A DNA stretch of 64,000 nucleotides, taken from Lachnospiraceae bacterium. GTDB taxonomy: Bacteria; Bacillota; Clostridia; Lachnospirales; Lachnospiraceae. The stretch is taken from positions 28,027 to 92,026 of the forward strand of contig JAGANL010000050.1 of assembly GCA_017624235.1 (NCBI GenBank). The letters run 5' to 3'. The notes beneath the pieces were generated by a model. It searched no databases and was not told the origin of the DNA. It worked only from the letters and a program-made list of their open reading frames with translations. The translations under genes were made by a program, and so were the position numbers. Every line of letters starts with the position of its first letter. Position 1 is the stretch's first letter. Below, piece by piece: positions 1 to 64,000 of this stretch.

Positions 1-1
1 C

Positions 2-610
2 TTTCAGCTGGACACCACCGAAGATCTGTTCATTACGGCTGGCTATCTGACCCTCCGTTTTTTAAAGGAGCACTATGCAGAAAAGACCATTTTTGTACTT
101 GGCACAGCCTCCTTTGTGGAAGACCTGCAACGCCACGGTCTGCACGTCACCCAACAGGTACAGCCCGATATTGCCTGTGTCGTAGCCGCCTATGACAGTG
201 AGCTCAACTACGAAAAGCTCTGTCGCGCCAGCGAGGTGCTTCTGACCATGGATGTGCCCTTCTACGGTACGAACCCGGATCTGCGCTGTCCGATTGATTT
301 CGGTTTTATCCCGGACTGCGGCGCCATCTGCAACATGCTGACGGCAACGACAGACCGCATCCCCCAATACCTGGGTAAGCCGAACCGTACCGTGGTCGAT
401 CTGTGTATCGAAGCCTCCGGCTTTACACCGGAAGAAACTCTTGTAATAGGAGACAGGCTCTATACCGATATCGCCTGCGGAATCCATGCAGGAGTGGATA
501 CCTGCGTCCTGTTTACCGGAGAAGCCTCACCGGAGGATTTAAAGGATACCCCTTATCCCCCAACCTATGCTTTTCAAGACGTAAAAGAGCTGTTAGCGCA
601 TCTGCGCTAG
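2..610 (+). CDS. HAD-IIA family hydrolase (NagD-like), 5' end outside window
   Basis: The reading frame is open from base 2 with no start in the window, so the N-terminal part (including the nucleophile DxD motif) is missing; 202 residues are visible. The visible part has the NagD/4-nitrophenylphosphatase layout: a cap domain, a conserved lysine in YLGKPN (the HAD motif III region) and the motif IV stretch VIGDRLYTDIACGIHAG, followed by VLFTGEAS. Family members are cytoplasmic Mg-dependent phosphatases acting on small phosphorylated metabolites; the substrate cannot be read from sequence. It faces the following minus-strand gene convergently. A methionine at base 116 is internal and is not the start. 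Confidence 0.85.
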   Translation, partial: FQLDTTEDLFITAGYLTLRFLKEHYAEKTIFVLGTASFVEDLQRHGLHVTQQVQPDIACVVAAYDSELNYEKLCRASEVLLTMDVPFYGTNPDLRCPIDFGFIPDCGAICNMLTATTDRIPQYLGKPNRTVVDLCIEASGFTPEETLVIGDRLYTDIACGIHAGVDTCVLFTGEASPEDLKDTPYPPTYAFQDVKELLAHLR

Positions 611-655
611 CAGCTCTTTCCCGTTTATCCTCTTCTTACATCCGACCGTAAATAT

Positions 656-1810
656 CTAATAATTCTCCACCAGTCCGTTTACGATTTCCTCTGCTCTCTC
701 ATGAGAAATATTGGAAGAAATGGTATCTGCTGTTGTCTCATCATATTTTCGCGCCATAAATTCTGCCACATAGACATAATTGTTTGCCTCATCCGTAATG
801 ACGGTCAGGTCACCTTCCTTACGGCTCTCATCATACATCCAGTCCTTTAAAGCAGACGGCACACCGGAATTGGACGTATCCGTATGCAGTGATTGATCAT
901 TTTCCGCATCCTTATAATTTTCCTTCTGTGCTTCCGGCGCATACTCTGCACAGAGCGCATAAAATTCCTCTCCTGCACGCAGACGGTTCTCCATCTCCTC
1001 TGCTTTTGTCTGGATTTCCTTCATGGCCGTTTCCAGTTCTTCTTCGGAGGCGCCGTCTTCCACATCTGCCGTAAAAGCAAAGCTATGATAATCCACCAGA
1101 TCATAGCTGGCCCTGTCAGCCTCATAGGTGTTCTGTATTTCTTCCTCAGACGGCGCATTCTGAGCAGCCAGCTCTTCATAATAAGCATTGGCCCGCAGAC
1201 TCTGCTTTGCGTACTTCTCGACTGCATCCGCTGTAATATAGGCTCCATACGCCTGCTTATAATACTCTTCCCGGGACAGACCTGCGTTCTCGACCGCCGC
1301 ATCAACGCTGCTCACAAAGCTTTCATAATCCTCGGTATCGTCGTAAGCAAATGCCTCTTCATCTGCCTTATCATTCAATGCCTTGTTCCTCTTTAACTGT
1401 GCCAGTGTCAGCTCATCAAAAAAGTCCTTCCAGGTCTGCGTATCGGAATACTGCTGTTTGGACAGATCGCCGTCAAAATCCACACCGCCTCCACCGAAGG
1501 ATGCCAGCATGGAGCGATAGCTGTTTACCAGATCATAATAGTAGTAGTCATATTCCTGCTGTGATACGGAATGGCTGCCTACCGTCACATAGGTTCCGTT
1601 TACGGCCTGATGCTTCCGGTAGACCGGCATCGCAACAGCCGCCGCCAGACCACAGATCAGAACAACGGCTAACAGGATGCCTCCTGCCTTCAACAGCTTT
1701 GCCTGCTGTCTGTCTTTCTTTTCCTGCACCTTCCTTTTCTCCTGTTTCAGATCATATTTCGTTTTGGTCTTTATCACAGGCGTTTCCTGCGCTTTTTTCT
1801 CTTTTCCCAT
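656..1810 (-). CDS. Membrane-anchored SurA/PpiC-like foldase, degenerate
   Basis: 384 residues. A lysine-rich cytoplasmic N-terminus (MGKEKK..., charged coiled segment) is followed by one membrane segment at about residues 41-62, then an extracytoplasmic domain rich in Tyr and acids. The C-terminal 120 residues resemble a parvulin/PpiC fold (RAGEEFYALCAEYAPE, later SGVPSALKDWMYDE and VITDEANNYVYVAEF) and the middle resembles a SurA N-terminal chaperone domain. Start chosen at 1810 because AAAGGAG lies 9 bases upstream; an in-frame codon 17 residues earlier has no site. Probable role: folding of secreted proteins at the outer face of the membrane. Isomerase activity is uncertain because the parvulin signature is weak. 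Confidence 0.6.
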   Translation of the reverse strand: MGKEKKAQETPVIKTKTKYDLKQEKRKVQEKKDRQQAKLLKAGGILLAVVLICGLAAAVAMPVYRKHQAVNGTYVTVGSHSVSQQEYDYYYYDLVNSYRSMLASFGGGGVDFDGDLSKQQYSDTQTWKDFFDELTLAQLKRNKALNDKADEEAFAYDDTEDYESFVSSVDAAVENAGLSREEYYKQAYGAYITADAVEKYAKQSLRANAYYEELAAQNAPSEEEIQNTYEADRASYDLVDYHSFAFTADVEDGASEEELETAMKEIQTKAEEMENRLRAGEEFYALCAEYAPEAQKENYKDAENDQSLHTDTSNSGVPSALKDWMYDESRKEGDLTVITDEANNYVYVAEFMARKYDETTADTISSNISHERAEEIVNGLVENY

Positions 1811-1987
1811 TTTATGGATCTCCTTTCCTTTTTTTACGCAGCGTCGGTGTTCAACGGACATCGCACACCGACATTAAGAAAAGATTATACCTCTAAATTG
1901 TGACCATACTGTGAACATTTCACCCAAAGGCTACCCCAAAAAACAGAGAACATACACCTCGGAAATTCGATGTTTGGCACAAAAGAA

Positions 1988-2013
1988 AACGGTTCCGCTA
2001 TTGCAGAACCGTT
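1988..2013 (-). terminator. Rho-independent terminator after uraA
   Basis: Perfect 8-bp stem AACGGTTC/GAACCGTT with a 10-base loop, 27 bases past the uraA stop; on the minus strand it is followed by TTCTTTT. It ends the long dat-pxp-uraA operon. Confidence 0.8.
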
Positions 2014-2039
2014 CCCTTTCCTTTTTATTCCATATCGTC

Positions 2040-3314
2040 TTAATTCTCCAGTACGCTGTCCTCACCCTCCGGCAGAATAAATGCCAAGATAATTCCAACT
2101 ACTGCTGCCAGTGCCAGTCCTGAAATCGTCACGGTTCCATAGACCGGGATGCTGTCACAGCCGATACCCAGTACCAGAATGATTGCTGCTACCAGCAGAT
2201 TCCTGCTGTTACCGAAATTCAGTCTGGAATTGATGAGGATTCTGACACCGACTGCGGAAATCATACCGTATAAAACAATGCTGATGCCGCCCGTTACCGG
2301 AGACGGAATACTCGTAATAAAGCCTCCGAACTTACCGAATACGCCAAGGATAATCGCAAAGCAGGCCGCAATACGGATTACGGCAGGATCATAAACCTTC
2401 GTTACTGCCAAAACACCGGTATTCTCACCGTAGGTCGTATTCGCCGGACCGCCCAACAGTCCTGCAAAGGCTGTCGCAACACCGTCACCCAGCAGGGTTC
2501 TGTGCACACCCGGGTCCTCCATAAAGTTCTTGCCGACAACCGCTCCATTGGTCGTAATGTCACCTACATGCTCAATCATCGTAACCAGTGCAATCGGAGC
2601 AATCGCTAAAATCGCATCCAGTCTGAATACCGGTGCGCAGAACAGCTGCGCCATGATATCCGGGTCTGTAAAAGAGAAGAAATGTGCTTCTCTGACTGCT
2701 GTAAAATCACAGAAGCCAAGTGGCAGGCATACCAGATAGCCCGCGATGATGGCAAACAGAATCGGCATCAGATTAAAGATTCCTTTGGCAAATACCGATA
2801 TGACAATGACCACTGTCAAAATCACAACCGTTACCAGAACCGATTTCAAACTGAATTCTCCGTTATAATAAAATGCACTGCTGATTGCCGTACCGCTCAA
2901 TCTGAGTCCGATTACAATAATGATTGGTCCTGTTACGATAGGTGGCAGGAGCCTATTGACCTTCTCATATCCGAACAGCTTGATCATTCCTGCAAAGACC
3001 ACATAGACCAGACCACCTATAATCAAAGCGCCCTTAACGGCAGCCAGCTTGTCCAGAAAATCCGGATCTCCCATCCGGGAATCTCCGATGATTGCCATAA
3101 TTCCTGCCATGAAGGCAAAGCTGGAACCTAAAAATACAGGAACCTTCCGTTTGGTAATCAGATGAAACAGCAGGGTTCCGACACCGGCACAAAACAGCGT
3201 AATCGACGTATTCAGACCGGTCAGTGCAGGAACCAGCACGGTTGCCCCGAACATGGCAAGAGTATGCTGGATTCCTAAAATAATTTTTTGCTTCATACTT
3301 CTTTCCTGATTCAT
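2040..3314 (-). CDS. uraA: Uracil-xanthine permease, NCS2 family (UraA-like)
   Basis: 424 residues, many membrane segments. Family hallmarks are seen: QHTLAMFGATVLVP near the N-terminus, GSSFAFMAG, the HVGDITTNGAVVGKNF region, and GGPANTTYGENTGVLAVTKV, which carries the substrate/proton-binding Glu of NCS2 transporters. It should import uracil or a related base by proton symport. A second start, MKQKII at 3296, has AGGA 7 bases upstream and matches the usual family N-terminus, so 3296 may be the true start. It is the last gene of the operon, 4 bases after the PfkB-like gene stop. The link between a base permease and a 5-oxoproline operon is not obvious; it may belong with the PfkB-like gene. 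Confidence 0.9.
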   Translation of the reverse strand: MNQERSMKQKIILGIQHTLAMFGATVLVPALTGLNTSITLFCAGVGTLLFHLITKRKVPVFLGSSFAFMAGIMAIIGDSRMGDPDFLDKLAAVKGALIIGGLVYVVFAGMIKLFGYEKVNRLLPPIVTGPIIIVIGLRLSGTAISSAFYYNGEFSLKSVLVTVVILTVVIVISVFAKGIFNLMPILFAIIAGYLVCLPLGFCDFTAVREAHFFSFTDPDIMAQLFCAPVFRLDAILAIAPIALVTMIEHVGDITTNGAVVGKNFMEDPGVHRTLLGDGVATAFAGLLGGPANTTYGENTGVLAVTKVYDPAVIRIAACFAIILGVFGKFGGFITSIPSPVTGGISIVLYGMISAVGVRILINSRLNFGNSRNLLVAAIILVLGIGCDSIPVYGTVTISGLALAAVVGIILAFILPEGEDSVLEN

Positions 3315-3318
3315 GTTG

Positions 3319-4248
3319 TTACAAATTTCCTCCGTCTTTCCAGATCAGGCTGTGCCACTGTTCGATCTGTTCCTCCGTCATAAAGCCATTGGAGGTTCCC
3401 ATAAAGCCAATCTTATAGGATGCAAACAAAATGGCATTCTTTACAGCTGCTACTGCATTGCCTGTCTTAAAATAATAGTGTAAAAAGCTGGAAAACAGCG
3501 CATTTCCGGCTCCTACCGTGTTGACGATCTTATTCGTCTTCACCGTTGGGAAGGGTGCAAAAATCTCATCCTCCTTGGAATAAAGCAGCACACCCTTTGC
3601 TCCCAGACCAAGCAGCACGATCTTTGGTGCATACCTGTCCACAATTCCTTTGACATAATCGTACGGGTCTTCTGTCAGGATATCATCACTCATATACAAA
3701 ATATCCGCCGTCTTCAGAAATTCCTCATCGTCATATCCGGAACCCTCTCCGCTCATATGATCCCGTATATTGACCGCAATCGGCTTTCCCGCTTCCTTTG
3801 CAAGCCTTAAAAGAGGTCTGCAGAAATTTTCATTCGAGAGCACCACCATTCCGGCTCTTCCAACCCGCTCCTCAAACAGCGCCAGATCATATTCCGTCTC
3901 AGGAACATCCTTGACATCCTCAAATACCTGCTGCTTTCTGTCCGGGCCACACAGCACGACCTCTGTCGGTGTCTGGGAAAGCCTTGGAAGCACATAGTCC
4001 GTCCGTAACAGCACCTCGCTGCCATACGGATTGATCATATCCGGCGAATCATGTTTCCCAATCATGGTCATGAAATCCACATCATTCCCCAGCCATTCCA
4101 GTGCCAGCGACTCATTATAGGCATCTCCTCCGATACTGATATCAATCGTATTGGGCTGACTTGTAATGCTGGCATATTCCACCGGAATCTGATCCACCTT
4201 GACGATAGTTTCCCTCTGTACAATGCCTGCTACCAGAAATTTATTCAT
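3319..4248 (-). CDS. PfkB-family carbohydrate/nucleoside kinase-like protein, catalytic Asp replaced
   Basis: 309 residues; start MNKFLVAG with GGGGGCAGG just upstream (an in-frame start 18 codons earlier is less likely). PfkB fold signature 1 is present as GGDAYNESLALEWLG. Signature 2, normally DTxGAGD, reads NTVGAGNALFSSFL: the aspartate that acts as catalytic base is Asn (codon AAT). The glycine anion hole is kept. The enzyme may therefore be impaired, may have a different role (binding or regulatory), or may use another base. It lies between pxpA (123-base gap holding a possible promoter) and uraA. Substrate not identifiable; sugar or nucleoside kinases are the usual relatives. Confidence 0.8.
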   Translation of the reverse strand: MNKFLVAGIVQRETIVKVDQIPVEYASITSQPNTIDISIGGDAYNESLALEWLGNDVDFMTMIGKHDSPDMINPYGSEVLLRTDYVLPRLSQTPTEVVLCGPDRKQQVFEDVKDVPETEYDLALFEERVGRAGMVVLSNENFCRPLLRLAKEAGKPIAVNIRDHMSGEGSGYDDEEFLKTADILYMSDDILTEDPYDYVKGIVDRYAPKIVLLGLGAKGVLLYSKEDEIFAPFPTVKTNKIVNTVGAGNALFSSFLHYYFKTGNAVAAVKNAILFASYKIGFMGTSNGFMTEEQIEQWHSLIWKDGGNL

Positions 4249-4290
4249 AATCCTGCCCCCTTTTTTAAGAATGATTATGTTCCTGTCTTT

Positions 4291-4320
4291 AGTGTAACAC
4301 AATCATTCCCGGTTTTGCAC
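4291..4320 (-). promoter_or_regulatory. Possible internal promoter for pfkB-like/uraA
   Basis: Minus-strand GTGCAA (4315-4320), 18-base spacer, TACACT (4291-4296) preceded by TG one base upstream (extended -10). Lies in the 123-base gap, the largest within this operon, 43 bases ahead of the kinase-like gene. Confidence 0.45.
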
Positions 4321-4371
4321 TACATTTCTTATTTTTCCTGTAGAATCTATCCGGCTACGACCAAATAGATT

Positions 4372-5139
4372 TTACAACCTGCACAGGGGAACGATTTCTA
4401 CTTCTGCCTGTGTCAGGGCACCTCTTATTTTCTCTACGAAGGCAAGCGCTTTTTCTCCATCGCCGTGCACACAGATGGAATCTGCCTGAATGGGAATGTC
4501 CTTTCCGGTGACGGACTCTACCTTTCCTTCCACAATCATACGAAGCACCCGCTTTACCGCAAGCTCTTCATCCGTAATCATGGCTCCTTCCTTTGTTCGG
4601 GATACGAGAGAGCCGTCCTCCTCATAGGCTCTGTCAGCAAAGACCTCTCTGGCACATCTCAGTCCCATGCTCTCTGCTGCCAAAAGCATCTGACTGCCGG
4701 AAAGTCCGAGCAAGATTAGTTCCGGGTCTACGGCCTTCACTCCGGCACAGACAGCCTCTGCTAAAGCCGCATCCCTGGCCGCCATATTGTAAAGCGCTCC
4801 ATGCGGCTTCACATGCTGCAGATGCACACCCTGTTCCTTACAAAAAGCCTGCAGTGCACCAATCTGATATATGATATAGGCTCTTGCCTCGTCCGGTGAC
4901 ACATTCATATTTCTCCGCCCAAAGCCGAGCAGATCCGGGAACCCCGGATGTGCACCGACACCGATTTTCTTTTCTTTGGCCATTCTTACGGTCTTTTCCA
5001 TGACAGACGGATCGGACGCATGAAAACCGCATGCCACATTTGCCGATGTAATAAACGGAAGGACACGCTCATCCATTCCAATCGTATATGCGCCAAAGCT
5101 CTCTCCCAGATCACAGTTTAAATCTACCCGGTACATCAT
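4372..5139 (-). CDS. pxpA: 5-oxoprolinase subunit A (LamB/YcsF family)
   Basis: 255 residues, full length for the family. Diagnostic motifs: DLNCDLGESFG at the N-terminus, NVACGFHASDP, GAHPGFPDLLGFGRR, HVKPHGALYN, ADRAYEEDGSL and CVHGDG. With PxpB and PxpC it forms the ATP-dependent bacterial 5-oxoprolinase, which opens 5-oxo-L-proline to L-glutamate in the cytoplasm. Two tandem ATGs (5139, 5136) follow AGGAAAGGAAG; the first is used here. The PF07286-like gene ends 14 bases upstream. In this operon PxpA is separated from PxpBC by that D-glutamate-cyclase-type gene, which supports a shared pathway. Confidence 0.95.
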   Translation of the reverse strand: MMYRVDLNCDLGESFGAYTIGMDERVLPFITSANVACGFHASDPSVMEKTVRMAKEKKIGVGAHPGFPDLLGFGRRNMNVSPDEARAYIIYQIGALQAFCKEQGVHLQHVKPHGALYNMAARDAALAEAVCAGVKAVDPELILLGLSGSQMLLAAESMGLRCAREVFADRAYEEDGSLVSRTKEGAMITDEELAVKRVLRMIVEGKVESVTGKDIPIQADSICVHGDGEKALAFVEKIRGALTQAEVEIVPLCRL

Positions 5140-5153
5140 TCATTCTTCCTTTC

Positions 5154-5936
5154 CTATTTCAGATCCGTATTTTTCACATCGGTAATCAGCATGTGTCCCG
5201 GTGAATGCGTTATCACAAAATCCGGTTTGACATCCATCACCACAGACTGCGGTGTCACCCCACAGCACCAGAACACCGGAACCTCTCCGTCCTTTATGGT
5301 GACACGGTCTCCGAAGTCCGGCCGGTCAATATCCTGTATCCCGATTACTGCCGGATCCCCGATATGAATCGGAGCGCCGTGTACTCTCGGCATCCTGTCT
5401 GTAACCGTTACCGCTTTTACAATCTGGTCGTACGGAACAGGCCGCATGCTGACCACCATCCTGCCATGAAAAATACCTGCCGGCTCGCACTCAATATTCG
5501 TAATATACATCGGTACATTGCAATGCTCCGTATTGTGTCTGATTTCAATTCCTGCATCAATCAGTTCCGATTCAAAGGAAAAGCTGCACCCGATGCAAAA
5601 GCTCACCAGATCTTCTCTCCAGAACTTTTCCACACTCGTATATTCTCCGGTCAGAATGCCCTTTTCATAGATTCTGTACTTCGGAATATCCGTCGCAATA
5701 TCCGCTCCCGGAGCAATTTTCTTCAGATACCTGCTGCCTGCATCCGACACCTCAAGCACCGGACAGGATTTGGGATTTCTCTGTGTAAACAGCAGAAAAT
5801 CATACGCCAGCTCCTTCGGCAGCACCACCAGATTTGCCTGAGCGTATCCCGCACACATCCCCGAAGTCGGCCCTGTGATTTCTCCCCTCCGAATCTTCTC
5901 CCGTACCTTAGACGGACTTTCCTTTTCATATGCCAT
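5154..5936 (-). CDS. PF07286/DUF1445 (YcsI, UPF0317) family protein; D-glutamate cyclase-type N-domain
   Basis: 260 residues. Family signatures: FCIGCSFSFESELIDAGI, GRMVVSMRPV, RVHGAPIHIGDPA, DFGDRV, VPVFWCCGVTPQSV and ITHSPGHMLITD. Members are annotated as putative hydro-lyases; the same domain is the N-terminal part of mammalian mitochondrial D-glutamate cyclase (DGLUCY), which converts D-glutamate to 5-oxo-D-proline. Start at 5936 (MAYEKES) because AAGGTAAGGG precedes it and it clears the pxpC stop by 29 bases; an earlier in-frame start would overlap pxpC. Inferred role here: formation or handling of 5-oxoproline feeding PxpABC. Confidence 0.85.
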   Translation of the reverse strand: MAYEKESPSKVREKIRRGEITGPTSGMCAGYAQANLVVLPKELAYDFLLFTQRNPKSCPVLEVSDAGSRYLKKIAPGADIATDIPKYRIYEKGILTGEYTSVEKFWREDLVSFCIGCSFSFESELIDAGIEIRHNTEHCNVPMYITNIECEPAGIFHGRMVVSMRPVPYDQIVKAVTVTDRMPRVHGAPIHIGDPAVIGIQDIDRPDFGDRVTIKDGEVPVFWCCGVTPQSVVMDVKPDFVITHSPGHMLITDVKNTDLK

Positions 5937-5965
5937 ATCATCGCCCTTACCTTTCTCCTGTTTTG

Positions 5966-6907
5966 TCAATTCGTCGCTCTTCTGAAACGACGCATCCAAG
6001 CCTCTTCCTTCCGCGCAATACGCTGCGCCTCTTCTATGCTGACTGCCTCAAAGGAAACCGTATCTCCCGGCATACGCTGTGCCAGCTTTGGCAGGTCTGT
6101 GGAAATAACCGTGGCAATCTTGGCATAGCCTCCCGTCGTCTGATGGTCTGCCATCATGACAATCGGCCTGCCGCTTGCCGGAATCTGAACGGACCCAAAG
6201 ACAATTCCGTCCGATACGATATCGACCCCTCCCCGGCTCTCTATCTGCGCTCCGTCCAGTCGGCATCCCATCCGGTCATACTCCTGCGTCACGGTATATT
6301 CTTCCGAAAAGAAGGTATGAATCCCTGCCTCCGTAAACAGATTTTCCTGCGGTCCCGGCACGGCCCGGAGTGTCACATGTCTTTCGCCGCATTCCCGAAT
6401 CTTTTCATAGCGCTTGTATAAGTTTTTCAGACATTTCTTCGGTTTCCGAAACGGAATTTCATCTCCGGCCCGCAGAGCACGTCCCTGCCATCCTCCGATG
6501 CCGCATTTTAAATTCGTAGAACAGCTGCCCATCACAGGCGGTATATCCAAACCGCCGGCAAAGGCAATATAAGCTCTGGCCCCCTCCCGGACAAGACCAA
6601 GCTCCAGGACCGCCCCTGCCTTTCCCAGAAGCGCCGTATAAAGCGGAATGTCTACACCATCCAGCTTCGGCTGCATGTCTGCCCCGGTGATGCAAAAGAA
6701 ACAGTCCTCCTGAAAACACAGGGAAGGGCCAAGCATGGCCGCCTCCAGGACTGCCTCTGTCTCATCATTGCCCAGCAGCATGTTCGCAATGCGGAAGGAA
6801 CGTCTGTCCATAACACCCGACACGGGAAATCCCATGCTCTGATAGCCATAGCGCCCGGCATCCTGCACTGTAGTCAATGCCCCCGGCTGAAGTACCCGGA
6901 TTCCCAT
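5966..6907 (-). CDS. pxpC: 5-oxoprolinase subunit C (biotin-dependent carboxylase-like, KipA family)
   Basis: 313 residues. Motifs: TTVQDAGRYGYQSMGFPVSG, VMDRRSFRIANMLLGN, the GPQE segment, YDRMGCRLDG and MADHQTTGGYAKIA, all typical of the allophanate-hydrolase-subunit-2-like PxpC fold. It works with PxpB and PxpA in ATP-dependent 5-oxoproline hydrolysis. Start at 6907 (MGIRVLQPG) follows GGAAGGGG and lies only one base beyond the pxpB stop (6909), indicating translational coupling; the open frame upstream of it is inside pxpB. Confidence 0.94.
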   Translation of the reverse strand: MGIRVLQPGALTTVQDAGRYGYQSMGFPVSGVMDRRSFRIANMLLGNDETEAVLEAAMLGPSLCFQEDCFFCITGADMQPKLDGVDIPLYTALLGKAGAVLELGLVREGARAYIAFAGGLDIPPVMGSCSTNLKCGIGGWQGRALRAGDEIPFRKPKKCLKNLYKRYEKIRECGERHVTLRAVPGPQENLFTEAGIHTFFSEEYTVTQEYDRMGCRLDGAQIESRGGVDIVSDGIVFGSVQIPASGRPIVMMADHQTTGGYAKIATVISTDLPKLAQRMPGDTVSFEAVSIEEAQRIARKEEAWMRRFRRATN

Positions 6908-6908
6908 T

Positions 6909-7613
6909 TCAGACCCCTTCCTTTCTTTGCATGTCCTTTTCCATTTGCAAAAACTGCTCCTTAGATATCTGCACAAACCGTATATAATCCCCAGCCTTAT
7001 ACAGAACCGGCTTATCCCTCTGCGGATCATACAGCTTTAACGGAGTTCTGCCGATTAACTGCCAGCCTCCCGGAGAAGACAGCGGATAGATTCCCGTCTG
7101 ACTGCCTCCGATTCCCACGCTGCCTGCCTCAATTCTGGTACGCGGGCTTTTTAAACGCGGCGTTGCCAGTCGTTCATCCATACCGCCAAGATAGGGGAAA
7201 CCCGGCAGAAAGCCCAGCATATGAATCCGGTAATCCCTGCCGCAGTGCAGGGCGATGACCTCCTCTGCCGATAATCCTGTATGGGCTGTGACATGCCCCA
7301 TATCCGGTGCATATTCCGCCTCATAGCAGACCGGTATTTCTACCACATGCCTTTCCCCCTCCACGACATCCGGTATGTCAGCCGCATATTTTTCCAGCAG
7401 CCGGATCAGCTTCCCATATCGAATCCGCAACGGATCATAGCAGACAAGCAGGGATCGAAAGGTGGGAATGCTCTCCGTCACTCCGGCAATCGGATGACTG
7501 AACAGCTTCTGATACAGGCCGTTTACCCTGGCATTGACCGCATCATCAATCTGTTGTCCAAACTCCACACAGACCGCACCGTCACCGGCATTCAAAATCC
7601 GATAATCTTCCAT
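6909..7613 (-). CDS. pxpB: 5-oxoprolinase subunit B (KipI family)
   Basis: 234 residues. Family stretch: HMLGFLPGFPYLGGMDERLA, followed by TPRLKSPRTRIEAGSVGIGG and IYPLSSPGGWQLIGRTP, typical of the cyclophilin-like KipI/PxpB domain. It pairs with PxpC (next gene, 1-base gap). Start 7613 (MEDYRIL) has GGAGAGGAGG 10 bases upstream; an earlier in-frame start lies inside the preceding gene's end. Relatives in Bacillus (KipI/KipA) were first described as kinase inhibitors, but the pxpBC-pxpA grouping here points to 5-oxoprolinase. Confidence 0.93.
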   Translation of the reverse strand: MEDYRILNAGDGAVCVEFGQQIDDAVNARVNGLYQKLFSHPIAGVTESIPTFRSLLVCYDPLRIRYGKLIRLLEKYAADIPDVVEGERHVVEIPVCYEAEYAPDMGHVTAHTGLSAEEVIALHCGRDYRIHMLGFLPGFPYLGGMDERLATPRLKSPRTRIEAGSVGIGGSQTGIYPLSSPGGWQLIGRTPLKLYDPQRDKPVLYKAGDYIRFVQISKEQFLQMEKDMQRKEGV

Positions 7614-7653
7614 CGATTTTCCTCCTCTCCTGCTGTTTCTTTTCATAGCCCTG

Positions 7654-8724
7654 TTATCCAATACGACTCTGATAATATTTCTTTTCCAACGTTACGGCAA
7701 ACCATTTCTCATTTTCATAGTGCAGCGCATAATCCACGCACTGCCTCATCAATCTTACGATGGTCGTAATCATAGGCAGTGAAAATCCGTCAATCCCCGG
7801 CAGCAGAGAACCGGTCATATCGATCATGCCGCTTCTGGCTGCCATAGTCAGTACATCCGCTTCCATCTGCTCATCGTGCATGATGGAAATATCACCCTTC
7901 AGGTAAGCAATGGCTGCAATCAGCCCATAGCACCCCCAATCCGATACCGTTGCCGTAATCAGATTCTGTGCCGCCGTTTTCGCCAGTATTCCACCTCTGC
8001 AGCTGCACTGGCACTGTCCCAGATCCGTATAAGGAACATATTCCCGGATATGCTCTGCAATGGCTCCCATACCGATCTCATTGCCCAAATCTCCAATGGC
8101 CATATTCCAGACTCCCAGTTCCTTTGCCTTTTCAAAAAGAACATCCATCTTAGCCTCAATCTCCGTACAATTCACACCCACCGCATTGTGATAATGGCCA
8201 TACAGATTTGCTCCCGGCGCTTCTGTTGCAATCACTGCCGACGGCAGGCACCTGCTCAGGATATCCTCTGCCTGTTCTGCCGCCTGTCCCGCATCCTTCG
8301 TGAAGGGAATCACTCCCATGGCCATCGGCATAGCAGACAGTGTTTTCATATCTTCATATAAATGCAGACCGATATAAGGCGCACAGTTTTTGACTGCAAT
8401 CACATTATCCTCAGGACACACAATGACCGGCTTGACCCCAAAGGCCGCTACCAGCGCACGCGCCAGTAAAATAGCACCCACAATACCGTCCGTTTCCGGC
8501 ACCAGATGCGGCCGCAGAATAAACCCCGTCAGGATCAGCACCATATCTCCCGGCTTCACGGCCTCACACAAGCCCTTAGCGCAGTGCAGGGTTGTCGGTT
8601 CACCGGCAAAGGCCCTGCTTCCCTCATAGAGTACCCGGCATACACCATAGCCTCTCGGATCCAGATTCATGAGCTGATCCAAATTTTCTCCTACCTGATA
8701 AGCCGCCAGTTCTTCCTTTGTCAT
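7654..8724 (-). CDS. PF14336/DUF4392 protein; D-glutamate cyclase C-terminal-domain homologue
   Basis: 356 residues, resembling the DUF4392 (GLUCM-like C-terminal) family. Features visible: DQLMNLDPRGYGV near the start, a Rossmann-like GDMVLILTGF and GIVGAILLARAL, CPEDNVIAVKN, TEAPGANLYGHYHNAVGVNC, AIGDLGNEIGMG and a Cys-containing LGQCQCSCRGG. In mammals this domain is the C-terminal half of D-glutamate cyclase, whose N-terminal half is the PF07286 type encoded at 5154-5936 in the same operon, so the two parts occur as separate proteins here. Start 8724 (ATG, AGGA 6 bases upstream) preferred over a GTG at 8748. Biochemical role in bacteria is inferred. Confidence 0.75.
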   Translation of the reverse strand: MTKEELAAYQVGENLDQLMNLDPRGYGVCRVLYEGSRAFAGEPTTLHCAKGLCEAVKPGDMVLILTGFILRPHLVPETDGIVGAILLARALVAAFGVKPVIVCPEDNVIAVKNCAPYIGLHLYEDMKTLSAMPMAMGVIPFTKDAGQAAEQAEDILSRCLPSAVIATEAPGANLYGHYHNAVGVNCTEIEAKMDVLFEKAKELGVWNMAIGDLGNEIGMGAIAEHIREYVPYTDLGQCQCSCRGGILAKTAAQNLITATVSDWGCYGLIAAIAYLKGDISIMHDEQMEADVLTMAARSGMIDMTGSLLPGIDGFSLPMITTIVRLMRQCVDYALHYENEKWFAVTLEKKYYQSRIG

Positions 8725-8777
8725 ACAAAATCCTGCCCTTTCTTCCACTGAAAATGATGATTTGAAAATTTCATTCT

Positions 8778-9641
8778 TTACAATATATCCAGCTTATAAC
8801 CTGTTTCCCTCTCAAAGTCAGCCACGGCAGTCTCCTGAAGCTTATGCAGAAGCTCCGGTGCTTTCCCGCCTACCAGTTTTCCATCCACCTCACAGACCGG
8901 AACCGCCAGCGTACCTGCACTGGAAATAATAATCTCATCTGCTGTAAACAAATCCTCTACCCGGAATGCTTCCTCTTTATAAGGAATGCCTGCCTGCTCA
9001 CAGATCTTGAGCAGATGCTTTCTCGTAATACCCGGCAGGATCAGATGATCGGTCGGCGCTGTGCGGAATACACCATCCTTTAAAATATGTACGTTGCTGT
9101 GCGCACACTCCGTCACCCGCTCTCCCCTGTGGAAAACAGCTTCCTGACATCCTGCTTCCTTCGCCCTCTGGTTGGCCATGACAGAAGGAATCAGGTTCAG
9201 CGTCTTGATATTGCAATGCAGAAAACGTGTATCCTCCAGTGTAATGACCCTGTAAGGCTTCCTCAGATCGGTAAGCGGCATCTCCCGTATCGTAATCAAC
9301 AGATTGGCCGGCTTTCCGTCCTCCGGGAAAGCATGATTCCGCATTCCGGTTCCTCTGGTAATCTGCCAGTAAACCATCACCTCACCATCCGAATCCATCA
9401 GATCGACACACTTCTGAATCTCTGCCGTAAGCTCCTCTCTTGGCATTGTAAAAGGCATCTCCAACAGCCTTGCACTGTTGTAAAACCTGTCCAGATGCCA
9501 CTCCATTTCAAAGATATTACGTTTTGCCGCATAAGTAGCGTCATATACGCCATCACCAAAATACATGGCCCGATCATTCATCGGCACCATCATGTCCTCA
9601 ATCTCTCCTATTGTTCCATTGTAATAGCCCACTGTTTTCAT
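8778..9641 (-). CDS. dat: D-amino-acid aminotransferase, PLP fold type IV
   Basis: 287 residues, matching the usual length of D-alanine aminotransferase. Seen: RAMYFGDGVYD at the N-terminus, LHCNIKTLNLIPSVMANQ with the PLP lysine at K146, EAVFHRGERVTECAHSNV with E178 (position and context as in the Bacillus YM-1 enzyme, K145/E177), and LPGITRK. It transfers the amino group of D-amino acids to 2-oxoglutarate, giving D-glutamate. As first gene of the operon ahead of D-glutamate-cyclase-type and 5-oxoprolinase genes it would supply D-glutamate to the pathway. Start 9641 follows AAGGAG with a 6-base spacer. A branched-chain aminotransferase is the alternative but the motifs favour Dat. Confidence 0.85.
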   Translation of the reverse strand: MKTVGYYNGTIGEIEDMMVPMNDRAMYFGDGVYDATYAAKRNIFEMEWHLDRFYNSARLLEMPFTMPREELTAEIQKCVDLMDSDGEVMVYWQITRGTGMRNHAFPEDGKPANLLITIREMPLTDLRKPYRVITLEDTRFLHCNIKTLNLIPSVMANQRAKEAGCQEAVFHRGERVTECAHSNVHILKDGVFRTAPTDHLILPGITRKHLLKICEQAGIPYKEEAFRVEDLFTADEIIISSAGTLAVPVCEVDGKLVGGKAPELLHKLQETAVADFERETGYKLDIL

Positions 9642-9679
9642 AATATTCTCCTTCCCGCTTCCTGCGCGTTTTGACACAA

Positions 9680-9723
9680 AAAAAGAGCCAGATACCTGAT
9701 CTGACTCCTTTGTCGCTCTTTTT
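9680..9723 (-). terminator. Terminator hairpin in the dat operon leader (possible attenuator)
   Basis: On the minus strand GAGTCAGAT, loop CAGGT, ATCTGGCTC (one mismatch) followed by seven T. It sits about 40 bases before the dat start and 110 downstream of the best minus-strand promoter, so transcripts must read through it. An alternative outer pairing AAAAAGAGC/GCTCTTTTT (9680-9688 with 9715-9723) could compete with the terminator. No T-box motif is present. Confidence 0.6.
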
Positions 9724-9738
9724 CATTTCCTGTTCTCG

Positions 9739-9772
9739 CTGTACAGCCCATACATGCAAAGTGTTTGTACAG
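9739..9772. promoter_or_regulatory. Inverted repeat CTGTACA-N20-TGTACAG, possible operator
   Basis: Perfect 7-base inverted repeat with a 20-base spacer (9739-9745, 9766-9772). The right half covers the -35 of the rightward promoter and both halves lie in the leader of the leftward dat operon. It could be a repressor site or an RNA hairpin; no regulator gene is adjacent. Confidence 0.4.
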
Positions 9773-9794
9773 TTTTTCCTTTTTATGTTAGAAT
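9765..9794 (+). promoter_or_regulatory. Promoter for the DUF6062 gene
   Basis: TTGTAC (9765-9770), 18-base spacer, TAGAAT (9789-9794); 50 bases ahead of the start at 9845. Confidence 0.6.
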
Positions 9795-9809
9795 ATCTTT
9801 ATGACAGTT

Positions 9810-9838
9810 TTTATAACACATCACAAACGAAAGGTCAA
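9810..9838 (-). promoter_or_regulatory. Promoter for the dat-pxp operon
   Basis: Minus-strand TTGACC (9833-9838), 17-base spacer, TATAAA (9810-9815). It faces the rightward promoter at 9765-9794 with almost coincident start points, so the two transcripts cross each other's promoters. Confidence 0.65.
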
Positions 9839-9844
9839 GACTAC

Positions 9845-10615
9845 ATGAAAGAAAAATTATATACCATTCCCTTAAACGATGCGGTAAATGCCGATCTGGA
9901 ATGTCCCTTCTGTTTCATTGAGAGGAACGTGGAACAGGACTTGCTGGATTTTGTCCTGGGTTCCGGCTCCTCCTATATGGAGAGTGATGTTCGGGAAATC
10001 ACTGACAGAGAAGGCTTCTGCCGCACACATTTTAAAAAGATGTTTGACTACGGCAACACACTGGGAAACGCCTGGATCTTAAAAACACACTATCAGAAAA
10101 TGAATACGCAAATGAAGGAACAGTTTGCTCACTTCAAGCCGCAAAAATCCTCCCTGATGGGAAAGCTCAAAAAACCGGGCACCGGCTCGCCGCGCAAAAA
10201 TGCCATCGGCATCTGGACCAAAGAACAGGAGAACTCCTGCTACATCTGCAAACGTTTTGCCGACACCTATGCCCGCTATCTCGATACCTTTTTCTATCTT
10301 TACGAAAAGGACGAAGCCTTCCGCGATAAGATCAGGAACAGCAAGGGCTTCTGTCTGTCTCACTTCGGCGATCTGTGCGAGGCTGCCGAGGATGCTCTGT
10401 CCGATAAACAGAAGGCCGACTTCTATCCTGAGATGTTCCGGCTGATGGAGAAAAATATGGAACGCATGGCAGGGGATGTATCCTGGCTGATTGAAAAATT
10501 TGATTACCGCAACAAGGATGCCGACTGGAAAAATTCCAGGGATGCCGTGCAGCGGGGAATGCAGAAGCTAAAGGGCGGGTTTCCGGCGGATGCTCCTTAT
10601 AAACAGAACAAATAA
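9845..10615 (+). CDS. DUF6062-type protein with two CxxC...CxxH modules
   Basis: 256 residues, resembling the DUF6062 family of Lachnospiraceae. It contains two repeats of a Cys/His pattern: C20-x2-C23 with C59-x2-H62 (GFCRTH), and C132-x2-C135 with C170-x2-H173 (GFCLSH), with nearly equal inner spacing (35 and 34 residues). Such quartets suggest two structural zinc sites or paired redox thiols. No membrane segment or signal. Start 9845 follows AAAGG and a promoter at 9765-9794; the frame is open further upstream but has no better start. Divergent from the D-glutamate operon. Function unknown. Confidence 0.8.
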   Translation: MKEKLYTIPLNDAVNADLECPFCFIERNVEQDLLDFVLGSGSSYMESDVREITDREGFCRTHFKKMFDYGNTLGNAWILKTHYQKMNTQMKEQFAHFKPQKSSLMGKLKKPGTGSPRKNAIGIWTKEQENSCYICKRFADTYARYLDTFFYLYEKDEAFRDKIRNSKGFCLSHFGDLCEAAEDALSDKQKADFYPEMFRLMEKNMERMAGDVSWLIEKFDYRNKDADWKNSRDAVQRGMQKLKGGFPADAPYKQNK

Positions 10616-10735
10616 TGGGCACAGTTCAGCCTGTGCCAGGCAGGAGTTAGTAGAAAAGATGCGAAAAGAACTGTCCTTGCATCCGTTTCTTCTTATCCTG
10701 CCCTCTTCACTCAGTCTGATAAAGGCTTCCAACCT
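10616..10735. other. Intergenic stem-loops between convergent genes
   Basis: A 7-bp hairpin GGCACAG/CTGTGCC (10618-10637) right after the stop, without a T-run, then a longer imperfect inverted repeat 10639-10702 (GGCAGGA/TCCTGCC outside, GATGC/GCATC inside). They probably end transcription for the genes on both sides, but neither is a canonical terminator. Confidence 0.4.
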
Positions 10736-11098
10736 CTAAACCGCATCTAAAGACGGATCCGGATCATCATCGTCATCATCCGCATCTGCTGCCGGCTTCT
10801 GCTGTTCTGTCTCTGCTGGTTTTGATGATGCAGCCTCATCGTCCTCATCATCATCAAAAAATTCCTCTACCTTCTCCTTGGAACTATCCAGATCTAAAGA
10901 CACATAAGAACGATCTGCCGCATCAGAATCCTCGTCTTCGTCCTCATCGAAATCACTTTCAAAATCATCAAAGTCGTCGTAATCCTCATCCTCGTCTGCC
11001 GGCTTCTGATTTTTATTCTGCAGGTAGTAGTAAGTTCCCGCTGCTGCTGCACCGATCGCTGCTGTAAAAAGAAGCAATTTTCCGAATTTTTTTGCCAT
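10736..11098 (-). CDS. Small membrane-anchored, highly acidic protein
   Basis: 120 residues. MAKKFGKLLLFTAAIGAAAAGTYYYL is a single N-terminal membrane anchor; the remainder is almost entirely Asp/Glu (DEDEDYDDFDDFE, DDDDDDPDP) with Ser/Ala and a short central SYVSLDLDSSKEKVEEFF. AAAGGAG stands 7 bases before the start. The composition suggests a disordered, cation-binding or electrostatic surface segment; no known domain is recognised. Similar short proteins seem common in Lachnospiraceae, but the function is unknown. Confidence 0.7.
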   Translation of the reverse strand: MAKKFGKLLLFTAAIGAAAAGTYYYLQNKNQKPADEDEDYDDFDDFESDFDEDEDEDSDAADRSYVSLDLDSSKEKVEEFFDDDEDDEAASSKPAETEQQKPAADADDDDDDPDPSLDAV

Positions 11099-11194
11099 AT
11101 GGAACTCCTTTCACGTTTGTTTTATTCTATTCTAATACTATTTTCTCAAAATGAAAAGAGAATATGTGTAAATTTCGCAAACCGATTCCAATCT

Positions 11195-12748
11195 TCACTC
11201 TTCGTGATATTCTTTTTCCGTATTTACATTCCATACATCATTCTTATCACGATATTGTCCACTTTTGATATGCTCTGCCGCGCGAAAGGCAGTGACCATC
11301 GAATGATCCATATTATTATAGCGATGCTGCCCGTTTCGTCCAATACAGAACAGATTATCATAGCGGTTCAAATAGGATATCAATTCCGGCATTTTCTCAT
11401 AAGTCCCAAAATATGCGGGGTATGCCTTTTCAACCCTTTCTACATGATAATCCAGAACACTGTCTGCAACCGAAATAAGTCCAGGCTGAATCAACTCATT
11501 CACCGCAAATTCTTTCCATTCCAAATCAGAATAGTGCCAACATTCATCTTCTTTTCCACAAAAATATTCCAGTCCAATCCATATATGATTCTGTGCATCC
11601 TTTACCAGATAGGGGGACCAGTTATTAAAAATCTGAATGCGTCCCATCCGTATGCGTTGATCCTGTACATAAACCCAGCAATCCGGTATCAGCTTTCCGA
11701 CCGCTTTCCATTTTGTTTTCTTTTTCCATAAAAAGTCAGAAAGCAGTATTCCAATCGTGACGAAACTGCGATAGGGAAGCCCTTCTGCAATGGAAGAAAT
11801 CTTCTCCGGTACGCCCGGCAGCCCTCTTACCAAATCAGATAACGGCATGGATGATATACAATAATCTACAGGAAACTTCAGCTCCCTTCCCTGCAAATTA
11901 GCACAAACCGCTGTAATTCTGTTACCGTCTGCCTCCAAAGCTGTCGCCTTACATCCGGTTATGATTTTGCCTCCCATTTCCCTGAATTTTCCGGCTGCCT
12001 CCTCCCACAGCTGTCCGGGACCATATTTGGGATATCGAAACTGTTGAATCAGTGAAGTTTCTACATTACCCCCTTTGCGCTTCATACCCGCATAAGATTG
12101 TATGTAGTTTTTTATCATTGCCATGACGGATAGGCCCTTTACTCTTTGAGCGCCCCAGTCAGCTGAAATCTCCTTCGGATGCTTTCCCCAAATCTTCTCC
12201 GTATAAGACTCAAAAAACATAGAATAGAGGGTTGTCCCAAACCGGTTCCTATAAAAGTTTTCGAGCGAATTTTCCGGCAGCTTATGAAAACAGGAGACAA
12301 TATAACTGGTCGCAGCTATCACCGTTGTCAAAAATCCCAGTTTCTTTATTGTGGAAGCATTGAGTACTATCGGATAATCAAACAACTTATTTCGATAAAA
12401 AATACTGGAACAGCGATGTCGATTTAACATCACACCATCTTCACACTCCGGATCCGGCCCATCCTTCATAAGTATGGCCTCCCGCTCCAGTACCCTGTCA
12501 TCCCATGCAGGTTTCCCCTGAGAAGGCAGAATTTTCTCCCACCACAAATTTACTTCCCTATCTTTGGAAAAGAACCGGTGACCGCCGATATCCATTCGGT
12601 TTCCGTTATGGCAGACCGTTTTTGAGATACCTCCCAATTCCTCCGTTTCCTCCAACAGGATTACCTCATATTCCTTTCCGTCCTTTAGTAGCTCATAACC
12701 CGCTGTAATACCTGCCGGCCCTGCTCCTATAATCACAATGGTTTCCAT
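11195..12748 (-). CDS. FAD-dependent oxidoreductase, UDP-galactopyranose-mutase/protoporphyrinogen-oxidase-like
   Basis: 517 residues. N-terminal dinucleotide fold [20 protein letters not shown], then [25 protein letters not shown] (the GG-HRF motif seen in UDP-galactopyranose mutases and related amine-oxidase-fold enzymes), and [17 protein letters not shown]; the C-terminus has [20 protein letters not shown]. No signal peptide. Start 12748 follows AAAGGAG; 29 in-frame codons upstream are not needed. It is last in a four-gene operon with two lipid-linked-sugar glycosyltransferases, so it probably makes or isomerises a sugar donor for a cell-surface glycan. The exact substrate is unknown. Confidence 0.75.
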
Positions 12749-12801
12749 AAAACTCTGCTCCTTTACCATAAATATGCAGCATATACCGATTGATTTCCTG
12801 C

Positions 12802-14250
12802 CTATCGAACCATCAGGCAAAACAAAACCGAACAAAGGACAAAGCCTGCTGTCAGACAGGAAATACTTTTTTTCATTACCACATTCCCGCCTTCTTCATA
12901 AAGTCTCCCTGCCATCATTCCCGCCGGTACAATCATAAAAATACTATACCGATAGTCCATGCTGCAGCTATATGGTTCTCTCCAATAGAAATAGAAAGCC
13001 GCAAGCAGTGAAAGACAAAATACGCCAATCATATATTTCCATGCACCGGCCATTTTCTTTTTCCTGATTCCATCATATACGGCAACAACGGTGACTACGG
13101 ACAATCCCATTCCGCACAACAAAAGGAGCACCGGTACCATCACTGGAACGGAATAGTAAAACTCACCGAACAACGCAGATTTCAGGAGATATACCGGAAG
13201 ATTATAATCACTCCCTATATTTACATATGGTGTTTTCAATAAATTAGCAGTATCCAGCGTAAAAAACCTCTGAACAAGCGGAACCTCTCCCCGGTAAAGT
13301 GGAGAATCCGATGTCAATTGGAGCACATAAGTCAACGACTGTGCAAATCTAAAATAATTTCGCATGCTGTACCACAGCCCCAGCGGAAAACTAATAAGCG
13401 CAAAGGTCAGATATTTTAATCCAAGCAAAAGCCAACCTCCATGCCTGATTCTCTTGCCAAACTCATAAAGAAAGATCACGGTCGTAAAAAGTGCCATAAG
13501 ACCACAAGATATTTTTGTCATCATGGCCAAACCATAGGCTAATGCCAGAAGGAGTATATTGTTCCAGTCCGGTTTCTCCCGAAAACGCAGAGTCTGTAAA
13601 AAGAGCACTGTCATAAAAAAGTAAACCAAAGCATCACAATTTCCCCTTCCACCTGCCAGATAAGAAGCCGGAAGAAAAGCGGTCATTGCCGCAGCAATCA
13701 CTCTCCCTCTTCCCTTGACACCACAGATTCCGCAAAGCGGTTTCAGGCATAAAAGAACCGCACAGGAAGCAAAACAGGAAATAATCTTTGCTGCATCCAC
13801 CAGATAAAAAGCTTCCTCACAGTGCAGAATATGATTCACCACTACCGAAACCACGCTTCCTGCAAGGTAAAAAAACGGCTGCTGATAAAATTGAATCTCA
13901 TTTGTCTGCGGCAATTGTCCCTGCCATATAAGCGTCAGCAGATAAGAGGCATGCCCTCCTGAAGAAATCGTGAAATCCCCTAAATCGTGACTGCGTATCA
14001 TACAGCCGGTAGATAACATATAACCAATATGCAGAACCATTCCTGCTGCAACGAAAGCTTGAAAAGCCCTTTCAACCCCATCCTCCCCGTCCTTCAGACA
14101 AAACCACACACCAATGCCACCAAGCAAAACAACCATCATCAAATGAATATACTTTGTATTTCCATCAATACCAAGCAGCCGTACCGCCAGATAACAAAAC
14201 AGAATACTGAAAAACAGGTTGATAAATCGAAAAACCGGATACTTTTTCAT
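12802..14250 (-). CDS. Polytopic membrane glycosyltransferase-like protein (GT39/ArnT-like)
   Basis: 482 residues with about eleven hydrophobic segments. Features of GT-C fold enzymes: an early extracellular acidic [16 protein letters not shown] region after the second or third membrane span, QQPFFYLAG, and a [11 protein letters not shown] stretch. The 5' end is spaced 12 bases from the stop of the neighbouring PMT-like gene; AGGAG precedes the ATG. It likely moves a sugar from a polyprenyl-phosphate carrier to a surface acceptor. No signature specifying donor or acceptor. Confidence 0.6.
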
Positions 14251-14262
14251 GAGGACAGGCTC

Positions 14263-15930
14263 CTATACAAATTTCCAGGTTGGAAACCATTGCAGTAAAT
14301 GTCTGGTATAATCCACAGGTACCTGCATCCCGGAAAGCTGTGGATAAAACATCAAAAACAGCAGGACAGACAAGCACAGAAAAAAGGACATTTCATACTT
14401 CTTTCTGCGATGAACCAATGCATTTCCAATGATTAGGATTAAAAAAATGGTACAGATAAAATATTGATAAATAAATACGGTACGATGCACAAACAGCCAT
14501 GGAATCAGCATGGAGAAATATGCCACACTTAAGAACAACGCCCTCTTTTCTTTCTTTAAAAAGAAAAGATAGATATTATAAATAACTGCAGCTATTCCAC
14601 TCCACAGAATAAGAGGATTTCCAAAGGTTGAAATCGAAGAAATCGTGCCATCAGCAAACCTTGTCACAGAATCCCACAGCGGTCTTCTGTCAATCACCCA
14701 TTCATACCATAAAGACTCAAATGGATGAGCTGTTTTTACAGCACGATGATAATCCAGCATAAATTGAGCATTTTCAATGACAATCGTCAACAACCCTTTT
14801 CCCGAATTGCGCGATAAGTATGGCAGATAAGACCCCATATAAATTGCAAAAGGTATCACAATAAAACAAACCAAACATACGGCAGCCAAAAACACGCAAT
14901 GACTACGTTCCGTCTTATTCCATTTCCCTGTCTTCAGGCGGTATGCAAGAGCCATGAACAGAAGTACTGCTAAGCCGGCTGCTGCATAAAAACCGGTCCA
15001 CTTTGTTGCTATGGCACAGCCCGTAGACACTCCGCACAAAAGCAGCCAGACAAACTCCTTTTTCCGATTTTCCTTCGTTCCAAACCATTGACCTAAAAAG
15101 CAATACATAAAGAGAAACATCTGGATAACAAAAAAGGCGATATGAATATCAATAGTAGCGATTCTGGATAAGGTAAAGTGCATAAATTCGGTACAATGAA
15201 GTATCGAACAAAAAAGTGCAACACGGCTGTCATGCCATAGCTTCCATGCAAAGCAATAAATGACAGGCACAAGCAAAATTCCCATGACCGCACTGGAAAA
15301 ACGCCATCCAAACGGAGTCATTCCAAAAAAACGTATTCCAAGAGATATCATTAGCTTTCCAAGAGGCGGGTGTGAAATCTCATATAATGGTAAATCATGG
15401 ATCAGTTCATATGCCGTTCTTCCGTGATAAATTTCGTCAAACATAGAATTATAATAGTAGGTTGCATATTCCGGATATAGTTCCTGCTCATCAAAAAGCA
15501 TGGGATATTCACCCACGTTAACCGGAAGGATTCGATTCCCTTTTTCATCCAGGAAAACAATTTCATGTATCTGTGCTTCCTCATCACAGGAAGCCAAATA
15601 CAGATATCGTGAAGCTTTTCCAATATCAATACAGGTAGAATTCCAGCAAAACGGAGATTTTATCTTCTGTTCCTCTTGCAGCTTCATCCAACTTTCTCCA
15701 TTCTCTTCGTAAAACCAAACGCTAAATGTTCTATTGGATTGATAGCCAAGATAAACTTCCATTTCAGAAATCCTTACATTTTTTCCAAAATCCAGTTGAA
15801 TGGCATTCTGCTCCGATGCAGTCAGCTTCAAAAAGGATTCCGGCGCATCAGGACAACCAATCCGGTAAAAGAGCAAAAAAGCATAAAAAAGAGTAAGGAT
15901 AATAATAGACAGATAGTTCTTCCCATTCAT
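14263..15930 (-). CDS. Phospholipid-carrier-dependent glycosyltransferase (PMT/GT39 family)
   Basis: 555 residues with many membrane spans. After an N-terminal membrane anchor comes an unusual ~120-residue extracytoplasmic segment (LQLDFGK-type discoidin-like strands), then the PMT hallmark FDEIYHGRTAYELIHDLP and YEISHPPLGKLMISLGI with the catalytic acidic pair DE, followed by TPFGWRF. Members transfer mannose or other sugars from a dolichyl/polyprenyl phosphate to proteins or glycans outside the membrane. Start 15930 is chosen because AGGAG stands 9 bases upstream; a GTG at 15972 would overlap the previous gene. Confidence 0.8.
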   Translation of the reverse strand: MNGKNYLSIIILTLFYAFLLFYRIGCPDAPESFLKLTASEQNAIQLDFGKNVRISEMEVYLGYQSNRTFSVWFYEENGESWMKLQEEQKIKSPFCWNSTCIDIGKASRYLYLASCDEEAQIHEIVFLDEKGNRILPVNVGEYPMLFDEQELYPEYATYYYNSMFDEIYHGRTAYELIHDLPLYEISHPPLGKLMISLGIRFFGMTPFGWRFSSAVMGILLVPVIYCFAWKLWHDSRVALFCSILHCTEFMHFTLSRIATIDIHIAFFVIQMFLFMYCFLGQWFGTKENRKKEFVWLLLCGVSTGCAIATKWTGFYAAAGLAVLLFMALAYRLKTGKWNKTERSHCVFLAAVCLVCFIVIPFAIYMGSYLPYLSRNSGKGLLTIVIENAQFMLDYHRAVKTAHPFESLWYEWVIDRRPLWDSVTRFADGTISSISTFGNPLILWSGIAAVIYNIYLFFLKKEKRALFLSVAYFSMLIPWLFVHRTVFIYQYFICTIFLILIIGNALVHRRKKYEMSFFLCLSVLLFLMFYPQLSGMQVPVDYTRHLLQWFPTWKFV

Positions 15931-15965
15931 TCTGACATTCTCCTGCCATATCTCTGATGCTTCCT

Positions 15966-16613
15966 TCAACACAGAAGCTCTCTCCTGAACAGAAATATCA
16001 CATGCCGGTTCTTTTTTTGTATTCCTCTTATTCCCTTAACAAATACCATGCCTACAGAACCAAACAGCAGGACCAAAGAAAAAATGAGCAGCGTTGGTGC
16101 CTCTCTGTCCCATGGAAAGCACTGGGATAATTTCTGTCCGCATATCCCTGATGAAACAATAAACAGCCAACCGCCATAGGAAAATACAGTATATTCCCAA
16201 AAGAACATGGAAAAGTTCAACACCACTCCATACTTATCCGAAATGTAGTAAAGGGTCGCCACCACAAACAGTACAGCCAGCAAAATCCCCATACAGACAG
16301 CCTTTCCAGATAAAACAGCCAGAATGTCCAGTGGCGAGAAAATCAAAACCAGAAGCCGTATATCAAAATTCTTTTCTCCCCCGATCCATTTCATCCATAG
16401 ATAGAACATCCAAAATGTACCGATATCCAACAGCAAATTAATCCATACCCCAGTCGGTACCATTTCCATCGTACCAATGATAAACAATCTGACCATTCCG
16501 TGGACTACAGCAAGAAATGCAATAGGCAAATGTGATATTTGAAATTTTTTTAATGCGATAATCCATAAAAAAATACCGCAGAGGATTCCTGTCACAAGAT
16601 ATGTCGATATCAT
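15966..16613 (-). CDS. Integral membrane protein of the glycan cluster, function unknown
   Basis: 215 residues, about six hydrophobic segments; first gene of the operon. Visible features: FLAVVHGMVRLFI, DIRLLVLIFSPLDILAVLSG and a cysteine-ended tail. AGGGAG precedes the ATG by 5 bases. Size and topology recall small flippase or mannosyltransferase-like accessory proteins, but no family is recognised. Confidence 0.6.
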   Translation of the reverse strand: MISTYLVTGILCGIFLWIIALKKFQISHLPIAFLAVVHGMVRLFIIGTMEMVPTGVWINLLLDIGTFWMFYLWMKWIGGEKNFDIRLLVLIFSPLDILAVLSGKAVCMGILLAVLFVVATLYYISDKYGVVLNFSMFFWEYTVFSYGGWLFIVSSGICGQKLSQCFPWDREAPTLLIFSLVLLFGSVGMVFVKGIRGIQKKNRHVIFLFRRELLC

Positions 16614-16719
16614 AATTGCTCCCTGTTTCCTTCTCTAATTTGCCCATCCTCCGGACTTTGAACAGTAACGACTTTCCTACTGCCATACTACTTGAATCAA
16701 TACAGCATTTATGGTACTA

Positions 16720-16739
16720 TATAATGACCAAATAAGTCA
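16720..16739 (+). promoter_or_regulatory. -10 box and TetR operator-like palindrome
   Basis: TATAAT (16720-16725) overlaps the palindrome TGAC-N7-GTCA (16725-16739), 17 bases before the TetR gene start. The arrangement fits autorepression. A good -35 at the right spacing was not found. Confidence 0.45.
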
Positions 16740-16755
16740 ACGGAGTGTCTCAATA

Positions 16756-17373
16756 ATGAATGAAAAATTTTTTGATTTAAAAAAAGAAAAGCAGGACCGT
16801 ATCCTGAATGCTGTACTGAAGGTCTTTGCAAAAAACGGCTACCGGAGGGCCAGTACGGATGAAATGGTAAAGGAAGCCGGCATCAGTAAGGGTCTTCTTT
16901 TTCACTACTTTGGTACTAAGGCCGGGCTGTATGAGTTTGTCTGCAGCTATGCAGTAAAATATATCGGTATGGAATTATCCAGTATGCTCTCCGGTGATTC
17001 TACGGATTATTTCCTGCTGAAAAAACAGATTGAAGCAGTCAAATACCAGATTACTCTTACTTTTCCCTACATGCCTCTGTTTTTACAGGAAATGATGCGC
17101 AGTACGGATGGAATGGAAGAGCCTCTGGCTTCTGAAATTCAGGAAATACAGGCTTCCTACCGAAAGCTTATGGAGGATACACTGGCTCCTGCTGATTTCT
17201 CCGGCTGTGCTCCTTACCTGAATCCGGCAGATCTGGCCACTCTGACAGATTATATTATCAAAGGGGTCATGAGCGAAAACTACGGAACCAATGCCGAACC
17301 TTCCGCTGCCTTTGCCTATGAGCGCACGATTGCTCTTCTGACCATGCTCTCGGATCTAAGCAGGCGGGCATAA
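16756..17373 (+). CDS. TetR/AcrR-family transcriptional regulator
   Basis: 205 residues. N-terminal helix-turn-helix: RILNAVLKVFAKNGYRRAST, then DEMVKEAGISKGLLFHYFGTKAGLYEFV, the classic TetR DNA-binding domain; the C-terminal ligand domain is all-helical and uncharacterised. Start at 16756 (MNEKFF) follows CGGAG. It is divergent from the glycan operon and may control it as well as itself via the palindrome at 16725-16739. Ligand unknown. Confidence 0.9.
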   Translation: MNEKFFDLKKEKQDRILNAVLKVFAKNGYRRASTDEMVKEAGISKGLLFHYFGTKAGLYEFVCSYAVKYIGMELSSMLSGDSTDYFLLKKQIEAVKYQITLTFPYMPLFLQEMMRSTDGMEEPLASEIQEIQASYRKLMEDTLAPADFSGCAPYLNPADLATLTDYIIKGVMSENYGTNAEPSAAFAYERTIALLTMLSDLSRRA

Positions 17374-17420
17374 CCCGGACTTTGTTCTGTACCGGTATCC
17401 ACTTTCCAATTTTCACAAAA

Positions 17421-17470
17421 GCAGCCACCCGACATGAAAATCTCTACCCGATTGCATGCCGGGTGGCTGC
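17421..17470. terminator. Bidirectional terminator
   Basis: 11-bp stem GCAGCCACCCG/CGGGTGGCTGC extended by CATG/CATG after one mismatch; TTTTGTG follows on the minus strand, TTATAG on the plus strand. It separates the TetR gene and the frameshifted gene at 17497. Confidence 0.8.
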
Positions 17471-17496
17471 TTATAGCATATGGTCTAATCCCGCTT

Positions 17497-18262
17497 CTAC
17501 GGATTGCTGTCCGTATCCTTAATCAGAGTAATTACGCCATCCGAATAACACAGAACGGCACATTCATATCCGTTTTCCACATGCTCCAGCACATCTCCCC
17601 TAATTGCTACAACAAGGTTAACCGGAACGCTGCTTTCCTTGACTGTATCTAACAGCTTATAGGTATCCTTATCGCGGATTTCCATTTCCAGTTCAAACAC
17701 ATCCTCAATCACAGTATCCTTAGCAAGTGTCGCATGGATTGCATCGGCATATTGCTCAAAAAGCTCTAACAGAGCCGGACCGCACTGACTTGGAAAGGAG
17801 TTCATATGTGCATAACCGCCGTTCTGTATGCCCAATGCTGCTGTTAACTCCTGCTCCGGTGTTGTAGAGAACACGGTCGCAATACTGCTTTTCTCTCTGT
17901 TATCCGTATAATGGGCAGGAATGGTGGAAACGATTTCTTTTCCATCTGCACCTGTTACCCTCGGCAGATAATTGTCCGGATTGGAATTACTCTTTCTCCA
18001 GTCCTCTTCCCTACGCTTCTTTTCCAGTTCCTTGCGGTGCTTGCTGTCCTTACTGTCTTCCACAATCGGCTGGGGACTCGCACTTGGCTCCGGACTCGCA
18101 CTTGGTTCCGGACTCGCACTCGGTTCCGGGCTTTCGCTCGGACTCGGGCTCGCACTCGGACTCGGGCTTGCACTTGGCTCCGGGCTCGCATGATATGGTC
18201 AGCCCTGTCGTCACCAGGAAAAATAGAATCGATCGGTTCTCTTTCCAAAATCCCTTTTTCAT
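17497..18262 (-). pseudogene. Secreted repeat-linker protein, frameshifted near 18190
   Basis: The N-terminal frame starts at 18262 (MKKGFWKENRSILFFLVTTG, a signal-peptide-like segment with positive n-region) but then runs into an implausible Cys/Glu-rich reading of the repeat DNA and stops at 18050. The next frame, open from 18198 to 17497, reads the same DNA as a sensible Pro/Ser linker (SPEPSA units) followed by a 185-residue domain (HYTDNREKSSIATVFSTTPE, MNSFPSQCGPALLELFEQYA, VPVNLVVAIRG). A one-base shift between about 18180 and 18198 joins them. A GTG at 18063 would give a leaderless domain only. Domain not recognised. Either a real mutation or an error in the repeat. Confidence 0.65.
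18074..18190 (-). repeat. 18-bp tandem repeats encoding an SPEPSA linker
   Basis: Three consecutive 18-base units (18074, 18092, 18110) then shortened and compound units of 12, 18, 24 and 9 bases to 18190. All units are multiples of three, so unit gain or loss keeps the frame; they do not by themselves explain the frameshift. Confidence 0.8.
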
Positions 18263-18305
18263 CTGTTCATCCATCCCCGTTTTGATATCGTTTTCGCTCA
18301 AAGCC

Positions 18306-19742
18306 TTACAGCCAAAGCTTTGCAAGCACTGCAAGTCCGTCTTCCATTTCCTGTTCTGTCAGTCCTGCATACCCAAGCAGAATCGTAGCAGGCTTTTCTG
18401 CACCGGACTTTTCCCTATTCTCCGCGCCAAACTCCTTCATACCGTAAACCCGGATTCCATGCCTGGCTGCATTCTCTTTCAGCTCCTCCTCTGTCCTTCC
18501 CCGCTGATCCGTCAGCAGCAGGTGAAGCCCTGCATTTTCGCCACTGATGGTAAAGGCCGCTTCAAAGGGCTTTAGCAGCCGGAGCATTTTGTCATGCTTT
18601 TCCCGATATACCTTGCGCATACGGTTCAAATGCCGTTCAAAATAGCCGCCGCCGATAAACTCTGCAAGCACCTCCTGCTCTGTACGCTGTACCGTAGAGG
18701 AAAGATAACTGCAATATTTGTGGTATGCCTGCACCAGCTGCCCCGGAAGTACCAGATAGCTGATGCGGATCGCCGGAGAAATGGACTTGGAAAAGGTTCC
18801 GATATAAATGACCTTATCCTGTCCGTCCGAGGACTGGAGCGCCGGAATCGGCTTTCCTTTATAGCGAAATTCACTGTCATAGTCATCCTCGATCAGATAC
18901 CTCTCCGGACGTTTGGATGCCCATTTCAGCAGCTCCATCCGACGTCCAATGGGCATGACCGTTCCGGTCGGGAACTGATGCGAAGGCATCACATAGGCGA
19001 GATTGGCCTGACTTTCCTCCAGCCTGTCCGGCCGCATCCCATACGCATCCATTTCCACCTCTAAAATCTGATATCCAAAGGAGGCAAACATTCGGCCTGC
19101 CTTACGATAGGTCGGATTTTCCAGGGCCACTCTGCGCACAAATGGCTTTTCCCGCTCCTGATCCACACCGTTTAACAGCTTTTCTAACAGCATCAATAAA
19201 TAATCATTCCCTGCACCGATAATAATCTGCTCCGGCTCACAGTTGACTCCTCTGGAGGAATGCAGATAACGGCTCAGCATCACGCGAAGCTTCAGATCCC
19301 CCTGCCCGGCTCCCGTCAGGAACAGCCTGTCTCCCTGTTCGCTGAACACCTTCCGGTAAATACGTCTCCATGTATCGAATGGAAATTCCTGCAAGTCTAC
19401 CGCACTGGTGGAAAAATCCACAAAATAGCCCGTTCTTGGTTCCTCCTGCTGCAGCTCCTCCCTCCGTCCGTCCACCGGCAGATGATACAGTTCCTCCATG
19501 TGGCACACAAAATAGCCCTTATACGGCCGAGCTTCAATATATCCCTCCGATACCAGCTGCTCATAAGCCAGATCCACCGTACTCCTGGACACCTGTAAAT
19601 ATTCTGCCAAAGAACGCGTTGAGGGAAGCTTCTCATCATATAGAAGCTTCCCTGTCTTAATTTCCTGTTTGATATATTCGTAAATCTGCTCGTAAAGATG
19701 CTTTCCTTCTCTCACATCGAGCGTTAATGTCATACTGTTCAT
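18306..19742 (-). CDS. MocR-type regulator (GntR DNA-binding domain fused to aminotransferase-like domain)
   Basis: 478 residues. N-terminal winged helix GKHLYEQIYEYIKQEIKTG, LPSTRSLAEYLQVSRSTVDL and YEQLVSEGYIEARPYKGYFV; then a fold type I aminotransferase domain with YLIEDDYDSEFRYKG and the PLP lysine in GTFSKSISPAIRISYLVLP. Such proteins (PdxR, GabR) sense PLP or amino compounds rather than catalyse. The start ATG overlaps the stop of the upstream DUF2225 gene (TAATG), so translation is coupled; an ATG at 19733 is an alternative. Target genes not evident here. Confidence 0.9.
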   Translation of the reverse strand: MNSMTLTLDVREGKHLYEQIYEYIKQEIKTGKLLYDEKLPSTRSLAEYLQVSRSTVDLAYEQLVSEGYIEARPYKGYFVCHMEELYHLPVDGRREELQQEEPRTGYFVDFSTSAVDLQEFPFDTWRRIYRKVFSEQGDRLFLTGAGQGDLKLRVMLSRYLHSSRGVNCEPEQIIIGAGNDYLLMLLEKLLNGVDQEREKPFVRRVALENPTYRKAGRMFASFGYQILEVEMDAYGMRPDRLEESQANLAYVMPSHQFPTGTVMPIGRRMELLKWASKRPERYLIEDDYDSEFRYKGKPIPALQSSDGQDKVIYIGTFSKSISPAIRISYLVLPGQLVQAYHKYCSYLSSTVQRTEQEVLAEFIGGGYFERHLNRMRKVYREKHDKMLRLLKPFEAAFTISGENAGLHLLLTDQRGRTEEELKENAARHGIRVYGMKEFGAENREKSGAEKPATILLGYAGLTEQEMEDGLAVLAKLWL

Positions 19743-20599
19743 TATTTTGCTGCTTTTTTCTCTTTGATTTTCTTTACCAGTTCTTCCTTTACGTCCCTTG
19801 CACGATCCTTCATTCTCGGATTGGCTCCGGGTGATACGATTACGCTGGCAATCAGCTTGCTCGCTACATCAAACTGTTCAAAGCGCATCGCCAGTACGGC
19901 AATCAGGTAATCCACGGTACATTCATCCATACCGCACATCGGAAAGCCTTCACTCTGTCTGGCCGCCAGAAATCCATCAAAGGCATTCTTCAAAAACTCA
20001 TTTTCCTGTGCCTCGATTTCTGCCTTCTTCTTATCGTAATCCGGCTCTTCCTTCTTCAGATGCTCTGCCTGTCCCCGAAGCAGCCATCCTGTCTTCAGAC
20101 AGATATACGCTTTCTCACTGGCCTTCGTCTGCTTTACGATTGCATTGACCAGCGCCATCTTATAACGCTCCAATGCCTCATCGTAGCTGTAGATTTCCTT
20201 TTCCTCCTTGTTAGCCGGCTTAAAGTTTGCACAGATATTTTCTTTGATTTTCTTCATCTGCGGGCCGGTCAGGAACTTAAAATATCGGCTGAGTGAAGTA
20301 TATCCGCAGTATGGACACATGATGACATCATATTTGAGCATATCAATCTGCTCATACCTTGGACGCATATCCTGATCGGAACCGATCAGCTTGACTTTTC
20401 CCACCTTTACAGTCTTTACCTTAAATTCCTTATCACACACCGGACAGGTATGGCTCTTATCAAAGATAAAATCCTGCTCCTGCATGACAGGCGCTGCTGC
20501 TTTGGCGTCTGCTGCTTTCTCCTTCGGTGACTCAAAGAGACTCATCCCCTCCAGCTTACCGAGACCGAACTGCTCCAATCCTGATAATAATCCACTCAT
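19742..20599 (-). CDS. DUF2225 family protein
   Basis: 285 residues. Two CxxC pairs near the N-terminus, CPVCDKEF and CPYCGYTSLSRYF, separated by about 50 residues, are typical of DUF2225 and suggest a zinc ribbon; the C-terminal part is helical with TPR-like repeats (ERYKMALVNAIVKQTKASEKAY). Cytoplasmic. Start 20599 (MSGLLSG) preferred: the ATG at 20611 has its AAGGA directly touching. Located 17 bases after glnS. Function not established. Confidence 0.8.
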   Translation of the reverse strand: MSGLLSGLEQFGLGKLEGMSLFESPKEKAADAKAAAPVMQEQDFIFDKSHTCPVCDKEFKVKTVKVGKVKLIGSDQDMRPRYEQIDMLKYDVIMCPYCGYTSLSRYFKFLTGPQMKKIKENICANFKPANKEEKEIYSYDEALERYKMALVNAIVKQTKASEKAYICLKTGWLLRGQAEHLKKEEPDYDKKKAEIEAQENEFLKNAFDGFLAARQSEGFPMCGMDECTVDYLIAVLAMRFEQFDVASKLIASVIVSPGANPRMKDRARDVKEELVKKIKEKKAAK

Positions 20600-20616
20600 A
20601 TTTTCCACCATTCCTT

Positions 20617-22299
20617 CTAATTATTCTTCGGAAGTACATAGGAACTCTTTAACGATACGATTCTGTTAAATACCGGTGCTCCCGGTTTCGAGTCCTTATA
20701 ATCTACACAGAAATACCCCTGTCTTACAAACTGGAAGCTTTCATACGGTTTTGCCTCTGCTGCTGCCGGCTCCAGATAACACTCCTTTAATACCGTCAGA
20801 GAATTCGGGTTCAGATTCAGACTGCCGTCCTCATTGTATACACCCTTTTCCTCATCAATGATATTCTCATAGAGTCTTACCTCTGCTTTCACTGCCTCTT
20901 TGGCCGGTACCCAGTGTATCGTACCCTTTACCTTCCGTCCGGTAAAGCCCGTTCCGCACTTTGTCTCCGGATCATAGGTACAGTGCACCTCGATGACCTT
21001 GCCGTTTTCATCCTTGACGCAGCCGGTACAGGTGACAAAATAAGCATTCATCAGACGTACTTCATTTCCCGGGAACAAGCGGAAATATTTCTTCGGCGGC
21101 TCCTCCATGAAATCCTCACGGTCTATATACAGCTCTCTTCCAAACGGAACCTGTCTGCTGCCAAGCTCTTCATTTTCCAGATTATTCGCTACATCCAGAA
21201 GCTCGGTCTGACCCTCTGGATAATTATCAATAATCAGCTTCACCGGATCTAAGGCTGCCATCAGTCTCGGTCTTTTCAGCTTCAGATCTTCACGGATGCA
21301 GTACTCAAGCATTGCATAATCCACGGAAGAATTGCTCTTGGATACACCGCACAGCTCCACAAACATCTTGATGGATTCCGGTGTAAAGCCCCTTCTGCGC
21401 AGTGCTGCAATGGATACCAGACGTGGATCATCCCAGCCGTCTACGATGCCTTCCTCCACCAGCTTCTTAATATATCTCTTACCTGTGACCACATTGGTCA
21501 GGTACATCTTTGCAAATTCAATCTGCTTAGGCGGATGCGAATACTCTAACTCTCTCACCACCCAGTCATACAGCGGTCTGTGATCTTCAAATTCCAGGGT
21601 ACAGATGGAATGCGTAATGCCTTCAATCGCATCCTCAATCGGGTGTGCAAAATCATACATCGGATAAATGCACCACTTATCTCCGGTATTCTGATGAGAC
21701 ATATGCGCTACACGATAGAGAATCGGATCACGCATGTTGATATTCGGAGAGGCCATATCGATTCTGGCACGCAGTACCTTTTCACCGTCTGCGTATTTTC
21801 CTTCCTTCATCTCCGTAAACAGCTTCAGGTTCTCTTCAATGCTCCGTTTTGAATACGGGTCCTCTTTTCCCGGCTCCGTTAAAGTTCCTCTATACTCTCT
21901 GATCTCATCGGCCGAAAGATCCGATACATAGGCCTTTCCCTTCTGAATCAGCTTTACAGCGCCCTCATACATCTGGTCAAAATAGTTGGATGCAAAGAAG
22001 AGTCTGTCCTCCCAGTCAGCCCCCAGCCATGCGATATCCGCTTTGATGGATTCTACGAACTCCGCCTTTTCCTTGGTCGGATTCGTATCATCAAAACGCA
22101 TGTTAAACTTTCCGCCATATTTCTGAGCCAATCCATAATTTAATAAAATACTTTTGGCATGTCCGATATGAAGATATCCGTTCGGTTCCGGTGGAAATCT
22201 GGTGTGCACCGTATCGTAGACACCCTCTGCCAGATCCTTATCAATAATCTGTTCAATAAAATTTTTGGAAACTACTTCTGTGTTCTCTACATTTGCCAT
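20617..22299 (-). CDS. glnS: Glutaminyl-tRNA synthetase
   Basis: 560 residues. Class I signature [18 protein letters not shown] (HIGH at 44-47) with the GlnRS-specific [25 protein letters not shown] and [15 protein letters not shown] follow. The KMSKS-like site reads [11 protein letters not shown], divergent. It charges tRNA-Gln directly with Gln, so the GatCAB amidotransferase in this window is not needed for Gln-tRNA. There is no C-terminal YqeY fusion, which some clostridial GlnRS carry. Start 22299 follows GAGGAG by 10 bases. Confidence 0.95.
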
Positions 22300-22337
22300 C
22301 TTTTTTCCGCTCCTCAGGTAACATTTCACCCCGGCAG

Positions 22338-22363
22338 AAAAAGCCTGCCGGACAGGCTTTTTT
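22338..22363. terminator. Symmetric terminator hairpin in the glnS leader
   Basis: AAAAAGCCTG, short loop, CAGGCTTTTTT: perfect stem with A and T runs on both sides, so active on both strands. It stands 39 bases before the glnS start, between the palindrome at 22443-22720 and the gene, and could either end upstream transcription or attenuate glnS. Confidence 0.65.
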
Positions 22364-22442
22364 GCCTATATTAAAACTATACTACCACAGAACTTTAAAA
22401 TAATAAAGAGCCAGAAATGCTTTTTTTCATTACCGGACAATC

Positions 22443-22720
22443 GTCCAGCCCATGCCGGGAACCGTCCTCCCTCCTGCGCTGCAAAGAAAATTTCGGGACA
22501 TACAGCAGGACTGAGCGTTTTCTTAATGGAGCATTCAACACACAGGGGAAAATCGGCACGGATGCCGATTTTAGGCGCCACGTGCAAGGATGCACATGGG
22601 CGCCGCCCCGAACGGCTGTCACATAGGCTTCTGCTCCATTTAGAAAACTCCAGTCCGAATGTCGTCCCCAAATTTTCTTTGCGGCGCAGGAGGGAGGACG
22701 GTTCCCGGCATGGGCCGGAC
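22443..22720 (+). repeat. Large palindromic element, copy 1
   Basis: Near-perfect inverted repeat: arms 22443-22500 and 22659-22720 (GCCCATGCCGGGAACCGTCC and its complement at the outside). Inside lie a proximal stem AATGGAGCA/TGCTCCATT flanked by GTTTTCT/AGAAAAC, hairpin A 22549-22572 (AAAATCGGCA/TGCCGATTTT) and hairpin B 22574-22604 (GGCGCC...GGCGCC with GTGCA/TGCAC). Starts 7 bases past the DHH gene stop. The core matches the copies at 30806 and 52736; the outer arms do not. Confidence 0.85.
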
Positions 22721-22726
22721 AGTTCC

Positions 22727-24238
22727 TTATGCTGGCTGAAACATTTTGGCAAATACATCCGCTTCCACCACGGAAACATCCTTCCGGTCATCTCCGCGGA
22801 CAATCAGATAATCCCCCGGTCTTCCCAGCATATATTTTTCCTCATCCCGCAGCGTAAAGACCTTGACTCTCCTGTCTAACCTTCGGGCATAGACAAACTC
22901 CTCGTCTATTGCCTCACATACCCCTGCATGCTCCAGCAAGAGCTTTATTTCTCCATTTAATTTGTTCTTTACAGTAGGTCTGTACTTTGCACGAAGAATA
23001 CATTCCTCCGCACAGAATTTCTGAGGCAACACACGATAAGAATTTTCAAATTTCTCCCTGCTGATCGTATACACTTCTCCCTTGACTCCAACCATGATAT
23101 ACATGTCCGGATCCACGGTCAGCTCCGTATCTCCCTCCAGGGTACGTATCGTAACCGGAGTTCCTGCCGGCAGAATATCCGTACTGTGTACATAGCCTAC
23201 CGGCAGATGACTGCTGCGGTAAAGCTGCATCTCTTCCAGATTCGTTTCATATTCCCGTGCATAAATAATGTCACAAAGATCAAAATATTCATTCATTTTC
23301 TGACTGAAATAAGCTTCCGAATGCAGGGTTGGATAGTATTCCTCATACAATCCCTTACTGATAAAACCTCCTGCCTTCTCCAGATGTCCTCCACCGGAAC
23401 CGACCTCAGCACATAAAAAGTTTGCCAGTTCACTGGCCTGAACCTCCTTTACACAGCTTCGTATCGACAGCTTATACCCCTCCTGTACCTCATTATATAC
23501 CACACAGGTACGAACCTCATCTACCTGAATGAGGAGGTCACTAATCAGACCCAGAATATTCGGATCACAGGGCTGGGAATGGATGATGGCATAATTATAA
23601 TCATCGTTGAAAATATAACGAATCATAGCAATACCGGCAATTTCCAGCTCCTTTAGAGAAAGATTGGAATTGCGGAAAATCGTAATCAGACTCTTCTGAT
23701 AGACAAGACTGTCCCTCATATCCATATCATGCGGATTGTAAATCTCCGCAAATTGATTCGTATCCGAATAAAGTCCATAGTACAGTGCTGTCCCAAGCTG
23801 CACATTATCCCCGATCCGGTATCCCTCTTCCCGAAGCATTTTCCAGACCAGAGTGGCACAGCTTCCCAGGCTCGGATCAATCCTGCTCAGTGCAATATCC
23901 TCTATTTCGATCTGGTGATGATCGATGATTGCTATATGTTCTGCCGGTATTCCGGTTACATTTCCTGCTCCGTACTGACAGTCCACAGTAATCAGCAGTC
24001 CTTTCTGGAAATCCACCGGCGGCTTTACATACTCAATCGGAATGTTCAGCTTTTCCACCATCAGGGTCAGATTTGTCTTCTGTATCTGATTTCTTCCGCT
24101 GTAAACAAAGCGGGTATCCTTTCCCTGATCCCGAAAATAGCAATAAAGCCCATATCCTGATGCCAGCGCATCTCCATCCGGATTATCATGACATTGAATC
24201 GTAATCGGATTGTAAATTTCTAAATCTTTTAACTGCAT
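22727..24238 (-). CDS. DHH-family phosphoesterase
   Basis: 503 residues. DHH domain: QCHDNPDGDALASG (motif I), LLITVDCQYGAG, AIIDHHQIEIED (the DHH motif) and an asymmetric SDTNQFAE; DHHA1-like glycine motif GSGGGHLEKAGGF at about residue 280. The remaining ~200 C-terminal residues are an extra domain with no recognised family. Members hydrolyse nano-RNAs or cyclic dinucleotides (NrnA, GdpP types). This protein has no membrane or PAS domains, so NrnA-like rather than GdpP-like, but longer than NrnA. GGAGG stands 7 bases before the ATG. It is downstream of a GGDEF-EAL gene (62-base gap with a terminator). Confidence 0.85.
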   Translation of the reverse strand: MQLKDLEIYNPITIQCHDNPDGDALASGYGLYCYFRDQGKDTRFVYSGRNQIQKTNLTLMVEKLNIPIEYVKPPVDFQKGLLITVDCQYGAGNVTGIPAEHIAIIDHHQIEIEDIALSRIDPSLGSCATLVWKMLREEGYRIGDNVQLGTALYYGLYSDTNQFAEIYNPHDMDMRDSLVYQKSLITIFRNSNLSLKELEIAGIAMIRYIFNDDYNYAIIHSQPCDPNILGLISDLLIQVDEVRTCVVYNEVQEGYKLSIRSCVKEVQASELANFLCAEVGSGGGHLEKAGGFISKGLYEEYYPTLHSEAYFSQKMNEYFDLCDIIYAREYETNLEEMQLYRSSHLPVGYVHSTDILPAGTPVTIRTLEGDTELTVDPDMYIMVGVKGEVYTISREKFENSYRVLPQKFCAEECILRAKYRPTVKNKLNGEIKLLLEHAGVCEAIDEEFVYARRLDRRVKVFTLRDEEKYMLGRPGDYLIVRGDDRKDVSVVEADVFAKMFQPA

Positions 24239-24265
24239 CGTACTTCCTCCATACAGACACCAAAA

Positions 24266-24291
24266 AGAGAACCCCTTAAACAGGATTCTCT
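24266..24291 (-). terminator. Terminator after the GGDEF-EAL gene
   Basis: AGAGAAtCC...GGggTTCTCT on the minus strand followed by TTTTTGG, 9 bases past the stop at 24300. Confidence 0.7.
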
Positions 24292-24299
24292 ACTTTGTT

Positions 24300-27011
24300 T
24301 CAAACAGTCTCCAGGATTTCCACGGCCTGCACATATTTTTTTTCAAAAGCATCCTGTGGCATGGGTCTGTCAAAATAATAGCCCTGTATCAGACTGACCT
24401 TCATTCCCTTTAATACCTTATACTGCTCCTCGCTCTCAATTCCTTCCACGCAGACATTCACCCCAATCGCATCTGCCAGCTCCGAAACCATCTTGATAAA
24501 GGACTGGGAATAGCTGTCCTTTGCCAGATCCTTCACAAAGCTCTGATCCACCTTGATCACATCCAGCGGCATTTCCCGGATATGATTTAAGGACGAATAA
24601 CCTGTTCCGAAATCATCCAGCGCAATGCGGGCTCCCAGCTTTTTAATATTTCCCAGAATCTCCTTCATCCGGTCCATATCGTTGATAGCCAGACTCTCGG
24701 TAACCTCCAAGGTCAGATTCCGGGGGGCGATTCCTGTCTCCCGAATCGTCTGTTCGATGATTTCCACAATATCCGGCTGCAGAAGCTGTACGACGGAAAG
24801 GTTCACATTGACCTTATAATTCGGCCTTCCGCTCTCATTCCACTTTCTGCAGGCCACACAAGCCTGCTTGAGCACATGATTGCCGATCGGATTGATCAGG
24901 CCCAGATATTCCGCTAACGGAATAAATTCCGCCGGCGAAATAAATCCCAGCTCCGCACTGTTCCACCGGATCAGAGCTTCCGCTCCGGTACACGGGGTGT
25001 CGGGCAGCCTGTTATCCACAATCGGCTGGAAATAAACCTCAAATTCCTTATACCCGTCCACCGTAGCATCGCGCATATTCTTTTCCATATCCAGACGCTT
25101 ATTCGAGCCGGATGCAATATTATCGGAATACTGGGTCATCCGGTTCTTGCCGCCGCGCTTTGCCTCATACATGGCAATGTCGGCCTTCTTGATCAGCTCC
25201 TGTACATTATCGCCTTCCGTCGGGAAATTGACTACGCCCATGCTCATGGTACAATAATAATCGGCATCCTTTAAAAACCATGGTCTGCCAAAAATATCCC
25301 TTATTTCATTGATAATCCTGTCAAACTTTTGAAAGCTTGCAGGAGGAATGATAATGACAAACTCATCTCCACCCATCCGGTAACAGGTATTATCGATTCC
25401 GTCTATTCTTTTCAGACTGTGTGAGATGGCTTTTAAGAGCACATCCCCATACTGATGCCCCAGGCCGTCATTGATGTGCTTGAAATCATCCAGATCCAGA
25501 TAGAGCAGCGCTCCCTCCGTACCATCCTTCTTTGCCTGATCAATATGCCATGCAAGATCCCGCTCACAGCACATACGGTTATATAAGCCGGTCAGGAAAT
25601 CCGTATAGGCCTGCTGCTCAATCTTTCTTTGATAAATCTTCTTATCCGTAATATCATAAATCGCATACAGGGCAGCTTTCCTGCCGTCCACCCATCGTAT
25701 GCCTGTATAATAAAGATCATACCAACGCTTTTTTTCCGTATGGCTGAACTCATAATTGCCATCGTTTCTGCCGGCCGAAGCACCTCTTTCCAGCAGAGCA
25801 TCCAGCGTACCATCTTTCAATTCCTTCTCAAAGGTTCTTTTCAGAATGCGGTTGCCAAATAAAAACCGACCAGTCTCCTCATCCTTGACATAAATGGCAC
25901 TGCCTACATGATCCAGAATATTTTCCAGTGTCTCATAGGAGCTGACCAGTGAATTTTTCTGAAGCCGTTTTGTAATAATGCTCTGCATAATCTTAACGAC
26001 ATCATTGACAAACCGAATCTCATCCACCTGCCATCGTCTTTCTGCTTTGCACTGGCAAAAGGACGCATACATGCTGACCGTATCATTGAGCCGTATCGGC
26101 ATGATAATCAGCGATTTTAAATGCATCCGCTTCATATATTCATTGTCAGCAGCCGAACATTCCGAAAGGGAGGAGATGACCAACGGCTTCTCTATCTCCA
26201 AAAGCTGTGGCTGATCCATTCCCCTTGTCTGGTCAAATACCGATGCAATACCATGATTGCACCACTCACCTACCAGATCAATGTATTTTCCCTGCTTATG
26301 CTTTCTGAAAATCTGACAGCTTGAAACCTCCAGATAACTGCCCGCCAGCTTCAGAATCTCCTGCAGGATTGCTTCTATGCCCTCGTCACTGTCCAAAAAC
26401 TGTACAATTTCCGTAAAGGTTTCAATCCTGCGCAGCGACTCGCTCATTTCCTGTTCTGAGGTTCTGTCCCGCTGCCATTCCTTTTCTGCTTCCATACTTT
26501 GAAGCTTCATCGAAAACAACTTTCTGCTGATGGTTCCAAGCAGCTCTAAGGAGCGATACATTCTGTTTTCTGTCGTAACCGTCTTCATCCCGGTAAGCTG
26601 ATGTTCCACAGCCCCTTCCTGCTCCGGAAACACAGCCAGAATAAACCAGCAGCAGAACACCCTGCCGGATACCCTCACCGCAAGCGCTGCCAGTCTCACA
26701 TTCTCATACTCCGTAGGCTCTACGATCTGCTCCTCCAGAGAACCCTCTTCCGAGACACGACGGAACATCGCGTCCATCCGCTCTGCGGATACACAGCCCT
26801 GAATCCGTTCTTTCTCTGTCTTTTCGCCTGACCACTCTGTAACAGGATGCCCCTTCTCATCCACACAAAGTGCAAATACATCTTCTGCCCTGCAGAACCG
26901 TTTCTGCAGCTGCTCCATGTCCCCCTTTTCCAGCAGTCCTTCCACGGCATGTTTCTCATCCCTGCCTGAATTTTCTCTTATTATACCCTGCACCTTATAG
27001 CCTCCACTCAT
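24300..27011 (-). CDS. GAF-PAS-GGDEF-EAL cyclic-di-GMP enzyme
   Basis: 903 residues, no membrane span. Order: N-terminal ~200 residues with CAEDVF-type sensory region, GAF-like domain about 205-345, PAS-like about 365-460 (YVKDEETGRFLFGN), GGDEF 470-630 with intact GGDEF at 547-551, and EAL 650-900 with E678-A-L, LDDFGTGYSS, DQSFVKD and CVEGIES. The allosteric RxxD site five residues before GGDEF is absent (GIDN). Both catalytic signatures look intact, so it may make and degrade cyclic di-GMP. Start ATG 27011 preferred over GTG 27014; AGGGAAG upstream. Confidence 0.9.
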   Translation of the reverse strand: MSGGYKVQGIIRENSGRDEKHAVEGLLEKGDMEQLQKRFCRAEDVFALCVDEKGHPVTEWSGEKTEKERIQGCVSAERMDAMFRRVSEEGSLEEQIVEPTEYENVRLAALAVRVSGRVFCCWFILAVFPEQEGAVEHQLTGMKTVTTENRMYRSLELLGTISRKLFSMKLQSMEAEKEWQRDRTSEQEMSESLRRIETFTEIVQFLDSDEGIEAILQEILKLAGSYLEVSSCQIFRKHKQGKYIDLVGEWCNHGIASVFDQTRGMDQPQLLEIEKPLVISSLSECSAADNEYMKRMHLKSLIIMPIRLNDTVSMYASFCQCKAERRWQVDEIRFVNDVVKIMQSIITKRLQKNSLVSSYETLENILDHVGSAIYVKDEETGRFLFGNRILKRTFEKELKDGTLDALLERGASAGRNDGNYEFSHTEKKRWYDLYYTGIRWVDGRKAALYAIYDITDKKIYQRKIEQQAYTDFLTGLYNRMCCERDLAWHIDQAKKDGTEGALLYLDLDDFKHINDGLGHQYGDVLLKAISHSLKRIDGIDNTCYRMGGDEFVIIIPPASFQKFDRIINEIRDIFGRPWFLKDADYYCTMSMGVVNFPTEGDNVQELIKKADIAMYEAKRGGKNRMTQYSDNIASGSNKRLDMEKNMRDATVDGYKEFEVYFQPIVDNRLPDTPCTGAEALIRWNSAELGFISPAEFIPLAEYLGLINPIGNHVLKQACVACRKWNESGRPNYKVNVNLSVVQLLQPDIVEIIEQTIRETGIAPRNLTLEVTESLAINDMDRMKEILGNIKKLGARIALDDFGTGYSSLNHIREMPLDVIKVDQSFVKDLAKDSYSQSFIKMVSELADAIGVNVCVEGIESEEQYKVLKGMKVSLIQGYYFDRPMPQDAFEKKYVQAVEILETV

Positions 27012-27104
27012 CACTCTTCCCTGAATGTATTTTGTACCATTATTTTACATGAAAAAATGCCACATTGCAACACTTCTTCCCCTGCCCGATACGGCTTGGA
27101 CTGC

Positions 27105-27134
27105 TTTACATATGCGGTGCAATTATGCTAGAAT
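27105..27134 (+). promoter_or_regulatory. Promoter for the DUF2142-like gene
   Basis: TTTACA (27105-27110), 18-base spacer, TAGAAT (27129-27134) with TG one base upstream; 48 bases before the start. Confidence 0.55.
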
Positions 27135-27181
27135 AAGTCCATTGAAGAAATTCAAAATAAGAGGAAAAGAGTAGAAATTTC

Positions 27182-28594
27182 ATGTATTTGAAGCTTATGA
27201 CCAACCAAAGAAGCTCCGAAAGAATCAAGGCATTTTTCTTTTATCTGACGCTGATTTTGTCGATGCTTTTTTTTGTATTCCTACAGCCGCTCGGAGAACC
27301 GCCGGATGAAAGCGGCCGCTATCTGATTGTACAGTATATCTGTCTGCACGGCACACTGCCCCACGGGGCAGACCCGGAAATTCTGCTGTTCGGCTACGGC
27401 GGCTCGTATGGCTTCCAGCCCATCCTGACCTATATCATTCAGGGATATCTGCTGCACTTTTTATTCCAGTTCTGCAAGGACGGTTATCTGCTGCTTCTGG
27501 CAGCCAGACTGGTCAATGTAGCCTTCGGCATCATCATGGCTGTTTATGTGCGGAAAACAGCAAAGCTTCTGTTTCAGGATACCAACTGGCAGTGGCTGTT
27601 CAGCATCCTTGTCATGTTCCTGCCGCAGAGTCTCTTCCTGCATACCTATGTCAACACGGATTCCATGGCCATGATGTCCACCGCCATGATGCTCTATGCC
27701 TGGATAAAGGGGTATCAGACACATTGGGACAGGACTTCCTGTATCACGCTGTCTGCCGGAATCTCCCTCTGTGCCCTCTCCTACTATAATGCGTACGGCT
27801 TCATCCTTTGCAGCATCCTGTTCTTTGTCTACACCTGGATCGAATCCGATCCTGTGACCGGGAAAAAACATATAAACTGGAAAGGGCTGTTTCGACGCGG
27901 ACTCTTCATCAGCGCCATCGTTCTGGTCTGCATCAGCTGGTGGTTCATCCGAAATGCCGTCCTGTACGACGGAGACTTTTTAGGGCTGTCTGCACGCGCA
28001 GAATGTACCCTGGAAACCGCTACGGAAAAATACCATCCGCTGACCAAGGAAACCTACTATAACACAGGCTTTTCTCTCTGGTACATGATTTTTAAAACCG
28101 ATTTTCTGGAGCTTCTGACAAACAGTACAATTGCCACCTTCGGGCCGATGAGTATTGTAACCTTCAAGCATATTTATACCGTCATCAAATGGCTGACCTT
28201 AATCAGCCTTGCAGGGCTGTTCCTTCCAAAAAGGTTCCGGGCAAGCTCTCCTTCCTGTGCGGAGCAGTTCCCTGCCGCAGACCGCAGAGCCTTATATGGG
28301 AACATGGTTTTGTGCATCCTCATTCCCATCGTGCTTTGTGTCGGCTACTCCTATCTGAGTGACTATCAGCCTCAGGGACGTTATATCCTGCCGATGCTGC
28401 TTCCGTTTGCATACTTTATGGCTCTTGGGCTCTCACGGATTGCAGGCTGCATCAAACATGCTGCCGCGGACCGCATCATCGTAGTATCTGTTATTGCATT
28501 TTACTTTTATGCGCTCTGGATTACGCTGTTTAAGGTGGTCTTTCCGGTTTATTATCCGACCTCCATCTTAAACTATATCCGCAATGTTTTGTAA
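27182..28594 (+). CDS. Polytopic membrane protein, DUF2142-like glycosyltransferase family
   Basis: 470 residues with ten or more membrane spans. PLGEPPDESGRYLIVQYICLHG just after the first span, and SDYQPQGRYILPML near the end, match the PPDE...H and YQ-RY patterns of DUF2142/GT-C proteins that handle lipid-linked sugars at the cell surface. Monocistronic, with its own promoter and a terminator at 28618. Sugar and acceptor unknown. Confidence 0.6.
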   Translation: MYLKLMTNQRSSERIKAFFFYLTLILSMLFFVFLQPLGEPPDESGRYLIVQYICLHGTLPHGADPEILLFGYGGSYGFQPILTYIIQGYLLHFLFQFCKDGYLLLLAARLVNVAFGIIMAVYVRKTAKLLFQDTNWQWLFSILVMFLPQSLFLHTYVNTDSMAMMSTAMMLYAWIKGYQTHWDRTSCITLSAGISLCALSYYNAYGFILCSILFFVYTWIESDPVTGKKHINWKGLFRRGLFISAIVLVCISWWFIRNAVLYDGDFLGLSARAECTLETATEKYHPLTKETYYNTGFSLWYMIFKTDFLELLTNSTIATFGPMSIVTFKHIYTVIKWLTLISLAGLFLPKRFRASSPSCAEQFPAADRRALYGNMVLCILIPIVLCVGYSYLSDYQPQGRYILPMLLPFAYFMALGLSRIAGCIKHAAADRIIVVSVIAFYFYALWITLFKVVFPVYYPTSILNYIRNVL

Positions 28595-28617
28595 TCTTTC
28601 GGCATCATTACAAAAAA

Positions 28618-28657
28618 GGCCGCCGCATCTTGGATTTTCATCTTTGATGCGACGGCC
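28618..28657. terminator. Bidirectional terminator between convergent genes
   Basis: GGCCGcCGCATC/GATGCGaCGGCC stem with TTTTATAT on the plus side and six T on the minus side; shared by the gene ending at 28594 and guaB. Confidence 0.85.
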
Positions 28658-28703
28658 TTTTATATGCTATTCACTCATGTCCAGCAGTCTGCTGCCACCT
28701 TTT

Positions 28704-30223
<1,520 letters not shown>

Positions 30224-30227
<4 letters not shown>

Positions 30228-30721
30228 TCCGTAAAAACCTTTCTTGGCGCTATGTTCTGAATGGCTTTGATCATCTGCGCATTCGGCTCAAAAATCACTT
30301 TTTTCTCGCCATTAAAATACATCACATATCTGGTATCCGGCTGATTTACCGTGCCTGTGCTGTAATCCACGGTCTTATAGCTTCTGTTCTTATATTCATC
30401 CAGACGCCAGGACGAAATCGGTGCAAGCACCTCCATACGCTCCAGATCAAATACATCTGCTTTCTTTCTTCTGCTCTTTGCCATCACCTTATCGATGGAT
30501 AACTGCCTGTCCACATACAGATATTCAAATTCCAAATCTGCATTCAAATATACGAAATAAGCTGCTGCACCACACAGCACCGCTGCAATGAGAAACGGAA
30601 GCAGCCCCATCAGCCCAAGCAGTCCCAGAATCACCGTAGCCCCGATTGTCACAATCCGCAGCACAGCCATTCCGATGGGTGTCTTTCTTTTAATCAATAC
30701 TTCTACATATGTGTCATTCAT
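30224..30721 (-). CDS. DUF6106-like membrane protein
   Basis: 165 residues. Two hydrophobic segments at about 15-55 form a hairpin (RIVTIGATVILGLLGLMGLL and FLIAAVLCGAAAYFVYL); the C-terminal part is a soluble, PH-like strand-rich domain (FEYLYVDRQLSIDKV, YVMYFNGEKKVIFEPN). It resembles DUF6106 of Lachnospiraceae. GGAGG 7 bases before the ATG at 30721 fixes the start. Promoter at 30755. Function unknown. Confidence 0.65.
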
Positions 30722-30754
30722 CCCTTTACCTCCACTTTTCGACATCTACTTTAT

Positions 30755-30783
30755 AATATAGTACAAAGTATTTGGTGTTGCAA
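30755..30783 (-). promoter_or_regulatory. Promoter of the DUF6106-like gene
   Basis: Minus-strand TTGCAA (30778-30783), 17-base spacer, TATATT (30755-30760). It lies immediately outside the palindrome that begins at 30806. Confidence 0.65.
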
Positions 30784-30805
30784 GACTGGGCGGATGGTTT
30801 CATGG

Positions 30806-31108
30806 AAATTTTATAGAAGGTCAGCCGTCCTGCCCCGTCTGCGCCCTCGCTGCTCCACAGCAAAAATCTGAATACGACATTCGGACTGGAGTTTTCTAAA
30901 TAGAGCACCCGAATTTTGGCATCCGTCCGGGGCGGCGTCCATGTGCATCCATGCACACGACGCCTAAAATCGGCATCCGTGCCGATTTTTCCCTGGGCTA
31001 TGAATGCTCTATTAAGAAAACGCACAGTCCTCCTGTAAGTATTCAGATTTTTGCTGTGGAGCAGCGAGGGCGCAGACGGGGCGGGACGGCTGACCTTCTA
31101 TAAAATTT
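30806..31108 (-). repeat. Large palindromic element, copy 2 (inverted)
   Basis: 303 bp; the outer arms (from 30806 and up to 31108) pair over roughly 70 bases almost without mismatch, starting AAATTTTATAGAAGG and its exact complement. The core is the reverse complement of the other copies: AATAGAGCA/TGCTCTATT stem, hairpin with AAAATCGGCA/TGCCGATTTT, and hairpin GGCGTC/GACGCC. It sits between the two divergent promoters at 30755-30783 and 31133-31161. Confidence 0.88.
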
Positions 31109-31132
31109 TAGAAATACTTTCTATTCTGTTTC

Positions 31133-31161
31133 TTGTTTTCTCCCTCTATCCACGTTATACT
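31133..31161 (+). promoter_or_regulatory. Promoter for the gene at 31217
   Basis: TTGTTT (31133-31138), 17-base spacer, TATACT (31156-31161), starting 24 bases outside the palindrome. Confidence 0.65.
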
Positions 31162-31216
31162 ATTTCTACAGCTTTACTATCTATGAGATTTACTCAAGAA
31201 AGGAATTTCACACACT

Positions 31217-31966
31217 ATGTCTTCCGCACACGAAAATATTCATGATGAAATCAAAGAACAGACTAAGAAATGGAAGGATATGACTCCGAAGCAGAAATGG
31301 GGTTATTTCTGGGAATATTATAAGATACCGACTCTGGTAGCCATCTGTATCATTGCTACGGTTATCGTCTTTGTCAAAGATTATATCGAAGGACAGAAGG
31401 AAACGCTGCTCTATGCCGTATTTGTCAACTCCAATCCCATGAATGACTACGAACAGCTTGCCGCAGCTTTTGCCTCCTATGCAGACATTGATCTGGAACA
31501 GAATCATGTGACGATCGACTCCTCCGTGCAGTCCGGTGGCTCCAATTACCAGATGGATATGGCTTCTACGCAGAAAATGATGGCCATGGTATCTGCCGGA
31601 ACTCTGGATGTCTTTTTGGGCAGTGAAGCAGCTTTCTGTAATTATACGGACGCAGGCTATTTTGCCGACCTACGCACCATTCTGCCGGATGATATATTAA
31701 AAAGCTATGCGGATGATTTCTATTATTATACCTATGACCCCCAGGCCGCCAAAGCAGAGGCCGAGGAAGTCGGCGTACAGTACGAGGAATCAGACGGCCC
31801 ATATGATACGCTCGAGCCTGTCCCGATTGGCATCAAAGTAACCGCTCTTCCCAATCTGCCGGAAAACACCTTCCAGAGTACGGATGACTGCATCTTCGGC
31901 ATCTTTGCCAATTCTGAGCATACCGAGCTGGCACTGCTGTTCCTGAACTATCTGGAAGGGAAATAA
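31217..31966 (+). CDS. Single-span membrane protein with extracytoplasmic domain, unknown
   Basis: 249 residues. Cytoplasmic N-terminus EQTKKWKDMTPKQKWGYFWEYY, one membrane span at about 38-58 (PTLVAICIIATVIVFV), then an outer domain with LDVFLGSEAAFCNYTDAGYF and CIFGIFANSEHTELALLFLNYL, which recalls extracellular solute-binding folds. No lipobox. AAAGGA is 12 bases before the ATG. Similar unnamed proteins appear to be common in Lachnospiraceae. Possibly a membrane-tethered binding protein; no transporter genes are beside it. Confidence 0.7.
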   Translation: MSSAHENIHDEIKEQTKKWKDMTPKQKWGYFWEYYKIPTLVAICIIATVIVFVKDYIEGQKETLLYAVFVNSNPMNDYEQLAAAFASYADIDLEQNHVTIDSSVQSGGSNYQMDMASTQKMMAMVSAGTLDVFLGSEAAFCNYTDAGYFADLRTILPDDILKSYADDFYYYTYDPQAAKAEAEEVGVQYEESDGPYDTLEPVPIGIKVTALPNLPENTFQSTDDCIFGIFANSEHTELALLFLNYLEGK

Positions 31967-32052
31967 AAATTTCCGGACATTGCTGCCGCTTTGGTCTTTC
32001 CCAACAGCGGAAGGGGTATCACCTTTGTGCATACAGCACTTTCACCGGATGC

Positions 32053-32733
32053 TTATGCTTTGGCCGCCGGATACTCGTTGCACAGCAGACGGTAAGGAAC
32101 CTCGTCCTCCTCGATTTTCGGGAAACGTCCTACGTTTTCATAAAAACGATTGTCGGTATTGTCATCATTACACATGGACACTTCTCCAATCAATACATCT
32201 CCGGTTCCTTCCTTGACATCAAAATCATGATACTGATGCGGCCATAAGGTAATGCTTTCACCCGGCTTTAATTCCACTCCGGTTCCCGCCGGAACATAAT
32301 AGGAACGCCCGTCAGAGTTCACCAATACATCGGTCTTTCCAAGTTCTCCGTTATCATCATTATATACATGAATAATCAAGGTTCCGCCGCCGCGGTTAAT
32401 GATATCCTCACTCTTTTTCCAGTGGAAGTGCATCGGAGAATGCTGACCCTCCTTGATCATAAGCAGCTTTTCGGCATACACCTTTTTGTACTTCGGATTG
32501 TTCTGATTGCCGTTACGCAGGGTAATCAAAGCAAAGCCGACCTTTTTAAAATCTCCCAAACCATAATCCGTAATATCCCAGCCGAGCATATTGTCACGGA
32601 TTTCGTCATATTCCGAGCTCTTATCCGTCCATTCCTCCGGTGTAAAGTTACAGAATGGCGGCAGTTCAAAGCCATGCTCCTTTACCAGTGCTTCCATTTC
32701 CCTGATTGCTGCATTGATTTCCGATCTCTTCAT
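32053..32733 (-). CDS. D-lyxose/D-mannose ketol-isomerase family
   Basis: 226 residues, cupin fold. Family motifs: MKRSEINAAIREMEALVKEH, ELPPFCNFTPEEW, metal-binding MHFHWKKSEDIINRGGG (HxH...E), later PHQYHDF and GEVSMCNDDNTDNRF. Known members interconvert D-lyxose with D-xylulose and D-mannose with D-fructose using a divalent metal. Start 32733 has GGAGG 8 bases upstream; earlier in-frame methionines lack a site. An AraC regulator is divergent, so it is probably induced by the sugar. Confidence 0.85.
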   Translation of the reverse strand: MKRSEINAAIREMEALVKEHGFELPPFCNFTPEEWTDKSSEYDEIRDNMLGWDITDYGLGDFKKVGFALITLRNGNQNNPKYKKVYAEKLLMIKEGQHSPMHFHWKKSEDIINRGGGTLIIHVYNDDNGELGKTDVLVNSDGRSYYVPAGTGVELKPGESITLWPHQYHDFDVKEGTGDVLIGEVSMCNDDNTDNRFYENVGRFPKIEEDEVPYRLLCNEYPAAKA

Positions 32734-32763
32734 TTCATTTTCCTCCATTTCCGTCATGTGGCA

Positions 32764-32792
32764 TTGACTATCCTTGTCTTTCATTATAAAAT
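32764..32792 (+). promoter_or_regulatory. Promoter for the AraC-type gene at 32871
   Basis: TTGACT (32764-32769), 17-base spacer, TAAAAT (32787-32792). Confidence 0.5.
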
Positions 32793-32870
32793 TATTCAAA
32801 ACGTATTGCTATCATTTATATATACCGTACAAAATTGACAGAAAAAAAATCTTTAGAAGGTGAGAAAACC

Positions 32871-33749
32871 ATGAAAACACCCTTTGAATGGAGCGATGTT
32901 CCCTTCCACTCCAAAGAACGAATCGTACGTACTACGAAAGAACTTCAGATCCCGGGACTGCGCATGTTTGGAAAGCATACCATGACGAACGCAGTCTCTC
33001 CTCTGCCGCCCCATTTCCACCGCAACTCCTATGAATTTACCTTCGTCACAAACGGAGCGATTTCCTTTACCACCGAAAAGGATACCTATGAGTTAAACGG
33101 ATACGACGTATTCATGACAAGGCCAAATGAAATACACAGCACAAATCTCCTTCCGCTCTCGGCCGGAGAAATTATCTGGTTCCAGTTGGATATCACAGAA
33201 ACGGACGAATTTCTCTTCCTCTCACCGAGGGCACGAGAACATCTGCTTTCCATGCTGTCTGCCTTAAAGGGGCCGCTCTTTTCCAGCAGTGGAAACCGCA
33301 GCCTGTCTATGCTCCGGCGTGCCTATGAGCTGTCCGCCTCTGTTTCCGACCGTTTCCAGTGCGCTGCCTGTCTGGTGCTGGCACTCTATGAATTATCCTC
33401 TGCCGCTCAAAAGGCGGTTCGCAGCGTAACCCCGGATATCGAGACTACACTCCGTTACATAAAGGAGCACATCTATGATGAACTGTCCCTGGATGAGCTT
33501 GCCGGACTCTGCGGTCTTTCTGTTTCACAGTTCAAGCAGAAATTCAAAGCCCAGGTGGGAACTGCGCCCAGGCATTACATCAACTATAAAAAAATACAGA
33601 CCGCAAAAAAGCTGCTGAAGGACGGACTTCCTGTTACGGAAGTTGCCATGTCGCTGGGTTTTAACTCCAGCAGCTATTTTACGGTCGTATTCAAACGCTA
33701 TAATGCGTGCAGCCCCTCTGAATATATACAGCAAAATCAGAACCGCTAG
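32871..33749 (+). CDS. AraC-family regulator with cupin sensor domain
   Basis: 292 residues. N-terminal cupin: PPHFHRNSYEFTFVTNGAIS and the DVFMTRPNEIHS stretch; C-terminal pair of helix-turn-helix motifs, LSLDELAGLCGLSVSQFKQKF and LPVTEVAMSLGFNSSSYFT with VVFKRYNACSPSEY. Start 32871 follows AGAAGGTGAG. Divergent from the lyxose isomerase and most likely its regulator. The sugar ligand is not determined. Confidence 0.9.
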   Translation: MKTPFEWSDVPFHSKERIVRTTKELQIPGLRMFGKHTMTNAVSPLPPHFHRNSYEFTFVTNGAISFTTEKDTYELNGYDVFMTRPNEIHSTNLLPLSAGEIIWFQLDITETDEFLFLSPRAREHLLSMLSALKGPLFSSSGNRSLSMLRRAYELSASVSDRFQCAACLVLALYELSSAAQKAVRSVTPDIETTLRYIKEHIYDELSLDELAGLCGLSVSQFKQKFKAQVGTAPRHYINYKKIQTAKKLLKDGLPVTEVAMSLGFNSSSYFTVVFKRYNACSPSEYIQQNQNR

Positions 33750-33757
33750 CTGTTTTA

Positions 33758-35452
33758 TCAAATTTCAAATCGTTCCATCAGCTGTACCATGGTCTCCACC
33801 TGAGCCTTCTGCTCTTCGCTGACAGCCGCCGTTTCCTGTGATGATGCGGAATTGTTATCTACTACAGAAGATACTTGGAACATTCCTTCCTCCACCCGGC
33901 GCATATGCTTCACATTTTCATTGAGTATCTGGGCAATCTGGCCCATCTTTTCTGTCGCCGCTTTGGCTCCCTCCATGACATTTTCCATGCTGACTGCTGT
34001 TTCATCCGCAATCCGAATACCCTTATCCACTGCTGCCACGGTAGTCTCAATAAGCTGCGTAGTCTGGCCCGCCGCCTTTGCGGACTCCTCTGCCAGACTC
34101 TTGACCTGTCCTGCCACGACTGCAAAGCCTCTACCTGCCTCGCCTGCCCTGGCTGCCTCGATTGCTGCATTCAAAGACAACAGATTCGTCTGGCTGGCAA
34201 TATCCTCAATGGCTCCAATGATGGTACTGATCTGCTCCGAACACCGGTTAATTTCCCGAATCGCTTCCTTCAACTCCTGCATCTTGGCATTGCCTTCATT
34301 CAAGGTTTCTCCTGCCTGCGCTGCAATTTTTACGGATTCACTGGCTTCCACCGCATTTCGTTCCATATTCTGGGTCATATCCCGAATAACCTCTGCAAGC
34401 TCCGAAACCTGTCCCGCCTGTGTAGTGCTTCCTTCTGCAAGGTCCTGTGCCGCACTGGAAAGCTGTTCGGAACCCTTATCAATCTGATCGGAAACCTCCC
34501 GCAGCGTATTCAGAGTCTCCCGCATCTTGCCGCTGATGGCCAGAAAAGAATCCTTAATCTCTGTAAATTCGCCAATATACTCCTTCTGAAACTGAATCTG
34601 GTAATTTCCGTTTCCCATCTGCTCCAGAATACGGGAAATCTCCTGAAGCATATCATGCAGATTCTGCTTCATAAAGGAAATGGATGACACCATCCGGCCG
34701 ACCTCGCTGTCATCCTCCTTCAGATCCAGCCGTGTGCTGAAATCACCGCCTGCCAGTACAGTCATATCTGCAGATACCTTTTGGATCGGATATAACAGCT
34801 CTTCTCTCGCAAACTTGATCGTCCGTACTACCTGCACTGCCACATAAAAGAAAGAAGCCATAAACAGAAGCTGTGCTATAAGCTGTATCACCTTCCAGAT
34901 ACTGGTGATTGCTGTCTTTCTTTCCTCTATCGTCTGAATGACCGCGCTGGTCTGTTCATTAATCTGCACGATCGTCTGCTCATACTGGTTGCCGAACACC
35001 TGCGCTCTTGCCGCTTCCAGATCCCCGTCCTTCACATTCTGCATGGCAGCCTCCTCAAGCGGCACCAGTCCGTCCGACATACCTGCGATCTGATCCAGAG
35101 CCGCCCAGTCCTCTTCGGACAGGTTGCATTTTTCCAGAACGGCTATTGCCTGTTCCCGGTTCTGATCCTGCTCCAGCTCCTTCATATAGGCATCATAATA
35201 CTGCTGATCACCGGTCACGGCATAAGACTGCACGTCAGAGGTCAGCGTCTTGGAACCGAGCCGGTACTGGTTCAGCGCATCCACCGTATGAAGGAGCTCT
35301 GTCTGCTTGGATGTAAGAAAGGCATTTGCCATTACGGATAGCAGCATCATGACAATACCGGTTCCAATGGCGATGAATGCCTGACGAACCAGTAATCTTA
35401 GCTGCGCCGCCTGTCCGTGCTTTGCGGTTTTCTGTTTCTTCTTCGTTCCCAT
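33758..35452 (-). CDS. Methyl-accepting chemotaxis protein
   Basis: 564 residues. Membrane spans near 24-46 and about 195-220 flank an extracytoplasmic four-helix-type sensor ([25 protein letters not shown]3-like). HAMP follows, then the signalling domain with the hairpin tip [20 protein letters not shown] and [19 protein letters not shown], and a C-terminal [15 protein letters not shown]. Start 35452 has GGAGG 8 bases upstream. Located alone, convergent with the AraC gene; ligand unknown. It implies the organism is chemotactic. Confidence 0.93.
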
Positions 35453-35524
35453 GTTTTTATCCTCCGTGCCCCAAAACAATTCTCTATTTCAATAATTGTA
35501 CTAAAGAAAACACAACAGGTCAAT

Positions 35525-36955
35525 CTACAACAGTTCCTTCAATAATTTATTTACCATGCCAGGATCTGCTTTGCCCTTCATGGCTTTCATCGTCTGCCCT
35601 ACCAGAAAGCCGATTGCTTTTTCCTTGCCGTTTCGATAATCCTCCACCGACTGCGGATTGGAAGCAATGATATCCTCCACAGTCTTGCGCAGTGCGCCTT
35701 CGTCATTGACCGTCTTTAACCCGTTCTCTTCCACATATTGCTCCGGATCGATATCCTCATCAAATATCTTTTCAAAGACCTCCTTCGCCACTGTTCCGTT
35801 GATGGCCCGGCTTTCCACCAGACCGATGAGCTTTGCCAGATTTTCCGGTGAGAAACGGATATCCTCCGGCTCCATCTCCTGTTCCTTTAAAAGCCGCATC
35901 GTCTCTACCATCAGCCAGTTGCTGACCTTTTTGGGCTGGCCGCAAAGCGCAACGGTCTGCTCAAACAAATCTGCCATATGCTTCGTGCCGGTCAGAATAT
36001 CGATATCATAGTCCGGCAGATCAAATTCCTGCTTGTAACGTGCCATCTTCTCATCCCGAAATTCCGGCTGGGCCTTTTTCACTCTCTCAATCCATTCCTC
36101 ACTGATATGCACCGGAACCAGATCCGGATCCGGGAAATAACGATAATCCTGGGCATCCTCCTTGGAACGCATGGCATAGGATTCCTCCTTTGCATCATCC
36201 CATCTTCTGGTCTCCTGAACCACGGCCTGCCCGGACTCAAGCAGCTCAATCTGTCTCTCCTTTTCCCCTTCAATAGCACGTGCAATGGCACGGAAGGAAT
36301 TTAAATTCTTCATCTCTGTTCTGGTGCCGAACTTTTCTGCACCGACCTCCCGCACAGACAGATTGACATCCGCACGCATAGAGCCTTCCTGCAGCTTACA
36401 ATCCGAAGCTCCCAGATATTGAATAATCAATCTGAGCTTCTCCAGATAAGCAATGACCTCTTCCGCACTTCGCATATCCGGTTCCGATACGATTTCGATC
36501 AGAGGCACCCCGGAGCGGTTATAGTCCACCAGGGTACAATCCTCCCATTCGTCATGAATCAGCTTTCCGGCATCCTCCTCCATATGAATTTCATGAATGC
36601 CGACCCTTTTTTTGCCGTCCGCCGTCTCAATCTCTACATAACCGTTGCGGCAGATTGGCAGATAGAGCTGGGAAATCTGATAGTTCTGCGGATTGTCCGG
36701 GTAAAAATAATTCTTTCTGTCAAATTTACATACTCTGGTAATTTCACAGTTTGCTGCAATTCCCACTGCCATAGCATATTCCACAACCTGCTTATTGAGC
36801 ACCGGAAGAGAACCCGGCATACCGGTACAGACCGGACAGGTATGTGCATTCGGCTCTGCTCCAAAGGCCGTAGAGCAGCCGCAGAAAATTTTGGTCTTTG
36901 TAGCAAGCTCCACATGGACTTCCAGACCGATTACTGTTTCATATTGTTTTGCCAT
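35525..36955 (-). CDS. gatB: Asp-tRNA(Asn)/Glu-tRNA(Gln) amidotransferase subunit B
   Basis: 476 residues. GatB signature YETVIGLEVHVELATKTKIFCGC, HTCPVCTGMPGSLPVLN, LIHDEWEDCTLVDYNRSGVP and FRAIARAIEGEKERQIELL; the C-terminal YqeY-like tail (NDEGALRKTVEDIIASNPQS) contacts tRNA. Start 36955 (MAKQYE) lies 2 bases past the gatA stop with AGGGAAG upstream. Kinase step of transamidation: activates the misacylated aminoacyl-tRNA. Last gene of the aspS-gatCAB operon. Confidence 0.97.
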   Translation of the reverse strand: MAKQYETVIGLEVHVELATKTKIFCGCSTAFGAEPNAHTCPVCTGMPGSLPVLNKQVVEYAMAVGIAANCEITRVCKFDRKNYFYPDNPQNYQISQLYLPICRNGYVEIETADGKKRVGIHEIHMEEDAGKLIHDEWEDCTLVDYNRSGVPLIEIVSEPDMRSAEEVIAYLEKLRLIIQYLGASDCKLQEGSMRADVNLSVREVGAEKFGTRTEMKNLNSFRAIARAIEGEKERQIELLESGQAVVQETRRWDDAKEESYAMRSKEDAQDYRYFPDPDLVPVHISEEWIERVKKAQPEFRDEKMARYKQEFDLPDYDIDILTGTKHMADLFEQTVALCGQPKKVSNWLMVETMRLLKEQEMEPEDIRFSPENLAKLIGLVESRAINGTVAKEVFEKIFDEDIDPEQYVEENGLKTVNDEGALRKTVEDIIASNPQSVEDYRNGKEKAIGFLVGQTMKAMKGKADPGMVNKLLKELL

Positions 36956-36957
36956 GA

Positions 36958-38463
36958 CTATCTTCCCTCGCTTTCCTCTGTTTTCTGTACTGCTTTTCCC
37001 CTGTTTTCTGCATCCGGTACGCCAAATTTTCCTCTGGCGCATTCGTAGGTATAGGCCGTCTGAATCAGCTTCTTCTCCTGAAAGCAGTCACCGATTAACT
37101 GAAGTCCGATTGGCAGTCCCCTGCTGTCCTTTCCGCAGGGGAGACAGATGCCCGGCAGTCCGGCAAGATTGATGGAAATCGTATAAATATCTCCCAGATA
37201 CATTTTCATCGGATCGGAAAGGCTCTCGCCAAGCCTTGGCGCTGTAGTCGGCGCTACCGGCCCTAAGATGACATTATATTTTGCAAACGCATCGTCAAAG
37301 GCCTTTTTAATCAGCGCCTTTACCTTTAATGCCTTGAGATAATAAGCATCATAATAACCCGAGCTTAACACGAAGGAGCCGAGCATGATACGACGTTTTA
37401 CCTCCGGCCCAAAGCCTTCCGAGCGGGTCTTCTTGTACATATTGTGCAGTCCCTCAAAGCTTTCGGTACGGTAGCCGTACTTGATACCGTCAAACCTCTC
37501 CAGATTGGAGCTTGCTTCCGCTGCCGCAATCGTATAATAGGTCGGAATCGCATACTCCACGAGGCTTAAATCAAATTCCTCCACGACAGCTCCCTTTTCC
37601 TTTAAAGTTTCCGCTGCCGCAAGTACCGCTTCCCGAACCTCAGAGTCCAGTCCTTCTCCGAAATAATCCCTCGGAATGCCGATGCGCATTCCACGGACAT
37701 CCTCCACCAGTGCTTTGGTAAAGTCCGTATCCTCTCTTGAAATGGAGGTAGAATCCTTCGGGTCATGTGTACTGATGGCTTCCAAAATGGCCGCACAATC
37801 CGTCACATCCTTACAGAGCGGGCCAATCTGATCCAGAGAAGAACCATAAGCAATCAGACCATAGCGGGATACCGTTCCGTAGGTCGGCTTCATGCCTACC
37901 ACACCACAATAGCCTGCAGGCTGTCTGATTGAACCGCCTGTATCGGAACCCAGTGCAAAATAGCATTCCTCTCCTGCCACCGCTGCCGCAGAGCCTCCCG
38001 AGGAACCGCCCGGCACATGCTCCGTATTCCATGGATTTCTCGTCACACCATAAGCCGATGTCTCCGTCGTGGAACCCATGGCAAACTCATCCATATTGGT
38101 TTTTCCCAGAATGACCGCGCCGGCTTTCTCCAGATTCCGGACTGCCTCTGCCGAAAAAGTAGGAAGAAAGTTTCCCAATATTTTTGAGGAACAGGTCGTA
38201 AGCATCCCTTCCGTACACATATTATCCTTGATAGCTACCGGCACACCGGCTAACCGTCCGGTCAGTTCTCCTGCATCTATTTTTTTCTGAACCTCCTCTG
38301 CCCGCTGAAACGCGCCTTCCTTATCCAGGGTCACATAGCAGTGCAGGCTCTCTTCTTTTGCTTCGATCCGGGCAAATACTGCCTCTACGGCTTCCTTTAC
38401 CGTTACTTCCTTTGCTTTGATCTTTTCTGCCAGCTCTACAGCAGTATATTTTAGAATATCCAC
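36958..38463 (-). CDS. gatA: Asp-tRNA(Asn)/Glu-tRNA(Gln) amidotransferase subunit A
   Basis: 501 residues. Amidase-signature family with the Ser-cisSer-Lys triad: VAIKDNMCTEGMLTTCSS (Lys) and VPGGSSGGSAAAVAGEECYF through GSDTGGSIRQPAGYCG (Ser residues). It releases ammonia from glutamine for GatB. Start is a GTG at 38463 (reading MDILKYTAVELA), which has GGAGG 8 bases upstream; in-frame ATGs upstream of it lie inside that ribosome site or the gatC tail. Confidence 0.97.
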   Translation of the reverse strand: MDILKYTAVELAEKIKAKEVTVKEAVEAVFARIEAKEESLHCYVTLDKEGAFQRAEEVQKKIDAGELTGRLAGVPVAIKDNMCTEGMLTTCSSKILGNFLPTFSAEAVRNLEKAGAVILGKTNMDEFAMGSTTETSAYGVTRNPWNTEHVPGGSSGGSAAAVAGEECYFALGSDTGGSIRQPAGYCGVVGMKPTYGTVSRYGLIAYGSSLDQIGPLCKDVTDCAAILEAISTHDPKDSTSISREDTDFTKALVEDVRGMRIGIPRDYFGEGLDSEVREAVLAAAETLKEKGAVVEEFDLSLVEYAIPTYYTIAAAEASSNLERFDGIKYGYRTESFEGLHNMYKKTRSEGFGPEVKRRIMLGSFVLSSGYYDAYYLKALKVKALIKKAFDDAFAKYNVILGPVAPTTAPRLGESLSDPMKMYLGDIYTISINLAGLPGICLPCGKDSRGLPIGLQLIGDCFQEKKLIQTAYTYECARGKFGVPDAENRGKAVQKTEESEGR

Positions 38464-38533
38464 AGTTTTTTCCTCCATATCCGTCCACTGGTCACCGTTT
38501 CCATGTGTCGGCAGCCAATAGCCTCTGCATGCC

Positions 38534-38827
38534 TTAGTCAAAGGTACGCGGTACGGCAAACATGCCGTCCTTTTCTCCCGGCGCATTCTTTAATACGGCC
38601 TCTCTCTCATCCCCATTGGTCACGATATCCTCACGGAATACATTTTCAACCGGAAAAACATGACTCATCGGTTCCACTCCATCGGTATCCAGCTCACTCA
38701 ATTTATCAATATAATCGAGCATACTTCCCATATCCTTCTTTGCCTGCTCCTTTTCCTCCCCGGAAAGCTCCAGCTTGGCAAGAATGCCCACATACTCGAT
38801 TGTTTCATCACTGATTATATTTGCCAC
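38534..38827 (-). CDS. gatC: Asp-tRNA(Asn)/Glu-tRNA(Gln) amidotransferase subunit C
   Basis: 97 residues, normal for Gat[21 protein letters not shown] at the N-terminus, then [20 protein letters not shown] and VFREDIV are typical. It stabilises the GatA-GatB complex. Start is GTG at 38827 with AGGAGG 7 bases upstream. The gatA start lies 70 bases beyond its stop. Confidence 0.95.
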
Positions 38828-38898
38828 GGTATAACCTCCTTTTCTTCCTCGGATGAATCCGCCCCTTCTGCAAAGCCGGATTCCCCTCTGCCACTCCA

Positions 38899-40650
38899 TC
38901 AGTCTCTGACCTTGATATGCACTTCTCTAAGCTGCTGCTCCGTCACATCGTTCGGTGCCCCACACATCAGATCCTGTGCGGAACCGCTCATCGGAAAGGC
39001 AATGACCTCGCGAATATTCTCTTCATTGCGAAGCAGCATGAGCATACGGTCTACGCCCGGTGCCATGCCTGCATGTGGCGGTGCTCCGAACTGGAATGCC
39101 TCGTAGAGTGCTCCGAACTTGCTCTTTAAGGTGGCTTCGTCATAGCCTGCAATTTCAAAGGCCTTTACCATAATCTGCATATCGTGGTTTCTGACTGCAC
39201 CGGAGGACAGCTCCACACCGTTGCAGACAATATCATACTGGTAAGCCAGAATATCCAGCGGATCCTTTTCCATCAGCGCTTCCAGTCCGCCCTGCGGCAT
39301 GGAGAAAGGATTATGTGTAAAACCGATCTGCTTTGTCTCCGGGTCCCGTTCAAACATCGGAAAATCATTGACATAACAGAAGCGGTAAGCGTTCTTCTCA
39401 TACAGATCCAGACGTTTTCCAAGCTCATTCCGAAGCTGTCCTGCGTAATAGTTCGCACGTTCCTCTTTATCTGCAATAAAGAAGATCGTGTCACCGGACG
39501 TAAGTCCTGCCAGCTCACGCAGCTCTCCCTTCTGCTCCTCGGGAATAAACTTGTCAATCGGCCCCTTGTAGCTTAAATCCTCTGCCACCTCAAGATAACC
39601 GAGACCGCCCATGCCAAGCGATTTGGCAAACTCAAGGAGCTTTTCATGGAAGCCTTTTGACATCTCCGCATGTACCTTAATCGCACGTACCGTCCGGCCA
39701 ATGAACGGCTTAAAGGTACAGGTCTGGAAAAATTCCGTCACATCTATGATACGAAGCGGATTTCTGAGATCCGGCTTATCGGAACCAAACTCTAACATCG
39801 CCTGCTTATAGCTGATGACCGGATAAGGCGCCTGTGTCACTGCATAGCCTTCCGGTGCAAATTTTTCAAAGGTAGCGGAAAGGATTTCCTCTCCGGCACG
39901 GAAAACATCCTCCTGTGTTGCAAAGCTCATTTCAAAATCCAGCTGGTAGAACTCTCCCGGAGAACGGTCTGCCCTTGCATCCTCATCCCGGAAGCAGGGC
40001 GCTATCTGAAAATATTTATCAAATCCCGACACCATCAAAAGCTGCTTATACTGCTGTGGTGCCTGCGGAAGTGCATAGAATTTTCCTTTATACTTTCTGG
40101 ACGGTACGATATAATCTCTGGCTCCCTCCGGAGAAGAAGCACACAAAATCGGCGTCTGAATCTCCAAAAATCCCATCTCCGTCATCTTCTGACGTAAAAA
40201 GCTGATAACCTGGGAACGGAAAATAATGTTATCCTTCACCTTTGCATTTCTCAAATCCAGATAACGGTATTTTAAACGCACATCCTCTCTGGTTTCCTTC
40301 GAGGTCATGATTTCAAACGGAAGCTGCTTATATACCTTCCCTAAAATGTCAATGCTCTTTGCTTCCAGCTCAATCGTTCCGGTCGGAAGCTTTGGGTTAT
40401 ACGTCTCTTCGTCCCTTTTTTCCACCGGGCCTTCAATCGATACGGAAATTTCTTTGGTAATTCCCTTTAACAATTCCGCATCCCGGATGACAATCTGAAG
40501 GACACCATACATATCACGCAGATCCAGGAAGGACACGCCTCCGTGATCTCTGATGTTTTCAATCCAGCCGGCCACACGGACGGTCTGCCCGATATGAGCT
40601 TCGCTGATTTCCTTAATCGTAATGCTGCGATACTTGTTCTGAGTTGTCAT
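38899..40650 (-). CDS. aspS: Aspartyl-tRNA synthetase, probably non-discriminating
   Basis: 583 residues, bacterial-type AspRS with N-terminal OB fold ([20 protein letters not shown]), class II motif 2 [22 protein letters not shown] domain in the middle, and motif 3 [13 protein letters not shown]. The RDHGG stretch carries His at the position (H31 in Pseudomonas aeruginosa AspRS) associated with non-discriminating enzymes that also charge tRNA-Asn with Asp, whereas discriminating enzymes have Leu there. Its operon with gatCAB fits Asn-tRNA made by transamidation. GAGGAG precedes the ATG at 40650. Controlled by a T-box leader. Confidence 0.95.
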
Positions 40651-40754
40651 GGTTTTTTTCTCCTCTTTTTCCGAATGAATTTTATGCTGCACAGGAGCTT
40701 TGCCCTCCGGGACTCTTTTTCACTCTTTCATCACGAAAAAAAGCCCCGGAACAC

Positions 40755-41072
40755 AGTTTCCTGTATTCCGGGACGGGATATTTGAATATGACCCGCGGTA
40801 CCACCCGCATTGGTAAGCCGACGCTTCCATCAAAGCGTTTCATCGCCCTACCCACTCTTACACTTAACGCGTGTGACGTATCGCCCTAGCAGTGTCCTCC
40901 GCCTGTATGCTCTTTCGATTCCGTGTCATACGGCTATTATGTGACTGCTGTTTCAGGTGATCTGCTCCAGAGTGTTCCCTTTATTACTTCCCACGAACAG
41001 CGCTCTCAGTCGGTGACGCCGTATTCCTGTCGCTTTTCATAACAAGAGTCTCTTTCATCGCATTTATCTTTA
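40755..41072 (-). promoter_or_regulatory. T-box riboswitch leader of aspS-gatCAB
   Basis: On the minus strand the T-box antiterminator motif GGGTGGTACCGCGG lies around 40795-40808, followed by the terminator CCCGGAA...TTCCGGGG with a run of eight T (40739-40776). The upstream part forms a long Stem I ending in AATAAAGGGAACACTCTG. The specifier region at 40974-40977 reads GAAC, so either AAC (Asn, with the usual purine after it) or overlapping GAA (Glu) could be the specifier. No Asp codon GAC is seen at that place. The leader responds to uncharged tRNA and fits control by tRNA-Asn. Confidence 0.9.
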
Positions 41073-41078
41073 AAACGT

Positions 41079-41107
41079 ATATTAGCACATGTTTTTTCCC
41101 ATTGCAA
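41079..41107 (-). promoter_or_regulatory. Promoter of the T-box/aspS transcript
   Basis: Minus-strand TTGCAA (41102-41107), 17-base spacer, TAATAT (41079-41084), about 430 bases before aspS. Confidence 0.7.
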
Positions 41108-41162
41108 GAAAAATTTTCAAAATGTGTAATTCTTACTGTTTCTATCGTTTTGTCTATCGTCC

Positions 41163-42377
41163 CTACAGCGCCTTAATCCGATCCACTGCCTCTACTGTAT
41201 TCTCATAGCTTCCGAATGCAGTCAGACGGAAGTAAGTCTCACCGCTCGGTCCGAAGCCTGAACCCGGTGTACCTACGACGTTGGCCTTTTCCAGCAGATA
41301 ATCGAAAAACTCCCAGCTGGTCATGCCGTTCGGTGCCTTTAACCAGATGTACGGCGCATTCACACCGCCGGATACGGTATAGCCCGCACTCTTTAAGCCC
41401 TCCAGAATGTATTTGGCATTGTTCATATAGTAAGCTACCTGTTCCTTTAACTGAGCTTTTCCTGCCTCAGAATAAACCGCCTCGCCTGCACGCTGTACGA
41501 TGTACGGTGCGCCATTGTACTTTGTGCCATGGCGTCTTGCCCAGAGAGAATGCAGCATCACATCACCACATTTCAGATCCTTCGGAATAACAGTATAGCC
41601 TAAGCGTACACCGGTAAAGCCTGCGTTTTTCGAGAAGGAATGCAGCTCGATGGCACAGGTTCTGGCTCCCTCGCACTCATAGATGGAGTGTGGTACATCC
41701 TCTTCGGAAATATAGGCTTCATATGCAGCATCATAAATGATGACAGCCCCTACCTTATTCGCATAATCTACCCACTCCTGAAGCTGAGCCTTGTTAATCG
41801 TCGACCCCGTCGGATTATTCGGGAAGCACAGATAGATCATATCCGGTGTCTCCTTCGGAAGCTGCGGTGCAAAGTTATTGTCTGCGGTGCACGGCATGTA
41901 GATTACATCGCTCCAGGTCTCCTTTGCCGGATCATATACACCGGTTCTGCCTGCCATAACGTTCGTATCCACATAAACCGGATAGACCGGGTCACAAACT
42001 GCAATTTTATTATCCACACTGAAGATTTCCTGAATATTGCCGGAATCGCATTTTGCTCCGTCCGACACAAAAATTTCGTCCGGACTGATATCACAGCCTC
42101 TGGCCTTATAATCATTTTCTGCAATGGCATTTCTTAAAAATTCATAGCCCAGATCCGGTGCATAGCCACGAAACGTCTCAGCCTTTCCCATCTCATCCAC
42201 TGCTCCGTGCAAAGCGTCAATGATAGCCGGTGCAAGCGGCTGTGTGACATCCCCGATTCCAAGACGGATAAGCTTCTTATCCGGATTTGCTGCTGCATAT
42301 GCGTTTACCTTTTTGCCAATCGTCGAAAAAAGATAACTGCCGGGTAACTTTAAATAATTGTCATTGATCTTAAACAT
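41163..42377 (-). CDS. dapL: LL-diaminopimelate aminotransferase
   Basis: 404 residues. Family features: [65 protein letters not shown] and the PLP lysine in [17 protein letters not shown]. Converts tetrahydrodipicolinate directly to LL-diaminopimelate for lysine and peptidoglycan. AAGGAG is 7 bases before the ATG at 42377. Follows dapF, next enzyme of the same pathway, in the same transcript (48-base gap). Confidence 0.96.
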
Positions 42378-42425
42378 CTTTGTTCTCCTTTTGTCCAATA
42401 CGTTGAAAACATCTGCTTTCACATA

Positions 42426-43280
42426 TTAACACACTATAGCATTAACGTCAATTTCCCCTTCAAAAACGGTTGTTGCAGGCCCGGTCATATAGATCAGATT
42501 TTCCTTCTTATTCCAGTCGACCAAAATCTCGCCTCCAAGTACCTTCACCGCCACCTTATGATTGGTCAGGCCATTCAAGACACAGGCTGCCACCGTCGCA
42601 CAGCAGCCGGTTCCACAGGCCAGCGTTTCTCCGGTTCCCCGCTCCCAAACGCGCATTTCCACATGATTACGGTCAATGACCCTGACAAATTCGGTATTGA
42701 TCCGCTTCGGAAAACGCTCATGATTTTCAAAATACGGTCCCACCTTCTCAATTTCCAGACCGGCCACATCATCCAGAAAGACAACCGCATGGGGATTGCC
42801 CATCGACACGCAGGTCATATGATATTCCTTTCCGGCCACTTCAATCGGTTCATCCATCACGATCTCATGCTCCGATACCACGGGGATATTTTCCGGTATA
42901 AACTCCGGCTCTCCCATATTGACGGTCACCATCGTGACCTCACCGTCATCCACGGTCATATCCAGATACTTGACCTTTCCGGCGCTTACGATACTGATCG
43001 TAATTTTATCCGTCAGTCTGTGGTCATAAACATATTTTCCGACACAACGGATACCGTTACCGCACATCTCCGCCCGGCTTCCATCCGCATTATACATCTC
43101 CATCTCAAAATCTGCCACATCAGAAGGATTGATAAAAATCACACCGTCACCGCCGATGCCAAAATGTCTGTCACTTAAGAAGCGCACCAGCTGTGGCTTT
43201 TTCTCCTGGGAAATCTTCTCTTCTGCTCCGTTTATATAAATATAATCGTTACCGCATCCGTGCATCTTTGTAAACTTCAT
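42426..43280 (-). CDS. dapF: Diaminopimelate epimerase
   Basis: 284 residues. KFTKMHGCGNDYIYING, AEMCGNGIRCVGKYVYD (first active-site Cys), ERGTGETLACGTGCCATVA (second active-site Cys). Interconverts LL- and meso-diaminopimelate by a two-thiol mechanism. AGGAGGG 6 bases before the ATG. First gene of a dapF-dapL unit. Confidence 0.97.
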   Translation of the reverse strand: MKFTKMHGCGNDYIYINGAEEKISQEKKPQLVRFLSDRHFGIGGDGVIFINPSDVADFEMEMYNADGSRAEMCGNGIRCVGKYVYDHRLTDKITISIVSAGKVKYLDMTVDDGEVTMVTVNMGEPEFIPENIPVVSEHEIVMDEPIEVAGKEYHMTCVSMGNPHAVVFLDDVAGLEIEKVGPYFENHERFPKRINTEFVRVIDRNHVEMRVWERGTGETLACGTGCCATVAACVLNGLTNHKVAVKVLGGEILVDWNKKENLIYMTGPATTVFEGEIDVNAIVC

Positions 43281-43369
43281 AATCGTCCCTCCTGTGTTTT
43301 CTAGGTACTTTGTTATCTATAGTATATACCGCATTATTTATTATATATTGTGATAAAATGCGATTTATA

Positions 43370-43398
43370 TTGCAAATACTGCTATCCTGAGATACTAT
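43370..43398 (+). promoter_or_regulatory. Promoter for the AraC-type gene at 43436
   Basis: TTGCAA (43370-43375), 17-base spacer, TACTAT (43393-43398). The AT-rich segment 43300-43370 beside it presumably holds the divergent dapF promoter (TATACT visible), without a clear -35. Confidence 0.6.
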
Positions 43399-43435
43399 TA
43401 GCTTATCACACATGTTTTCTAAAGGAGGCCAACGT

Positions 43436-44317
43436 ATGTTTACGGAATCGATCTCTTCTGCAAAAGACATATCCCATGAAACAGATTATGAAAAAAAAGG
43501 GTATCTGAACGATGATTTTCGTGTCTTTCATTTAAAGGACAGCGAAAAAAAAGAATATAGCTTTCACTATCATGATTTTGCCAAGATTCTGGTGCTATTA
43601 TCCGGGGATGTCAGCTATACGATCGAGGGGCGCACCTACCCGCTCTCTCCCTATGATATTGTACTGGTGGATGCCGGACAGATCCATCGTCCCATCGTCC
43701 ATTCGGACAGCCCCTATGAACGCATCATCCTTTATGTCTCTCCTGCCTATCTGGACTCTCTCAAACAGAAGAGCTGTGATCTGAGCCTCTGCTTTTTGAA
43801 GGCTCGTCAGGAGCATACAAACGTCCTGCGCATTGCTTCCTTTGAGCGGAGTCTCCTGTACGACTGCTGCCGCAGACTTTCCGCTTCTTTAAAGGATACC
43901 GACTATGCACACTCGCTTCTGCATTCCCTGCTGTTTCTGGAATTTCTGATTCAGTTGAACCGTGCGGTTATCCACAACCAGATCAAGTATCTGGAAATGA
44001 ACTCCTCCAATGCAAAAATACTCGCCATTCTGGATTTTATCAGTGCCCATCTGACCGAGGAGCTCACGCCGGATACGATTGCAAATACCTTTTATCTGAG
44101 CAAATACTATTTAATGCACCTTTTTAAGGCGGAAACCGGTTATACCCTGAACAGCTATATCACCAACAAAAGGCTCCTGTTGGCGAGAGAGCTGTTGCAA
44201 AAAGGCATTCCGGCTACACAGGTATGCTACGACTGCGGCTTTAAAAATTATTCTACCTTTTCACGTGCCTACAAAAAATGCTTTCAGGATATCCCCAGAA
44301 ATCTGATGCGTCCCTAA
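43436..44317 (+). CDS. AraC-family regulator with cupin sensor domain
   Basis: 293 residues. Cupin-type N-terminus with YSFHYHDFAKILVLLSGDVS and IVLVDAGQIHRPI; C-terminal double helix-turn-helix LTPDTIANTFYLSKYYLMHLF and IPATQVCYDCGFKNYSTFSR. AAGGAGG 7 bases before the ATG at 43436. Divergent from dapF-dapL, but AraC proteins of this type mostly sense sugars, so a link to lysine synthesis is uncertain. Its last 4 bases overlap the convergent ANTAR gene. Confidence 0.88.
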   Translation: MFTESISSAKDISHETDYEKKGYLNDDFRVFHLKDSEKKEYSFHYHDFAKILVLLSGDVSYTIEGRTYPLSPYDIVLVDAGQIHRPIVHSDSPYERIILYVSPAYLDSLKQKSCDLSLCFLKARQEHTNVLRIASFERSLLYDCCRRLSASLKDTDYAHSLLHSLLFLEFLIQLNRAVIHNQIKYLEMNSSNAKILAILDFISAHLTEELTPDTIANTFYLSKYYLMHLFKAETGYTLNSYITNKRLLLARELLQKGIPATQVCYDCGFKNYSTFSRAYKKCFQDIPRNLMRP

Positions 44318-44865
44318 CATACATTCATCATGGACAATACCATTTGGGCCGTCTCCACCATATTCGTACTGCTGTCCATACTGCATTTTTGTATGTATCT
44401 GTGAGCCTCTTCCTCTGTCATGTGGTTTCGCTCCATTAAAAGGTGTTTTGCCTCCTGAATCATGGCGACCTCTTCCGGCTTTCTTTCCCTTGGCTGTGCC
44501 CGCCGCAGCCTTTTGCGCCGTTCCATGGTCTCAACCATCATATTCACCGTATTGACCAGTTCATGTACCTTAAGCGGCATCGCAAGACTGACAATATTAC
44601 TGCCCTCGATTTCACTCAATATGCGTCCCGATGCCATAAGAAGCATCTCAAATCCTTCCGGCAGATATTCCCTTAATTCAGAATAGACCATATCCATCAG
44701 CTTATAGCTGCACAGCATGATTCCTCCTCCCAGTTCATCTGCTGCCGCTGCTGCTGCCGCTCCTGTCGTACAGATTGCTGAAACGGTAAAGCCACTTCGC
44801 ACCAATATGTTTTTTATACTTTTTGCATCCTCTTGTTTTGGAAAAGCTACTATAATTCCTGTCAT
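44314..44865 (-). CDS. ANTAR-domain response-regulator-like protein
   Basis: 183 residues. N-terminal receiver-like domain (IIVAFPKQEDAKSIKNILV...) that lacks the usual phospho-Asp context (CSYKLMDMV), followed by a C-terminal ANTAR helix set: RKPEEVAMIQEAKHLLMERN, MTEEEAHRYIQKCSMD and NMVETAQMVLSM. ANTAR proteins bind paired RNA hairpins and prevent termination in leaders of nitrogen genes. It follows glnA (73-base gap) in the same direction. ATG 44865 has GGTGAG upstream. It is a good candidate to act on the terminator in the glnA leader. Confidence 0.85.
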   Translation of the reverse strand: MTGIIVAFPKQEDAKSIKNILVRSGFTVSAICTTGAAAAAAADELGGGIMLCSYKLMDMVYSELREYLPEGFEMLLMASGRILSEIEGSNIVSLAMPLKVHELVNTVNMMVETMERRKRLRRAQPRERKPEEVAMIQEAKHLLMERNHMTEEEAHRYIQKCSMDSSTNMVETAQMVLSMMNVC

Positions 44866-44938
44866 GCGTCTCACCGTCCCGTAGCCTGATTGAATCCTGT
44901 CACCGGCCCTTTTGCACTGCTATATGCACATAAAGCTT

Positions 44939-46270
44939 TTATACACGATACAGATATTTCTCGATTTCCCACTCACTCACCTGTGCACGGTACTCCTGCC
45001 ACTCATGCTTCTTCACCTCAATGTATTTCTCGGAAACATGTCTGCCCAGTACATCCTTTACCAATTCATCCTTTTCCAGAGCGTCAATTGCCTCAATCAG
45101 CGTTCCCGGCAATGCCGTAATGGATGCCTGGCTTTTCTCTTCCTCGGACATCTCAAAAATATTTTGATTGACCTCAGCCGGAGGCTCAATCTGATTGCGG
45201 ATACCGTCCAGACCTGCCTTTAAGCAGACTGCCAGCGCAAGATACGGATTGGCAGAGGAATCCGGACTTCTCAATTCAATTCTGGTTCCTTCCCCTCTGA
45301 CTGCCGGCACACGGATCAGCGGACTTCGGTTGATCGTACTCCATGCAATATGTACAGGCGCCTCAAAGCCCGGCACCAGACGCTTATAGGAATTGACGAC
45401 CGGATTTAAAATGGCAGTCATACCCTGCATATGCTTAATGAGTCCTCCGATAAACCAATAAGCCTCCTTACTCAGTCCGAGTACATCCTGACTGTCATTG
45501 AAGATATTTTTTCCGTTTTTGGAAAGAGACATATTGATGTGCATACCGGAACCATTCACTCCAACCTTCGGCTTCGGCATAAAGGTTGCATGCAGGCCAT
45601 GACGCTTTGCAATCGTCTTGACTGCCAGCTTGAAGGTCATGATATTATCGGCTGTCCTAAGTGCCTCATCATATTTAAAATCAATCTCATGCTGTGCCGG
45701 TGCCGACTCATGGTGGGAAGCCTCAATCACAAACCCCATCTCCTCCAGAGTCAGTACGATGTCACGTCTCGCATTCTCTCCAAAATCAATCGGGCCCAGA
45801 TCAAAATAGCCTGCCTGCTCATTGGTCACGGTCGTCGGCAGTCCGTTCTCATCCGTCTGGAACAGGAAAAATTCACACTCCGGCCCCACGTCAAAGCTGT
45901 AGCCCATCTGTTCCGCTTCCTCCAATGCCTGCTTTAATACATAACGCGGATCTCCCTCAAACGGAGTTCCGTCCACCCGGTACACATCGCAGAACATTCT
46001 GGCCACCTTTCCCTGCTGCGGCCTCCACGGAAAGATTTCAAACGTATTGATGTCCGGATACAGACACATATCCGATTCTTCAATCCTGGCAAAGCCTTTG
46101 ATCGAAGATCCGTCAAACATACACTCATTATTCAACGCCTTCTCCAGCTGACTGGATGTGATGGCCACATTCTTCAGATTTCCCAGAATATCCGTGAACT
46201 GAAGCCGGATAAATTCCACATCCTCTTCCCTCACCAGATTCATGATATCCTTCTTTGTATAATTTTTCAT
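44939..46270 (-). CDS. glnA: Glutamine synthetase, type I (GSI-alpha-like)
   Basis: 443 residues, the Bacillus-like size. [36 protein letters not shown], the [17 protein letters not shown] segment, [15 protein letters not shown] and NRSPLIRVP are typical; the adenylylation loop tyrosine of GSI-beta is not present. Makes glutamine from glutamate and ammonia with ATP. GGAGG is 4 bases before the ATG. The leader carries a terminator (46327) close to the promoter, and the next gene is an ANTAR regulator. Confidence 0.96.
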
Positions 46271-46326
46271 TTTTCCTCCATTCCGCTGAATGACAGCTTC
46301 CTTTTACCCCTGTTTATATAAAAAAA

Positions 46327-46355
46327 GCGCTCCTACCCCTTGGGTAAGAACGTCT
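46327..46355 (-). terminator. Terminator in the glnA leader
   Basis: Minus-strand stem GACGTTCTTACCC/GGGGTAGGAGCGC with imperfect pairing and a small loop, followed by seven T, about 57 bases before glnA and only some 10 bases after the predicted transcription start. Candidate attenuator acted on by the ANTAR protein. Confidence 0.6.
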
Positions 46356-46367
46356 TCGTCCGCTATT

Positions 46368-46396
46368 ATCTTAAAACGTGTTTGTGCGTTTGTCAA
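46368..46396 (-). promoter_or_regulatory. glnA promoter
   Basis: Minus-strand TTGACA (46391-46396), 17-base spacer, TAAGAT (46368-46373). Confidence 0.7.
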
Positions 46397-46509
46397 TACA
46401 AAATGTGCAGTGAAACCGTCCCTCCTTCCTGTTCACCACCTAAAATACGAATATCCCCGCCCCACGTTTCATAAAATGTAAAAACGAAAAAGGGAACGGA
46501 GATATTGCC

Positions 46510-46962
46510 ATGCGTTCAAAAACAAAAATTGTTGTCCTGCACTTAAAGGAACTCATCTATACCGGCATCTTTGCAGTCCTGGGCATCCTGTTTGTCGTGC
46601 TGCTCATCATCATGTTCCTGCCCGGAGACAAAAAGGATACCGAAGAAGAAGCCGCTATGGCCAGCGCTTATGTGCCCGGCATTTACACCACCTCTCTGTC
46701 ACTTGGTGACAACACTGTGGACATCGAGGTTGTCGTAGACGAAAATAATATCAATTCCATCCGTCTGGTCAATTTAAGCGAAGCTGTCACCACCATGTAT
46801 CCGCTGATTGAACCGTCCTTTCAGGATTTGATCGGTCAGATACTGGAGAAACAGAGCTTAGAGGATATTTCCTATTCCGATGATAACAAATATACCTCCA
46901 TGGTACTGTTAAATGCCATTGAAACCTCTCTGGACAAAGCTGCCGTCCCGGCCTCTGAATGA
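46510..46962 (+). CDS. Small membrane-anchored protein, unknown
   Basis: 150 residues. N-terminal basic MRSKTKIVVLHLKELIYTG then a single span (IFAVLGILFVVLLIIMFL), and a ~100-residue outer domain with YVPGIYTTSLSLGDNTVDIE and NKYTSMVLLNAIETSLDKA. ACGGAG is 8 bases before the ATG. The strand pattern recalls FMN-binding-type small domains, but no Thr flavinylation motif is seen. Function unknown. Confidence 0.65.
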   Translation: MRSKTKIVVLHLKELIYTGIFAVLGILFVVLLIIMFLPGDKKDTEEEAAMASAYVPGIYTTSLSLGDNTVDIEVVVDENNINSIRLVNLSEAVTTMYPLIEPSFQDLIGQILEKQSLEDISYSDDNKYTSMVLLNAIETSLDKAAVPASE

Positions 46963-47005
46963 TTCGATGAAACCATACTCTACCGCATGTCGCCATGGCC
47001 AGTGC

Positions 47006-48919
47006 CTATAATCTGTCTATTTCAGCCATCCACAGTGCAGCGCTGGCATCTGACGGCATTCTTAAGTCTCCTCTCGGAGATACCGCAACGCTTCCCACCT
47101 TCGGCCCGTCTGGCAGACAGGAGCGCTTAAACTGCTGTGCAAAGAAACGTCTGTAGAACACCCTGATCCACTTACGGATCGTTTCTTCATCATACTGTCC
47201 TGCAAAGGCTTCTTTGGCAATACGGAATACCTTAGACGGTTCAAAACCGCAGCGCAGCATATAGTAAAGGAAAAAGTCATGCAGCTCATACGGGCCCACC
47301 AGATCCTCCGTCTTCTGGGAAATCACCCCGTCTACCGGAGGCAGCAGCTCCGGGCTCACCGGAGTATCCAGCACATCCAAAAGCACACTCTTTAATTCCT
47401 CGCTTCCACAAGTATCCGCATAATACCGAACCAGATGGCGCACCAGTGTTTTCGGCACACCTACATTCACTCCATACATGGACATGTGGTCACCGTTATA
47501 GGTTGCCCAACCGAGCGCCAGCTCCGACATATCTCCCGTTCCGATGACAAGTCCCGCCTCTTTGTTCGCAATGTCCATGATGACCTGTGTCCGCTCTCTT
47601 GCCTGTCCGTTCTCATAAGTCACATCATGGTTTTCCATATCCTGTCCAATATCCTGAAAATGTCTCGTCACGGATTCCTTAATATCCACTTCCATCAGAG
47701 TCATACCAAGCGTTTCTGCCAGCTTGCACGCATTGGCATATGTCCTGCCTGTCGTACCAAAGCAGGGCATCGTCACTGACAGGATATCCTTCCTGTCCTT
47801 GCCGATCAGGTCAAACGCTTTTGCCGTCACCAGAAGAGCCAGTGTCGAATCCAGTCCACCGGAAATACCGATGACCGCCGTCCTGCTGCCGGTATGCTCA
47901 TAACGCTTTTTCAGTCCGTATGCCTGAATGGAAAGTATCTCCTCACAGCGCCTGTTCCGTTCTGTCAGGTCAGACGGTACAAACGGCATCGGATTGAAGG
48001 TACGTTCCAGTCTGGTTTCCTCCTGTTGAAGTTCAAATGGAATCACCAGATAAAAATCCTCATCCCCCGGCTGGCAGAAGGTCGTCATACGCCTTCTCTC
48101 CATCTGCAGCCTGTGGACATCAATATCCGCATAGACCGTATCACTCACAAAACGCTTTGCTTCCTTTAGGATCGTACCGTTTTCCGCAATGATATTGTGG
48201 GCTCCAAACACCAGATCCTGTGAGGATTCTCCTTCTCCGGCACTGGTATAGACATAGGCACATAAAAGTCTTGCGCTTGCTGCAGTCACCAGCATATCAC
48301 GGTACTTGTCCTTGCCAATCGTTTCATTGGATGCCGACAGATTGACGATGACCGTCGCCCCGGCCAGAGCATGCGCGGTACTGGGTGGATTCGGAGTCCA
48401 GAAATCCTCACAAATCTCACAGCCGACCGTCAGTCCCTCCATTCCGTCTGCCTCAAATAAAATATTGGTTCCAAAGGGCACCTCCTCCCCATCGAACCAG
48501 ACCTGCTCCAATTCTCTCTTTCCCGGTGAAAAATATCTTGCTTCATAAAATTCCGCATAATTCGGAATATAGGTTTTGGGAATAAAAGCGAGCACCTCTC
48601 CATCCTGAAGGGCAGCAGCCACATTGTACAGCTTATGGTCTTTTTCAAGCGGAAGGCCGACAAAAACGAGCGCATCATTCCCTTTTGTGCTGTCTGCAAT
48701 GCGCTTTAACTGTTCTTTCGCACCGTGCAGCAAAAGCTCCTGCAAAAATAAGTCATTACACGTATATCCGGTCAGACACAGCTCCGGGAATACGATCAGC
48801 TTTGCACCCTGCTCCAGTGCTTCCTCCATTCGTTCTATAATCTGTCCGGCATTGTACTCCGGGTCTGCCACCCTGATTTTTGGCGTAACCGCAGCCACTT
48901 TTACAAATCCATGTCTCAC
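47006..48919 (-). CDS. nadE: Glutamine-dependent NAD(+) synthetase
   Basis: 637 residues: N-terminal nitrilase-type glutaminase (about 1-270; KLIVFPELCLTGYTCNDLF with Glu, later LTVGCEICEDFW with Cys) fused to the ATP-dependent synthetase domain (GISGGLDSTLALLVTAKA, P-loop, then GTGDMSELALGWATYNGDHM). Amidates deamido-NAD using ammonia from Gln. Start is GTG at 48919, 9 bases after AGGAA; a longer frame upstream overlaps hslO. Follows hslO by 26 bases. Confidence 0.95.
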   Translation of the reverse strand: MRHGFVKVAAVTPKIRVADPEYNAGQIIERMEEALEQGAKLIVFPELCLTGYTCNDLFLQELLLHGAKEQLKRIADSTKGNDALVFVGLPLEKDHKLYNVAAALQDGEVLAFIPKTYIPNYAEFYEARYFSPGKRELEQVWFDGEEVPFGTNILFEADGMEGLTVGCEICEDFWTPNPPSTAHALAGATVIVNLSASNETIGKDKYRDMLVTAASARLLCAYVYTSAGEGESSQDLVFGAHNIIAENGTILKEAKRFVSDTVYADIDVHRLQMERRRMTTFCQPGDEDFYLVIPFELQQEETRLERTFNPMPFVPSDLTERNRRCEEILSIQAYGLKKRYEHTGSRTAVIGISGGLDSTLALLVTAKAFDLIGKDRKDILSVTMPCFGTTGRTYANACKLAETLGMTLMEVDIKESVTRHFQDIGQDMENHDVTYENGQARERTQVIMDIANKEAGLVIGTGDMSELALGWATYNGDHMSMYGVNVGVPKTLVRHLVRYYADTCGSEELKSVLLDVLDTPVSPELLPPVDGVISQKTEDLVGPYELHDFFLYYMLRCGFEPSKVFRIAKEAFAGQYDEETIRKWIRVFYRRFFAQQFKRSCLPDGPKVGSVAVSPRGDLRMPSDASAALWMAEIDRL

Positions 48920-48945
48920 TTTTCCACGTTCCTTTCCGCTCTGCC

Positions 48946-49827
48946 CTATCTGACCCCTCCGGCCAGAATGTCCTTTAATTCCTCTACCGTAAAAATATAT
49001 CTGGTATTGCAGAAATCGCATTTCACTTCAATTTCTTTTCCGTCATCAATCATTTCCTGCAAATCCTTTTTTCCGATTCCGGCAAGTGCTTTTTCCACTC
49101 TCGCCTTATCACAGTTGCAGTAATATTCGACCGGCATGGTATCGAGTATCTCCACTCCCAAATCTCCTAACAACAGATTGACGATCTGCTCCGGCGTATT
49201 GCCTGCTTCCAGCATAGCGGTCACAGAGGAAATCTCAGCCAGTTTTTTCTCCAGCGCCGAAATCACAGTTTCCTCCGCAAACGGCATCAGCTGTATGATA
49301 AATCCTCCCGCCTGCTTTACCGTATTATTGCGCTCCATCAAAACACCCAATCCTACTGCGGACGGCACCTGCTCAGAGGTGGCAAAATAATAGGTCAGGT
49401 CCTCTGCAATCTCACCGGTCTGCAATATAGTCTGTCCCACATACGGCTCTTTTAACCCCATATCCTTGATAACACTGAGCATTCCCTGTCCGACGGCTCC
49501 GCCCACATCCAGCTTACCGGCTGCATTCGCCGGCAAAATGACCTGCGGCTCATAAGCATAGCCCTTTACTCTCGCCTGTGCATCGGCAGTCACCGTCATA
49601 CCGCGCATCGGGCCATCTCCTTTGACCTGCAAAGTCAATATATCCTTTTCCCCTTTTAACATGCTGCCCATCATAGCTCCCGCTGTCAGAAGCCGTCCCA
49701 GAGCAGCCGTTACGACCGGGCTCGTATCATGCTTTTGTCTTGCATTCTCCACCGTCTCCCGCGTTGTCGCCGCAAAGATGCGAATCTGGGCATCTGCCGC
49801 CGTCGCACGCACTAAATAATCCTTCAT
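48946..49827 (-). CDS. hslO: Hsp33 redox-regulated chaperone
   Basis: 293 residues. N-terminal Hsp33 fold (LGRLLTAGAMMGSMLKG, RGMTVTADAQARVKGYA, GGAVGQGMLSVIKDMG), C-terminal zinc-switch with YYCNCDKARVEKAL and VKCDFCNTRYIF (CxC and CxxC). Active as holdase when oxidised. AAGGAG precedes the ATG; only 2 bases separate it from the methyltransferase stop upstream, so they are probably translated together. Confidence 0.96.
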   Translation of the reverse strand: MKDYLVRATAADAQIRIFAATTRETVENARQKHDTSPVVTAALGRLLTAGAMMGSMLKGEKDILTLQVKGDGPMRGMTVTADAQARVKGYAYEPQVILPANAAGKLDVGGAVGQGMLSVIKDMGLKEPYVGQTILQTGEIAEDLTYYFATSEQVPSAVGLGVLMERNNTVKQAGGFIIQLMPFAEETVISALEKKLAEISSVTAMLEAGNTPEQIVNLLLGDLGVEILDTMPVEYYCNCDKARVEKALAGIGKKDLQEMIDDGKEIEVKCDFCNTRYIFTVEELKDILAGGVR

Positions 49828-49829
49828 CT

Positions 49830-50654
49830 CTATCGTTTCTCCTTCTGCACTTCTCTTGCTACTACATAGATTCTTTCACTTTCCGCCGTGACCGCATCAT
49901 GCGTATCCGCATCGATGGCCGTGACAAATTCCATCCCTGCCTCCTCCACCAGCCTGCGCATCACCGAAAGGGTATAACCTCTCTGATAGTGTGTCTCTTC
50001 AAATCGCCGGAACAGTCCGCCTTCCTCTTTGACAAAAATGGTCAGATCATATTCGTTGACCTGCTCCTCCTCATGGTAATAGTTTTCCCAGATAAAGCTA
50101 CACTCTTCCCGATTTTCGGCAATCGTCGTGTTACCAATGACCTGTTCATATTTATAGACCGTATTAAAATCAAACAGAAAAACCCCGCCCGGATAAAGAT
50201 AGTTGTTCACCAGCCGGAAGGTCTTTAATAAGTCCTCTTCCTCCAGCAGATAATTCAGGGAATCACAGACGCTGAGTATGGTTCCTGCCGTACAATACAG
50301 TTCCATCTCCCGCATATCCTGCATCAGATAAAGAATATCCAGTCCATCCCTGTCCCGCTTCTCCATGGCGATGGCAAGCATCTCCTCTGAATTGTCGATG
50401 CCGACCATATCGTAGCCCTTCCTCGCAAGCAGCTCTGTCAGCGTTCCCGTTCCGCAGCCCAAATCCACCACAAGATCCCGCTCACTACGGAGCGCTTCCC
50501 CTTCACTGTCCATTTTGGCATCTGCGCTTCGCTCTCCCGGCCTGGACACTCCGTATTTTTCCACTAAAAAGGACAAATACTCCGCCCAATCCTGGTACGG
50601 AGTCTCATCCATGAAAATATCATATACACTTGCAAAATCGGTGTATGCTTCCAT
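49830..50654 (-). CDS. Class I SAM-dependent methyltransferase
   Basis: 274 residues. N-terminal YTDFASVYDIFMDETPYQDW, SAM-binding motif I VVDLGCGTGTLTELLARKG, MVGIDNSEEML, and ILSVCDSLNYLLEEEDL with a later GGVFLFDFN. The arrangement is common in Firmicutes next to hslO. Substrate unknown (small molecule or a protein side chain). GGAAGAGGAA directly before the ATG. Confidence 0.85.
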   Translation of the reverse strand: MEAYTDFASVYDIFMDETPYQDWAEYLSFLVEKYGVSRPGERSADAKMDSEGEALRSERDLVVDLGCGTGTLTELLARKGYDMVGIDNSEEMLAIAMEKRDRDGLDILYLMQDMREMELYCTAGTILSVCDSLNYLLEEEDLLKTFRLVNNYLYPGGVFLFDFNTVYKYEQVIGNTTIAENREECSFIWENYYHEEEQVNEYDLTIFVKEEGGLFRRFEETHYQRGYTLSVMRRLVEEAGMEFVTAIDADTHDAVTAESERIYVVAREVQKEKR

Positions 50655-50689
50655 TTCCTCTTCCTCTTATGAGTATCTTTTTACCGAAT

Positions 50690-51535
50690 CTATTCACCCA
50701 GCTTCATCGCAATGAAAAATCCGCCTGCAAAAGCAATCACACTGCTGAGAACAGAAAGCACCGTAATCGTTCCAAAAGTGCTCATCAGAAGGATCGCAAC
50801 AGGAGATGCTACAATCAATCCGATAATTGCCCAGTAAGCATAAAGCGGAAACTTTTCAAAAATAACCTCAATCGCCTTGGCAATCGCAAAGATACCGACT
50901 ACCACCCCAATGCCAAACGGCGTCAGCACTCCCACACCCTGCAGGATACCAGCCATATCAAAGGCTACCAACGCCTTGATAAAATCGTTGATTGTTGCCA
51001 GAATCGGATTATAATAGCCAAGCAGAAGCAAAATCATAGAACCGCTGACACCCGGTACAATCATGGTAGCCGAGGTTATCATGCCGATGAAAAACAGCTT
51101 GATAATGGAAATCAGGCTCAGTGATAAATCCGCTGCGTTTCCTTCCGTCTCGCCCAGAGCCGCCATGCCGACTACCAGTGCAAAAAATGCCAGAAATGCG
51201 ATGATATGTCCTGCCTGTATTTTCGTACCCTTCACCTTCTTGCCAATGGCCGGAAGTCCTCCCACGATCAAACCAATAAACAACAGATTGGTTGGAAGCG
51301 GATAATTCTCAAACAAAAACTCAATCACAAAGGATAACCCTACCAGCGCAATGCCTGCTCCAAGAAAAATCGGAATGAGGAATTTCAGGCTCTTCTGAAA
51401 CTCCGAAAATAAATGTGTCACACAATGGATCAAGGTATCATAAATACCCATGGACACCGCCATAGTTCCGCCACTGACACCCGGTATGATATTGGCCACA
51501 CCGATGACCATACCCTTTAAAATATTTTTTAACAT
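50690..51535 (-). CDS. popT: DUF368 membrane protein, PopT-like undecaprenyl-phosphate translocase
   Basis: 281 residues, about eight spans. The double motif IIPGVSGGTMAVSMGIYD near the N-terminus and MIVPGVSGSMILLLLGYY in the middle is the DUF368 signature. Some DUF368 proteins have been shown to recycle undecaprenyl phosphate across the membrane (PopT). AGGAAAG precedes the ATG; hisC ends 14 bases upstream. The symbol is by family only. Confidence 0.85.
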   Translation of the reverse strand: MLKNILKGMVIGVANIIPGVSGGTMAVSMGIYDTLIHCVTHLFSEFQKSLKFLIPIFLGAGIALVGLSFVIEFLFENYPLPTNLLFIGLIVGGLPAIGKKVKGTKIQAGHIIAFLAFFALVVGMAALGETEGNAADLSLSLISIIKLFFIGMITSATMIVPGVSGSMILLLLGYYNPILATINDFIKALVAFDMAGILQGVGVLTPFGIGVVVGIFAIAKAIEVIFEKFPLYAYWAIIGLIVASPVAILLMSTFGTITVLSVLSSVIAFAGGFFIAMKLGE

Positions 51536-51549
51536 ACTCTTTCCTACCT

Positions 51550-52608
51550 CTATCTTTCTTTCAAATACTCCCCAAGGAATGCAAGCACCCGATCCATTTC
51601 CTCGTCGGTTCCGATGGAAATGCGCAGATAGTTGTCAATCCCCGGCTTGTTGAAATGTCGGACATAAATATCCTGTTCCTTTAATGTCTCATAAATTTCC
51701 CGTGCCGGCTTCGTCTTGTGCGTGGCAAAGATAAAATTCGTATAAGAATCCGGGAAAGTGAAGCCAAGCCCGGAAAGCTCCTTTTTCACACGCTCTCTCG
51801 TCTTGATCATTTTCTCCAGGGTTGCCTTAAAATAAGCGTCATCCTTTACCGCTTCCACACCACAGACAATGGACGGCAGATTCATCGTATAGGAATTAAA
51901 GGAGAATTTTACATCATTCAAAAGCTTCATCAGCTTCTCATTTCCGATGGCAAAGCCGATACGCATACCCGCCATGGCTCTGGACTTGGAAAATGTACGG
52001 ACAATGAGCAGATTATCATATTTTTCCAGTAACGGCAATGCTGTCTCACCGCCGAAATCGACATAAGCCTCATCCACGATGACTACCGAATCCGGATTGG
52101 CGGAAACAATCTCCTCTACCACATCCAGAGACTCAAACACTCCTGTCGGTGCATTCGGATTCGGGAAAATGATACCTCCGTTTTTCTTTTTATAATCTTC
52201 TGCATGGATACGAAAATCCTCATGCAGCGGAATCACCTCATACGGGATTCGGTACAAATCAGCCCATACATCATAAAACGAATATGTAATATCCGGGAAT
52301 AAAATCGGCTCGCTTCCATGAAAGAAGGTCAGAAAAGCCATCGCTATGACATCGTCCGAGCCAACCCCCACAAAGACCTGCTTTTCACTCACGCCGTAAT
52401 AATCTGCCAGTGCCTTCACTAACGGTGCCGCTGTCGTATCCGGATACAGCCTGATTTTTGAAATATCCAGTTCTGCCAGCACCTTCTGAATCCCCGGTGC
52501 CGGAGGGTAGGGACACTCATTTGTATTGATCTTAATCATACCTGCCTTATTCGGCTGATCGCCCGGCGTATACGGAACGACCTTTCTGACATTCTTCTCC
52601 CAACTCAT
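51550..52608 (-). CDS. hisC: Histidinol-phosphate aminotransferase
   Basis: 352 residues. INTNECPYPPAPGI, FVGVGSDDVIAMAFLTFFH, FPNPNAPTGVFE and the PLP lysine in VRTFSKSRAMAGMRIGFA; FIFATH with C-terminal LRISIGT. Fold type I aminotransferase of histidine synthesis; no other his genes are here, so an aromatic aminotransferase role is possible. AAAGGA is 11 bases before the ATG; promoter at 52680. Confidence 0.88.
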   Translation of the reverse strand: MSWEKNVRKVVPYTPGDQPNKAGMIKINTNECPYPPAPGIQKVLAELDISKIRLYPDTTAAPLVKALADYYGVSEKQVFVGVGSDDVIAMAFLTFFHGSEPILFPDITYSFYDVWADLYRIPYEVIPLHEDFRIHAEDYKKKNGGIIFPNPNAPTGVFESLDVVEEIVSANPDSVVIVDEAYVDFGGETALPLLEKYDNLLIVRTFSKSRAMAGMRIGFAIGNEKLMKLLNDVKFSFNSYTMNLPSIVCGVEAVKDDAYFKATLEKMIKTRERVKKELSGLGFTFPDSYTNFIFATHKTKPAREIYETLKEQDIYVRHFNKPGIDNYLRISIGTDEEMDRVLAFLGEYLKER

Positions 52609-52679
52609 ACTACGAAACGTCCTTTCACTTCATTCCTCTTCATGCTCTCTTCACGCATGACCAGTAACTTTTTCACCTT

Positions 52680-52708
52680 ACTTTACCAGAGATTGACCGG
52701 AAATGCAA
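52680..52708 (-). promoter_or_regulatory. hisC promoter
   Basis: Minus-strand TTGCAT (52703-52708), 17-base spacer, TAAAGT (52680-52685), starting 28 bases outside the palindrome of copy 3. Confidence 0.55.
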
Positions 52709-52735
52709 CGTTTGGACTGTTAATATTTCTTAGCG

Positions 52736-53035
52736 GGGAATCTGTCCGGTTTGTGCCAGCTACCGTCCTGACGGCCCTGTGCCGCAGCTGAAATCCGAAT
52801 ACTTACAGACGAACTGTGCGTTTTCTTAATAGAGCATTTAGAAAAAGCAGGGAAAAATCGGCACGGATGCCGATTTTAGGCGTCATGTGCAGGGACGCAC
52901 ATGGACGCCGGCCCGAACGGCTTCCAATATCCTGCTGCTCTATTTAGAAAACACCAGTCCGTCTGTCGCATTCGGATTTCTGCTGCGGTACAGAGCCGGG
53001 CAGAACGGTAGCTGGCACGAACCGGGCAGATTCCC
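52736..53035 (+). repeat. Large palindromic element, copy 3
   Basis: 300 bp. Arms start GGGAATCTGTCCGGTTTGTG and end with an imperfect complement near 53035; differences between the arms are mostly G-U-tolerant. Core in the same orientation as copy 1: GTTTTCT/AGAAAAC, AATAGAGCA/TGCTCTATT, hairpin AAAAATCGGCA/TGCCGATTTT, hairpin GGCGTC/GACGCC. Ends 13 bases short of the acyltransferase stop at 53049. Confidence 0.87.
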
Positions 53036-53048
53036 TCATCGCCTTTTC

Positions 53049-54194
53049 TTAGACGCAAAGCTTTCCGGTCACATATTTCACAAGCTGATTGTACCGCGTC
53101 ACCTTCTTCAATCCCTCAATCGCCATGGAAATCACCAGGCTGATACCCATCAGTACGGCAAGAATCAAAAGCCAGTACCGGAACGAATAAGTAAAGTCCT
53201 TGAAATAATAGTAGTATATAAAGGTATGTATCAGGAAAATATTCATGGAGTATTTTCCTAATAAAGTCAGAATATGACTGACTCCCGGAATTCTCCCGAT
53301 GAAGGTAAAAAAGCAGAACGCCGCCCACATCGTACCGGCCGCAAAGTTAAAGTTGGAAATCGGAACCACAAACGGCAGCTTTACCAAAAGTAAAAATCCC
53401 GCCACACATACAATCAGCTTAAACAGCACGATTTCCGGCCGTCCTTTTCCGGCCTCCCGCCATTTTTCGAGAATATCATGCTCCTTGGTATAAATACCGA
53501 GCGCCAGCGTAAAGGCACAGATGCCAAGGTATCTGCCATCCCAGCCTATGGCTACCGGCAGTACCAGTGCGCCGCCTAAAAACAGCACTCCGAACCGCTC
53601 ATACAGAGCATATAAAAACGGAAACATGAACAGGATAACATACGCAAAGGACATATACCACCAAGTAATGTTCATCGTAGGCGTCTGGAAAAAGTCCGCC
53701 AGTCCCAGTGCATCCAGAATCGCATAGCCAAAAAAGCTCTGCTCCTCCCTGCTGTAAATCCAAAAGAAGTCCTGCTTCATCACAAGCGCCAGAATCACAG
53801 ACAGCAGATAGACCGGCAAAAAGGAAAAGAACAGCGTCAGCACACGCTTTCCAATCAGCTTCGGCATCAGCTCTCTTTTCTCCTGCGCACTCTTCCCCTT
53901 GAGCTTTGCTGTCATTCCGTAATAGGTTAAAAACGTGAAGCCTGCCATCACATATTTAAAGGACTGCACCAGCACAATGACCTGATGCTCGCCAAACGGA
54001 GCAAAGTCCACATCAAAGCCTGCAAAGGTTGCCGCATCGTAAAACAAGTGGTGAGACAGCATGCAAATAATAAAGAATCCTTTTAAAATATTAGACTGCC
54101 TGGTGTCAAAGCTCACCCCCGTGTGTATGGTTTTGGTCTGTAGCGTCTTATTCTGTACCGTTTTTTCCTGTGTCTCTTTTCCTTTTAATCCCAT
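53049..54194 (-). CDS. Acyltransferase family membrane protein (OafA/YrhL-like)
   Basis: 381 residues, about ten spans. ILKGFFIICMLSHHLFYDAA carries the early membrane His pair, and WWYMSFAYVILFMFPFLYAL is typical of acyltransferase-3 proteins; LGKYSMNIFLIHTFIYYYYF is the late family motif. Members O-acetylate surface sugars. ATG 54194 is used (AAAGGAG 13 bases upstream; the ATG at 54206 is too close to it). It overlaps the CotH gene end by 10 bases. Acceptor unknown. Confidence 0.8.
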   Translation of the reverse strand: MGLKGKETQEKTVQNKTLQTKTIHTGVSFDTRQSNILKGFFIICMLSHHLFYDAATFAGFDVDFAPFGEHQVIVLVQSFKYVMAGFTFLTYYGMTAKLKGKSAQEKRELMPKLIGKRVLTLFFSFLPVYLLSVILALVMKQDFFWIYSREEQSFFGYAILDALGLADFFQTPTMNITWWYMSFAYVILFMFPFLYALYERFGVLFLGGALVLPVAIGWDGRYLGICAFTLALGIYTKEHDILEKWREAGKGRPEIVLFKLIVCVAGFLLLVKLPFVVPISNFNFAAGTMWAAFCFFTFIGRIPGVSHILTLLGKYSMNIFLIHTFIYYYYFKDFTYSFRYWLLILAVLMGISLVISMAIEGLKKVTRYNQLVKYVTGKLCV

Positions 54195-55807
54195 CCGTCG
54201 TCCCATTCTCCTTTTCCCAGCTGTTCCAAATATTCATCCAGATAGACAAATCTTTTGCTGATGTAATTTTCAATATATTCTGTATCGGAAGCGTACTTTG
54301 CTTCCGGCCAGCGCTCCTTTTCTCTTTTCATGACATCACTATGCCAAAGCAGCCTGTCATATTCCCGCACCCGTGCAAGCATCTTCTCCTCGGTAATGAT
54401 ATCCTTCCTAAGCTCCCTCCAGCGTGCCTTTGTCTGCTCGGTAAATTCCACATCCCCTGCGGAAAACATCCGGCTGACAATCGGGAAATCCATAATCTTC
54501 CGGTACTGCTTATCGTTTCTGCCCCACATGAAAATATCCTCACCGGTATAGCCTACTCCCCAGGACATATCCATATCCCACGGTGTCATCAGTACCTTCG
54601 TATTATTCTGCGCATTCTCAATGGAAAGATAGAGGTTCTTCAGCTCATTGTCATCCAGACCGGAGGCCAGAAAAAACAGCCAGTAATCAATATGATCTTC
54701 CACCTCCATATAATTCCTCATCTGCGCAAGATACTCCTCATCCGAGGCATAATAAGCCAGATACATATACTGTCCGATGGTTTCCCACATATCCTCACTC
54801 TTCCAGGAGGCATATTTAAGTTCCAGGCATTTACAAGCCTCCTCATCCCCGACTGCCGCAATGTCCTCCGGCGTAGGCGCATCAAAATTCACGGTCTTGA
54901 ACAGAAGATCCTGCCTTGCGGAATCCTTATCCTCCCAGAAATTCCTGCGGTCTACCGCAGTTCCCATGCCATAGAGCCCTTCGTATTCTCCGTTCACAAA
55001 GACCTCGCAGTACTCCATCTGTAAACCGTTTCCCGCATCGGAATACGTACTGTTTCTCACAATTTCATCCCACAGATCACGGCTCAGCTTCTCCCGCATC
55101 TTGCTCTCATCCCCATAAAAGGAATAGAGCACCCATTCCCGCGCTGCGCGCATCCCGAAAAAGGGATAGCTTTTACCGGAACCATTTCGTTCAGCGGACT
55201 CCTCCCTGGCAGGCTGTACCTTTACACGGTAGCTCTTCTTGGGAATCCACTGGCTGGAAGCTCCTCTTGTATGAAGTCCTACGGTCAAATGGTCCGTAAA
55301 GCCCATCCCGGAGTCTTCATCAAAAATCGTCATCGCTGCCTCGGTATATTCCTCCTCCGCAATCTCTTCCTCCGTCTGAATCACCAGTACCGGAAGCTCC
55401 GTCTGCCAGAAGGAAAATTCGCTGTAGCTGTCCTTTGTATATGCGATCAGGCGCTCTCCCGCTTCGGTCTGAAGCCTGCCGAACAAAATGCCCTCCTGTC
55501 CGGCATTACATTCCAGATCCCACTCCTTCATTCGTGCAAAACGCATAAAGGTATTGCTCAGACTGTCATAGGGAAGCATTTCCTCTTCCCATGTCATATA
55601 CACAGGCAGCGCTTCCTCTCCGCTTTTTGGTATGCGTCCTGTACAGATGCTTTTGTATTCTTCCTCTGAAAGTATTTTGACATGCCACCAGTCCTCTGCC
55701 CGACCAGGCTCTGCCACCTCTTCCTGCAGCTCTTCCTTCAGCCCTGCTGCCAGCAGAAGCCCTATTCCGCATAGCAGAAGCAAAATCTTCCATCCTCTAT
55801 ATCTCAT
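54185..55807 (-). CDS. CotH-kinase family protein
   Basis: 540 residues. N-terminal signal/anchor segment (RGWKILLLLCGIGLLLAAG), then a DEDSGMGFTDHLTVGLHTRG region with RGASSQWIPKKSYRVKV, VLYSFYGDESKMREKLSRDL and the kinase-like MTPWDMDMSWGVGY (metal Asp residues). CotH folds like an atypical protein kinase and phosphorylates spore-coat CotB/CotG in Bacillus; the extracellular version here lies in a surface-glycan operon and its target is unknown. ATG at 55807 with GGAAG 12 bases upstream; follows the membrane protein gene by 9 bases. Confidence 0.85.
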   Translation of the reverse strand: MRYRGWKILLLLCGIGLLLAAGLKEELQEEVAEPGRAEDWWHVKILSEEEYKSICTGRIPKSGEEALPVYMTWEEEMLPYDSLSNTFMRFARMKEWDLECNAGQEGILFGRLQTEAGERLIAYTKDSYSEFSFWQTELPVLVIQTEEEIAEEEYTEAAMTIFDEDSGMGFTDHLTVGLHTRGASSQWIPKKSYRVKVQPAREESAERNGSGKSYPFFGMRAAREWVLYSFYGDESKMREKLSRDLWDEIVRNSTYSDAGNGLQMEYCEVFVNGEYEGLYGMGTAVDRRNFWEDKDSARQDLLFKTVNFDAPTPEDIAAVGDEEACKCLELKYASWKSEDMWETIGQYMYLAYYASDEEYLAQMRNYMEVEDHIDYWLFFLASGLDDNELKNLYLSIENAQNNTKVLMTPWDMDMSWGVGYTGEDIFMWGRNDKQYRKIMDFPIVSRMFSAGDVEFTEQTKARWRELRKDIITEEKMLARVREYDRLLWHSDVMKREKERWPEAKYASDTEYIENYISKRFVYLDEYLEQLGKGEWDDGWD

Positions 55808-55816
55808 GCTTTTCTT

Positions 55817-57595
55817 TTACTTTCCTTCCTGAATGTCATACACCACAAACTGATCTCCGTTCCTGCCGAAGCAATCCACCTCCCGCATCACAGAACCGGG
55901 GTATCTGGATGCAAAATAATCCTCCAGATAACCGGTCGGACAGCGTTCCTCATTTTCCACAATGATTCTCGCCCGGCCATCCACAATCGCCCTTTCCGTA
56001 TCCGAAACGCCTGCCAGCTCCAGCTTTTTCAAAAAGGCCGGACTGTCTGAAAGCCAGCCACCGAATACGATATAGTGTTCAAACCGGTTTCCGGTCGTGT
56101 CAAAAATAGCTTCGGTATCGTTGGTAATCGATTTGGTATCCACCAGATAAAAATATTCATCGTGTTCTTCGCAGTAATCCTTCAGATTACGCAGGTCCTG
56201 ACTTTCTGCAAGCCGCCAGGTATTTTCCACAAAAACATGCTTTAAACGTACATAGCCAAAGGCTGCAAGAAACAGGAAATAAGCTGCCAGCACAACAGCC
56301 GTAAGCACCTTCTTCCAGGACTTTTTACTTCCTTTGCAGGCATCACCGATTCCCGGTAATTCCCTGCACAGGATCACCGCCAGCACTCCGGCCTCCGCCA
56401 GCAAAAGAGACTGGGTAATCCGCATCGGATAACGTCCTTCATATACCACATACATCCAGGAAAACATCCGACCGATCCACAGAGCTCCCAGCGAAAGAAA
56501 TGCGCCGGGCTTCTTCCAGAGAACCGCTCCGACAGCAGCCAGCACATACAGGCTGACTACGATCAGATTTAACGGTCTGTCCGTATCGGCAACCGTCCGC
56601 ACCCCAATTTCACGAAGTGCCGTCATACACCGTTCCCCAAAGGAGCTTCTCTCCTGATGCAGTGCATTGGAACGTTCCGCAAGCTTTACCATCGCGGCAG
56701 AATCAATTCCGCTGTCCATCGACAAAAAATAGGCATCCCGCGCTCCCACATAGGCTTCTTTGGAAATTCCAAGCTCCTCATACAGCTCCTTATTTTCTTC
56801 ATAATCCGGCCATTCATAATAATCATATAAGACTGTCGCATTATCATTGTATAAAATATAATCCTGCCATCCGGCATCTCCATAGGCAATCCGGTAGCTG
56901 AGAAGGGCAACTGCCACTCCTGCCGCACTTAGCGCCGCCATTCCAAGCAGCTTGGTCACACTGCCCGCTACTTTTTCCCGATAGCACTGCCACGCAGCTC
57001 TCAGCCAGAGCATTCCTGCAATGGGAACAAGCATGAGCAGAACATTCCTTCGCACATTAAAGGACAGAAAAACGAATATCGCCGTTACCGCCTGATCACG
57101 CAGATAGGCTCCGGTTTCCTGCCCCAAATCGCCGGTCAGAAACCATACTAACGCCGCCATTCCAAGCACCGCCGCTGTCACGGTAAACTGCATGCTGGCT
57201 ATATGATAAAATCCACAGGAGGCAAACAGAAGCATCCCAAGCAGGAAAGCGGCAAGCGTTCTGATATTCCACCGTATCCTGCTGCCTCCGCAAAGCCTGT
57301 AGACCATCAGCCCCCAGCTGACAGCATGGAAGGCGAAAAAACAGATGCCATACCACGGAATTTCCGGCTGCAGGCGATACAGGAACGCAAGCAGTGCACA
57401 GAGCGGATATTCCATATAAACCGTATGTGCATCCGGGGCACCCAGATAGGCTCCGGATAAAATATTTTTCATAAAAAGATCATCATTGACCGTATAGATA
57501 AATGGAACCTTCAACGATAGAATAAGACAGACTGCCGCTATGAGCACTGTAAATGCCACTGCATACAGCCTTGTATTTTTTAATTTTACAGGCAT
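55817..57595 (-). CDS. Large polytopic membrane protein of surface-polymer type
   Basis: 592 residues, ~10 spans. After the first span the stretch IYTVNDDLFMKNILSGAYLG and APDAHTVYMEYPL recurs in Lachnospiraceae proteins of GT-C type; a large loop of about 240-320 and a C-terminal soluble domain (LAESQDLRNLKDYCEEHDEY, VFGGWLSDSPAFLKKLELAG) follow. AAAGGAAG before the ATG. First gene of a three-gene operon with CotH and acyltransferase. No family name is assigned. Confidence 0.65.
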   Translation of the reverse strand: MPVKLKNTRLYAVAFTVLIAAVCLILSLKVPFIYTVNDDLFMKNILSGAYLGAPDAHTVYMEYPLCALLAFLYRLQPEIPWYGICFFAFHAVSWGLMVYRLCGGSRIRWNIRTLAAFLLGMLLFASCGFYHIASMQFTVTAAVLGMAALVWFLTGDLGQETGAYLRDQAVTAIFVFLSFNVRRNVLLMLVPIAGMLWLRAAWQCYREKVAGSVTKLLGMAALSAAGVAVALLSYRIAYGDAGWQDYILYNDNATVLYDYYEWPDYEENKELYEELGISKEAYVGARDAYFLSMDSGIDSAAMVKLAERSNALHQERSSFGERCMTALREIGVRTVADTDRPLNLIVVSLYVLAAVGAVLWKKPGAFLSLGALWIGRMFSWMYVVYEGRYPMRITQSLLLAEAGVLAVILCRELPGIGDACKGSKKSWKKVLTAVVLAAYFLFLAAFGYVRLKHVFVENTWRLAESQDLRNLKDYCEEHDEYFYLVDTKSITNDTEAIFDTTGNRFEHYIVFGGWLSDSPAFLKKLELAGVSDTERAIVDGRARIIVENEERCPTGYLEDYFASRYPGSVMREVDCFGRNGDQFVVYDIQEGK

Positions 57596-57800
57596 CTGTA
57601 ACTACTTCCTTTCCCTCAGACCGCCGCAAGGCTTATTTTATCATCTTGCCTGATGGCTCATTTTATCATATCATACCAGATTGGATTTTCCAATGGAAAT
57701 CAGTGTGACCCTTTTGTGACCTTTTTTGTGCTATACTGTATTTATTGATATACTATTATTCAAATGAGCTGCAAACAGCAGGAAAGAGAGGACCTACAGG

Positions 57801-58391
57801 ATGAAATCAAATGTTTGTGTGTTAAAAGGACCTAATCCGGATATCCAGAATGTACTGACGGAAGTGGAAAGAGCAGCCTCCTATAATCAACTGTCCCATA
57901 AGGAAGCCATTCAGCTAAGACTTCTCGCGGAAGAGATAATCGGTATGCAGAAGGGGATTCTGGGTTTTGTCAAGGGCAGCTTTTTCGTAGAAAATGAGGA
58001 AAATACTTATCATCTGTGTCTGCATGCGGATATTACGGTCGACGAATCCACCAAGGAGCGTTTTATACAGCTTGCCTCCAGCAAGGAGAACAGCGCATAT
58101 CGCGGTTTTCTGGGAAAAGTAAGAAAAATGGTAGACGCCCTGACAAACCATGCAGAGGAAAACGGATTCAGCTACCTTGACAGCTGCAATGTCTATAACA
58201 GCATGTCTTTTATCAGCCCCTCCGTAAGCTATGATCAGGTATGGGCTCTCAGCGAATACCGGGAGACGGTAGAGGAAGATTCCACCGAATGGGATGAACT
58301 GGAAAAATCCATCGTTGCTAACCTTGCAGATGAAATCGTCATCGGTGTCCGTGGGGATTACGTGGATATGGAAGTTGTAAAAACCTTCTAA
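57801..58391 (+). CDS. RsbW-like ATP-binding regulatory protein
   Basis: 196 residues. The N-terminus (LTEVERAASYNQLSHKEAIQ) then LRLLAEEIIGMQKGILGF suggest a divergent HATPase N-box (E and N-like region), and the second half is strand-rich (YHLCLHADITVDE). Directly upstream of a STAS anti-anti-sigma-like gene (58435), a typical partner-switch pairing. The G-box motifs are not clear, so kinase activity is uncertain. AGAGAGG precedes the ATG, 10 bases away. No sigma factor or phosphatase gene is nearby. Confidence 0.55.
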   Translation: MKSNVCVLKGPNPDIQNVLTEVERAASYNQLSHKEAIQLRLLAEEIIGMQKGILGFVKGSFFVENEENTYHLCLHADITVDESTKERFIQLASSKENSAYRGFLGKVRKMVDALTNHAEENGFSYLDSCNVYNSMSFISPSVSYDQVWALSEYRETVEEDSTEWDELEKSIVANLADEIVIGVRGDYVDMEVVKTF

Positions 58392-58434
58392 TGCAGGGCG
58401 GAATCAGAAAATGAAAGGAGAACAGGATACAAAG

Positions 58435-58731
58435 ATGGATATCAAAAAGATAAAAAGCGTAAACGCTTTGATTTATAAGCTGATCGGAAGGCTGGATACG
58501 ACGACCGCACCCGATCTGGAAACCGAGCTTCAAAACTCTCTGGATGGAATTGAACATCTGACCTTCGATTTGGAGGATTTGGAATATATCTCCAGTGCCG
58601 GATTAAGAGTACTTTTGTTTGCCATTCGCAGGATGAATGCACAGGGAACTCTGGTGGTCAAAAACGCCAATGATCTGGTAATGGAAGTATTCAACATTAC
58701 CGGCTTTTCCAGTTTGATAGAGCTGGAATAA
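58435..58731 (+). CDS. STAS-domain anti-anti-sigma-factor-like protein
   Basis: 98 residues. YKLIGRLDTTTAPDLETELQ, LTFDLEDLEYISSAGLRVLL (the phospho-acceptor Ser in SSAGLR) and FNITGFSSLIELE match SpoIIAA/RsbV. In such switches the dephosphorylated form binds the ATP-binding partner. Start 58435 (MDIKKI) has AGGA 7 bases upstream; an ATG at 58411 is the alternative. Co-directional with the preceding gene, terminator follows. Confidence 0.85.
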   Translation: MDIKKIKSVNALIYKLIGRLDTTTAPDLETELQNSLDGIEHLTFDLEDLEYISSAGLRVLLFAIRRMNAQGTLVVKNANDLVMEVFNITGFSSLIELE

Positions 58732-58750
58732 ATAAATTGTAAAGACAAAA

Positions 58751-58786
58751 AATCCGTTATAGCAGGTGATTCCTGTATAACGGATT
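58751..58786. terminator. Bidirectional terminator
   Basis: AATCCGTTATA/TATAACGGATT with CAGG/CCTG inside; followed by TTTT on the plus strand and TTTTGTC on the minus. Ends the STAS gene and the chemoreceptor gene at 58811. Confidence 0.85.
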
Positions 58787-58810
58787 TTTTCTTATAAAAC
58801 ACAATTTTTC

Positions 58811-60514
58811 TTATAATGTAAAATTACCAATATTCTGCGCCAGCATATCCGCCGTTCCCCTCAAATCTCCGGCAGAATCCGCAACATTCTGAAAACGGTC
58901 TGTTACCTCGCTCATGGCTTCCTTTGTTTCCTTTGTGCTGGCTACATTATCCTGTGCAATATCGGACAGACTCTCCAGAGTACTGACAATCTGTGTCCGT
59001 GCCTTCTCCAGCTCCTTCGTCTTCTGTTCAATGCTTCGGATGCTGTGTACTGAGGTCTGTATTTCCTTCATGACATCCTCAATCGTCTCTTCCGTACTGA
59101 CAATGTGACGGTTCTGCTTCTCAATAACCTCCTGCATTCCGTCCATCGTATTTACGACCAATCCCGCATTTTGAATCAGTTCATTGACAATTTCATCGAT
59201 GCTGCCGCTGGCATTGTTGGACTGTTCCGCCAGCTTCTGAATCTGTGTAGCCACCACGGCAAAGCCTCTGCCGGCATCTCCTGCCCTCGCTGCTTCGATG
59301 CTGGCATTCAATGCCAGCAGGTTCGTTTCGGAAGCAATCTCGGAAATAAAATCCGAGGCCTCCTTGATCCGCTTGGCAGATTCATTGGTTTCCCTGGTCT
59401 GTCCCGCAATCTTATCAACAGCGCTGCGCACTTCTTCATTGATCTGCTTCAGTTCCTCTATCGTCTCGGCAGCCCGGTCTCCCGACTGTCTCATAACGTC
59501 CGCACTTCCGTTCAGTTCATCCGCTTCCCGACCGGTCTCAATAATCAAATCCCCCATATATCTGACACGATCCGAAGCATTTCTGGTATCCTCAGCCTGT
59601 GAATCGGCTCCCTGCGTAATGACATTGACTGCATGTTTTACGTTATTGATATTGCCAAAGGTTTCTCTGGAGGTATGCTCCAATACATCCGATGCATCCA
59701 CCAGCCTGTCCGTGCTTTCCCGGATTCCGCCGATGATATTTTTCAAAGCCTGCTGCAGGCTCTGAATGGCTCTGGTCAAATCCCCGATTTCATCCTTCCG
59801 CCTCAGTTCTCCTTTCTCAAATTCCACATCCAGCCTTCCCTCTGCCACCTTCTGCACGCCTAAAATGCTTCTTCTCAAAGCCTTCGTCATGGATGACGCA
59901 TAGATACCGACCGTAACAATACACAGGAGCACAACCAGAACGACAATCACAATCAGTCCATAAATAATGTTCATAACATCCGCCAGCATTTCTGCCTTAT
60001 TGCTGCCGGCAAAGACCATCCCGACCGGTTCTGTCCCGCCCTTCTGATATACAGGCACATAATAGCCATAATACAGCGTCCCGTCCATAGAAACATTTTC
60101 ACTGAAATATTCTTCTCCGCCCTTTAAGACCTTTTCCACAATCAGGTCACCCGCAGGGCTTCCCAGAATCCTGCTGCCATTCTGATCCAGTGCAGAGGTC
60201 ATAATCCTGCGAGAACCGTAAAAGAACGTGACGTCCATCCCCGATTCTGCTTTGATCGTATCCACCAGATTTTCGGACTGGGAAATATTATAGCTTCCCT
60301 TCCAGATTGCTCCATTTTCCGCTTCCATGTATTCCCCGGAATTCTGATCATAGGCTGCCAGCGTGGCAACCGCCGTTCCCTGCAGGGATTTTTTCACCTG
60401 CTCGATAATCGAGCCCCTGACAAAAGTAGCCGCTGCAAAAATCACAATTGCTCCAAGCAGGCACACCGGCACAAGGGAACACAGAAAAATTTTCTTTCGT
60501 ATCGTCAGCTTCAT
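58811..60514 (-). CDS. Methyl-accepting chemotaxis protein with single-cache sensor
   Basis: 567 residues. Two membrane spans (about 9-32 and 185-210) bound an extracytoplasmic sCache-type domain ([55 protein letters not shown]). HAMP follows, then the signalling hairpin [20 protein letters not shown] and [24 protein letters not shown] 8 bases before the ATG. Follows a BMP-family binding protein gene by 28 bases, likely one transcript. Confidence 0.93.
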
Positions 60515-60542
60515 GTTTTTTCCTCCGTTTTCACACTCTGCA

Positions 60543-61754
60543 CTAATCCAGAACTTCTACATTCCTGTAATACCAGTTGAGATTTCCCGTAATCGTTGCA
60601 TCATCCAGTGTAGCTCCCTCTGTTCCCACCTGCTCTCCGGTATTCGTTTCCAGAACTCCGTCAAAAACATTATTTTTACCACTCAAAATGTCAGCCGTTG
60701 CCTCATCCACCTTTTCCTGAGTTCCCTCTGCACAGAAGGAAGCCAGCTTTGTAATCTGCACCAGTCCCTCTGACATGCCGCCATAGTAATTGCTGCCATC
60801 CCACGTACCATCCAAAACACTCTGAACGGCTGCTGTATAATAAGCACTCCAGTTCCAGATTACGCTGCACAGGCAGGACTCCGGTGTCTCCTTGCTCATA
60901 TCCGAATTATAACCGATGCCATAAACGCCATATTCCTGTGCCAGTGTCTGCGGAAACGGTGTGTCACAATGCTGGCTCATCACATCGCAGCCCATATCCA
61001 AAAGCTCTTTGGAAGCTGCTTCCTCCGCCTCGGGATCGTACCAGCTATTTGTGACTCTCACATATATTTTGGCATCCGGATTGACCGATTCGACACCAAT
61101 CGCAAACGCGTCAATCCCTCCGGTCACTTCGGAATTGTTTATATCCTGTGCCGCCACATAACCAATTTTATTGCTTTTTGTATTCATTCCCGCTACAATG
61201 CCGCTCAAATATCTGGCCTGATAGATGCGTCCAAAATAATTGTTGAAGTTTTTGCCGTTCGACATATAGCCTGTCCCGTGCGAGAAATAAATATCCGGAT
61301 ATTTCTCTGCCATCTCACTGGTAACCTCCATATATCCCCAGCTTGTCGTAAAGATAATCTTACAGCCTTCATCTATACATTCCTGTATTGCCTGTCTGCT
61401 GCCTTCTTCATCCGTATCATCCACAATCTTTCTCACCAGCTGATCGTTAGAAAGCCCTAGATTGTCCATCATGCCCTGAATGCCCAGATCATGTGTATAG
61501 GAATAACCACTACCTTCTGACGGATCCGAAAGATACAGCACGCCGACCTTCATATCACTCTTACTCATTCCGCTGCCCTTAGCCGTCTCTTCTGATATCT
61601 GATCTTCTTTTCCCTTTTGACTGCCCGATACAGCCTGCGTCTCATATCCCTGATTGGTCGCATAATCATCCGGCTCACTGCCTGTCCCTCCGCAGCCTGC
61701 AAGGATACCTGTCATAAAAAGCAGCACTGCCGCCATGAACACTTTCTGCTTCAT
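60543..61754 (-). CDS. BMP/PnrA-family substrate-binding lipoprotein
   Basis: 403 residues. Lipoprotein signal with LAGC (C21). Fold: [80 protein letters not shown], as in BMP family proteins that bind nucleosides in ABC transporters. There is no ATPase or permease gene here; the next gene is a chemoreceptor, so it may deliver a ligand to chemotaxis. Promoter at 61784. GGAAAAAA just before the ATG. Confidence 0.9.
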
Positions 61755-61783
61755 AATTTTTTCCTTTCTGCATTTTTGTATTC

Positions 61784-61811
61784 ATTTTAACATATTTTGA
61801 CAGTTTTGTAA
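61784..61811 (-). promoter_or_regulatory. Promoter of the BMP-MCP operon
   Basis: Minus-strand TTACAA (61806-61811), 16-base spacer, TAAAAT (61784-61789) with TG one base upstream. Confidence 0.5.
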
Positions 61812-61895
61812 TCTTTTATTCTGTTCAAGAAATTTTCATGAAAATTTTCAATCTAAGTAAATATTTTGCATTGCATTTACTCAATGGACTATCTA

Positions 61896-61904
61896 TGCTA
61901 CAAT
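61896..61904 (+). promoter_or_regulatory. Extended -10 ahead of the gene at 61958
   Basis: TGCTACAAT, an extended -10 (TGn plus TACAAT at 61899-61904), 54 bases before the start; no -35 at a good distance. Confidence 0.45.
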
Positions 61905-61957
61905 ACCACTATATCTAATCCAAACACAGCATACATTTAATAAGGAGGATTTTACTA

Positions 61958-63025
61958 ATGAAAATCATGCAAAAGAAAGCACTCTGTAGTTTATTAACTG
62001 CAGTAATGTGTTTAGGTCTGTTTTTTTCAACCACTATTGAGGCTAAAGCAGACAATCAAATTACTGTTAATATCGATTATTTATATGTAAAAAGCGATGG
62101 CAGTAATGGCTTAATTACAAAGACAGGATCGGTTGAACCAGGCACACTTTGGGGTGACTTTCTATATTCGGATGAATACGAAGAATTTAAGCCAGAGACT
62201 GTTATTGGAGACTCAAGTATTCCTGTAAAACAAGTAGGTATTCAGCGTTGCTTTTCTGATCCAGATAGTATATCAGATTACGAAAAAGAAAGAGAAATAA
62301 AAAATTTTAATCAGTATCTTGATTATGCTATCTTAGAATATTATTTATATCCTGATGATTATAAAGAAGTTTTCCTCTCGTTTGAGTATTATGAAGGCGA
62401 TGAAATAAAAGATTCGGGTACAGGTGCTTCACTTTTAATGCCAATTTCTTATACATGCGGAGAGGAACAATCCATTGCATATATTCTTGATAATTATTCT
62501 ATATACAGCTACTTAAGAGAGTATTCTAATATTTCAGGAACAACGGTAGCCGTAACAGGAACATCCAATAGAGATAATGATTTTTATACTCTTACATTCA
62601 GGGCACCTGCAACAAGCTCAAATAACAATGATAAAAAATCAGATAGTAAACATAAGCCAAAACAGAAGACAGAACAAACCGTCACAGAACCAACAGCAGA
62701 AACGATAGCTGATCCTTCAAAGGCTGTAACTTACGTGCAGGCAACTAATTCGCTTTTCATGAATATCTATCAAGTAGAAAACAGTATTAAAGCAGGAACA
62801 GTTACAGCTGATACTCCAGCAAAAGTAAATCTTGGAAACTATCACTCTCTTTCAGCTAATACAATGTCTAAATTGGGACAAGCAAATGTTGACGTTATTC
62901 TTACATACCAATATAAAGGAAAAACATATACAGTAAAAATTCCTAAAGGATATCAATTTGATAGCGATGTACCTTGGTATGGACCACTCTATATGTATCA
63001 ACTGTTTGGACAAAATATTCAATAA
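61958..63025 (+). CDS. Secreted protein of unknown function, AT-rich
   Basis: 355 residues. Signal peptide MKIMQKKALCSLLTAVMCLG to about residue 31 (AKA/D), then a strand-rich domain (NQITVNIDYLYVKSDG), a linker rich in Lys/Asp/Thr (NNNDKKSDSKHKPKQK, VTEPTAETIADPSKA) and a C-terminal domain (LGNYHSLSANTMSKLGQANV, YQYKGKTYTVKIPKG). AAGGAGG precedes the ATG. The codons and flanks are much more AT-rich than the neighbours, and it lies between the BMP operon and the intron remnant, so it was probably acquired. No family recognised. Confidence 0.7.
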   Translation: MKIMQKKALCSLLTAVMCLGLFFSTTIEAKADNQITVNIDYLYVKSDGSNGLITKTGSVEPGTLWGDFLYSDEYEEFKPETVIGDSSIPVKQVGIQRCFSDPDSISDYEKEREIKNFNQYLDYAILEYYLYPDDYKEVFLSFEYYEGDEIKDSGTGASLLMPISYTCGEEQSIAYILDNYSIYSYLREYSNISGTTVAVTGTSNRDNDFYTLTFRAPATSSNNNDKKSDSKHKPKQKTEQTVTEPTAETIADPSKAVTYVQATNSLFMNIYQVENSIKAGTVTADTPAKVNLGNYHSLSANTMSKLGQANVDVILTYQYKGKTYTVKIPKGYQFDSDVPWYGPLYMYQLFGQNIQ

Positions 63026-63045
63026 ATAGTACTGAAAAATAAATA

Positions 63046-63228
63046 AATCGAGTAGGAGGGAGTGATTAGCTCCCGTCCTCTCACAGCACCGTACATACCA
63101 TTCGGTATACGGCGCTTTCAACAGTTGACGTGCACAGACTGGTAGGCTGTGGCTAAATCATAAAAGCCACTGCTTATCAGTCTTTCTTTTGTCATTGCCA
63201 TGTTTATAGCTGTGATAACTCTTGTTAT
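63046..63228 (-). mobile_element. Group II intron 3' remnant (RT C-terminus, domains V and VI)
   Basis: On the minus strand the frame from about 63228 reads VITAINMAMTKERLISSG, then FYDLATAYQSVHVNC and a stop, resembling the C-terminal tail of intron reverse transcriptases. It is followed by a domain-V-like hairpin 63085-63116 (AGCGCCGTATACC, loop GAAT, GGTATGTACGGTGCT) and GGGAG/CTCCC (63058-63074, domain VI) ending CTCCTACTCGAT, common at the 3' end of bacterial introns. The 5' part and most of the RT are missing. It lies just downstream of the deacetylase terminator. Confidence 0.7.
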
Positions 63229-63248
63229 TTACATATCACGAAAAAAGC

Positions 63249-63278
63249 AGCGCCCCCGGTCTGGTACACTAAGGCGCT
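63249..63278 (-). terminator. Terminator after the truncated deacetylase gene
   Basis: AGCGCC/GGCGCT stem followed by CTTTTTTCG on the minus strand, 8 bases past the stop at 63286. Confidence 0.75.
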
Positions 63279-63285
63279 ACTCTGC

Positions 63286-63873
63286 TCAATTTGGAATCTG
63301 CCTTCCTTCATGGTTCATATGATAATTCTCCCGATAGATCAGTTCCGACACCGGAACGACCTGATATCCCTGCTCCTTCAGACGCGTCAGCATCGTATCC
63401 AATGCTTCGGCTGTATATTTGGCTCCATTATGGCAGAGAATGATGGAGCCGTTCCCCAGATGCTTATGTTCACATACCGTTTTGATGATAGAGTCCACAC
63501 CGTAATCCTTCCAGTCCAGACTGTCCACATCCCACTGAATCGTATAGTACCCGCACTTTTCAGCCGTTTGTACCACTGCATTGTCATAATCTCCATAGGG
63601 AGGACGGAACAGAAACATTTCATATCCGGTCAGGGATTTTACCTTTTCATGCACCTTCATCAGCTCCTGTTCTTTCTCTTCATTAGAAAGCTGGCTCATA
63701 TTTTTGTGATTCTCACTGTGATTTCCCAGATCATGCCCGGCAGCCAGAATGGCTTTTACATCATCAGGATAGGATTCCACCCATCCTCCGGTCATGAAAA
63801 AGGTAACGTGTACATCGTGCTTTTTCAGTATTTTCAATATTTCCTGGGTGTCCTCATTCCCCCATGGTAATAG
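63286..63873 (-). pseudogene. Polysaccharide deacetylase, 5' end lost
   Basis: Open from 63873 with no proper start (preceded by TAA at 63876-63874). The frame contains WGNEDTQEILKILKKHDVHV, TFFMTGGWVESYPDDV, AAGHDLGNHSENHKNM (metal His pair), FRPPYGDYDNAVV and SIILCHN, i.e. most of the NodB fold. A TTG at 63837 cannot be the real start because homology extends further upstream to W at 63864. The missing first part, with the metal Asp motif, was replaced by foreign DNA ending about 63870. Probably inactive. Confidence 0.8.
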
Positions 63874-63884
63874 TTAATTGCGAT

Positions 63885-64000
63885 TTATTGTACGCTTTGA
63901 TTATAGATCACCTTAAAGAGATCCTCTAAGTCATTTGAAAAATTGTACGTAATTTGAATCTTATGATTCTCATACACTGTAATATCATGTACCATCTCAA
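63885..64000 (-). CDS. C-terminus of a serine-recombinase-like protein, continues beyond the window
   Basis: Frame from 63998 reads MVHDITVYENHKIQITYNF then SNDLEDLFKVIYNQSVQ and a stop at 63885, the style of the distal C-terminus of large serine recombinases (V-H/D-x-I-x-V-Y-x-x-x-x-I-x-I-x-Y-x-F). Only about 37 residues are visible. It ends 12 bases before the point where the deacetylase frame is broken, as integrase genes do at the end of integrative elements. The assignment is tentative because so little is seen. Confidence 0.55.
   Translation of the reverse strand, partial: EMVHDITVYENHKIQITYNFSNDLEDLFKVIYNQSVQ

Follow-up and report, generated by a model that had tools for sequence, protein, structure and literature searches.

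The small RNAs CsrB, CsrC and RsmX/Y/Z, which sequester CsrA, carry GGA in hairpin loops and gather many such sites within one or two genes. CsrA itself is a dimer that binds GGA hairpins in pairs, as described in the accessible passages of PMC4383904. Binding by CsrA was also already proposed in print for TwoAYGGAY (Rfam RF01731), a family named for its AYGGAY loops (accessible part of PMC4333381). The literature on this family, mostly its freely accessible papers, does not report it as repeated or mobile, nor is its mobility mentioned in the passages on CsrA topics of PMC4383904 and PMC12594629.

The window, a stretch of 64,000 nucleotides from a Lachnospiraceae bacterium, contains three palindromes of ~300 nt, which the initial annotation had placed correctly to within a base or two (Table 1). 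These palindromes belong to the known RNA family TwoAYGGAY, whose function is unexplained: all three copies have two hairpins on one stem and match the RF01731 model over its full length (79.5-87 bits; gathering score 43). Copies in this genome differ from the published family in that their arms extend 48-80 bp beyond the 168 positions of the model and in that their loops read ANGGAN rather than AYGGAY.

Table 1. Positions of the three TwoAYGGAY elements and of their parts in the window.
Feature	Position	Strand	Remarks
Copy 1, whole element	22443..22720	+	arms ~58 bp each side of RF01731 core
Copy 1, RF01731 core	22501..22663	+	80.7 bits
Copy 1, 5' half of conserved inner stem	22517..22533	+	partner 22632-22648
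Copy 1, 3' half of conserved inner stem	22632..22648	+	partner 22517-22533
Copy 1, hairpin A	22549..22572	+	loop ACGGAT, CsrA-type ANGGA
Copy 1, hairpin B	22574..22604	+	loop AAGGAT, ANGGA
Copy 2, whole element	30806..31108	-	arms ~70 bp; site empty in congener G001
Copy 2, RF01731 core	30876..31037	-	87 bits
Copy 2, hairpin A	30966..30989	-	loop ACGGAT
Copy 2, hairpin B	30934..30964	-	loop ATGGAT
Copy 3, whole element	52736..53035	+	arms ~67 bp
Copy 3, RF01731 core	52803..52968	+	79.5 bits
Copy 3, hairpin A	52854..52877	+	loop ACGGAT
Copy 3, hairpin B	52879..52909	+	loop AGGGAC

RNA folding returned the predicted shape, one long stem with two hairpins, for each of these copies (-193.7, -217.7 and -199.1 kcal/mol with z scores of -18.9, -24.2 and -19.1 for copies 1, 2 and 3), and no dinucleotide shuffle equalled them (0/200, 0/100 and 0/200, respectively). 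The compensatory changes that had been claimed for the proximal stem and for hairpin B are present in the three copies. Their outer arms do exist, but reach 57-71 bases outside the core instead of 35-45, and, although their sequences differ, "unrelated" was too strong a word: the three 5' arms retain a faint relation, with pairwise identities of 63-67% that were equalled by 22, 29 and 6 of 500 shuffles for the respective pairs. No transposase was identified. Long open reading frames cross the elements (including 22366-22803 and 22526-22879); as far as we could see, these overlaps are due to chance.

Across the source genome, 35 of the 37 copies were used for the analysis of arms, leaving out one at a contig end (L026) and a partial one (L037). 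Arms of 48-80 bp were found to be 96% Watson-Crick paired inside a copy and only ~64% alike between copies (median between-copy identity of 0.64, versus 0.81 for the inner core). Within the core, 16 of 39 pairs change on both sides among these 35 copies, a number that none of 500 shuffles reached; the core thus covaries. In other genomes, where 48 copies were considered, 8 had no anchor and 2 had arms of 1 and 3 bp, showing that some copies outside the source genome have weak or no arms adjoining the core, at least by our anchor method.

Comparing close species of genus g87 revealed how arms evolve at fixed sites. In 51 orthologous pairs, chosen by identities of at least 0.90 for the core and at least 0.85 for the arms, the latter were retained at 0.86-1.00; since this filter was applied, fast-changing arms were barred from the change counts. 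Four more pairs, at three loci with conserved flanks, failed the filter and correspond to exchanges of the whole element, with both arms, at a fixed site. The core identity was only 0.72 and 0.83 at two of these loci, which points to the arrival of another copy rather than to new arms on an old core, and 0.97 at the third. Among changes in orthologous arms (events collapsed by script, n=91; an earlier hand-collapsed list had 82 rows), G-U pairs outnumbered A-C pairs 33 to 8 (p 1e-4), suggesting RNA-level selection on pairing. Since the corresponding ratios were 40:28 in the source-genome arms (p 0.18) and 52:38 in the arms from other genomes of the same run (p 0.17), such selection is clear only in the genus g87 orthologues. 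Together with the core covariation, this excess gives some support to the earlier suggestion that selection acts on the fold. A second process may contribute, since 12 of the 16 collapsed double changes in genus g87 arms cannot pass through G-U, as template switching at the DNA level would give. Pairing-preserving double changes without a G-U step were also described by Monttinen and Loytynoja (2022) for hairpins evolving by template switching, where they make up 39% of double changes in rRNA stems (accessible part of PMC8794818); their system consists of rRNA genes, whereas the stems considered here are far longer and belong to a repeated element.

The copies are dispersed and their number varies sharply. 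The source genome, which is 80% complete, has 37 RF01731 matches (36 above the cut-off), versus 2 in its sole congener (G001), and the nine genomes of genus g87 have 31, 3, 16, 24, 5, 29, 4, 26 and 0. When five source-genome copies were queried against G001, all three resolvable sites were empty and lacked both arms, demonstrating that the unit is gained or lost whole, arms included; these empty sites fit a gain in the source genome or a loss in the congener alike. Candidate insertions in genus g87 gave no clean empty sites: one resembles a deletion between short repeats (L196 vs L225), another left arm pieces at the site (L195 vs L218), and the difference takes in flanking DNA in a third (L190 vs L214).

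In G177, a genome from another, related genus, the core lies inside an element with the hallmarks of bacterial MITEs: it is short and without a long gene, has 18-bp terminal inverted repeats (44 forward and 46 reverse matches, whereas the reversed pattern gave 3 and 0), is flanked by 8-bp target duplications (exact at 7 of 20 loci, and at 10 with at most one mismatch; none of 10,000 permutations was as good) and coexists with shorter forms of 73-159 bp bearing identical ends. Unlike bacterial MITEs, these elements contain a structured RNA core that covaries and recurs in different genera, with ends that differ by genus. In the source genome, the terminal inverted repeats are the arms themselves and a shared end motif was detected in only 10 of 35 copies; we found no consistent target duplication among these 35 copies, a repeat with a score of at least 7 flanking 6 of them, as in 5.75% of the null. 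The initial proposal was of a mobile hairpin with arms rewritten during copying. Its first half has some support from the copy numbers (37 vs 2), the empty sites and the G177 ends and duplications. Its second half, as it was worded, is not supported, given the 51 orthologous pairs that keep their arms, although four pairs at three loci do not. A better fit is provided by template switching that changes the arms in blocks, and by the replacement of one entire element by another at the same site.

Considering these results, we propose, with a probability of roughly 0.6, that the ~300-bp unit is a MITE-like, non-autonomous mobile element whose payload, the TwoAYGGAY RNA, is a predicted decoy for CsrA. 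In a transcribed copy, whatever its insertion site, the long arms would close into a single stem carrying two hairpins at a distance of 27-31 nt, and the ANGGA loops of these hairpins could occupy the two sites of one CsrA dimer; many copies might then jointly titrate CsrA. The pairing of the arms would be important and their sequence of little importance. Arms that have diverged between copies would still pair within each copy because RNA-level selection, which tolerates G-U but not A-C, and template switching between arms at DNA replication, which rewrites both sides of adjacent pairs together, would maintain the pairing.

The loops are the part of the element that would connect it with CsrA. 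Two A(N)GGAN loops were found in 32 of 35 source-genome copies and one in the other 3, the second base being any of the four. Over 156 distinct cores, 122 had two such loops, 29 had one and 5 had none, when AGGAN loops and 3-bp stems were allowed; GGA was by far the most frequent loop triplet (274 occurrences, versus 22 for the next one). Stricter settings (ANGGAN with a 4-bp stem) kept both loops in 74 of 156 cores, and a free hairpin search, which often picked a wrong second hairpin, found GGA in both picked hairpins in 82 of 156. Part of this conservation comes from the selection of data, since the model that retrieved the cores takes its name from AYGGAY loops. No GGA loop was seen in the four G009 copies examined (of 7 matches) nor in one G097 copy, and both of these genomes have csrA. 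A csrA gene was present in 38 of 39 element-bearing genomes (the exception being G169) and in 90 of 211 genomes without the element (Fisher 1e-11), in a tally made by eye from two lists, with 10 candidates scored per genome, and ignoring phylogeny and motility; the source genome has one csrA match, which is divergent. The element probably presents two putative CsrA binding sites on a long stem whose sequence is free as long as pairing holds. Compared with CsrB, CsrC or RsmX/Y/Z, there would be two predicted sites per long stem, but many dispersed copies.

The best surviving alternative, although we consider it unlikely, is that the palindrome is purely selfish MITE DNA with no RNA function, its pairing coming from template switching or from the need of a transposase for long inverted repeats. 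The terminal repeats and target duplications of G177, the unclear G-U excess in source-genome arms, the double changes that skip G-U and the G009 copies without GGA loops speak in its favour. Selfish DNA does not readily account, however, for an inner core that covaries and is far better conserved than the arms (0.81 vs 0.64), for cores that mostly retain their GGA loops, or for orthologous arms that favour G-U over A-C by 33:8.

That TwoAYGGAY is instead a cis-regulatory RNA acting on the adjacent gene, as its Cis-reg label in Rfam implies, appears improbable. In genome G087, the 3' neighbour is a sense gene for 14 of 29 copies, at a median of 89 nt from the core, and some copies can be seen to precede a ribosome-binding site and a start codon; but, using home-made gene calls, the other 15 face an antisense gene there, and the 3' gene is sense for 21, antisense for 12 and not found for 2 of the 35 source-genome copies, so that no orientation rule emerges. 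The genes beside the three window copies are also unrelated to one another: they encode a Glu/Gln-tRNA ligase, a DHH protein, an aminotransferase, an acyltransferase and, below the Pfam cut-off, a DUF6106-like protein and a possible solute-binding protein. In the accessible part of PMC2864571, the discoverers of TwoAYGGAY rated it as probably not cis-regulatory. Finally, rewriting of the arms at every insertion, with the target or the opposite arm serving as template for one arm, is very improbable: near-identical cores with different arms do occur among the genus g87 copies listed and elements were exchanged along with both arms at three loci, but neither arm is present at empty sites, the 51 orthologous pairs hold their arms, and the core also differs at two of the three exchanged loci.

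Returning to the proposed CsrA decoy on a mobile unit, we tentatively extend it, with more doubt than confidence, to a widespread MITE-like family that would spread such decoys in genomes of the phylum, TwoAYGGAY being its payload and no fixed regulatory gene, with copy number setting the level of free CsrA, cores passing between sets of ends and stems being renewed blockwise by template switching. If so, mobile elements would tune a global regulator, with a copy number that goes from 0 to 31 within a single genus. The main proposal gives an orphan Rfam family a testable identity and links a mobile element to CsrA. Close species that differ in copy number would offer a natural experiment in which the dose of a protein decoy varies. 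Dozens of natural stems of several time depths would also make it possible to measure how pairing is kept up, by slow G-U compensation or by one-step template switching.

Several other candidates were considered and set aside. The likeness to a T-shaped viral ITR holds for the shape alone and not for a position at the ends of a linear element, since each window copy is isolated, with ordinary genes on either side. Copying of the arms from the target was rejected, as empty sites contain neither arm. Integron attC sites, brought to mind only by variable arms that pair, have an order opposite to the GTT...AAC found in genus g87. As for a mobiliser, no MITE end was found at the single Transposase_mut (IS256-type) locus of G177 or of G123; the GGTGTCAAAA near it in G177 lies inside what appears by eye to be a pentapeptide-repeat frame and is attributed to chance. 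A small integrase gene adjoins an element in G043 and looked like a mobiliser, but was rejected because just 1 of 16 integrase-csrA loci has an element above the gathering score next to it. The transposase found in L129, which we take to be IS1182-like, looks like a later insertion within an element and not like the parent of that element.

The three stretches of the window lie where the initial annotation had placed them and fold as it described (z -18.9, -24.2 and -19.1), and each is a full-length match to a known Rfam RNA family, TwoAYGGAY (RF01731), which we newly read as a structured RNA borne by MITE-like elements. In each copy, a core of ~165 nt, whose inner stem is conserved and carries two hairpins, is enclosed by outer paired arms (about 58, 70 and 67 bp in copies 1, 2 and 3), and unrelated genes flank the copies. 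The window's own genome (G000; 2.33 Mb, 80% complete) contains 37 matches, 36 of them above cut-off, and G001, the sole congener compared, contains 2. In nine genomes of another genus (g87), we counted 31, 3, 16, 24, 5, 29, 4, 26 and 0 matches. Matches were found in 39 of 250 genomes of a family sample (37 above cut-off) and in 51 of 398 genomes of a phylum sample (34 above cut-off), where 10 and 6 candidates, respectively, were scored per genome, so that copy numbers there are minimum values and elements may have been overlooked in some of the genomes without a match. Among the best-listed matches to one window protein, the named relatives belong mostly to Lachnospiraceae. Separately, the minus strand of the window matches a group II intron (RF00029, 47.9 bits) at 63047-63117.

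The initial annotation had suggested looking for empty sites in close strains. When five G000 copies (window copy 1 among them, window copy 3 outside the set) were queried against G001, both flanks aligned for three (window copy 2, C2:19883 and C2:21216), and all three sites were empty, with neither arm there. The alignment stops at the arm ends or some tens of bases from them, showing that the arms are part of the unit that is present or absent; the difference may be either a gain in G000 or a loss in G001.

In G177, a genome of another genus, an 18-bp end, GATTCGGGTGTCAAAAGG, borders the core and gives 90 matches (up to 3 mismatches) versus 3 for the reversed pattern. At 20 hand-picked G177 loci (15 long, ~310 bp; 5 short, 73-159 bp), an 8-bp duplication outside the ends was exact at 7, within one mismatch at 10 and within two at 15, versus 36 and 85 of 380 comparisons across loci within one and two mismatches; none of 10,000 permutations equalled the observed matches. 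These target sites are alike among themselves (CCTATAAG-like). A similar 25-nt flank (AGCGTGACAAGGTCTTTCCTATAAG-like) was also seen on one side or the other of several insertions (L138, L142, L146-L149, L155, L156), as if the target might itself be a repeat. At G000 copies the duplications are unclear, as if the insertions were older. A search of one transposase family (IS256-type, Transposase_mut; G177 and G123) yielded none with matching ends.

Arms were compared in 35 of the 37 G000 copies, leaving out a partial copy and another that lies at a contig end. They are 48-80 bp long, and 2167 of 2250 arm pairs are Watson-Crick (40 G-U, 28 A-C, 15 other; 5 gap positions), with 6 of 35 copies free of mismatches. 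The median match of a 5' arm was 0.968 with its own 3' arm and 0.641 (best 0.831) with that of another copy. The proposal that arms are unrelated between copies holds in that 5' arms are far more divergent than cores (identity 0.64 vs 0.81), but they are not random to each other, shuffled arms giving 0.456. Other genera have shorter arms (median 34.5 bp over 40 copies; the other 8 of the 48 had no anchor).

Orthologues in genus g87 show how arms change. G087, G253 and G255 have most loci in common, mostly at ~85-97% identity, and arms were 0.86-1.00 identical in 51 orthologous pairs. Among arm changes, G-U outnumbered A-C by 33 to 8 (p 1e-4), the outcome expected from selection on RNA pairing. 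Of 16 double changes, 12 are unreachable via G-U and several are adjacent (-1/-2, -8/-9, -16/-17), as template switching between the arms predicts; the 61% reachable via G-U that PMC8794818 gives for rRNA stems is rejected here (p 0.004). Two of the doubles are unpaired in a third genome, so that some need not have arisen in a single step. The stems probably stay paired by two means at once.

At three g87 loci, one or both flanks are orthologous and the element is different (table). At L194_2530, the stem of the more distant G251 resembles that of G087, which probably places the change on the G255 side; in G253, the middle of the copy pair is deleted at an apparent GCACCG repeat. Two explanations would fit these exchanges: a favoured site that took up insertions more than once, or a tandem pair from which each genome lost a different member.

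Loci of the features discussed (L numbers, fetched loci; G numbers, genomes)
Feature	Location	Identity
Window copy 1	22443..22720 (+)	
Window copy 2	30806..31108 (-)	
Window copy 3	52736..53035 (+)	
Exchanged locus	L194_2530 (G087) vs L226_2563 (G255)	flanks 0.94, 0.93; core 0.83; arms 0.56
Exchanged locus	L190_8831 vs L230_2544	flanks 0.85, 0.78; core 0.72; arms 0.57, 0.54
Exchanged locus	L189_3218 vs L212_2581 (G253)	core 0.97; arms 0.63; 3' flank 0.92; 5' flank not conserved
Head-to-head copies	L187-L233 (genus g87), L085, L086, L087, L089	
CsrA-recombinase pair	L041:783-1824 (G000), L103:1477-2718 (G043), L354-L371	

Copies in G000 follow no orientation rule relative to neighbouring genes (home-made gene calls), which disfavours a cis-acting switch and favours a trans-acting RNA or a passenger. 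Adjacent copies less than 800 bp apart in G087, G253 and G255 were minus-plus in 24 of 25 pairs (1 minus-minus, 0 plus-minus; the loci are orthologous and hence not independent, G087 alone giving 9/9 head to head), and possibly have a divergent promoter in common. Same-orientation tandems occur in G255 (L228; 2563-, 2791-) and G167 (L090; 54401+, 54705+). In 19 of 80 g87 copies, ACGTCC occurs on the 3' side no more than 60 nt from the core; at 200-260 nt it occurs in 0 of 80 (L187-L237).

CsrA binding was proposed for TwoAYGGAY by Gardner and Eldai (PMC4333381). Two A(N)GGAN loops, each with a closing stem of 3 bp or more, are present in 122 of 156 distinct cores, whereas 29 cores carry a single one and 5 none; the loops are spaced by 27-31 nt and carry GGA in 274 cases versus CGA in 22, as counted from matches to a model already expecting GGA. 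In the family sample, 38 of 39 element-bearing genomes have csrA, versus 90 of the 211 lacking the element (p 1e-11, ignoring phylogeny and motility; 126 of 128 csrA matches above cut-off). GGA is absent from the loops of all four copies examined in G009 (7 matches in the genome), which has csrA, and of the single G097 copy. Given these GGA-less copies, the GGA-expecting model and the uncorrected co-occurrence, we consider CsrA binding no more than likely, and a decoy function would be the best available guess.

Among 18 hand-picked csrA loci, 9 of them no more than ~1.5 kb from a contig end, 16 have a divergent CsrA paralogue head to head with a small phage-integrase-family recombinase (PF00589); in two examples the paralogue is 124 and 95 aa long and the recombinase 193 and 194 aa. 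This pair resembles a phase-variable or mobile csrA module; in a tally by eye it occurs in 7 of the 39 family-sample genomes that carry TwoAYGGAY and in 6 of the 211 that lack it (p 0.001).
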